From Patescibacteria group bacterium (GTDB lineage: Bacteria > Patescibacteriota > Minisyncoccia > HO2-45-28): a DNA stretch of 37,483 bases. Each line of letters starts with the position of its first letter. Position 1 is the first letter of the stretch. Below are positions 1-37,483 of this stretch, in pieces. A program made the position numbers and the translations under genes. The notes under the pieces were generated by a model. That model was not told the DNA's origin and ran no database searches. It saw only the letters and a program-made list of their open reading frames with translations. The stretch is taken from assembly GCA_022563755.1 (NCBI GenBank), contig JADFMT010000006.1, positions 1 to 37,483 on the forward strand. The letters run 5' to 3'.

Positions 1-123
1 ATCGGCTTCTTTATTGCCATAAGCGCTTGGGCTATAATTAATACGGTATTAGGAAATATTATAAAAACAGGAGGGGAAGACAAATTTTATAACCCGCTGA
101 CCGAAAAATTTCCTGGTTGCTAA
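1..123 (+). CDS. C-terminal fragment of a VirB2/TrbC-like pilin (truncated by window edge)
   Basis: Open frame 1 from base 1 (IGFFIAISAWAIINTVLGNIIKTGGEDKFYNPLTEKFPGC*), hydrophobic segment similar in layout to the three following ORFs. Confidence 0.6.
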   Translation: MGFFIAISAWAIINTVLGNIIKTGGEDKFYNPLTEKFPGC

Positions 124-132
124 TAAATTTTT

Positions 133-489
133 ATGCAAAAACTTATCCACATCAAAATTAAACCCTTTTTGCTTAAATTTTTTGGTTTCTTTATACTAGA
201 GATGGGTTTGGCCCGGTTGGCTTTTGCTCAAAAACTTAAAAACCCGCTGAAATACGATGATTTTGGCAAGATTATTGAGGGATTAGCGCAAGCAATTGCA
301 ACGATTGGTATACCGATTGCCGCAATCTTCATCATCTATTCCGGGCTTTTGTTTGTAACCGCGCGCGGAAACGAAGAACAGCTGACCAAGGCAAAAAAAA
401 CCTTGGGTTGGACCTTGATCGGCACGCTTCTTGTGGTAGGGGCATGGGTAATTGCCGAAGCGCTCAGTTCGCTTCTGGATAAATTATAA
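133..489 (+). CDS. VirB2/TrbC-like pilin, signal peptide plus two TM segments
   Basis: 118 aa, signal peptide ending ARLAFAQ, two hydrophobic helices separated by a short charged loop (ARGNEEQLTKAKK). Confidence 0.75.
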   Translation: MQKLIHIKIKPFLLKFFGFFILEMGLARLAFAQKLKNPLKYDDFGKIIEGLAQAIATIGIPIAAIFIIYSGLLFVTARGNEEQLTKAKKTLGWTLIGTLLVVGAWVIAEALSSLLDKL

Positions 490-540
490 AATAAATTATT
501 TACTAAAAGGTCGTTAAAATGCTAAACAAAACAAATAAAA

Positions 541-897
541 ATGGACAAAATTTATAAAATCCTGGGAAGCTCTGTCGCCTTTCTTTTCCCGATGTTGGTA
601 CTTGCGCAAGTATCTGATATAAAAGGTCTACTGAGCGCTTTTCGAAACGTCCTGAATCAAATCATTCCAATATTAATAGGATTGGCTGGTGTTATTTTCT
701 TGTGGGGAGTTATTCAATTTATAATGGGCGCCGCAGACGAAGAGAAAAGAAGCAAGGGACGCAATTTAATTATTTATGGGTTGATTGGACTTGCAGTTAT
801 GCTATCCTTTTGGGGATTAGTTAATATACTCTTAGGAACGTTCGGTCCCACAAACGTAACTACACCCTCTGCTCCAATTGTTCCTCCCGCAAGATAA
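541..897 (+). CDS. VirB2/TrbC-like pilin paralog
   Basis: 118 aa, signal peptide (LVLAQ), two TM segments with charged loop GAADEEKRSKGRN. Confidence 0.75.
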   Translation: MDKIYKILGSSVAFLFPMLVLAQVSDIKGLLSAFRNVLNQIIPILIGLAGVIFLWGVIQFIMGAADEEKRSKGRNLIIYGLIGLAVMLSFWGLVNILLGTFGPTNVTTPSAPIVPPAR

Positions 898-922
898 ATT
901 TAAGCGTGTTACTCTATTTTCT

Positions 923-1237
923 ATGCGCCGCTTTGTTATAAGTATGTGGCCGGTATTGTTCTTTGCGCGTTTTGCTTTCGCAAAAACAACGGTCAAAGGA
1001 CTTGCAAATAGAATTATAAGCGATCTTCTAAACCCCCTGATTGCGGTTTTAATTGGTGTTGCAGTAGTGGTATTTCTCTGGGGTATTGTAGAATTTATTG
1101 CAAAAGCTGGAAGCGAGGAAGCACGAACAACCGGTAAAAAACACATCATCTGGGGTTTAATTGGTCTTGCCATTATGATCTCGGTATTCGGAATCATAAA
1201 TATTCTTTCAAACTTCATCTGCAGTGGTCCGTGTTAA
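923..1237 (+). CDS. VirB2/TrbC-like pilin paralog
   Basis: Start chosen at internal ATG 923 (MRRFVISMWPVLFFARFAFAK signal peptide); two TM segments with loop KAGSEEARTTGKK. Confidence 0.75.
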   Translation: MRRFVISMWPVLFFARFAFAKTTVKGLANRIISDLLNPLIAVLIGVAVVVFLWGIVEFIAKAGSEEARTTGKKHIIWGLIGLAIMISVFGIINILSNFICSGPC

Positions 1238-1245
1238 ACAAGGTT

Positions 1246-1695
1246 TTAAAATATTTTTGTCTGCTTCTTGGCATCCAGTGCCTGATTAACTAGTCGGTCA
1301 GCTTCTTTATTCTTTGCGCGAGGAATGAATGCGAATGCAATGCTCCCGAAATCTATTTTTAGATTCCAGATTTTAAGAAAAAGCGGGCATAATTTTTCAT
1401 CTTCTATTTTATATTCTCCATTGAGCTGCTTTGTAATCAATTCTGAATCTGTATAAAGCTCAATATTCATTTTCTTTGTAGAATCCTTGCCAAAAAGCTG
1501 CTTTGCCTTCTTAAGCGCAAAAATAACAGCTTCATATTCCGCCTCATTATTGGTTCGCCTCCCTAAAAATTCCGAATATTTTTTTACTATTTTCCCTTCC
1601 TCATACTGAATTACTACCCCAATGGCTGCGGGTCCTGGGTTGCCTCTCGCACCGCCGTCGGTATAGATCACGAGTTTTTGAAAATTACCCTTCAT
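1246..1695 (-). CDS. Ribonuclease HI family protein
   Basis: YTDGGARGNPGPA, NNEAEYEA, YTDSELI and NKEADRLVN motifs carrying the RNase H acidic residues. Confidence 0.9.
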   Translation of the reverse strand: MKGNFQKLVIYTDGGARGNPGPAAIGVVIQYEEGKIVKKYSEFLGRRTNNEAEYEAVIFALKKAKQLFGKDSTKKMNIELYTDSELITKQLNGEYKIEDEKLCPLFLKIWNLKIDFGSIAFAFIPRAKNKEADRLVNQALDAKKQTKIF

Positions 1696-3398
1696 ACTTT
1701 ACGAAAGTCCACAATTCTTAAGCGCAATTCATCATACCCTCTAAAATTTGACATTTCCATGGCTGCGGCCAAATCAATATGGTCGCCCCTGGCAACGGGG
1801 TCAGGATGATTAGAGATCCAAAACCCAATGGCCTTTATTATTTTGCCACCTGCATTTTTAAACGTAAATTCCAAGTGAATGCCATCGCTACCAAAGGTAC
1901 GAACACTCTCTACTCTTAAATTCTTAAAAAGAAATGTGGGTTTGGAATTCCCCTGCCCAAACGGCTCAAAGCGCGAAATTTCACCTATTGTTTTCTTATT
2001 TACTTCATCTAACGTTAGTTCTTTCTCTATAATAAGCTCGGCGTAAAGATTTTTTTCTTTCGGTAATTTTTCAAAGGCCGCTTTCACTTTTGTCTCGAAT
2101 TCCTCCAGATATTCTTCTTTAAGCGAAAACCCGCTTGCCATAGCGTGGCCGCCAAAATCAATATACATTTCCTCACCGCTTTTTCGCATCAACTCTACCA
2201 CATTAATCGTGCCGTCACTTCGTATGGAGCCCTTGATGGTCTCGCCATCTGCTTTTCCCCAAAGAATCACTGAGCGAGAAAATGTCTCAAGTAAACGATT
2301 TGCGGCAATGCCTAGTACGCCCGGCTGCCAAGAAAGATCTCCTAATATGACTATGGAAGGCGGGTTATCTGCAGAGATCTGCTTTTTTGCATAATCTATC
2401 ACTTCCTTGACCAATATTTTTCGTTCCTTATTTTTTTCCTCAAGTCTTCTTGCAAGCCGTCGGGCTTCCTCGGATGATTTAGTCATTAAAAGTTCGCCCG
2501 CAATCGTTGCGTGGTCCATACGTCCGGCAACATTAATGCGCGGTGCAATCATAAATGCGATATCATCTACGCGAATAGAAGATAAATCCATTCTCATCCC
2601 TCTTGCCATCTCGCAAATCCCCAATCGCCTTTTTTTCTTTATAACCTCAAGCCCCCAATACACCAGCGTCCGATTTTCACCTTCAAGAGGAACCATGTCT
2701 GCGACCGCAGCAATCGCAACCACATCTAAAAGCCACTTCTCCCAGCCCGAAACTAGCCCGAACGATTCTTTTCTCAAGAGGGCTGAAACGGTCTTAAATG
2801 CGAGGCCGGCTCCGGAAAGACCGTTAAAAGGATAGGTTTCGTCAGGCTGGCGGGGATCTAAAATGGCATAGGCCGGAGGCCACTTTGGAGGAACAAGATG
2901 ATGATCAATAACGATTACATTGATTCCTTTGTCTTCGGCCTCTTGAATTTCATTGAAATTCGTAATCCCATTGTCAACCGTAATAATTAACTCGGCATTT
3001 TTTTTAAAAAGGGCGGAAAGTGATTTTTTCGTAAGGCCGTAGCCTTCTTTATAACGATCGGGATTATAGATCTCGAAATTCTCAAAGCCAATGGCGTGGA
3101 AAAAATCGCCAAAAACAACGGAGCCGCATACTCCATCGGCATCGTAATCGCCGAAGATAATGATTTTCTCTTTTCCTTTAATGGCTCTTAAAATTCGCTC
3201 GACTGCGCGTTCCATGTTTTTCATCAAAAATGGATCGTGGGTGTCGCGTTCGTAATCAGGATTTAAAAATTTTTCTGCCTCGTTTTTTGTTAAAATCTTA
3301 CGATTAAAAAAGAGCTGGCGACTTAAGTCGTCATACTCTCCGAACTCTTCTTCAAAGTTTTTTGAGTACGGCTCCTTTAATTTCCAATCCCGCATCAT
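1692..3398 (-). CDS. recJ: Single-stranded-DNA-specific exonuclease RecJ
   Basis: DHH/DHHA1 motifs: IIFGDYDADGVCG, TVDNGI, VIDHHL, GGHAMASGFS. Confidence 0.93.
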   Translation of the reverse strand: MMRDWKLKEPYSKNFEEEFGEYDDLSRQLFFNRKILTKNEAEKFLNPDYERDTHDPFLMKNMERAVERILRAIKGKEKIIIFGDYDADGVCGSVVFGDFFHAIGFENFEIYNPDRYKEGYGLTKKSLSALFKKNAELIITVDNGITNFNEIQEAEDKGINVIVIDHHLVPPKWPPAYAILDPRQPDETYPFNGLSGAGLAFKTVSALLRKESFGLVSGWEKWLLDVVAIAAVADMVPLEGENRTLVYWGLEVIKKKRRLGICEMARGMRMDLSSIRVDDIAFMIAPRINVAGRMDHATIAGELLMTKSSEEARRLARRLEEKNKERKILVKEVIDYAKKQISADNPPSIVILGDLSWQPGVLGIAANRLLETFSRSVILWGKADGETIKGSIRSDGTINVVELMRKSGEEMYIDFGGHAMASGFSLKEEYLEEFETKVKAAFEKLPKEKNLYAELIIEKELTLDEVNKKTIGEISRFEPFGQGNSKPTFLFKNLRVESVRTFGSDGIHLEFTFKNAGGKIIKAIGFWISNHPDPVARGDHIDLAAAMEMSNFRGYDELRLRIVDFRKV

Positions 3399-4480
3399 TT
3401 CTCTAATACTTCAATACCCGGTAATGTTTCCTCGACCAAGAAATCCAGCATGGCACCGCCCGCGGTTGAGACAAAAGAAAATTTGTCTAAAAGTTTTTGC
3501 TGGTCCAGGAAACTTGCGGTATCCCCGCCGCCCACAATCACCTCAGCGCTTACGGAACCCAATGCACGCGCAAGCGACAGGGTTCCGTGAATAAATCCGC
3601 CTTCTAAATACCCCAGAGGACCGTTCCATAAAATAAATCGACTTTTTTTTGCAAGACTTACAATACGCGCAATACTTTTTGGACCAAGATCATAAATAAG
3701 GTCGCTTTGCTCCAACGCCTCTATAGGAATCGTTTTCTTGTGCTTTCCCCGTAATACCACAACATCGCGGGGCATTAAAATTTTAGAAGAGGTACGGCCA
3801 ATGCGAGAGGTGCGATCTAAAAGAATCGGGGCGATCATTGCTCCTCCAATTACAACCGTGTCTGCTTTTTTTAGAAATTTTTCTAAAAAGGGCGCTTTAG
3901 TTGCAAACTTATTACCACCCAGAATAAAAAGAAAGGGACGAGGGGGTTTAAAAGCACGAGAAAGGATTTTTACTTCTTTTCGAAACAGAGATCCTGCAAA
4001 AGATGGAAGATATTCAGGAATGCCAACAATAGAGGTGTGTCTACGATGCGAGACGCTAAATGCTTCGTTGATGTAGAGATCACCGAGCAATGCTAGCTCT
4101 TTAGCAAACGCTGGACTGTTGGATTTTTCACCCGGCTCCAGCCTAAGATCTTCGAGCAGCAAAACATCGCCCGGTTCCATACCGTCGATCATCCTTTTTA
4201 CTTTTTGACCGGTCACTGTGCTAGAGAAACGAAATCCTTTGAGTTTAGACTTTAAAAATTGCCCAACTCCTCGCAAGCTGTAATAACGATCATCGATTTC
4301 GAGATGACTCATTAAAATAATGCGCCCCCCTTTGCGGCTAACCTGTTGAATACTCGGTAGGGTACGGAGTAAACGAAAATCGCTTTCCACCTTCCCTTGT
4401 TTCAAGGGAACATTAAAATCAACGCGCATCAAAATACGCCTATCCTTGAGATTCAACGGAATCGGAGCAAAGTGAATCAT
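3395..4480 (-). CDS. pgk: Phosphoglycerate kinase (divergent)
   Basis: RILMRVDFNVPL, LLLEDLRLEPGE, LYINEAFSVSHRRHTS, FILGGNKFATK, LWNGPLGYLEGG, VGGGDTASF. Confidence 0.9.
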   Translation of the reverse strand: MIHFAPIPLNLKDRRILMRVDFNVPLKQGKVESDFRLLRTLPSIQQVSRKGGRIILMSHLEIDDRYYSLRGVGQFLKSKLKGFRFSSTVTGQKVKRMIDGMEPGDVLLLEDLRLEPGEKSNSPAFAKELALLGDLYINEAFSVSHRRHTSIVGIPEYLPSFAGSLFRKEVKILSRAFKPPRPFLFILGGNKFATKAPFLEKFLKKADTVVIGGAMIAPILLDRTSRIGRTSSKILMPRDVVVLRGKHKKTIPIEALEQSDLIYDLGPKSIARIVSLAKKSRFILWNGPLGYLEGGFIHGTLSLARALGSVSAEVIVGGGDTASFLDQQKLLDKFSFVSTAGGAMLDFLVEETLPGIEVLEK

Positions 4481-5211
4481 AGTTTAAGGATGCGATTAAA
4501 TTCCTTTGCAAGAAGTGAAGTTCCTCCTACTAGAAGTCCATCCACGCCATCGATCTTTAAAAACGTACGGGCATTTGCAGCGTTTACAGACCCGCCATAT
4601 AAAATCGGTGTCTCGTGGGCCGCGCTTCGGCTGAAAATCTCAAGGAGCGTGCGCCGGATATAGGTTACCATCTCAAAAAGATCTTGGGGTTTTATGGTTC
4701 TGCCCGTACCGATCGCCCAAATAGGTTCGTAGGCAATGATAAGATTTTTTGCCAGGTTTTTTGAAACTCCTTCTAAATCTTCTTGGAGTTCGCGACGCAC
4801 GATGTGATGAAAATTCTCGTCACTCCGATCACGCTCCCCTACGCAAAGCACTGTCTTAAGTCCGGCCTGCAGCGCTGCTTTCACTTTTTTATTGATCATG
4901 AGATCGTTCTCTGCAACGTGCTCTCGTCTTTCTGAGTGCCCAAGGATGACATAGCGAACCTGCAAAGATTTTAACATCCGGGGAGAAATCTCTCCGGTAA
5001 AAGCGCCTTCGTCCGCCCAAAAAACATCTTGTGCCCCTAGCTCGATGAGGCGGCTTTTTTTAAAGCGAGAAATAAAAACAAAAGGGGCTGCAATAACCAC
5101 TTTTACATTTTTTGCCCCGTGTGCTCCTTTTCTGATGTCGTAAAAAAGCCGAACCGCTTGCGCAGGAGTCGAGGGATTCATTTTCCAGTTGGCTATTATT
5201 AATTTCTTCAT
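4477..5211 (-). CDS. tpiA: Triosephosphate isomerase
   Basis: KKLIIANWKMNP, VILGHSERRE, IIAYEPIWAIGTG, ILYGGSVNAAN; start set to internal Met. Confidence 0.95.
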   Translation of the reverse strand: MKKLIIANWKMNPSTPAQAVRLFYDIRKGAHGAKNVKVVIAAPFVFISRFKKSRLIELGAQDVFWADEGAFTGEISPRMLKSLQVRYVILGHSERREHVAENDLMINKKVKAALQAGLKTVLCVGERDRSDENFHHIVRRELQEDLEGVSKNLAKNLIIAYEPIWAIGTGRTIKPQDLFEMVTYIRRTLLEIFSRSAAHETPILYGGSVNAANARTFLKIDGVDGLLVGGTSLLAKEFNRILKL

Positions 5212-5828
5212 ACGACTTCCCGATGTTTGAGGTGGCGGCGAACCCACCAGATAACACCTGCAATGAGTAACGCTAAGATAAGAATGTCGAATCTACGAAA
5301 ATACTCCTCGGCCGCCTGCCATCTCTCGCCCAAAAAAACACCAAGCCAGGCAAGAAACCATACCCACGGGATAATACCGATGGATGAAAAAAATGTAAAT
5401 GTCCAAATGTTCATGCGAGCAACACCCGCAGGAAACGAGATAAAGGTGCGTACCACCGGAAGGATGCGGCCAATAAAAACCGCCCATACTCCCCAGCGTC
5501 GAAACCAATGCTCCGCCAAATCAATATCTCGAGTATGAATCAGTACATATTTTCCAAACCGCTCAATAAACGGCCTGCCTGCAAACCGCCCGAGTCCGTA
5601 AAGAATAAAAGATCCGGCGATGTTTCCAAGCGTTCCCCATATGATCAAAGTCCAGAAATTAAACACACCGGTCGTAACCAAAAAACCTGCAAACGGCATA
5701 ATAATCTCAGACGGAACTGGTACACCTGCAGATTCCAATACCATCAACAAAAAAACGCCTCCGTATCCCAGTTTTTCAATCGTAAGCGAGATCAACGAAC
5801 TGAAGGCCGACAAAAATTCGTATACCAT
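5208..5828 (-). CDS. DedA family membrane protein
   Basis: SAGVPVPSEIIMPFAGFL, GRFAGRPFIERFGKY, GRILPVVRTFISFPAGVARM; start at internal Met. Confidence 0.9.
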   Translation of the reverse strand: MVYEFLSAFSSLISLTIEKLGYGGVFLLMVLESAGVPVPSEIIMPFAGFLVTTGVFNFWTLIIWGTLGNIAGSFILYGLGRFAGRPFIERFGKYVLIHTRDIDLAEHWFRRWGVWAVFIGRILPVVRTFISFPAGVARMNIWTFTFFSSIGIIPWVWFLAWLGVFLGERWQAAEEYFRRFDILILALLIAGVIWWVRRHLKHREVV

Positions 5829-5829
5829 A

Positions 5830-6873
5830 TTAGGCGCGCCGCAAGGTGGAAGCCGATTCTTCCGGAGAAATCGCAACCACCTCGATACCGGTTCCTAATT
5901 CGAGTCCGGCCCAAATTGAGGTATGCGGCAGAATCTCCATATGCCAGTGGTAATAATCTGCAACCACTGCTTTTGCCGGAGCAGTATGGATAAAAAAATT
6001 ATAGTCCGGATCACCGATTCCTTTTTTTATTTTTTTAAGCGCAGACCTTAATGCATCGGCAAGCTCTCGGCGATCTGACTCGCTCATCTTGTCAAAGTTT
6101 GCTGAATGGACCTTGGGGAAAATTCGAGTCTCAAAAGAAACCCGGGGTGCAAAAGGCTCAATGACAACAAATTTCTTATTTTCATAGATAATCCGGATTT
6201 TTGCTTTGCGCTCCCAGTCAAGCATTGAGCAATGCACGCATTTACCGTTTTGCGTGTAGTAAAGACGAGAGCCCTCAAGGCTGCGGATTACATCCGGGGG
6301 AGTAATGGGAAGGGCAATCAGCTGTGAGTGCGGATGCACAATGGTTGCGCCGGCGTGCAAACCCTGGTTATGAAAAATTAAAATGTACTCGATACACGCT
6401 TCGCGCGCAAGAGCCTGGTAGCGTTCATGGTAAGCCTGCAGAAGAGTCTCGACTTCCTTTTGAGTCATCTCTGAGATTCTTCTTCGATGATCTTTGGTAA
6501 TAATCACTTCGTGAAATCCTACCCCGTCCATAATATAATACGGTCCCTCAGCGACTTGCCCGGGACACCGATCAAGGGGAGTTAAAGCAGGATATTTATT
6601 TGGAATAATCTGTACCCACCAGTCTTTTAGTGTTGAATCGACTTTCTTTGATCTTTTTGTGGGGTGCGCTATCCATAAAAGGGGCGCGGGATTACCGTTT
6701 GCTTGCGGGTTATCAAAGGGACAGTTTTTCTCAATCGCCGGCAAAATTATTTTTTTTGCACTATGAACCTGCGGCCGTTCGGACCTGCGAGATGCAACTA
6801 AAATCCAGTCACCGGAAACCAAGTCTTTACGGAATTCCGAGACGGCCTTAAAACTTTTTTTCTTAGACTTCAT
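5830..6873 (-). CDS. galT: Galactose-1-phosphate uridylyltransferase family protein
   Basis: CPFDNPQ, IFHNQGLHAGATIVHPHSQLIALP (HxHxQ of HIT/GalT), WHMEILP. Confidence 0.88.
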   Translation of the reverse strand: MKSKKKSFKAVSEFRKDLVSGDWILVASRRSERPQVHSAKKIILPAIEKNCPFDNPQANGNPAPLLWIAHPTKRSKKVDSTLKDWWVQIIPNKYPALTPLDRCPGQVAEGPYYIMDGVGFHEVIITKDHRRRISEMTQKEVETLLQAYHERYQALAREACIEYILIFHNQGLHAGATIVHPHSQLIALPITPPDVIRSLEGSRLYYTQNGKCVHCSMLDWERKAKIRIIYENKKFVVIEPFAPRVSFETRIFPKVHSANFDKMSESDRRELADALRSALKKIKKGIGDPDYNFFIHTAPAKAVVADYYHWHMEILPHTSIWAGLELGTGIEVVAISPEESASTLRRA

Positions 6874-7603
6874 ATTTCCCAGACAAAAAATTTAATCTAA
6901 TTTTGATGGTTTCATACAGAACCTGAAAATAGGTAGAAAATCGCACATGACTTTTGGGATCATTAATCCAATAGGCCGGGACCATGCCAATTTTATATCC
7001 AAGCGCACGCGCGAGTGCGAGAACTTCAATATCAAAACCCCAGCCAGGAATTTTTTGCTGAGAAAAAATTTTCTCAGCCGCAAATTCGCGAAATGCTTTA
7101 AACCCGCACTGGGTATCCCAAATGCCCCGCACCACCACAAGCTGAATAAATAAATTTCCGGCCTGCCCCAAAAACCGCTTATACCACGTTTGGGAAGTGG
7201 CTTGTTGTGCTCCGAAAGCGTCTCGGGAATCCCGAGAACAGATCACCACCTCATACCCCTGATCAAAAAGAGGGCGCATTTTATCAAAATGCGAAATATC
7301 GGTTGAGTTATCCGCATCGGTAAATAAACGAATCTCCCCGCGGGCATTCAGCATCCCCTCGCGAACCGCATCCCCTTTTCCTTTGTTATCTTTTTGATCG
7401 ATCACGGATAAATTAGAAATCCTATCCATCTTGTTCTTTATAACGCTAACAGTATTATCTGTAGAGTTGCCCGAAACCGCAATGATCTCTGAAGAATAAG
7501 ACTGCCTTTTTAAATATGCCCAGACTACATCCAGCATACGCGCAATCCTGTCTTCCTCATTATAGGCCGGAATAATGACGGAAAGATAAATCCCTTGGTT
7601 CAT
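6863..7603 (-). CDS. Glycosyltransferase family 2 (dolichyl-phosphate glucosyltransferase-like)
   Basis: LSVIIPAYNEEDRI, LFTDADNSTDI, TQCGFKAF. Confidence 0.88.
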   Translation of the reverse strand: MNQGIYLSVIIPAYNEEDRIARMLDVVWAYLKRQSYSSEIIAVSGNSTDNTVSVIKNKMDRISNLSVIDQKDNKGKGDAVREGMLNARGEIRLFTDADNSTDISHFDKMRPLFDQGYEVVICSRDSRDAFGAQQATSQTWYKRFLGQAGNLFIQLVVVRGIWDTQCGFKAFREFAAEKIFSQQKIPGWGFDIEVLALARALGYKIGMVPAYWINDPKSHVRFSTYFQVLYETIKIRLNFLSGKYEV

Positions 7604-7609
7604 GATTCT

Positions 7610-7638
7610 ATTGTATCACTCGGCCTCCAACGGCTCAA
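7610..7638 (-). promoter_or_regulatory. Glycosyltransferase operon promoter candidate
   Basis: Minus strand TTGAGC-N17-TACAAT-agaatc-ATG; overlaps the ruvX stop codon. Confidence 0.55.
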
Positions 7639-8054
7639 TGCGCTCTCCCGTTTGGGTTTAGTTTTTCCGAGCGCCGATCCAACCAACTTTGAAGAATGAG
7701 CGCGGCAGACGAGGCGTCAATTTTATGAGGCGGGGCCGCACCCGAGGTTTTTATGGCAGCTGAAGTATAGACCTCATTTTCTAAATGAATCGGGAGTTTA
7801 AAAGTCTCGCCAAGTTTTTTAGCAAATACACGCACCTCACGCGAAAGGTCGGTTTCCTTAACGTCCAGACCGACGGGAAGACCGATTACAATTTCTGTGA
7901 CATCATCATTTAAAATCGCTTCATTGATATAGTCACGAATGTACGACCAGACATTTGATTGTATGGTTTTGGGAAAGGCAATTTTTTCTTCTTTATCAGA
8001 AAGCGCAAAGCCAATTTTTTTTGTGCCGTAATCAATACCTAAAATTCTGGGCAT
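7635..8054 (-). CDS. ruvX: Putative pre-16S rRNA nuclease / Holliday junction resolvase YqgF
   Basis: RILGIDYGTKKIGFALSD, IVIGLPVG, IDASSAALILQSWLD. Confidence 0.9.
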   Translation of the reverse strand: MPRILGIDYGTKKIGFALSDKEEKIAFPKTIQSNVWSYIRDYINEAILNDDVTEIVIGLPVGLDVKETDLSREVRVFAKKLGETFKLPIHLENEVYTSAAIKTSGAAPPHKIDASSAALILQSWLDRRSEKLNPNGRAH

Positions 8055-8059
8055 ACTCT

Positions 8060-8824
8060 TTATGATAGCGACTGGCGAGTTAATATGACAGCACCATTTT
8101 TTGTAACCAGTAAAGTATGCTCAAAATGCGCTGCGCCCGATCCGTCTTTTGTTCGCCACGTCCAGCCATCTTTATCTAGAAAAATTTGCGGCCTGCCTTC
8201 TACAATAATAGGTTCAAGCGCAATCACCATACCTTCTTTGAGCCTTGAACCACTCCCCTTCTTCCCGTAATTTGGAATCATCGGCTCTTCATGAACTCTG
8301 CGACCGACCCCGTGCCCAACCAATTCTTTAACCACTTGAAATCCTTCTGCCTCAACAAACGATTGAATAGCATGCCCGACATCGCCAATATGTGCTCCGT
8401 CTCGGCATTGCTGGATGCCTATAAAAAGCGCTTCTCTGCATACTGCAATTAACTTTTGAGCCTGCTTGTCCCCTTTCCCAATCACAACCGTTAAGGCAGA
8501 ATCGGTAAAAAGTCCTTTGTATTTTATCCCTAAATCCAAACCCACGATATCGCCGTCTTCAAGCACTCGCGCGCCTGGAAGACCATGTACAATCTCATCA
8601 TTAATCGACACACAAAGGCTAGCAGGAAAAACTCTGCCGGATACTTTGTATCCCTTAAACGCAGGTATAGCTGCAGCTTTTAAAATCTTCTCCTCTGCCA
8701 GGCGGTTAAGCTCTTCGGTTGAGATTCCAGCGCGCGCGTATTTTGCAACTCCTGACAAAATGCGGGCAAGTATTTGCCCGCCTTCCTTCAAAATTTTTTC
8801 TTCTTTCTTTGATTTTATGATCAT
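8060..8824 (-). CDS. map: Type I methionine aminopeptidase
   Basis: VCVSINDEIVHGLPG, GDIVGLDLGIKYKGLFTDSALT, GHGVGRRVHEEPMIPN, ALEPI, AHFEHTLLVT. Confidence 0.95.
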   Translation of the reverse strand: MIIKSKKEEKILKEGGQILARILSGVAKYARAGISTEELNRLAEEKILKAAAIPAFKGYKVSGRVFPASLCVSINDEIVHGLPGARVLEDGDIVGLDLGIKYKGLFTDSALTVVIGKGDKQAQKLIAVCREALFIGIQQCRDGAHIGDVGHAIQSFVEAEGFQVVKELVGHGVGRRVHEEPMIPNYGKKGSGSRLKEGMVIALEPIIVEGRPQIFLDKDGWTWRTKDGSGAAHFEHTLLVTKNGAVILTRQSLS

Positions 8825-8826
8825 TT

Positions 8827-9495
8827 TTAAGTTAATTTTAACGCCAGAAGAATGTCTTGGTGAACTTTCAAAATAGACTGCTCGCCATTAACCTCGATAA
8901 CCGGATGCTTATTTTTTAAAAAATCTAAACCAGGTATTGTACGCTCATTATACTCATCCATTCGCGTTCTAAACAGGCTCTCGTCGTCTATGTCGCGCTT
9001 TTGCAAAACACCATCACCCTCTGGGCAAGGTGTCCCGGGCTGCAATTCTTCGGACAAAATAAAAACATGGCTGCTATCTTTTTCGCAAATTAATCTTTTT
9101 GCTGAACGCTTACGAAGTTCTTCCTCGTCAACTTTAATTTCAACTATCTTTATATTTTCTTTACCAAAAAGATCAACCAAAAACGGATAAAATCTCTCCG
9201 CCTCATAAAGAATCCTGAGAGAACCGTCGTAAACAATTCCCTTACTCTGATCAAAAATTTCCTGCGTTTTTCTTTTTGCTATCCGAAAAACCCACGCCGA
9301 GTCAAGAAGTATACCTTTTGCATAGAGCTCTTTTTGCCTAATCGTTTCGGGGTCGTCATGAGTTTGCATATAATGCTTACAAATTTGACTCGATATAAAA
9401 TGAAAAAAGTCCAATTTCTCTGCCAAAAGCCTTGCCTGGGTTCCTTTGCCAGAATTTGGAGGGCCAAAAATAATTATAGCCGATTTTTTTATCAT
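8827..9495 (-). CDS. adk: Adenylate kinase-like nucleoside monophosphate kinase (divergent)
   Basis: Walker A GPPNSGKGTQ; adk position between secY and map; YDGSLR in place of DGFPR; SD-like aaggag upstream. Confidence 0.8.
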   Translation of the reverse strand: MIKKSAIIIFGPPNSGKGTQARLLAEKLDFFHFISSQICKHYMQTHDDPETIRQKELYAKGILLDSAWVFRIAKRKTQEIFDQSKGIVYDGSLRILYEAERFYPFLVDLFGKENIKIVEIKVDEEELRKRSAKRLICEKDSSHVFILSEELQPGTPCPEGDGVLQKRDIDDESLFRTRMDEYNERTIPGLDFLKNKHPVIEVNGEQSILKVHQDILLALKLT

Positions 9496-9558
9496 GAGAG
9501 CTCCTTATCAATGTTCATAACCCAGTTTTAATAATATATAAAAATTATACTTTTGCAA

Positions 9559-10836
9559 TTACTCGTATTCGCGCATCACGATTTGGGCTTCAATTTTTTT
9601 GATCGTCTCAAGCACAACGGAAACCACAATCAAGAGAGCGGTTCCACCGATGGTTAGCGTAATGATGCCGGTTACGGCACGCATGGCAAGCGGCAAGACC
9701 GCAATCGCGCCCAAAAAGAGCGCTCCCATCAGTGTGGTACGGCTGATAATTTTATAAAGAAACTCTGCCGTATTTTTGCCCGGCCGGATGCCGGGAATAA
9801 AGGCGCCGGATTTCTGAAGATTCGATGAGATTGATTCTGGATCAAAGGTAACGGCCGTGTAGAAATACGTAAAGAGAAATACCAACGTAAAATACAAAAT
9901 AGCATAAATCCACGGGCTATTTAAAAAATTCAAGAGCGCGCCAGATATTGTCTGCACAATCGGACTTGGAATGCCCGAGAGAAAACTAATAATCATCTGC
10001 GGGAATAATAAAATGGAGAGCGCAAAAATGATTGGGATAACGCCCGCTTGATTAACACGAAGCGGCAGGTAGGTTGACACTCCTCCGTACATCTTCATCC
10101 CCCGAATTCGGCGCGCATAGGTTACAGGCACGGGTCTTTGACCTTCGGTAATGATCACAACCCCTGCAATAATCAGTATGGCCGCAACCACAAAGCCTAA
10201 GATAATCGGTATCTGAGAAGGATCCAGTGTAAAAAAAGTGCGACTGATTGCTTGAGGGAGCGCGGCTACAATGCCTGCAAAAATTAAAACAGAGATTCCG
10301 TTCCCAATGCCATATTCTGATATAAGCTCTCCTAGCCACATCAAAAGGACCGAGCCGGCCGTGACAATCAAGACATTGATCAAGCGCTCAATCGTGGTGA
10401 GCTCCCCCAAAATGCCCTCCCTTGCAAGCAAGGTTAAAAGCCCAAATCCCTGAAGAATTGCCAAAGGAACCGTAAGAAGCCGAGAATACTGATTGAATTT
10501 TTTCCGGCCCGCCTCTCCTTCCTCGTGATACATCGCTTTAAGTCCGGGAAAAATCATCGTCAAAAGCTGCATAATAATGGAAGCCGTAATATACGGCCCC
10601 ACACCCAACATCATGATGGAAAGGTTTTCTAAAGCGCCTCCGGTAAAAATATTTAAAAGGCCAAAAAACTGATTTCCGCTGAAAAAGGCGGCGAGCCTTT
10701 CAACATTGACTCCGGGAATCGGAATCGCCGCCCCCACCCGGAAAAGAGCCAGAATACCCAAGATGAAAAGAAGCTTTTTTCGAAGATCTGGATCTCTAAA
10801 TATGAGTTTGAGTTTTCGCCAAAAATTTTGCCACAT
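9559..10836 (-). CDS. secY: Preprotein translocase subunit SecY
   Basis: Polytopic; IPIPGVN, LGVGPYITASIIMQLL, GIGNGISVLIF, NQAGVIPIIFA, GAFIPGIRPGKNTAEFL. Confidence 0.97.
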   Translation of the reverse strand: MWQNFWRKLKLIFRDPDLRKKLLFILGILALFRVGAAIPIPGVNVERLAAFFSGNQFFGLLNIFTGGALENLSIMMLGVGPYITASIIMQLLTMIFPGLKAMYHEEGEAGRKKFNQYSRLLTVPLAILQGFGLLTLLAREGILGELTTIERLINVLIVTAGSVLLMWLGELISEYGIGNGISVLIFAGIVAALPQAISRTFFTLDPSQIPIILGFVVAAILIIAGVVIITEGQRPVPVTYARRIRGMKMYGGVSTYLPLRVNQAGVIPIIFALSILLFPQMIISFLSGIPSPIVQTISGALLNFLNSPWIYAILYFTLVFLFTYFYTAVTFDPESISSNLQKSGAFIPGIRPGKNTAEFLYKIISRTTLMGALFLGAIAVLPLAMRAVTGIITLTIGGTALLIVVSVVLETIKKIEAQIVMREYE

Positions 10837-10866
10837 GCCAAATTTATATGAACGCTAGTGAATAAA
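10834..10866 (-). repeat. Start-codon-abutting repeat module, copy 1 (secY)
   Basis: catgccaaatttatatgaacgctagtgaataaa; identical over 33 nt to copy 2. Confidence 0.85.
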
Positions 10867-11289
10867 CCCTCCCGCCTTTTCAATCTTCTCTTTTGCGCCC
10901 TTGGAAACCTGACAATCTTTAATCACGAGTTTTTTTGAGATGATACCAGAGCCAAGTAGTTTTATAATGGGAGTCTTCATGCGCGTACGCTTAATTAAAC
11001 CGCGGCGCAAAAGTTCGGTAGGTGTTACGACGTCCGAATCTTTAAAATATTTATCAAGTACCTGGATATTGATCACGACTCTAGGCTGCGGTCTAACCTT
11101 CATACGATACCCCCGAAGTTTGGGGATTTTTTTTATTTGATCTCGCATGGCCGGTCGAATCTTTCTGCCGGCACGCGCTTTCTGACCCTTAATTCCACGA
11201 CCAGAATAGGTACCGCGTTTACCCCCGCGGCCGATCCTTTTTTTTCTTTTTCTTTTTGTATTAGGTCTTAGCTGGTGCAGTTGTATCAT
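10855..11289 (-). CDS. rplO: 50S ribosomal protein L15
   Basis: HQLRPNTKRKRKKRIGRGGKRGTYSGRGIKGQKARAG. Confidence 0.95.
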   Translation of the reverse strand: MIQLHQLRPNTKRKRKKRIGRGGKRGTYSGRGIKGQKARAGRKIRPAMRDQIKKIPKLRGYRMKVRPQPRVVINIQVLDKYFKDSDVVTPTELLRRGLIKRTRMKTPIIKLLGSGIISKKLVIKDCQVSKGAKEKIEKAGGFIH

Positions 11290-11764
11290 CTTTAGATTTT
11301 ATCTTTTTTAATGCCTCGATGGCCGCACGCGCGTTTGAAATTTTATTTTTCGAGTGCGAGAGAATTTTTGCGGACGCATTTCGAATACCAGCAAATTCCA
11401 AGACGACTCGTACTGAACTGCCCGCTACCAATCCATGTCCTTCCGATGCAGGCCGCATGATGACCTTCGCGCTTGAAAATTTAGCCATTACATCATGTGC
11501 AATGCTTCCTCCTTTTGTGATTGGCACGCGGATCGCGTGCTTTCGGGCTTCACGAAAAGCTTTTTGGATTGCCATAGCCGTATCCTTTCCTTTTCCAATC
11601 CCCACGCCTACTTCACCCGAACGATCCCCGACAACCAACGTTGCCCGAAAACTAAACCGGCGTCCTCCGGCAACAACTCGAGTCACTCTACGAAGATCGA
11701 TCATTTTTTGGACAAGTTCTAATCCCTCTGAGCTTAATTTTTTTTCAGGTCCTCTTCTTGCCAT
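11261..11764 (-). CDS. rpsE: 30S ribosomal protein S5
   Basis: VTRVVAGGRRFSFRATLVVGD, GVGIGKGKD, SEGHGLVAGSSVRVVLEFAGI. Confidence 0.96.
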   Translation of the reverse strand: MARRGPEKKLSSEGLELVQKMIDLRRVTRVVAGGRRFSFRATLVVGDRSGEVGVGIGKGKDTAMAIQKAFREARKHAIRVPITKGGSIAHDVMAKFSSAKVIMRPASEGHGLVAGSSVRVVLEFAGIRNASAKILSHSKNKISNARAAIEALKKIKSKDDTTAPAKT

Positions 11765-11766
11765 AA

Positions 11767-12129
11767 TTAAATCGTAAGACCGCCTTCACGTGCTCCTTCG
11801 GCCAGTGCCCGCGTTCGACCATGATACGCATATCCTCCCCGATCAAAAACAGCCTTTTTAATATTTCTGCGTTGCGCTTCTTTGGCAAGCGCGCTCCCCA
11901 GCATCCGAGATTTATCTACTTTACTTACACGCTTCCCTTTTGGTATCTTAATCACGCCGTCAGACATACCAACGAGCGTGCGACCCGAGAGATCATCAAT
12001 TAATTGAGCAATCACATGTTTATTTGAACGATAAACCGAAAGACGCGGACGGTCCGGCGTACCGCTTATTTGACTGCGCACTCGTTTATGCCTCCGGGCT
12101 CTTTTATTTATTTTTTGTTTTGTGTCCAT
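11767..12129 (-). CDS. rplR: 50S ribosomal protein L18
   Basis: RRHKRVRSQISGTPDRPRLSVYRSNKHVIAQLIDD, AVFDRGGYAYHGR. Confidence 0.96.
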   Translation of the reverse strand: MDTKQKINKRARRHKRVRSQISGTPDRPRLSVYRSNKHVIAQLIDDLSGRTLVGMSDGVIKIPKGKRVSKVDKSRMLGSALAKEAQRRNIKKAVFDRGGYAYHGRTRALAEGAREGGLTI

Positions 12130-12139
12130 ATAAAAAAAT

Positions 12140-12682
12140 CTATCCGGCGGTTGCCACTCTCTTGCCGGCCTTTCTTCTAATTACCTCTCCTACGTAACGT
12201 ATGCCCTTTCCTTTGTAGGGCTCGGGTTTTCGGACCTGACGGATGCGCGCTGCTTCATTACCCACGATCTCTTTGTTTGTTCCCGAGACTGTAATGACGT
12301 TTTTCTCAGCCTTGAACTCGGCCCCTTCCGCCGGATGAATGGTTACCGGGTGTGAAAATCCTACATGAAGCACCAAGGATTGATCACGAACCTCGACCCG
12401 ATATCCAATTCCTTCAATTGCGAGTTTCTTTTCAAATCCCCTTGTTACCCCCTCGATCATATTACGCAGGTGACTTGTATAGGTACCCGAGAGCGCGCCA
12501 CTGTATTTGGTTTCGCGTACAATCTTAACCAGGGCCTCAGAAGAAGAAATCTCAAATGTAATATCATGAGGTACCGAACGACTAAGCTCTCCCCTTGGTC
12601 CTTTAACCAAAAGAGCATGGTCCCGAAGCTCTACCATAACTCCTTCGGGTATCGCTATTGGTTTTTTTGCTAAACGGCTCAT
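12140..12682 (-). CDS. rplF: 50S ribosomal protein L6
   Basis: MSRLAKKPIAIPEGV, VKGPRGELSR, IEGIGYRV, RKPEPYKGKGIRYVGEVIRRKAGK. Confidence 0.97.
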   Translation of the reverse strand: MSRLAKKPIAIPEGVMVELRDHALLVKGPRGELSRSVPHDITFEISSSEALVKIVRETKYSGALSGTYTSHLRNMIEGVTRGFEKKLAIEGIGYRVEVRDQSLVLHVGFSHPVTIHPAEGAEFKAEKNVITVSGTNKEIVGNEAARIRQVRKPEPYKGKGIRYVGEVIRRKAGKRVATAG

Positions 12683-12736
12683 GCCAAATTTATATGAACG
12701 CTAGTGAATAAATAAATTTAATCATTTTTTGGGCAA
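12680..12736 (-). repeat. Start-codon-abutting repeat module, copy 2 (rplF), long form
   Basis: Minus strand ttgcccaaaaaatgattaaatttatttattcactagcgttcatataaatttggcATG. Confidence 0.85.
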
Positions 12737-12740
12737 CTCC

Positions 12741-13133
12741 TTAATAAACTTCTCCTAAAATCTCTCCCCCTACTTTTAATTTACGTGCCTGTGTCCCGTC
12801 CATGATGCCTTTCGATGTTGAGACGATATAACATCCATAACCTTTTTTAGAAAGCCTTATATCTTTATAGCTTCTGTAGAGACGCCGAGAGGGCTTTGAA
12901 ATACGTTTCAGGTCAGTAATTTTCCCTTTTTTTGAGGCATCGTAATACAGTGCGAGCTCAATCATGCGCCGATTTTTCTTGCCCCGGCGAATAACCTCCC
13001 TCACAAAACCACGATTTTGCAGAAGTCGAGCGATCTCCATTTTTATTTTTGAATGCGGCACCAAAACTACCTGAAGCTTTGCCATCTGGGCATTTTTAAT
13101 ACGGCTAAACATGTCTGCAATGGGATCGGTCAT
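12741..13133 (-). CDS. rpsH: 30S ribosomal protein S8
   Basis: MTDPIADMFSRIKNAQ, VSTSKGIMDGTQARK; start set to internal Met. Confidence 0.96.
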   Translation of the reverse strand: MTDPIADMFSRIKNAQMAKLQVVLVPHSKIKMEIARLLQNRGFVREVIRRGKKNRRMIELALYYDASKKGKITDLKRISKPSRRLYRSYKDIRLSKKGYGCYIVSTSKGIMDGTQARKLKVGGEILGEVY

Positions 13134-13134
13134 A

Positions 13135-13320
13135 TTACCAGCTACTTTTACGAATTCCAGGTATAGCTCCCTCATTTGCGAGCTCCCGAAAACAAATTCG
13201 ACACAAATCAAAATCCCTCATATATCCCCTTCCTCTTCCACACCGAAAACACCTACGTACGACGCGCGACTTGTACTTTGGTTTTTTTTTGGACCTAGCA
13301 ATGGTTGAGGTTTTTGCCAT
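13135..13320 (-). CDS. rpsN: 30S ribosomal protein S14, zinc-binding (type Z)
   Basis: [26 protein letters not shown] with CxxC...CxxC. Confidence 0.95.
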
Positions 13321-13324
13321 AGAT

Positions 13325-13858
13325 TTATCTCTTAAATGGTATCCCAAATGCCTTTAGTAACGCTACTGCTTCTTCCCGGGACCGAGCTTGGGTAACTAAT
13401 GTAACCTCAAGTCCAAAATGGGTCTTGATATCTTCGTCAATCATTTCTGGAAATACCATATGCTCCTTAAAGCCCAGTGTCAAGTTCCCTGAGGCGTCAA
13501 CGGAGTTGGGATCAATGCCGCGAAAATCTCGCACGCGAGGAATCACAATCATGATAAGACGCTCTAAAAAATCATACATTCGACGTGCCCGAAGCGTAAC
13601 TCCAAAACCAATCACCATTCCTTCTCGACTTTTAAAAGTAGCAATGGATTTTCTGGCTTTACGGGGGACAACTTTCTGTCCTACGATCAACTCAAGGTCC
13701 TTTTGAATCATTTCTTTTTCTTTCTCGTCCCTGCGCCCTACTCCCGTATTGATTGCAATTTTCAGAACTTTTGGCACTTCTAAATCATTTAGAGAATCCA
13801 ATTCTTTTTTTAACTGGGGAATGATTGTATTTTTGTATTTTTTCATTAACTCGCTCAT
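13325..13858 (-). CDS. rplE: 50S ribosomal protein L5
   Basis: [32 protein letters not shown]-like core, [18 protein letters not shown]. Confidence 0.96.
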
Positions 13859-14172
13859 TGAATCTCTGCGCTACATTTTCGACACACTCGAATTTTTTTT
13901 TCCCCCGCCATCAAGCGTCCTGTCCGCTGGGGTTTCTTGCAGAATGGGCAAATAAGCATCACATTCGAAAGATGAATAGGAAAAGCCACCTGCACAACCT
14001 GCCCTTTCTCTCCTTGTTTCTTCGCTCTACGATGACGCTTCCGGATATTTACACCCTCAACTAAAACCTTATCTTCTTTGGGAAAAACGTCGAGCACTTT
14101 ACCGTTTTTGCCCCGATCTTTTCCGGATAAGACGCGCACCGTATCTCCTTTTTTAATAAAACGTATGGGCAT
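13855..14172 (-). CDS. rplX: 50S ribosomal protein L24
   Basis: IKKGDTVRVLSGKDRGKNGKVLDVFPKEDKVLVEGVNIRKRH. Confidence 0.96.
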   Translation of the reverse strand: MPIRFIKKGDTVRVLSGKDRGKNGKVLDVFPKEDKVLVEGVNIRKRHRRAKKQGEKGQVVQVAFPIHLSNVMLICPFCKKPQRTGRLMAGEKKIRVCRKCSAEIQ

Positions 14173-14173
14173 A

Positions 14174-14539
14174 CTAGACTATTTCTGGGGCTTGCGAAAT
14201 TAGCTTCGTAAAACCCCGCTCTCGCAATTCTCTGGGGATGGGTCCGAAAATACGCCCTCCTTTTGGCTCTTTCCCATCCACAATCACCGCTGCATTATCG
14301 TCAAAGCGAATATAGGAACCATCCCTGCGCCGATAGGGCTGGCGTTGACGTACAATTACGGCACGCACAACATCTTTCTTCTTTACTTCCTTTCGCGGCT
14401 CAGCCTTTTTAACCGATGCTGTAATCACATCCCCAATCCGGGCGTAACGCCGCCTGGATCCTCCTAAGACCTTAATGCACTGAATAAGTTTTGCGCCGGA
14501 ATTATCGGCTACCCGTAATAAAGATTGGTTCTGGATCAT
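14174..14539 (-). CDS. rplN: 50S ribosomal protein L14
   Basis: [62 protein letters not shown]. Confidence 0.97.
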
Positions 14540-14541
14540 AA

Positions 14542-14781
14542 CTACATTTTCTTTACTACCCTCCACCGTTTCGTCTTAGAAATCGGGGCGGCGGCTTCAA
14601 TAATAACGTCTTCTCCTTTTTTATACTGATTTTCTTCGTCATGAACATGATACTTTTTCGATCGTTTAAGATATTTCTTGTAGAGCGGGTGCTTGATATA
14701 GCGCATGCATTTTACCACAATGGTTTTATCCATTGCATCGGAGACAACCTTCCCTTTTAATTTTTGTTTAACAATACTCAT
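14542..14781 (-). CDS. rpsQ: 30S ribosomal protein S17
   Basis: [42 protein letters not shown]. Confidence 0.95.
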
Positions 14782-14963
14782 GTCGCTTGGCGGAACCGGG
14801 TTAAAATTCTTGCAATGTTACGTTTGATAAACATCCCCCCTTTAACATTCTTTGTCTTCCCCTGACTAAGTTTGAAACGAAAACTACGCAATTTCTCTCT
14901 TTCGTTCTCTAAGAGTTTTTCCAGTTCCTTTTTATCTTTTTGCCCTACAATATCTTTTTTCAT
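14778..14963 (-). CDS. rpmC: 50S ribosomal protein L29
   Basis: [26 protein letters not shown]; position between S17 and L16. Confidence 0.92.
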
Positions 14964-15373
14964 CGACTCAAAATCTTTGTCTTAATGCCTAATTTACTGG
15001 AAGCTTTTCTCAAGGCCTCTTTCGACAACTCCTCACTGATACCGTCAATCTCAAACATAATCCGGCCTGCTTTAACAACCGCAAAATATCCTACCGGATC
15101 TCCTTTCCCTTTACCCATTCCTACCTCTGGTGGTTTTGAAGTCTTAGGCCGGTCCGGAAAAATGCGGATCCACATTTTGCCTCCTTTTTGAAGATAGCGC
15201 GATATTACTTTTCGGGCTGCTTCGATTTGCTGGGCTGAAATTTCTCTCCCTTCCTGTGCTTTGAGTCCAAAGGATCCAAAGGAAAGCTTTATGGCACGGC
15301 TTTCAATCCCTCGTTCACTCCCGCGAAGCCTCTGCCATTTTCGATGTTTAACTTTTTTAGGGAATAAAATCAT
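14960..15373 (-). CDS. rplP: 50S ribosomal protein L16
   Basis: MILFPKKVKHRKWQRLRG, GKMWIRIFPDRPKTSKPPEVGMGKGKGDP. Confidence 0.96.
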   Translation of the reverse strand: MILFPKKVKHRKWQRLRGSERGIESRAIKLSFGSFGLKAQEGREISAQQIEAARKVISRYLQKGGKMWIRIFPDRPKTSKPPEVGMGKGKGDPVGYFAVVKAGRIMFEIDGISEELSKEALRKASSKLGIKTKILSR

Positions 15374-16023
15374 TTTTCAAATATCTCTCCCTTATAAATC
15401 CAGACTTTAATCCCAATATCCCCGTACGGAAGATGTGCGCGCTCGCGTGCAAAATCAATATCTGCCCGAATCGTCTGTAAAGGAATCCGCCCCTCCATCA
15501 ACCATTCCCGCCGGCCCATATCGGTGCCCCCCAATCTGCCCGAGAGTGCAATCTTCACTCCCTTAACTTCTTTATGTGCGGCCACCTTGCTAATAGCTTG
15601 CTTAAGCACTCTGCGAAACGGCAGGCGTTTCTCAAGACCTTCGGCAACCATTTTTGCGACAATGACCGCATCCGTCTCCGGGCTTTTTACCTCTTCAATC
15701 GAAAGCTTAAGTTCGGACGGCTTGAACAGTGCGAATTTTTTAATCCGTTTCTCAACTTGATTTTTGAGTGACGTAACCCCCGCGCCCGATCGCCCAATAA
15801 TAAGCCCGGGGCGCGAGGTATGAATAATGATATGAAAAAGCGTGGGTGAGCGTTCAATGTCAATTTTGGACACATACATACTCGCAAGATGCACCGTTAA
15901 CCATTCACGCAGCTGAACATCGGCTTTTAAAAATTCTCGGTAATGACGACGATCAAACCAGCGCGATCTCCAATCACGAATTTGTCCCAATCGAAACGCA
16001 TAGGGATGAACTTGGTGGGTCAT
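15370..16023 (-). CDS. rpsC: 30S ribosomal protein S3
   Basis: THQVHPYAFRLG, RPGLIIGRSGAGVTSLK (KH), GVKIALSGRLGGTDMGRREW, LPYGDIGIKVWI. Confidence 0.96.
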   Translation of the reverse strand: MTHQVHPYAFRLGQIRDWRSRWFDRRHYREFLKADVQLREWLTVHLASMYVSKIDIERSPTLFHIIIHTSRPGLIIGRSGAGVTSLKNQVEKRIKKFALFKPSELKLSIEEVKSPETDAVIVAKMVAEGLEKRLPFRRVLKQAISKVAAHKEVKGVKIALSGRLGGTDMGRREWLMEGRIPLQTIRADIDFARERAHLPYGDIGIKVWIYKGEIFEK

Positions 16024-16373
16024 GGTTTTATATTTTTATCTTTACGCTCATCCAGTTCAACCGAAACATGACTGGTTTTTTTTCTAATCATATGTGCTGT
16101 TCCGCGCCACTTGGATCGATATCGCTTAAACACGGGGCCTTCATTAACCGTAATTGCAGAGATATAAAGATCATTCTCTGCTTTATCAAAATTATGCTTT
16201 GCATTGGCAATAGCAGATGCTAAAAGTTTTGCAAGATGTTTTGCGGACTTTTTCTTAGAAAACGCTAATGCCGCCTTCGCTTGACGCATGGGTTTACGAC
16301 GAATCAAATCCGCAACGATACGAACTTTTCTGGGTGCAATATGTAAATAATTTAATTGGGCTTTAATCTTCAT
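16020..16373 (-). CDS. rplV: 50S ribosomal protein L22
   Basis: LNYLHIAPRKVRIVADLIRRK, VNEGPVFKRYRSKWRGTAHMIRKKTSHVSVEL. Confidence 0.95.
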   Translation of the reverse strand: MKIKAQLNYLHIAPRKVRIVADLIRRKPMRQAKAALAFSKKKSAKHLAKLLASAIANAKHNFDKAENDLYISAITVNEGPVFKRYRSKWRGTAHMIRKKTSHVSVELDERKDKNIKP

Positions 16374-16387
16374 GTCATTAAAAAACG

Positions 16388-16699
16388 CTAAGCGCCTTCT
16401 CCCTTCGCTGTGGTGGCGGCTTTCTGTTCAAGTTCACGCTGCATCTTTCCGCCGTGGCGGACGAATTTACGGGTGGGGGAAAACTCCCCTAACCGATATC
16501 CCACCATGTCCTCAGTTATCATTACCGGAATAAAATCTTTCCCGTTATGCACCCCGAAGGTAAAACCGATCATCTCAGGACTAATTTGGGAGTTGCGCGA
16601 CCAGGTTTTAATAACCGTTTTTGAACCACGCTCTAAGCGGCTAATTTTTTTTAATAATTTTGGATCTACATAGGGACCCTTTTTTGCGGATCTGGTCAT
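16388..16699 (-). CDS. rpsS: 30S ribosomal protein S19
   Basis: [66 protein letters not shown]. Confidence 0.97.
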
Positions 16700-16700
16700 G

Positions 16701-17549
16701 CTATTTTTTCTTACGCTTTTTACGTCTTGTGATGATCAACGCATTCGAATATTTATGGCGTTTTCTTGTCTTCACTCCCCGGACTCCTTTGCCCCATCGA
16801 TTTTTCGGGCGCCTGGTGCCGCGAGGCTGTTTCCCTTCCCCTCCCCCGTAAGGATGATCAACCGGGTTCATTGCCGATCCCCGTACCGTAGGCCTGATTC
16901 CCATCCGGCGAGACCGGCCGGCTTTGCCAATTGTGACAAACCCATGTTCTTCATTTGAAACCGAGCCAATACTTGCCCACGCGTTTTTATGAATGGATCG
17001 GACTTCTGAGGACGGCATCTTAAGCTGAGTATAGTTATCTTCTTGGGCAAGTACCTCTGCTCGAGCAGCTGCAGCTCTTACCAGCTTTGCTCCGCCTCCT
17101 ACCTGAACCTCGATATTATAAACCGAAGACCCAACCGGAATCAAGCGAAGGGGACGCCGATTCCCGGGTTTTAACGGAGCTTTCTCGGAAGCAACAATCT
17201 CATCTCCCGCCTTCACACCCGCAGGCATAAGGTGATAACGATACTCACCGTCTTTATAAAGCACTAACCCGATGAAACCCGAGCGATTCGGATCGTATTC
17301 AATGCTGATCACGGTTGCCGGTATATCGTGCTTGTTGTATCTGAAATCAATATCCCGATAAAGTCGTTTCTCGCCAGATCCTTTGTGCCTGGTCGTAATA
17401 CGGCCTTTACGATTGCGGCCTACCGAGCGATGCCGCCCGTAAGTCAAACTTTTTTTAGGTCCGCCGGTTGGCGAACGGGTTAAAAGCGCCCGATAATCAA
17501 TCACTTGCATATGACGACGGGATGGAGTTGTGGGTTTATACTTTTTCAT
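16701..17549 (-). CDS. rplB: 50S ribosomal protein L2
   Basis: [49 protein letters not shown]. Confidence 0.97.
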
Positions 17550-18016
17550 ACAAATTCAATCTTCTGCCCCTTTTTTAAAGTAATAATCGCTTTTTTATAT
17601 CCGGGACGCCTTCCAATGATTCGACCTAAACGACGCTTACGCGATGGAATATAAATGATGCCTACTTTCTCCACATTTACTTTATAGAGTTCTTCTACGG
17701 CTTGGCGCAAAACCTGCTTGGTTGCCCTTGGAGATACTCGAAAACTATAGACTCCTCTTTCTGCAAGCCAGGATGTCTTCTCGGTAGTATGAGGTTTTAA
17801 CAAAACCACGCTAGCAGATTTAGAAAAGCCTACCTGTGTCTCTTTCGGCTTTTCCTCCCCGACGCGCTCTTTGCTCGTAGCTCCAACCCGCTCCCCCGAC
17901 GTGACGTCGGCCCTTTCGGCCATCGGGGCTTCGGCAGAAGAAACCACCTTACGGGGAAGAGATTTTTGCAGCTTCTTACGCGCTTGTTTTTTTCTAAAAA
18001 AATCCAAAAGTGTCAT
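17546..18016 (-). CDS. rplW: 50S ribosomal protein L23 with long N-terminal extension
   Basis: LLKPHTTEKTSWLAERGVYSFRVSPRATKQVLRQAVEELYKVNVEKVG; about 65 aa of low-complexity charged sequence precedes the L23 core. Confidence 0.93.
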   Translation of the reverse strand: MTLLDFFRKKQARKKLQKSLPRKVVSSAEAPMAERADVTSGERVGATSKERVGEEKPKETQVGFSKSASVVLLKPHTTEKTSWLAERGVYSFRVSPRATKQVLRQAVEELYKVNVEKVGIIYIPSRKRRLGRIIGRRPGYKKAIITLKKGQKIEFV

Positions 18017-18657
18017 GATACTTTTCCTAAACGGATAATATCGTCTTTGGTCATCATTATATATCGATTAGAAAGGAGATCGAGCGCATTTACATTTCTT
18101 GCCTCCATGATTTTTACGCCCGGAATGTTTCTCAGTGCGAGCACGCTCTTTTTATCCACGGGACTAATAATGATTTTTGTTCCCTTTTTTGACAGTTTCT
18201 CAAATCCCTTAATCTTGCTCAAATCTTTCAAAGCGTGGCTGGCTTTTTTTGTTTTCCCATCTGGAAATCGAATCGTGTCCAGCACTAAAATCTCGCCATC
18301 CGATAGTTTTTTAGAAAGAGCGATAAAAAACGCCTTTTTCCTCACCTTTTTATTTATTTTTTTGGCGTAGATTTTATCCTTAGTTGGTCCGTGGGTAACT
18401 CCACCGCCCGTCCACAATGGTGAGCGAATCGAGCCGTGCCGGGCGCGACCCGTTCCTTTTTGCTTCCACGGTTTTCGGCCGCCGCCCCGTACCTCCCCCC
18501 TTCCTTTCACGTGAGCAATGACACGGCGCTTGCTTGCCCGCATGGATTCAATAACTTGATACATTAAATCAGGATTCCACGCTAGTCCAAAAACATTTTC
18601 TGGTAGTTCGAGCGTTTCGGCTTTTTTTGCTTCTAAGTTATAGACAGAGACTTTCAT
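18013..18657 (-). CDS. rplD: 50S ribosomal protein L4
   Basis: MKVSVYNLEAKKAETLELPENVFG, GRKPWKQKGTGRARHGSIRSPLWTGGGVTHGP; start at internal Met. Confidence 0.96.
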   Translation of the reverse strand: MKVSVYNLEAKKAETLELPENVFGLAWNPDLMYQVIESMRASKRRVIAHVKGRGEVRGGGRKPWKQKGTGRARHGSIRSPLWTGGGVTHGPTKDKIYAKKINKKVRKKAFFIALSKKLSDGEILVLDTIRFPDGKTKKASHALKDLSKIKGFEKLSKKGTKIIISPVDKKSVLALRNIPGVKIMEARNVNALDLLSNRYIMMTKDDIIRLGKVS

Positions 18658-18658
18658 G

Positions 18659-19279
18659 TTACGATTGCTTTTTGATCTCAATAAGCGTTCCTCGTCTTCC
18701 AGGAATCGCCCCTGAAATTGCAAGAATGTTTTTTGCCCGGTCGGATTTTATAATTTTAAGGTTTTTTAATGTTACGCGATCACCTCCCATTCGTCCTGGC
18801 ATCTTTTTTCCTTTAAAGACTCGCTGTGGGCCCGTTGCTCCGATCGATCCGGCTTCACGCTCTGAGTGCTTCTGGCCGTGAGTTCGAGGACCACCGTGAA
18901 AACCGTGACGCTTTACCACTCCCTGAAACCCCTTTCCCTTTGAGCACGCACTTACCGTAATCTTGTCTCCCTCTTTAAAAACGCTCACATCTATACTATC
19001 TCCCACATGAAAATCTTCAGGATTTGAAACCCGAAACTCTTTTAACCATCGCAGACTCTCTTGCTTAGCTTTTTTCATGTGTCCTCGCTGGGGTTTTAGG
19101 ATCGATCTTTGACTCTTCTGGCCAAACCCAAGCTGAACGGCGTTATATCCGTCTTTATCTACAGTTTTTACCTGCACGACTACCACAGGTCCGGCTTCAA
19201 CCAACGTTACGGGCGTCACATCGCCCGACTGGCTAAAAACCTGCGACATCTCTATTTTTTTTCCAAGAATAAATGCCAT
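18659..19279 (-). CDS. rplC: 50S ribosomal protein L3
   Basis: FILGKKIEMSQVF, GKGFQGVVKRHGFHGGPRTHGQKHSEREAGSIGATGPQRVFKGKKMPGRMG. Confidence 0.97.
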   Translation of the reverse strand: MAFILGKKIEMSQVFSQSGDVTPVTLVEAGPVVVVQVKTVDKDGYNAVQLGFGQKSQRSILKPQRGHMKKAKQESLRWLKEFRVSNPEDFHVGDSIDVSVFKEGDKITVSACSKGKGFQGVVKRHGFHGGPRTHGQKHSEREAGSIGATGPQRVFKGKKMPGRMGGDRVTLKNLKIIKSDRAKNILAISGAIPGRRGTLIEIKKQS

Positions 19280-19295
19280 ATACTCGATTACCTAA

Positions 19296-19324
19296 AACAA
19301 AATCGGGCACGGCCCGATTTTGTT
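19296..19324 (-). terminator. Hairpin in the rpsJ-rplC intergenic region (terminator/attenuator-like)
   Basis: aacaaaatcgggc-acg-gcccgattttgtt, perfect 13-bp stem; minus strand continues TTAGG. Confidence 0.6.
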
Positions 19325-19351
19325 CGCATGTGCCTTGGTAATGTCTCTACC

Positions 19352-19702
19352 TTAAATCATTTTTACCTCAATGTCCACCCCGGCTGGCAGATTAAGATTG
19401 GTTAATGCGTCAATGATTTTCGAATTCGGATTTAAAATATCGATCAATCTTTTGTGAATGCGCATTTCGAATTGTTCCCGGGAATTTTTGTGAACAAAAG
19501 TTGAACGATTTACCGTGTATTTACGAATCTCAGTTGGAAGCGGTACGGGCCCGGTAATCTCTGCCCCGTATCGAAGTGCGGTATCGACAATCTGCTTAAC
19601 GCTTGCGTCAAGAATTTTGTGATCATACCCACGCACACGGATACGCAGTTTCTGATGTTCCTCGGTTTTAGCTTTCGAGGGTTTTTTTACCGTTTTAACC
19701 AC
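19352..19702 (-). CDS. rpsJ: 30S ribosomal protein S10
   Basis: [64 protein letters not shown]. Confidence 0.97.
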
Positions 19703-19736
19703 AGCGATAGATAGCTACTTGCTACTAAGGTATTTG

Positions 19737-20930
19737 CTATTTGTTAATTTTAGTTACCACACCCGCACCCACGGTCTTTCCTCCTTCCCGAATTGCAAAG
19801 CGCTGTTTTTCCTCAAGCGCTACGGGTACGATCAGCTTAACGCTAAAGCTAATCGTATCGCCGGGCATGACCATCTCGGTTCCCTTCGGCAGCGTGACGT
19901 CCCCGGTTACATCAGTGGTTCTAAGATAAAACTGCGGTTTGTATCCAGTGAAAAAAGGCGTATGACGACCTCCTTCTTCTTTGGTCAAAATATATACTTC
20001 AGCATCAAACTCCGTATGAGGAGAAACCGAGCCGGGCTGGGCAAGAACCTGACCACGCTCTACATCTTCTTTTTTAAGACCGCGAAGCAAAATTCCCGCA
20101 TTATCCCCCGCAAGTCCTTCGTCTAAAGACTTGTTGAACATTTCAATGCCGGTCACAATACTTTTTGTGGTATCACGCATGCCCACGATCTCAATCTCGC
20201 CGCCTACCTTAATTTTCCCTCGCTCAATCCTGCCGGTCACTACCGTTCCCCGGCCCTCAATAGAGAAAATGTCCTCAATCGGCATTAAAAAGGGTTTTTC
20301 AATTTCCCGAACCGGTTCCGGGATATGTTCGTCCAGTGCTTTGGTAAGCTCTAAAATACCTTTTACCCATTCATCATTTACATCTTTAGCTTCTAGAGCT
20401 TTCAGGGCCGAGCCACGAATGATCGGAATTTTCTCGCCCGGATATTCGTATTTAGTCAAAAGTTCTCGAATTTCTACCTCTACCAAGTCCACTAATTCTT
20501 TATCGTCAACCGCATCCACCTTGTTGAGAAACACAATAATCGCAGGCACTCCGACTTGCCGGGCGAGAAGTATATGTTCCCGGGTTTGCGGCATGGGGCC
20601 ATCTACGGCCGAAACCACAAGCACGGCTCCATCCATTTGTGCAGCGCCGGTAATCATATTTTTGATGTAATCGGCGTGTCCCGGAGCATCAATGTGAGCG
20701 TAATGGCGTTTTTCAGTCTCGTATTCAGAATGATGCAGGGCAATCGTAATGCCCCGCTGACGTTCCTCGGGAGCTTTGTCGATATCCTCAACTTTCTCCA
20801 GCCTCACCTTTTGCCCGCTCAAATCCAGAGAATGCAAAATTGCAGCCGTTAAAGTGGTTTTACCATGATCCACGTGGCCAATCGTGCCCACATTAACATG
20901 AGGCTTTGTGCGTTCAAACTTTTCTGCCAT
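19737..20930 (-). CDS. tuf: Elongation factor Tu
   Basis: [62 protein letters not shown]. Confidence 0.98.
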
Positions 20931-21015
20931 AAATTATGTTTAAAAACTAAACCTTAAACTATTAAACTCGTAAACTCTATTTTATAATATACCACTCACT
21001 CCGTCAAGTCCACAA

Positions 21016-21044
21016 TTGCGACCTGTGATGCAGCGGGGTATACT
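21016..21044 (+). promoter_or_regulatory. trpS promoter candidate
   Basis: TTGCGA-N17-TATACT, -10 ends 10 nt before ATG 21055. Confidence 0.6.
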
Positions 21045-21054
21045 AAAAATTATC

Positions 21055-22059
21055 ATGCCCAAACAAAGAGTATTTAGCGGTATACAACCTTCTGGTAACC
21101 TCCACATCGGAAACTATCTGGGGGCAATACGACAATTTGTTGACCTTCAAAAAACCCATGAGGCGATTTATTGCATTGTTGACGAACATGCAATTACCGT
21201 TCCTCAAAATCCAAAAGAGCTCAGTGAAAATACCCTCAGTACCGCTACAATGTATCTTGCGGCAGGACTGGATCCAAAAAAATCAATCATTTTTGTTCAG
21301 TCCCACGTTCCTGCGCATACCGAGCTCGGGTGGATTTTAAACACGATCACACCAATGGGGGAACTCGAGCGAATGACACAATTTAAGGAGAAAACAAAAA
21401 ATGGGAAGAAAAAAACCGGGATTCTTGCAGGACTCTTCAACTACCCCACTTTGATGGCAGCCGATATCTTGCTCTATAAACCCAATCTGGTGCCGGTTGG
21501 CGAGGATCAGGTTCAGCATGTGGAATTCACCCGCATGATTGCGAATAAATTTAACCGCAGCTACGGCAATACATTTATAATCCCTCAACCGCTAATACAA
21601 AAAGAAGTGGCTCGGATTATGGGGTTGGATGATCCTGCAAAAAAAATGTCAAAATCAGCTCCGAGCCCCAACAACTACATAGCGCTTCTTGACTCTCCCG
21701 AAAAGATTCAGAGAAAAATTAAAATTGCAGTAACCGATTCAGGCAAAGAAGTTCGTTTTGACAAAGTAAAAAAACCTGCGATCTCAAATCTAATAACCAT
21801 CTACAGCGCGTTCTCCGGTCTTTCAATATCAGATATTGAGAAACGATATCACAAGAAAGGATACAGAGAGTTTAAAGAAGAGCTGGGAGAATTATTGGTA
21901 GAAAAACTAGAGCCCCTGCAAAAGAAATACCACGATCTTTCTCGTAAAAAGGAACACGTTCTTGCAATCTTGCGCGACGGCGCCGGGCGCGCACGACCCA
22001 TCGCCCAAAAAACTCTTCATGATGCAAAAACCAAAATCGGGCTTGTAGAGTTAAAGTAA
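21055..22059 (+). CDS. trpS: Tryptophanyl-tRNA synthetase
   Basis: VFSGIQPSGNLHIGNYLGAI (HIGN), KKMSKS; start at internal ATG 21055. Confidence 0.96.
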   Translation: MPKQRVFSGIQPSGNLHIGNYLGAIRQFVDLQKTHEAIYCIVDEHAITVPQNPKELSENTLSTATMYLAAGLDPKKSIIFVQSHVPAHTELGWILNTITPMGELERMTQFKEKTKNGKKKTGILAGLFNYPTLMAADILLYKPNLVPVGEDQVQHVEFTRMIANKFNRSYGNTFIIPQPLIQKEVARIMGLDDPAKKMSKSAPSPNNYIALLDSPEKIQRKIKIAVTDSGKEVRFDKVKKPAISNLITIYSAFSGLSISDIEKRYHKKGYREFKEELGELLVEKLEPLQKKYHDLSRKKEHVLAILRDGAGRARPIAQKTLHDAKTKIGLVELK

Positions 22060-22092
22060 AATACGGCTCAACCGTTGTTGAGCCGTATTTTA
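22057..22092. terminator. Bidirectional terminator between convergent trpS and the wHTH gene
   Basis: taaaatacggctcaac-cgtt-gttgagccgtatttta, perfect 16-bp inverted repeat. Confidence 0.85.
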
Positions 22093-22407
22093 GTCCGAAA
22101 GTTCGTAATAGCTTCCTTTGGCCACGCCTTTTTGCACGATTTTTCTTTCCTTTTCTAGCTCATCCAGATACCGCGTCGCTGTCGCATCAGACACACCAAC
22201 CAGCTCTTGCACCTCATCGTTCGTGATGCGGCCCTTCTCGCGCAACACCACAAGAATTTTTTCTTTTCTCTTCTCCTTCCTCCGCTTTTGCAGTCCAATT
22301 CGTTCCCGCAAACCCCTCGGAAGCCCACTCTCACCTATCGCGAGCCAAACAAGAAAACCGCCAACCACAACACCAAAAAGAAAAATAAGTAATGAGTTCA
22401 AGGACAT
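22090..22407 (-). CDS. Membrane-anchored winged-helix DNA-binding protein (DeoR-like HTH)
   Basis: One N-terminal TM segment, basic linker, then KILVVLREKGRITNDEVQELVGVSDATATRYLDELEKERKIVQKG. Confidence 0.7.
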   Translation of the reverse strand: MSLNSLLIFLFGVVVGGFLVWLAIGESGLPRGLRERIGLQKRRKEKRKEKILVVLREKGRITNDEVQELVGVSDATATRYLDELEKERKIVQKGVAKGSYYELSD

Positions 22408-22412
22408 AATTA

Positions 22413-22769
22413 TTATTTAAGAACTTCCTTTTCTTTGTCCATGAATAATGAGATTAATTTGTCTTGCTCTTTTTCATACAAATCCTTTTTCCCGTAAATT
22501 TGAATGTCGCCTCCTATAGATGGAACATATAATCTATACGGACCGACCCATTTTTCTTTATATTCTGGGTTCTTATTGCGAAGATGTTTACTTATATCCT
22601 TAATTTGATTTGTATCTAAAACCATCCATGCCTCAGGATGGTTTTTAAAATATCTATATGCTTCTTCTGGGTTACGACCAACCAATTTCCAAAATTTATA
22701 CTTGCCTACACGCAAGGTAAAAAATAAGTACAAACCAAGTCCTATAAAAAATAATATAATCCATTCCAT
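22413..22769 (-). CDS. Hypothetical protein with N-terminal TM segment
   Basis: 118 aa ORF, MEWIILFFIGLGLYLFFTL anchor. Confidence 0.6.
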   Translation of the reverse strand: MEWIILFFIGLGLYLFFTLRVGKYKFWKLVGRNPEEAYRYFKNHPEAWMVLDTNQIKDISKHLRNKNPEYKEKWVGPYRLYVPSIGGDIQIYGKKDLYEKEQDKLISLFMDKEKEVLK

Positions 22770-22801
22770 AGATTTATTTTTCTATTTTTTTGGCAAAAAC
22801 A

Positions 22802-23404
22802 CTATAATGGTGGTTTTGTTATCGTTATTCGTCCATTGGTTGTCGGGGCAACCTCGAATTCCATAGTTATTGGCTTCGGACTTTTCTTTAGTCTTTCATA
22901 AGAAAGAAAAGCTCGATAGTTATTTTCATTGAGAATTCCCAGCCCCGTGCGGATAGTTTGATTTTGTGCACAATAAGCCTGCCCCAGATTGACCCGTCGT
23001 CGTGCTTCATAAACTTCCCTGTTGTTATTAAACTTTTCTATCTCCATATTTATATTGAATGCCGGCGAGTTACCTATATTCTTTAAAAGCCATTCCCACT
23101 CACCGCGTTCATTGGTTTTTTCAAAAATTAAAACTGGGAGAATGCTCAATACATTCTGCATTGTCATTTCGGTTCTTGATCGTTCAGTGGTCTCATTTTG
23201 ATGCCTGATTAACTCCGCTAGCCGCATTGTTTCCCAACTGTACCAAAAGATAAAAACTGCGGTGGCAAGCAACATGCCTACTTCAATGGACAATCCTGCA
23301 ATTTGTTTAAATCCGAAAAATAATAGCGCTGCACCAATAACAAAAAAGAATGGCGCCTTGAGCGATTGCCGACAACCCCACAATTTTTTTGGTAGCAAAG
23401 TCAT
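22802..23404 (-). CDS. Hypothetical membrane protein (two TM segments plus soluble C-terminal domain)
   Basis: 200 aa ORF, two hydrophobic stretches in residues ~18-58. Confidence 0.6.
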   Translation of the reverse strand: MTLLPKKLWGCRQSLKAPFFFVIGAALLFFGFKQIAGLSIEVGMLLATAVFIFWYSWETMRLAELIRHQNETTERSRTEMTMQNVLSILPVLIFEKTNERGEWEWLLKNIGNSPAFNINMEIEKFNNNREVYEARRRVNLGQAYCAQNQTIRTGLGILNENNYRAFLSYERLKKSPKPITMEFEVAPTTNGRITITKPPL

Positions 23405-23489
23405 AAATATTCAGCTTCGAAAAAATTATAATAATGTCCAAATTTTACAAAAATCTCGGCGAAAATCAAGCTCCAAAGCCAAAAATTAA

Positions 23490-23513
23490 ACGGCTCAACC
23501 ATGGTTGAGCCGT
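23490..23513. repeat. Palindrome sharing its arms with the trpS terminator
   Basis: acggctcaac-catg-gttgagccgt, perfect. Confidence 0.8.
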
Positions 23514-23564
23514 ATACTCCCAAACCTATGACACTTTTTATATTTCATGCCACTGCCACATGGA

Positions 23565-24017
23565 TTAGCTGACACCGATAAATGGATTCTCGTCTTGCAA
23601 AAATCGATCTATGTTTTCCCAGAAAGTATTTTGAAGTCGTTTAGGAAAAACTTTGGCGTTTTCAAGTTCGCCCCGAGAAAACCATTTCGCCGCCTCCACT
23701 TTCCCATCAACATCGCGATCTATATGTAGTTCGTTCAATTCCGTTTCTCTGGTTGGTTTCGCTAACCAAATAGTTTCAAACGATATAGAGTCTGGTGCTT
23801 CATGAAATTCTTGAACATACAATAATCTTATTACCTTTACTTCCAGTCCCGTCTCCTCCGCTACCTCGCGCTCTGCGCATGTAACTACATCCTCCTTATC
23901 ATAATCCCATTCTCCCCCGGGTGGATACCAAAAGTCCTGATCACGAGTCTTTACCAGTAATACTTTCTTACTCCCTTGATCATACGTTATTACTCTTGTT
24001 ACAAGTCGAATTTTCAT
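23565..24017 (-). CDS. NUDIX hydrolase
   Basis: PPGGEWDYDKEDVVTCAEREVAEETGLEV, a near-canonical Nudix box. Confidence 0.9.
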   Translation of the reverse strand: MKIRLVTRVITYDQGSKKVLLVKTRDQDFWYPPGGEWDYDKEDVVTCAEREVAEETGLEVKVIRLLYVQEFHEAPDSISFETIWLAKPTRETELNELHIDRDVDGKVEAAKWFSRGELENAKVFPKRLQNTFWENIDRFLQDENPFIGVS

Positions 24018-24036
24018 AGATAGATATATTGAATGC

Positions 24037-25398
24037 CTATTTAATTTTTGAACTCAGTTCTTTAATTTTTTCTTCCATTAGCTCTTGGGCATTAGCTTCA
24101 ATGACTAAACGCACGAATGATTCGGTTTTTGAGATACGAATATTAAACCACCAGCCTGAATACTCAACCGTTAATCCGTCGAGAAATGATTGTTTGCCAT
24201 CAGAATAATCTTTTTTAAAGCGTTCAATAACGGCCTCTCGATCTTCCACTTCAAAATTGAGTTCGCTGGAATGAAAATATTCTTGATAAGGTTTTAGTAG
24301 TTCAGAGAATGGTTTATCGCTTCTTGAAAGAAAAGTAAGAATATAAACCAGCATTAAAAGCGAGGAATCCGAGAAGAAAAAATCTTGAAAATAATAGTGA
24401 CCGGAAAGCTCACCTGCAAACCGTGCATTTTTCTCACGCATGGCCGCTTTAATATTCGAGTGTCCCACCAAAACTTTCTCGATCTTTGCATTCTTTTTCT
24501 TCGCAATATCAAAAAGAATTTTTGAGCCTAACACCGTCGTTAATACTAAATCTCCAGGCTCAAGCATATTGTCCAACAAAAACGCGTAAATGAAATTGCC
24601 CGAAACCGCATCACCTCGCTCATCAATAAAAATAATGCGATCGCCATCCGCGTCCAGAATAAAACCGAGGTCCGCACCAGTCTCCATTACTTTTTCTTTT
24701 GCAAATTTTTGAGCCTCGGCCAGAACAGGGTTGGGCGAATGGTTGGGAAAACGGCCATCGGGCTCAAAAAAAAGCTCATGCGCTTTCGTGTCCAATCGTT
24801 TAAGTAAATTCCTCGCCAGTGGACCGCCAGACCCGTTACTGGCATCAGCAACCACGATGAGCGGTCTTTTTATATCGGCTTCTCTTGCTAAAAAATCTAA
24901 ATATCTTCCGCTAAAATCCTCCGTGTGCAAAGAACCGATGTTTATTTTGCGCGCAAATTCATGCGCTGCGAGTTTTTCAATAACAGGCAAACCTGCTTTT
25001 TTGTAAATAGATATTCCACCCTCTCGCATCAACTTTATTCCGTTAAATTCGGGCGGATTGTGAGAGGCGGTAATCATGGCGCCTCCCGCTGCCTTTGAGG
25101 TATTGACACTAAAATAAAAAAGCGGAGTGGTAGCAAGACCGATATCAACAACATCTCTTCCTTGATCCTGAATGCCACGGCCAAACGCTTCGGCGAGCGC
25201 CGGAGAGGACAGGCGGGCATCATGGCCTAAAATAATCGTTCCAAAATGTTTGCTGCGACTTAAATACTCGCAAAAAGCAACCGCAATACGATACACGATC
25301 TCTTCGTCTATCTCGCCCGGATACTGACCGCGGATATCGTATTCTTTAAAAATAGAAGGGTTTATCCTGAGATCACTCGAGGGATTGATTTCTATCAC
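24037..25398 (-). CDS. Phosphomannomutase/phosphoglucomutase
   Basis: FKEYDIRGQYPGEI, MITASHNPPEFNGIK, DADGDR, GELSGHYYF; GTG start. Confidence 0.93.
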   Translation of the reverse strand: MIEINPSSDLRINPSIFKEYDIRGQYPGEIDEEIVYRIAVAFCEYLSRSKHFGTIILGHDARLSSPALAEAFGRGIQDQGRDVVDIGLATTPLFYFSVNTSKAAGGAMITASHNPPEFNGIKLMREGGISIYKKAGLPVIEKLAAHEFARKINIGSLHTEDFSGRYLDFLAREADIKRPLIVVADASNGSGGPLARNLLKRLDTKAHELFFEPDGRFPNHSPNPVLAEAQKFAKEKVMETGADLGFILDADGDRIIFIDERGDAVSGNFIYAFLLDNMLEPGDLVLTTVLGSKILFDIAKKKNAKIEKVLVGHSNIKAAMREKNARFAGELSGHYYFQDFFFSDSSLLMLVYILTFLSRSDKPFSELLKPYQEYFHSSELNFEVEDREAVIERFKKDYSDGKQSFLDGLTVEYSGWWFNIRISKTESFVRLVIEANAQELMEEKIKELSSKIK

Positions 25399-25420
25399 CT
25401 TTTAAGTTTACCATCTATAC

Positions 25421-26338
25421 ATGACGATACGAATCGGCATCGTGGGGCTCCCAAATGTTGGTAAATCAACGCTTTTTCAAGCGCTCACCAATATTCCCGT
25501 TGATACATCCAATTATCCTTTCTGTACGATTGACCCCAATATCGGAATCAAACCGGTGAACGACGAACGCTTAGAAAAAATTGCGGAGGTTTGCGGTTCG
25601 AAAAACATTATTCCGGACGCTCTTGAATTTATTGATATCGCGGGGCTCGTGAAAAATGCTCATCAAGGAGCTGGGCTTGGCAATCAATTTCTGTCGCATA
25701 TCTACGGTGTAGATTGTATGGTAATGGTTGTTCGTACATTTGAAGACGAAAACATACCTCATGTTCTTGAAACTATTGACCCCGAGCGAGATATCGCGAT
25801 CATCACCGAAGAACTCGTCAAAAAAGACGAAGAGATTGAGGAAAGAAAAAAAGAGAAACAGAAACACGAAACGCAATCGGGGGCGGAGCAAAAATTATCT
25901 AAAAAACCGGTCGTATATATTTTTAATTCTAAAAATGCTTATAAAAACACTTCCCATTCCCCGTCCATAACCGTTGATATCAAGCTTGAAGACGACCTCA
26001 CGCACCTACCTCCTCAAGAACAAAAAGAATTCCGCATAAACTCGTCTCTGGATGATCTCAACGCCCTACTCGTAAAAACCCTTAATCTGATTACATTTTT
26101 TACGGCAAACAAAAACGAGGCAAGAAGCCATTTAGTCCCGCTCGAGACTACGACGCATGAGGCGGCCGAAAAAGTTCATAGCGATTTTCAAGAAAAATTT
26201 ATCCGGGCAGAGATTGTGCGCTACTCCGATCTTATGCGATCCGGCGGGACGTATGAAGCCAGAAAAATGGGCCTTGTAAAAACCGAGGGCCGCGACTATC
26301 CGCTTGAGGACGGCGATCTTATTGAGTTTAAAATATGA
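25421..26338 (+). CDS. ychF: YchF/OLA1-family P-loop NTPase (shortened coiled coil, altered G4)
   Basis: GLPNVGKSTLFQALT, YPFCTIDPN, DIAGLVKNAHQGAGLGNQFL, TGS domain FTANKNEARSHLVPLETT...RDYPLEDGDLIEFKI. Confidence 0.92.
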   Translation: MTIRIGIVGLPNVGKSTLFQALTNIPVDTSNYPFCTIDPNIGIKPVNDERLEKIAEVCGSKNIIPDALEFIDIAGLVKNAHQGAGLGNQFLSHIYGVDCMVMVVRTFEDENIPHVLETIDPERDIAIITEELVKKDEEIEERKKEKQKHETQSGAEQKLSKKPVVYIFNSKNAYKNTSHSPSITVDIKLEDDLTHLPPQEQKEFRINSSLDDLNALLVKTLNLITFFTANKNEARSHLVPLETTTHEAAEKVHSDFQEKFIRAEIVRYSDLMRSGGTYEARKMGLVKTEGRDYPLEDGDLIEFKI

Positions 26339-26376
26339 CCCTTGTAAGCTTGTAAGACCGTATCGCGCGATATTGC

Positions 26377-26405
26377 TTTACAGAACGTGTGTGGTAGGCT
26401 ATAGG
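26377..26405 (+). promoter_or_regulatory. rpsF promoter candidate
   Basis: TTTACA-N17-TATAGG, -10 ends 5 nt before ATG 26411. Confidence 0.55.
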
Positions 26406-26410
26406 CACCC

Positions 26411-26824
26411 ATGATGCAAGAGAGTAAACCAATCTTATACGAGATTTCCTATTTCCTGCAAGCAATAAGCCCCGAGGAATCGGCGGGGAAAACGAATCTT
26501 GTAAGTGATATGATTGAAAAAGAACATGGCGTGATTGCCTCGCAAATTCAACCTGTCCTAAAACCCTTGAGCTACCCGATTCAAAAGAAAACGGAAGCTT
26601 ATTGGGGATGGCTAAAATTTATGGCAAAGCCTGAGGTGGTGACATCGATTAAAGAAAACCTCAAAGCCCGACCAGAAATACTGCGCTTTATGCTTGTAAG
26701 GGCAAAAAAAGAAGAACTTATAGAGCAGCCCTTGCGCAAACGTAGACGACCCGTTGCCTCTCCGGAAAAGCAAGCTAAAATTGAGGAAATTGATAAAAAA
26801 TTAGAGGAAATTTTGGGTGAATAA
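26411..26824 (+). CDS. rpsF: 30S ribosomal protein S6
   Basis: YEISYFLQA..., LKPLSYPIQKKTEAYWGWLKFMAKPE, ILRFMLVRAKKEE; upstream of ssb-rpsR. Confidence 0.88.
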   Translation: MMQESKPILYEISYFLQAISPEESAGKTNLVSDMIEKEHGVIASQIQPVLKPLSYPIQKKTEAYWGWLKFMAKPEVVTSIKENLKARPEILRFMLVRAKKEELIEQPLRKRRRPVASPEKQAKIEEIDKKLEEILGE

Positions 26825-26829
26825 AGAAA

Positions 26830-26884
26830 TTGCCCAAAAAATGATCAAATTTTTATTCACTAGCGTTCGTATAAATTTGTCATG
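26830..26884 (+). repeat. Start-codon-abutting repeat module, copy 3 (ssb), long form
   Basis: ttgcccaaaaaatgatcaaatttttattcactagcgttcgtataaatttgtcATG. Confidence 0.85.
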
Positions 26885-27316
26885 AATCTCAATAAAGTTT
26901 TTATTGTCGGAAATTTGACCCGCGACCCGGAACTAAGAAGCCTTCCATCCGGTCAAAGCGTGGCCTCATTCGCTATTGCCACGAACCGATTCTATACGAA
27001 TAAAGAAAATCAAAAACAGCAGGATACTCAATTTCATAATATTGTGGCTTTTGGAAAACTTGCGGATATCGCACGCCAATACTTGAATAAAGGTTCGTTG
27101 GTTCTCATTGAAGGGAGGATTCAGAACCGTTCCTGGGAAGGACAGGACGGGCAGAAAAAGTATCGATCCGAAATTGTTGCCCAGTCCATGCAGTTGGGAC
27201 CACGGGGCGCAAAAACAGGAGATGAGACAAATCCTCCCCAACAAAAACCCGCAGAAAAAGTTGATACGATTGAATACGACGAGGAAAATATTAACCCGGA
27301 TGAAATTCCATTCTAA
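26882..27316 (+). CDS. ssb: Single-stranded DNA-binding protein
   Basis: MNLNKVFIVGNLTRDPELRSLPSGQSVASFAIATNR; acidic C-terminus ENINPDEIPF. Confidence 0.96.
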   Translation: MNLNKVFIVGNLTRDPELRSLPSGQSVASFAIATNRFYTNKENQKQQDTQFHNIVAFGKLADIARQYLNKGSLVLIEGRIQNRSWEGQDGQKKYRSEIVAQSMQLGPRGAKTGDETNPPQQKPAEKVDTIEYDEENINPDEIPF

Positions 27317-27319
27317 ATT

Positions 27320-27529
27320 ATGGCAGGAGAGAAACAGTGCTATTTTTGCACCTCAAATATTAAAATCATCGATTATAAAGACCCTGAACTCTTGAGACGA
27401 TTTTTGTCTCCCAGGTCCAAAATTCTTGCGCGAAGAAAAACCGCGGTTTGCGCCAAGCATCAACGTAAACTTGCGCGCAGCGTTAAACGCGCCCGCCAAA
27501 TGGCGATTCTCCCCTACATTACACAATAA
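27320..27529 (+). CDS. rpsR: 30S ribosomal protein S18
   Basis: CYFC...IDYKDPELLRRFLSPRSKILARRKTAVCAKHQRKLARSVKRARQMAILPYI. Confidence 0.95.
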   Translation: MAGEKQCYFCTSNIKIIDYKDPELLRRFLSPRSKILARRKTAVCAKHQRKLARSVKRARQMAILPYITQ

Positions 27530-27541
27530 ATACTCGTATTT

Positions 27542-28540
27542 TTAAACCTCTTTTATTTTTTTTACAAGCTCTCCGCAGACTTTAGGATTTTCTTTAAGAT
27601 AGGTTTTGGCGTTCTCATAGCCGTGGCCGAGCTTAAAAGAATCGTATGAGTATGAGGCACCGGATTTTTTAATGAAGCCGTGCGTGAGTCCTAAATTTAA
27701 AACATCCCCCTCATACGAAATCCCTTCGTTATACATAATGTCAAATTCTGCCCTACGAAACGGTGCGGCTACTTTATTTTTCACAATTTTGGCTCGCACA
27801 CGGTTTCCAATAATCTCGTCTCCCTTTTTAATTTGAGCAGCCTTGCGTACTTCTGTCCTAACGGATGCGTAGAACTTCAACGCCTTACCTCCCGGCGTTG
27901 TCTCGGGATTGCCGAACATAACTCCAATCTGAATTCGTATCTGATTGATAAAAATTACAAGCGTTTTGCTTCGCGCAACAAAAGCCGTCAGCTTTCGAAG
28001 GGCTTGAGACATAAGCCGGGCCTGAAGCCCTATATGCACCTGACCCATATCACCTTCAATCTCGGCTCGTGGAGTTAAGGCTGCCACTGAATCAATCACC
28101 ACAACGTCCAAACTTCCTGAGCGAACCAATGATTCCACAATCTCAAGCGCCTGCTCTCCAGTATCCGGTTGAGAGATTAACAGGTCGTCTATTTTTACTC
28201 CGATTTTTTTCGCATATTCCGGATCCAGTGCGTGCTCGGCATCTACAAAAGCGCAAAGACCTCCCTTTTTTTGCGCTTCAGACACGATATGCAAGGCAAG
28301 TGTAGTTTTTCCTGAGGATTCCGGTCCGAAGATCTCAACAACCCTTCCTCTGGGCATTCCGCCTACTCCCAGCGCTATATCCAGCGACAACGAGCCAGTC
28401 GGAATCACGTCTACATCAACTCGCCGCGCATCCCCCAATTTCATAATGGCCCCTTCCCCGTATCTGGCCTGAATGTCCTTGATCGCTGCCTCTAGGTTGT
28501 CGCGCCTGCTGTCTTTTTCTTCTTTTGTTTTTTTAGACAT
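27542..28540 (-). CDS. recA: Recombinase RecA
   Basis: [60 protein letters not shown]; start at internal Met [10 protein letters not shown]. Confidence 0.97.
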
Positions 28541-28672
28541 GCCAATTTTTAAAAATTTTAGAGTGATAACGAATAAAATTTTGGTTAAAATTGAGCACCC
28601 GCCCTGGGCGGGTAAAGGTTTGCCTACCAAAAATCATTCGCCTTGCGGCTCCAATTTTTGAGCAAATTCACT

Positions 28673-29017
28673 TTATTCTGGTAATTTTACCATGATAGTC
28701 CGGAGTTCTACTATCTGGCGCCCAAATCGGCCATCTGCCTTTAGCTCAATCATATTCAAACCCGGTGCTAAAATCAACCGCTCTTCAAAAAATCCATTTT
28801 CGTCTGTATAAATCGGGCGTCCGTTCAACTCAAGCCGGGTTGCTCGAAAACCCTCCCCTACAACGAGCACGTGGGTATTGGATAAAAATTCGCCCTCAGC
28901 GGGTGAGGTAATCGTAATTTGTGGGCCCTGCAAAATATATTGCATCCGCACCCCAAAATACACTAAAAAAACAAGAAAAAGTAGAGCGAAAATGCTATTC
29001 ATTGCAAGCCTTGTCAT
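28673..29017 (-). CDS. Single-TM protein with an Ig-like/glucodextranase-B-like extracytoplasmic domain
   Basis: N-terminal TM; ITITSPAEGEFLSNTHVLVVGEGFRATRLELNGRPIYTDENGFFEERLILAPGLNMIELKA. Confidence 0.65.
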   Translation of the reverse strand: MTRLAMNSIFALLFLVFLVYFGVRMQYILQGPQITITSPAEGEFLSNTHVLVVGEGFRATRLELNGRPIYTDENGFFEERLILAPGLNMIELKADGRFGRQIVELRTIMVKLPE

Positions 29018-29028
29018 ATGAGATTCTC

Positions 29029-31167
29029 TTAAGTTTCTAAGTTATCCTTTGGTTTTACTAAAACCTCTCGCGGTTTTGAACCGTCTGCCGGACCCACAAC
29101 GCCTCTAGATTCTAAAAAATCCAGAAGCCGTGCTGCCCGGGCGTAGCCAATGCGAAGCCTTCTCTGCAGATAAGACGCAGAGGCTTTGCCTGCTTGAATA
29201 ATAATTTCTTCAGCCTGGGGATAGAGCTGGTCGTCATCATCTTCTGAGGAAGACGGGCCAAAAAGAGAGGCGTCTACTCCCTCGGGCTCTAAACGTATGC
29301 TTTCAATCTCATGAGAGGCATATTTTTCTTCCAGATATTGAACTACTTTGCGTACTTCAGATTCAGAAACAAAAGCACCCTGAATACGACGAGGTTTGTC
29401 AGTGTCCCCTGCCAAATAAAGCATATCCCCGTTCCCCAAGAGCTTCTCCGAACCAGCCATATCCAAAATGGTTCGCGAATCCACTTGTGAGGCGACTTGA
29501 AATGCCATACGGCTCGTAATATTCGCTTTAATGAGACCCGTAATGACCTCAACGGACGGACGCTGGGTTGAGACGATCAAATGAATACCCACGGCTCGCG
29601 ACATCTGAGCGAGTCTCACGACCGTTGCTTCCATCTCACGCGGATAGGCTGACATGATATCTGCCAACTCATCAATAATAATTACAATGTAGGGCATGGG
29701 ATTTTCGCGCGCCTCTCGGGAGGATTGATACGAATTGATATCCCGCGCCCGAGCACTCGCAATCAATTCATACCGCCGTTCCATCTCGCCTACGGCCCAC
29801 TTAAGCGCCAGAATCGCTTTTTTCGGATCGGTGATTACCGGCGTTAGCATATGCGGAATGCCTGAATAGGCGGTCAGCTCCACCCGTTTGGGATCGATCA
29901 TCAAAAAACGAAGGCGTTCAGGCGGGTTACGATACAAAAGACTCATCATCATTGCATGAATCGCAACGGACTTCCCAGAGCCCGTAGATCCCGCAACCAA
30001 GAGATGCGGCATTTTCTCTAAAGAAGTGTAGACTGTTTTGCCCGACACATCGCGACCAAAACCTAACACTAAAGGCATGTTTGAGTTTTTAAACTCTTCT
30101 GCTGCCAAAACACTTCTCATGCCCACCAGGGCAATACTGCGATTAGGGATCTCAATGCCAACCAATGATTTACCCGGAATCGGAGCCTCAATTCGAATCG
30201 GATGAACCGCGAGCGTTAAGGCAAGGTCATTGTGGAGTGCAAGGATACGCGCTAGTTTAACGCCTTCTGCGGGACGCAAAGTGTACTGGGTAATCGAGGG
30301 GCCAATGCTCACCTCTCCCATCTCAACGGTAACTCCAAAATTCTGAAGGGTACGCTTGATAATATTTGCGTTTGCTTTTATGTCTCCGGAGTTGGGCTTC
30401 CCTTTATCATCTTCTAAAAGATCAAGCGGCGGAGGAACAAATGCCTTAGAAACCGCAGATGTGCCCTGTATTCTTTTTTGTTGCATAAAGAAAGGAGATT
30501 TTTCCTCAGGAGAATTTTCTTCTCTTGTCTCTTCTCTACGTTCATCCCCCAAATCTTCAACCTCTCCCTCTTTAGATTCCTCTCTTACTGTCTCTTCGGT
30601 TTTGCTGGTTCCCTCAAGAACTGATACTTGGACAGAGGTTTCTGGCGTCTCTTCTTTTTTTCTAAAAACGAGGTGCGGCTTTAACGAAATATTGAGCATT
30701 AAAAGAATCGAGATCACAAAAAGGGTCATTAAGATAACAAGGCTTGCCCAAAAATCAAAATAGGTTAGCAAGGGGGATGCGAGCTGTGATCCTACGTATC
30801 CTGCCGCCTTCTCTCCTAAAACGGTCTCAAAGAGCGCAAGTGAGGATACAAGCATAAGCATCCCGCCGCCTATGATGGTAACCATTAGACGTCTTCGAAA
30901 GGAAAGGAGGAACGAGACGCCGGCTAAGAAAAAAACAAGGGGAGCCAAAAAAAAGGCCGCTCCAAATAAGAAATCGAATACCCCGTAAAGCTGCTCGCCC
31001 ACCTGGCCCGCTTTTCCAAATGCGGCAAGCACTAATAACAAAGCAAAACCAAACGAAAAAATCGCAAGAATCGAGTGCTTGGTCCCATGCCCCAAATCCT
31101 CAAGCCAACCCATTTTTTCTTCTTTTTCCTTATCTTTTTTCGAAGGACGCCCTCGCTTCTTTGCCAT
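29029..31167 (-). CDS. ftsK: DNA translocase FtsK/SpoIIIE
   Basis: N-terminal TM helices, GSTGSGKSVAIHAM Walker A, FLMIDPKRVELTAY, VIIIDELADIM, STQRPSVEVITGLIKANI, gamma wHTH; start at MAKKRGRPSKK. Confidence 0.95.
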   Translation of the reverse strand: MAKKRGRPSKKDKEKEEKMGWLEDLGHGTKHSILAIFSFGFALLLVLAAFGKAGQVGEQLYGVFDFLFGAAFFLAPLVFFLAGVSFLLSFRRRLMVTIIGGGMLMLVSSLALFETVLGEKAAGYVGSQLASPLLTYFDFWASLVILMTLFVISILLMLNISLKPHLVFRKKEETPETSVQVSVLEGTSKTEETVREESKEGEVEDLGDERREETREENSPEEKSPFFMQQKRIQGTSAVSKAFVPPPLDLLEDDKGKPNSGDIKANANIIKRTLQNFGVTVEMGEVSIGPSITQYTLRPAEGVKLARILALHNDLALTLAVHPIRIEAPIPGKSLVGIEIPNRSIALVGMRSVLAAEEFKNSNMPLVLGFGRDVSGKTVYTSLEKMPHLLVAGSTGSGKSVAIHAMMMSLLYRNPPERLRFLMIDPKRVELTAYSGIPHMLTPVITDPKKAILALKWAVGEMERRYELIASARARDINSYQSSREARENPMPYIVIIIDELADIMSAYPREMEATVVRLAQMSRAVGIHLIVSTQRPSVEVITGLIKANITSRMAFQVASQVDSRTILDMAGSEKLLGNGDMLYLAGDTDKPRRIQGAFVSESEVRKVVQYLEEKYASHEIESIRLEPEGVDASLFGPSSSEDDDDQLYPQAEEIIIQAGKASASYLQRRLRIGYARAARLLDFLESRGVVGPADGSKPREVLVKPKDNLET

Positions 31168-31200
31168 ATTGCCCATTATACAAACTTTAATAAAAAGAAA

Positions 31201-31231
31201 AAGCCGCCCCGCTTCACAAACGAGACGGCTT
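31201..31231 (-). terminator. Rho-independent terminator of the protease cassette
   Basis: Minus strand aagccgtctcg-tttgtgaag-cggggcggctt (two G-U pairs) followed by tttctttttatt. Confidence 0.8.
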
Positions 31232-31255
31232 ATTAAATGCTTATCGAGTCTTTTT

Positions 31256-31834
31256 TTATTCACGGAATCCTTTCACGACAAATTGTCTGGAAACCGTAAT
31301 TGGTTTATTGCCCTTACCTGGTGTGATAAACGTTATTTTAATCCGGTTGTTGTTTTCCTCGACTGAAATCACCTTAACGAATACCACGTCGTCCTTTGGC
31401 TCATATTCGTAAATCGGGCCGTCAGAAAAAGCAATATAATTACGAAAATCTGTAGGAGTTATTCCTATCTTCCCTTTTTTAAGGATACGCCAAGCATACA
31501 CAACGATCTGACCATCTCCCAGCAAAGTGTAGGTTACGGCAATCTCGGCTAACTCGCCAGGAAGTTTCCAGGATTTCCAATCTCCCCAATGGATAATCCA
31601 TATCTTAACAAAACCATCGTTGCTTTTCTTATCATTAAAAAGCGTGGTAAGTTCTTCGTCTCGACTCTGCTTCAATTGAGAAATATCGGGCCGCTTGTCT
31701 GACATCACTGTATATGGTACGCCGGATTTCTTGGCGAGAACTTCTGGGATGTTATGGACCAGCGTAGCGGTCATAAAAACGAGCACACTTGCCAACAAAA
31801 TGGGCATAAACAGGATTTTATTGAGTGTTTTCAT
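31256..31834 (-). CDS. Hypothetical exported/membrane-anchored protein
   Basis: 192 aa, N-terminal signal/anchor, SD-like aaggag upstream, last gene of three-gene unit. Confidence 0.65.
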   Translation of the reverse strand: MKTLNKILFMPILLASVLVFMTATLVHNIPEVLAKKSGVPYTVMSDKRPDISQLKQSRDEELTTLFNDKKSNDGFVKIWIIHWGDWKSWKLPGELAEIAVTYTLLGDGQIVVYAWRILKKGKIGITPTDFRNYIAFSDGPIYEYEPKDDVVFVKVISVEENNNRIKITFITPGKGNKPITVSRQFVVKGFRE

Positions 31835-32225
31835 TTTTTACTCCTTCCCGTCTCTGAATGATTGAATTTACGAAACCCCTAAGCTCTTCGAGCTTGAGAT
31901 CGTCCCTTTGAACGTAGTCCTCGCATACGGTACCGTTTTTAATAAAGCAAGTGGAAACCCATATGCCAACAATGATTCTATTGGAGTCATCCCAACGAAA
32001 TCGCGCCTCAACAATAATGTTATGATCCCATCCGATAAGATGGTAGGCATGAATAAATTCTTTGCCGTTCTCCTGCCGAGCGGCAACAAATTCAATCTTC
32101 GTACTGGTGCCCGGAACAATGTAAAGATCTTTCCAGAGAACGTAATGATCCTTGGAGTCGCTTCCGGACGGAAGCGTAAATCCGGACAGAATGAGTACGG
32201 AAATGACTAAAACAAGAAATCTCAT
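31818..32225 (-). CDS. Hypothetical secreted protein
   Basis: 135 aa, signal peptide MRFLVLVISVLILSGFTLPSG, SD-like ggag upstream. Confidence 0.65.
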   Translation of the reverse strand: MRFLVLVISVLILSGFTLPSGSDSKDHYVLWKDLYIVPGTSTKIEFVAARQENGKEFIHAYHLIGWDHNIIVEARFRWDDSNRIIVGIWVSTCFIKNGTVCEDYVQRDDLKLEELRGFVNSIIQRREGVKNENTQ

Positions 32226-33154
32226 TTTCTGTCTCCTCTCGCTGGTTTTTTGGTTTTTTTCTCAGCTTTAATCAACTCATCAAGCTTGGCAATAATCGCT
32301 TCGATTTTTGTTGCGCCCCCCATGAAACCAAACGAAGCGCCTTTGTATGCAGAAGAATAAAAAACCAATACGCCAACGATTTTAAAAGCATTAACCTTGT
32401 ATTCCAGAATCATTGAGCCTGACAAACCTTTGCCCGAGAGGCCGTAGTAACTAAATGTATTTTTATTTACAGCTTCTGAAAGCACGTAGGGCCTGTTAAC
32501 GGGTTCGAGAAATCGAATCGGAATCGTCGTATTATTCTGGTAGTCTGCCGCAATACTCGTCGCCCAAAGAAGATCGCCAACTTTTAAGTTCTTCGTTGAG
32601 CCAAGTTCAAATGCGTGTGAGACGAATTTTTTCTCATCGTCCGGCGAAAGACGCAACACCGCAAAGTCTGATTTCTTTAAAGCCTCCTCCCGTTTCCTGA
32701 TATCATAGGATTCATAGAAAATAAATTCTAGTCGGTGCGTTTTACCGCGCACACGCCACTTCACAAAGAGTGTTTCTTTATGGCCAGGATTATAGGTAAT
32801 CATTCCCGGTGGCACTTTCAGGTACTTCGCAAGCTTCTTCTTTCTTGCTTTAATAGTTCTCTGATTCGGTTCAAACAAATGCCCCGCAGAGAGAACAAAT
32901 ATCCTTTCTTTGTAAATAACTACTCCCGCCCTTCCACTTGTTCTGTAAGAATCCCGATAAATTCTAGGGGGGTCGCCTGCGATTCTGAAGAAACCGCTGT
33001 GTTTGACGTAAACGACACCAACATTGTTACGAATTTTGGCATATTCTCGTGCAAAGTTTTCATCGGTTATCAAAGAATGGGTACTCTGATATTGGACGCA
33101 GCCAGAAAGCATAAAAGCTGCTACGACCAGAAAAGCACAGATTGTTCGCAACAT
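32222..33154 (-). CDS. Trypsin-like (S1-fold) serine protease lipoprotein
   Basis: Lipobox MLSGC; candidate triad FVLSAGHLF (His), KKSDFAVLRL (Asp), GLSGKGLSGSMI (Ser); SD aggagg 7 nt upstream of ATG. Confidence 0.7.
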   Translation of the reverse strand: MLRTICAFLVVAAFMLSGCVQYQSTHSLITDENFAREYAKIRNNVGVVYVKHSGFFRIAGDPPRIYRDSYRTSGRAGVVIYKERIFVLSAGHLFEPNQRTIKARKKKLAKYLKVPPGMITYNPGHKETLFVKWRVRGKTHRLEFIFYESYDIRKREEALKKSDFAVLRLSPDDEKKFVSHAFELGSTKNLKVGDLLWATSIAADYQNNTTIPIRFLEPVNRPYVLSEAVNKNTFSYYGLSGKGLSGSMILEYKVNAFKIVGVLVFYSSAYKGASFGFMGGATKIEAIIAKLDELIKAEKKTKKPARGDRK

Positions 33155-33206
33155 TGCTCAACCTCCTGGATTTTTGTTTTCAAGGAGTGAATTCTCTACT
33201 AAAAAT

Positions 33207-33313
33207 CCCAGAAAAAAAGGATACCGAACTCTATCCTTAGGAATAGAGTCGGCACCGTAGCATATAAGAAAGTCTTAGTGTGCTCGGTTTGCCCTTTTCT
33301 TTCTGGGTTTTTT
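33207..33313. ncRNA. Candidate structured RNA: three-way junction closed by an outer stem with flanking T-tracts
   Basis: Outer arms 33207-33220 / 33292-33307; inner hairpins 33224-33252 and 33254-33288; T6 after the outer stem on + and ATTTTT on -. Confidence 0.55.
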
Positions 33314-33345
33314 ATATTAAGTCAGAGAATGTTAAATCTAATTCA

Positions 33346-33373
33346 ACCATAATCCCCTCTGGGACGATGTCAA
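33346..33373 (-). promoter_or_regulatory. Candidate promoter for the protease cassette leader
   Basis: Minus strand TTGACA-N16-TATGGT, start about 185 nt upstream of the protease ATG; -35 lies inside the 14-bp palindrome tgtcaacgttgaca (33368-33381). Confidence 0.5.
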
Positions 33374-33511
33374 CGTTGACAACAGTGCTAAAAGTTATCG
33401 TAATAAAACTATAAGCCGAGCAGCTAAACCGGGATATTTTCAAGATCGCGGGACAATTCAAAATCTTCCTCCAGAAGATCAGGATTTAGAAGTCCTTCTG
33501 TATCATTATCC

Positions 33512-35617
33512 CTAGGATTGTCGGCCTTCTTTGATGGATTCGGCAACATTGGCAGGGACAAATTCATAATGAGAAAATTCCATAGTATAAGTTGCGCGTC
33601 CCTCGGTCATGGAACGAAGATTCGTTACATATCCAAACATCTCAGCTAAAGGAACCTTTGCCTTGATGACTTTCATCGTATAGCGATCCTCCATCTCCTC
33701 AATCCGACCGCGCTTTGAGGAAAGGTCGCCCGTCACATCACCCAAAAAATTCTCCGGGGTTACAACTTCGATGGACATAATGGGCTCAAGCAAAACCGGC
33801 TTTGAGCGCCTCACCGCCTCCCGCAAAGCCATAGAGCCTGCAATTTTAAACGCCGCCTCAGAAGAATCTACCTCGTGGTACGAACCATCGTACAAGGTAA
33901 CTTGCACATCAACCAACGGAAATCCTGCGACAATTCCCCTATCCAAGGCTTCTTTAACACCTTTCTCTACGGCCGGAATAAATTCTTGAGGGATCACGCC
34001 GCCCTTAATTTTTTTAACAAACTCAAACCCCTTTCCCCGTTCTCTCGCCTCAACCCTGAGCCGCACATGACCGTACTGACCCCGACCGCCAGATTGCCGG
34101 ATATATTTTCCTTCGGCTTCAGCCTTCCCTTGAATAGTTTCTTTATAAGCTACTTGAGGGCGACCGACCTCGACTCCTACCTTAAACTCACGACGCATCC
34201 GATCCACAAGAACTTCCAAGTGTAACTCGCCCATGCCCGAGATAATCATCTCGAGCGTTTCTGGGTCGGATTTAATTCGGAAGGTGGGATCTTCCTCAGA
34301 AAGACGCTTCAGAGCCAAGCTCATACGCTCCTGATCTGCCCTGGTTTTGGGTTCAATACGCACTGAAACCACGGGGTTTGGCGCCTCAATTTTCTCAAGT
34401 AAAATCGGGTGTTCGGGATCAGATAACGTGTCGCCTGTACGGGTATTTTTAAGGCCAATAAGAGCGCCTATGCCGCCGGCGTAGACTTCCTTTATCTCTT
34501 CGCGGTGATTGGCGTGCATCTGCAAAATTCGACCCACACGTTCTTTCTCGCCGGTTGTAACATTCAAAACGTACGACCCTGCTTTCAACGTTCCTGAATA
34601 AACCCGAAAATACGTAAGCTGCCCCACAAAGGGATCGGTCTGCAGCTTAAATGCAAGCGCTGCAAAGGGCGCGTCATCTTTTTGCTCGCGCGTAATTTTT
34701 TCTCCCGTTTTTGGTTCTCTCCCCTCAACTGCAGGCAGATCAATGGGCGAAGGCAAATAATCAATAATTGCATCCAACAGTAACTGCACGCCTTTGTTTT
34801 TAAGAGCCGAGCCGCACAATACCGGTACCACCAGGTAGCCAATGGCTCCTTTACGAAGCGCTTCTTTAATTTCTGGGAGTTCTAATTTTTGTCCGTCTAA
34901 ATATTTTTCAAGAAGACGGTCATCAAGTTCTGCAATCTTCTCAAGGCTTACCGCGCGATATTTTTGGACGCTTTCCTCAAGGTTTTCCGGAATTTCTTCT
35001 TCGCGAACTATTTCCCCATGCTCACCTTCAAAGTAGTAAGCTTTCTCGGAAAGTATATCAATAACACCCTTGAAATCTGCCTCAAGTCCGATCGGAATCG
35101 TAAGTACCACCACATTTGGCGTTAAACGCTCTTTGATTGATTCCAGACTCTTTTCAAAAGAAGCCCCAATGCGATCGAGTTTATTAATAAAACAGATTCT
35201 AGGAACATGGTATTTATCTGCTTGGCGCCAAACAGTCTCGGATTGCGGCTCTACACCGGCAACACCGTCAAATATCACAACACCGCCATCGAGAACGCGA
35301 AGAGAACGTTCTACCTCAATCGTAAAATCTACGTGTCCGGGGGTGTCGATAATATTGATACGATGTTTTTTTTCTGGATCGTCACCGGCGTACGTTGGGG
35401 TCCAAAAACAAGTGGTTGCGGCAGCGGTGATCGTAATGCCGCGTTCTCTTTCCTGCTCCATCCAATCCATAATGGCTTCCCCTGCATGCACCTCGCCGAT
35501 TTTGTGCGAGATACCTGTATAAAACAAAATCCGCTCGGTTACCGTGGTTTTCCCGGCGTCAATATGGGCAATAATTCCAATATCCCTTAATTTTTCTATA
35601 GGAAAGTCTCTGGGCAT
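33512..35617 (-). CDS. fusA: Elongation factor G
   Basis: [67 protein letters not shown]. Confidence 0.97.
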
Positions 35618-35626
35618 ATCATTTCC

Positions 35627-36094
35627 TCACCAGGAGAAGTGCGCAAAAGCGCGGTTTGCCTCAGCCATTTTGTGTGTATCTTCTTTTTTCTTCACCGTAG
35701 CTCCCTCATTTTTCGCTGCAAGCTGAAATTCTTCAGCTAATTTTTCTGCCATGGGTTTTCCTTTCTTTGCACGCGATACCTGAATCAGCCATCGAATAGA
35801 GAGGGTTAAACGTCTTTCCGGACTTACTTCACGCGGCACCTGATAAGTTGCGCCTCCAACTCTGCGGGACCGCACCTCTAAGGAGGGCGAGGTATTTTTG
35901 ATTGCTTCTTCCAAAATCGCAAGAGGCTCTTTTTTGGTTTTCTTGCTTGCGTCCTCGAGCGCAGCGTAGAAAATTTTACGCGCAGTATTTTTCTTACCGT
36001 CCTCCATTATCTGATTGATAAACTTTGCTGCTAAAATGGATCCGTAAAGAAAATCGGGTTCAATGATACGTTTTGGTATTTGAGCTCCTCTCAT
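35627..36094 (-). CDS. rpsG: 30S ribosomal protein S7
   Basis: FLYGSILAAKFINQIMEDGKKNTARKIFYAAL, RRVGGATYQVPREVSPERRLTLSIRWLI. Confidence 0.96.
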   Translation of the reverse strand: MRGAQIPKRIIEPDFLYGSILAAKFINQIMEDGKKNTARKIFYAALEDASKKTKKEPLAILEEAIKNTSPSLEVRSRRVGGATYQVPREVSPERRLTLSIRWLIQVSRAKKGKPMAEKLAEEFQLAAKNEGATVKKKEDTHKMAEANRAFAHFSW

Positions 36095-36097
36095 AAT

Positions 36098-36514
36098 TTA
36101 TGTTTCTTTGACCTTTTTCGCGCCGTACTTACTTCGCTTTTGCTTGCGGCCTTCAACTCCAGCGGTATCCAGCACTCCTCGCACGATATGGTACCGAACC
36201 CCAGGCAAGTCTTTGACCCGGCCGCCGCGAATGAGAACAATTGAATGTTCCTGCAAATTATGGCCTTCACCCGGAATATAAGCAGTCACTTCCATTCCGT
36301 TTGTTAGTCGAACCCGCGCCACTTTACGAAGGGCGGAATTTGGTTTTTTTGGGGTTACCGTGCTTACCTTCAAGCACACCCCGCGTTTAAAGGCAGAGGC
36401 ATACATACGCGGACGATTCTTGAGTACATTAAAACCGCGCCCAAGTGCAATGGCTTTTGATTTTTTTATTATGGGCCTGCGCCCATGCCTTACCAGTTGA
36501 TTAAATGTTGGCAT
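36098..36514 (-). CDS. rpsL: 30S ribosomal protein S12
   Basis: [61 protein letters not shown]. Confidence 0.97.
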
Positions 36515-36523
36515 ACTCCGTTA

Positions 36524-36603
36524 GAACTTACGTTATTGTAGTTCATAAAACAAACTCTTTGGTTGCCCCGTATAAGTGGAAATCTCTAACGAGGCATAAA
36601 GAG
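36524..36603 (-). promoter_or_regulatory. Two hairpins in the rpsL leader (candidate attenuator or ribosomal-protein control site)
   Basis: Hairpin A 36555-36603 (ctcttt/aaagag and gcctcgt/acggggc); hairpin B 36524-36544; candidate promoter TTGCAA-N17-TACCAT at 36607-36635. Confidence 0.45.
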
Positions 36604-36683
36604 CTTATGGTAGACGATCTAGGCACATCTTGCAAGGGATTCAAAACGCTGTTGCCATTCTTATGATAAATGCCAACGCTTCT

Positions 36684-37483
36684 TTAAGGTTCTCCTTGTA
36701 GAGATTCCTGTGAGATCGAAACCGCGCCGGTTCCGTCGGTTTTGTTGATGAATCCCATGGCTGCTCTAAGATTTTCATCGGTTAGCGGTACGGGTTTTCC
36801 TAAGTTCCAATTTTGAAAACCATGTCCATCTACTGCGATCGTGCCATTTTCGTAAATAATCAGATCAACGTCCGTGAAATTATCTTTAACATCAAAGCTG
36901 ATTTTTAATTTGTTGTCTTCAATTTCCCATTCTACTGCATTAAACAAGTCTTTTTTTGTCCAATTTTCACCGATTAGATTGACTAAGGGAAACTTAGCGG
37001 TATCCGGATGTTCAAAGACCTTCATAAGATCTACCAACCTGTTATCGCTTAGTCCTTTAGAACTCTCAATAAATCCGCTGTCAAGGTATTTTTTTATGAC
37101 GTCGCAACTTAATGTGTTTCCGGATTGGCTGTTGAATCTAAAAATAGTATCTAATTCTTTTTTATCTAAACTTGGATGCTCTGTCCAAAACTTTAATTGA
37201 TCTTCTTTACCCCATCCTTCCGGGGTAATATTCCACTCTTTTAGTTGTTCTTCTACATTTTCAATTGGAGGTGATACTTCTGCCGCTCCCTTAACAAGTT
37301 TTTCAATAAGCGCTTCTTTAGTTTTATTAAACTCATCTACCTTTCTATCCATGACCTTTCCAGCTATTTCAGGCATACTTTTTGCCCCGTCAGCCATTTC
37401 GGTTTTAATATTTTCTTCCGTAAGTATATGCACCGGTCCATTCTCGCTATAGATAACCGGCGTCACTTCTCTTGGCCCTCCCG
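36684..37483 (-). CDS. Hypothetical protein, N-terminus beyond window edge
   Basis: Frame stays open upstream of the listed GTG (GGPRE-VTPVIYSENGPVHIL...) to the window end. Confidence 0.65.
   Translation of the reverse strand, partial: GGPREVTPVIYSENGPVHILTEENIKTEMADGAKSMPEIAGKVMDRKVDEFNKTKEALIEKLVKGAAEVSPPIENVEEQLKEWNITPEGWGKEDQLKFWTEHPSLDKKELDTIFRFNSQSGNTLSCDVIKKYLDSGFIESSKGLSDNRLVDLMKVFEHPDTAKFPLVNLIGENWTKKDLFNAVEWEIEDNKLKISFDVKDNFTDVDLIIYENGTIAVDGHGFQNWNLGKPVPLTDENLRAAMGFINKTDGTGAVSISQESLQGEP

Follow-up and report, generated by a model that had tools for sequence, protein, structure and literature searches.

The repeat found directly before secY, rplF and ssb in a 37,483 nucleotide contig from a Patescibacteria group bacterium (the whole contig is called the window below) is the loop and the right arm of P3, the 3' terminal hairpin of a larger element. 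We regard it as probable that this element represents a mobile, palindromic family linked to GIY-YIG nucleases, together with its deletion derivatives, and that it is tolerated at stop-start junctions through a fold which keeps the stop codon or the Shine-Dalgarno sequence beside the AUG.

Copies in the window

The initial annotation described a short module abutting three start codons. Its 30-mer core was recovered exactly before secY (10837-10866, minus strand) and rplF (12683-12712, minus strand) and with 2 mismatches before ssb (26852-26881, plus strand), and 100 dinucleotide shuffles gave a chance expectation of 0.00 matches in the window. The strands, the abutment to the three ATG codons and the TTGCCCAAAAAATGATYAAATTT extension shared by the rplF and ssb copies were all as first described. 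Gene names in the window were checked by Pfam, i.e. SecY, L15 (rplO), L6, S8, SSB, S6 and RecA.

The sequence before recA, which had been credited with a loose resemblance, is instead a full member of the family (28538-28675), sharing its ends and having a longer stem. The unit is also larger than the 33-55 bp originally given. Full-length copies measure roughly 125-350 nt; those before rplF, ssb and secY in the window are shortened derivatives. The features used in this work are as follows.

28538..28675, minus strand: full-length three-hairpin element of recA, with the TAA of the upstream gene at its 5' base and the recA ATG at its 3' base
28673-29017: ORF upstream of the recA element, with a Glucodextran_B domain
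28613..28675, minus strand: P1 of the recA element, a TAAAGTGAATTTGC...GGCAAACCTTTA stem-loop with the inner motif GGAGCC..GGCGAA (from the fold)
28598..28612, minus strand: P2 of the recA element, reduced by internal deletion to a minimal CCCGCC/GGCGGG stem (from the fold)
28538..28597, minus strand: P3 of the recA element and ATG, TGCTCAATTTTAACC-AAAATTTTA-TTCGTTATCACTC-TAAAATTTT-TAAAAATTGGCATG
12680..12743, minus strand: rplF copy, a putative deletion derivative whose ends are exactly the TAA of rpsH (12743-12741) and the ATG of rplF (12682-12680), with the interior of P3 intact
26822..26884, plus strand: ssb copy, the same derivative as before rplF, starting at the TAA of rpsF (26822-26824) and ending with the ATG of ssb (26882-26884)
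10834..10866, minus strand: secY copy, a truncated P3 made up of loop and right arm, with the secY ATG (10836-10834) directly at its 3' end

The minimum free energy (MFE) fold of the recA element (-37.2 kcal/mol) has P1, P2 and P3 as closed domains, and its inner P1 motif recurs in other genomes. Most of P1 and P2 is lost from the rplF and ssb copies, which have retained the stop-to-start span and fold weakly; the left arm of P3 is 2 nt shorter in the ssb copy. The 5' part of the secY copy forms the final codons and the stop of rplO (TAG 10857-10855). That the module had overwritten this gene end, as the initial annotation suggested, is upheld by the proteins, which read EKAGG-FIH-stop here and EKAGG-SVSA or EKAGG-SIVQNA in related rplO proteins.

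Copies in the host genome

In the host genome (G000, 781 kb) the 30-mer core occurs 14 times at no more than 3 mismatches. Adding the finds of a sequence model and the recA element gave a tally of 17 copies, where three had been reported. The proposed bias towards start codons was evident in the genome-wide search, with 16 of the 17 copies ending at a start codon, namely those of secY, rplF, ssb, recA, pheT, lysS, frr, rplI, gspF, tatD, murG, gyrA, HU, mreB, a methyltransferase and one further ORF. Names of genes outside the window were taken from Pfam and NCBIfam searches over a pooled set together with reading of the sequence. The mreB copy and that of the one further ORF carry an extra hairpin nested inside the terminal hairpin. 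The HU and gyrA copies stand 3' of small ORFs.

The terminal hairpin P3

In aligned copies from other genomes the shared sequence reaches beyond the 33-mer, and paired changes are found among them, such as CAAATTT/AAATTTG, CAATTTT/AAAATTG and GAATTTT/AAAATTC. Using an alignment made on sequence only, 94.2% of the P3 pairs were standard pairs, compared to 14-45% when the partner was slid. Five pairs were altered on both sides, and none of 500 shuffles reached the observed covariation score.

A pattern of GGGTGCTCA-N18-48-TTGGCA matched 80 distinct sequences in 384 genomes of the class, whereas the reversed pattern gave 6 matches. The interiors of the 80 sequences are mostly hairpins of widely differing sequence. 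Direct fusion to an ORF's ATG was seen for 51 of them, and in a few others (rplK of G204 and rpsH of G018) the TTG of TTGGCA seems, by eye, to be the start codon itself.

Architecture of the full element

Many copies have a further conserved block on their 5' side, AAACCTT(T)ACCC, itself preceded by TAA(A)GGGCTT... The full form reads UAAGG-P1-CCUUA / CCC-P2-GGG / UGCUCAA-P3-UUGGCA-UG and consists of three abutting stem-loops with almost no linkers, where P1 is enclosed as UAAGGGCUU-P1-AAACCUUA and is followed by CCC-P2-GGG and then P3.

In 39 of 49 distinct full-length copies the MFE fold consisted of three closed domains, joined by no more than 4 unpaired linker nucleotides altogether, and in 35 of those 39 the number of linker nucleotides was zero. 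The median z-score over the 49 copies was -6.8. Covariation is present in all three stems. For P2, the outer 10 bp paired at 0.95 within a copy and at 0.57 between copies (20 distinct arms), and for P1 at least 8 compensated variants were found, e.g. UUUGU/ACAAA, UUGGC/GCCAA, UUUCU/AGAAA and UUGAC/GUCAA. By eye P1 looks like an inverted P3, and the terminal repeats of the element are imperfect. The 5' sequence UAAGG... contains a Shine-Dalgarno-like AAGG; AAGG, AGGG or AGGA occurs within the first 12 nt in 36 of the 49 full-length copies and is missing in 13.

Position at stop-start junctions

In 32 of the 49 full-length copies the 5' base coincides with the stop of an upstream ORF that is 60 codons or longer, and the 3' base with the ATG of the next gene. 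Copies at starts have a single orientation. Operon gaps in these genomes are a few bases long.

Position was also evaluated without the bias of ASCERTAINMENT, using the P1-P2 junction as the only query, blind to P3 and to the ATG, in 286 genomes. The resulting 67 matches were read in context. A gene start of the (T)TGGCATG type follows 33 of the 45 junction loci having a P1 arm, a proportion from a non-random sample, as contexts were partly picked from genomes with several matches, and none of the 22 loci without a P1 arm. The contrast in gene-start position between loci with and without the P1 arm is clear.

GIY-YIG nucleases inside P2

In six elements (G142, G160, G074, G025, G113 and G071) a GIY-YIG ORF lies between the arms of P2 and reads the same way as the element. 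P3 and the next ATG come after it, this ATG being 2 nt further away in G113. Pfam identified the domain in G142, G160, G071 and G113 with E-values from 2e-9 to 1.5e-17, and for each of the six P2 ORFs a genome-wide match to PF01541 coincided with it in position. A stop codon interrupts the ORF in G025, and in G113 no clear in-frame ATG is present. G071, G074 and G025 also contain shorter elements having identical P2 arms and no ORF, as expected of deletion derivatives.

Inverted repeats of the CCC..GGG type flank some further GIY-YIG ORFs. With a length of at least 12 bp they were found at 8 of 43 GIY-YIG ORFs versus 3 of 221 other ORFs, and two of these three are themselves GIY-YIG ORFs missed by the motif used. 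GIY-YIG genes are present in the host genome, and none of those inspected there sits in an element.

Distribution and mobility

The element is present in about 10% of the genomes of the host's class, and no convincing match was found outside the class among 380 genomes of the phylum. A viral origin was considered and rejected, none of 65 matches in viral contigs being a real element.

The initial idea of a dispersed, duplicated cassette that spreads is borne out by the 17 copies in G000 and by presence that differs between genomes of the same family. The rplF site, occupied in G000, is empty in G001-G003, where the secY stop-start gaps are 3, 1 and 11 nt, and the rplP site carries the element in G001 versus an ATGA overlap in G000. 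Between empty and occupied sites the spacer sequence is too divergent for delimiting any target-site duplication. Copies within one genome have P2 and P3 sequences specific to that genome. The copies might form a co-regulated set, as the initial annotation proposed, but the list of element-bearing genes varies between genomes. Many of the downstream genes encode ribosomal proteins, NusA, secretion or housekeeping functions, and some orthologues (rpsD, rpsS, rplJ, nusA, gspF and mreB) carry the element in different genomes.

Other locations were found as well. Five copies are inserted into RNase P RNA (Rfam class A, E-values from 1e-15 to 1e-24), which raised the possibility of a derivation from this RNA; as they occupy two different places, such an origin was ruled out. 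In G234, a single case with gene identity and frame judged by eye, the element is inserted into dnaX in frame and is read through. Further copies lie near a DnaA-box-like sequence and before terminator-like hairpins.

Proposed life cycle

The elements bearing a GIY-YIG ORF would be the autonomous form, with the nuclease driving spread through cutting and repair, or through homing, and the shorter copies, those of the window included, would be internal-deletion derivatives. The element may persist at stop-start junctions because the folded RNA joins its two ends, so that the stop codon or the Shine-Dalgarno sequence and the AUG would remain adjacent. Translation of the next cistron could then proceed through a split ribosome-binding site or by termination and reinitiation across the fold. 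The truncated secY copy presumably works without such a bridge. Further points against the proposed cycle are the weak folds of the rplF and ssb copies, the 13 full-length copies that lack AAGG, AGGG or AGGA, and the location of the inspected GIY-YIG genes of the host genome outside any element.

This would be a mobile family adapted to the little non-coding sequence of streamlined genomes and fused to the stop and start codons of essential genes such as secY, rplF, recA, ssb and gyrA. With it one can ask directly whether the folding of RNA is able to carry translation over a large insertion between cistrons. Furthermore, it would tie a definite DNA substrate to the GIY-YIG nucleases of Patescibacteria, which are small and abundant and have mostly lacked an explanation, and, for annotation, account for a large set of odd intergenic repeats and of altered gene ends (rplO, RNase P RNA).

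Alternative explanations

The initial annotation had proposed a leaderless promoter, in which TATAAAT is a -10 box and transcription begins at the ATG. TATAAA is indeed found 6 nt before the ATG in most G000 copies of the 33-mer, and as the 33-mer spans the loop and the right arm of P3, it is part of this arm. In other genomes, however, the pairing is conserved and TATAAA is not, being replaced by, e.g., AATAAAATT, GCAAAATTGG or ACAAATTTGG with the other arm compensating. Reading of the copies revealed no conserved -35-box-like sequence at the proper distance, the conserved structure runs 100-300 nt upstream to the preceding stop codon, and the rplF and secY copies of the window are internal to a ribosomal-protein operon. 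We therefore rejected the promoter as very improbable, TATAAA varying together with its paired arm. Just as little credence is given to a short upstream ORF (GUG CUC AAA UUU ... UAA) coupling its translation to the main ATG. Many copies can be read as an ORF of 7-14 codons ending near the ATG, and the small ORFs before the HU and gyrA copies would agree with it, but the GUG read as its start belongs to the strand that pairs with GCAU in P3. A stop within the element occurs in 38 of 58 copies compared to 34.8 expected from shuffled interiors, and thus there is no sign of selection for an ORF.

The main rival to the bridge is a sequestration switch, because P1 itself pairs AAGG with CCUU and the fold could therefore hide the Shine-Dalgarno sequence and not present it. 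The element would then be a resident regulatory RNA leader, with P1 (AAGG/CCUU) covering the Shine-Dalgarno sequence and P3 (GCA/UGC) the start codon, that opens on a signal (temperature, a protein or upstream translation), is under selection and spreads between genes as the shared element of a regulon. In the folds the bases of the Shine-Dalgarno sequence and of the AUG do take part in pairs, and both the functions of the downstream genes and the orthologues carrying the element in different genomes would fit. Against this, the same gene differs in element presence among genomes of one family, P2 and P3 vary freely in sequence and tolerate nested hairpins and a nuclease ORF, copies also occur in RNase P RNA and dnaX, and no conserved unpaired core resembling a ligand pocket was seen; we consider such a leader unlikely. 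Improbable, too, is a neutral or selfish palindrome landing in the sole non-coding bases of compact operons, where the fold of the RNA is irrelevant to translation and the fusion to stop and start is merely the tightest position tolerated. The short operon gaps and the copies in RNase P RNA, in dnaX, near the DnaA-box-like sequence and before terminator-like hairpins speak for it. It sits poorly with the single orientation at starts and with the way in which most full-length copies are joined to stop and start without a gap, and the compensatory upkeep of three stems exceeds what tolerance predicts, although this could serve mobility at the DNA level.

Comparison with known systems

No relevant match to a known Rfam family, leader or riboswitch was obtained, and a search of open-access papers returned nothing on such an element in Patescibacteria. 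REP and REPIN elements are partnered with RAYT (TnpA-REP) transposases. The present element is like them in consisting of hairpins dispersed in many copies per genome, in its inverted pairs separated by a spacer, in loop and bulge motifs conserved within the family and in a nuclease-like partner; the inverted pairs of palindromic hairpin repeats were found here by folding and by the likeness of P1 and P3 seen by eye. It differs in lying from stop to start and not generally between genes, and in that the partner inside the element is a GIY-YIG nuclease. Membership of the REP/RAYT system was rejected, as a Y1/HUH (RAYT) transposase is absent from several element-rich genomes (G000, G026, G074 and G337) and 0 of 30 Y1 loci carry the element.

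Group I introns contain GIY-YIG homing endonuclease ORFs in peripheral loops. They share with the element a structured RNA, a GIY-YIG ORF in a loop (here P2, in six elements) and tolerance through folding. The element is without sign of splicing, however, dnaX being read through in frame, and Rfam gave no intron match at an E-value of up to 1, nor at up to 0.5 in a second scan.

Rickettsia palindromic elements (RPE) are known to insert in frame into a protein gene (PMC10969869), a trait observed here once, by eye, in dnaX of G234. RPE, compared by description, and bacterial MITEs resemble the element as spreading palindromes of about 100-150 bp, but here the main niche is the stop-start junction, there are three domains and nuclease-bearing versions, and the phylum is a different one.

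In the split ribosome-binding sites of T4 genes 38 and 25, RNA structure shortens a distance of 22 nt to 5 and of 27 nt to 11 (PMC3014915). The element likewise has RNA structure between the Shine-Dalgarno sequence and the AUG, here in predicted folds. It differs in spanning 50-350 nt with three stems and in being dispersed and mobile.

By kind, the element is a dispersed palindromic element, as are REP, MITE and RPE. The stop-to-start niche, the three-domain fold and the GIY-YIG partner are, to our knowledge, not known features of these three. We tentatively suggest that it may form a new class of mobile element, encoding a GIY-YIG nuclease, built from three hairpins and occupying a stop-start niche, in which the RNA fold would keep the host gene pair functional by letting ribosomes pass from the stop codon or Shine-Dalgarno sequence to the AUG across 100-300 inserted nucleotides.

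Element copies within other elements and away from gene starts

The elements are themselves insertion targets for other elements: at G000:C5:23717 and C37:7740 (loci L044 and L047), the 3' terminal hairpin P3 is split by a nested hairpin, CCCCGTTAGAAAC..GTTTCTAACGGGG. The genes downstream of these two copies are mreB and one other ORF. Judged from ORF starts in the window, many genes of the host genome G000 (rplR, rpsE, rpsC and others) have no Shine-Dalgarno-like sequence 5' of the start, and AGGAG is found there in a minority.

In Sedimentibacter saalensis, two intergenic 38-nt hairpins (L031, L032) differ by one mismatch from P3 of a Sungbacteria copy and have a loop identical to it; neither is linked to a start codon, and the L032 hairpin adjoins a GIY-YIG ORF. 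Two elements of genome G075 (L206, L184) end 5' of a terminator-like hairpin and not at a gene start. Another copy (L180, G218:C6:2870-2920) lies immediately 5' of the DnaA-box-like TTATCCACAG, possibly near the replication origin.

Element copies within genes

Class A RNase P RNA genes contain element copies (L072, L118, L165, L174) at two distinct insertion sites, one of them immediately 5' of the conserved 3' end CAGAAyCCGGCTTA, and these element-bearing genes score below the Rfam gathering cut-off. In dnaX, a copy in reverse orientation (L182, G234:C32:9473-9525) lies within the zinc module, apparently in frame (NC|ANLSKLSEGKFADKLSTRRSLGEGGFPI|PCDAC), a placement resembling that of a Rickettsia palindromic element.
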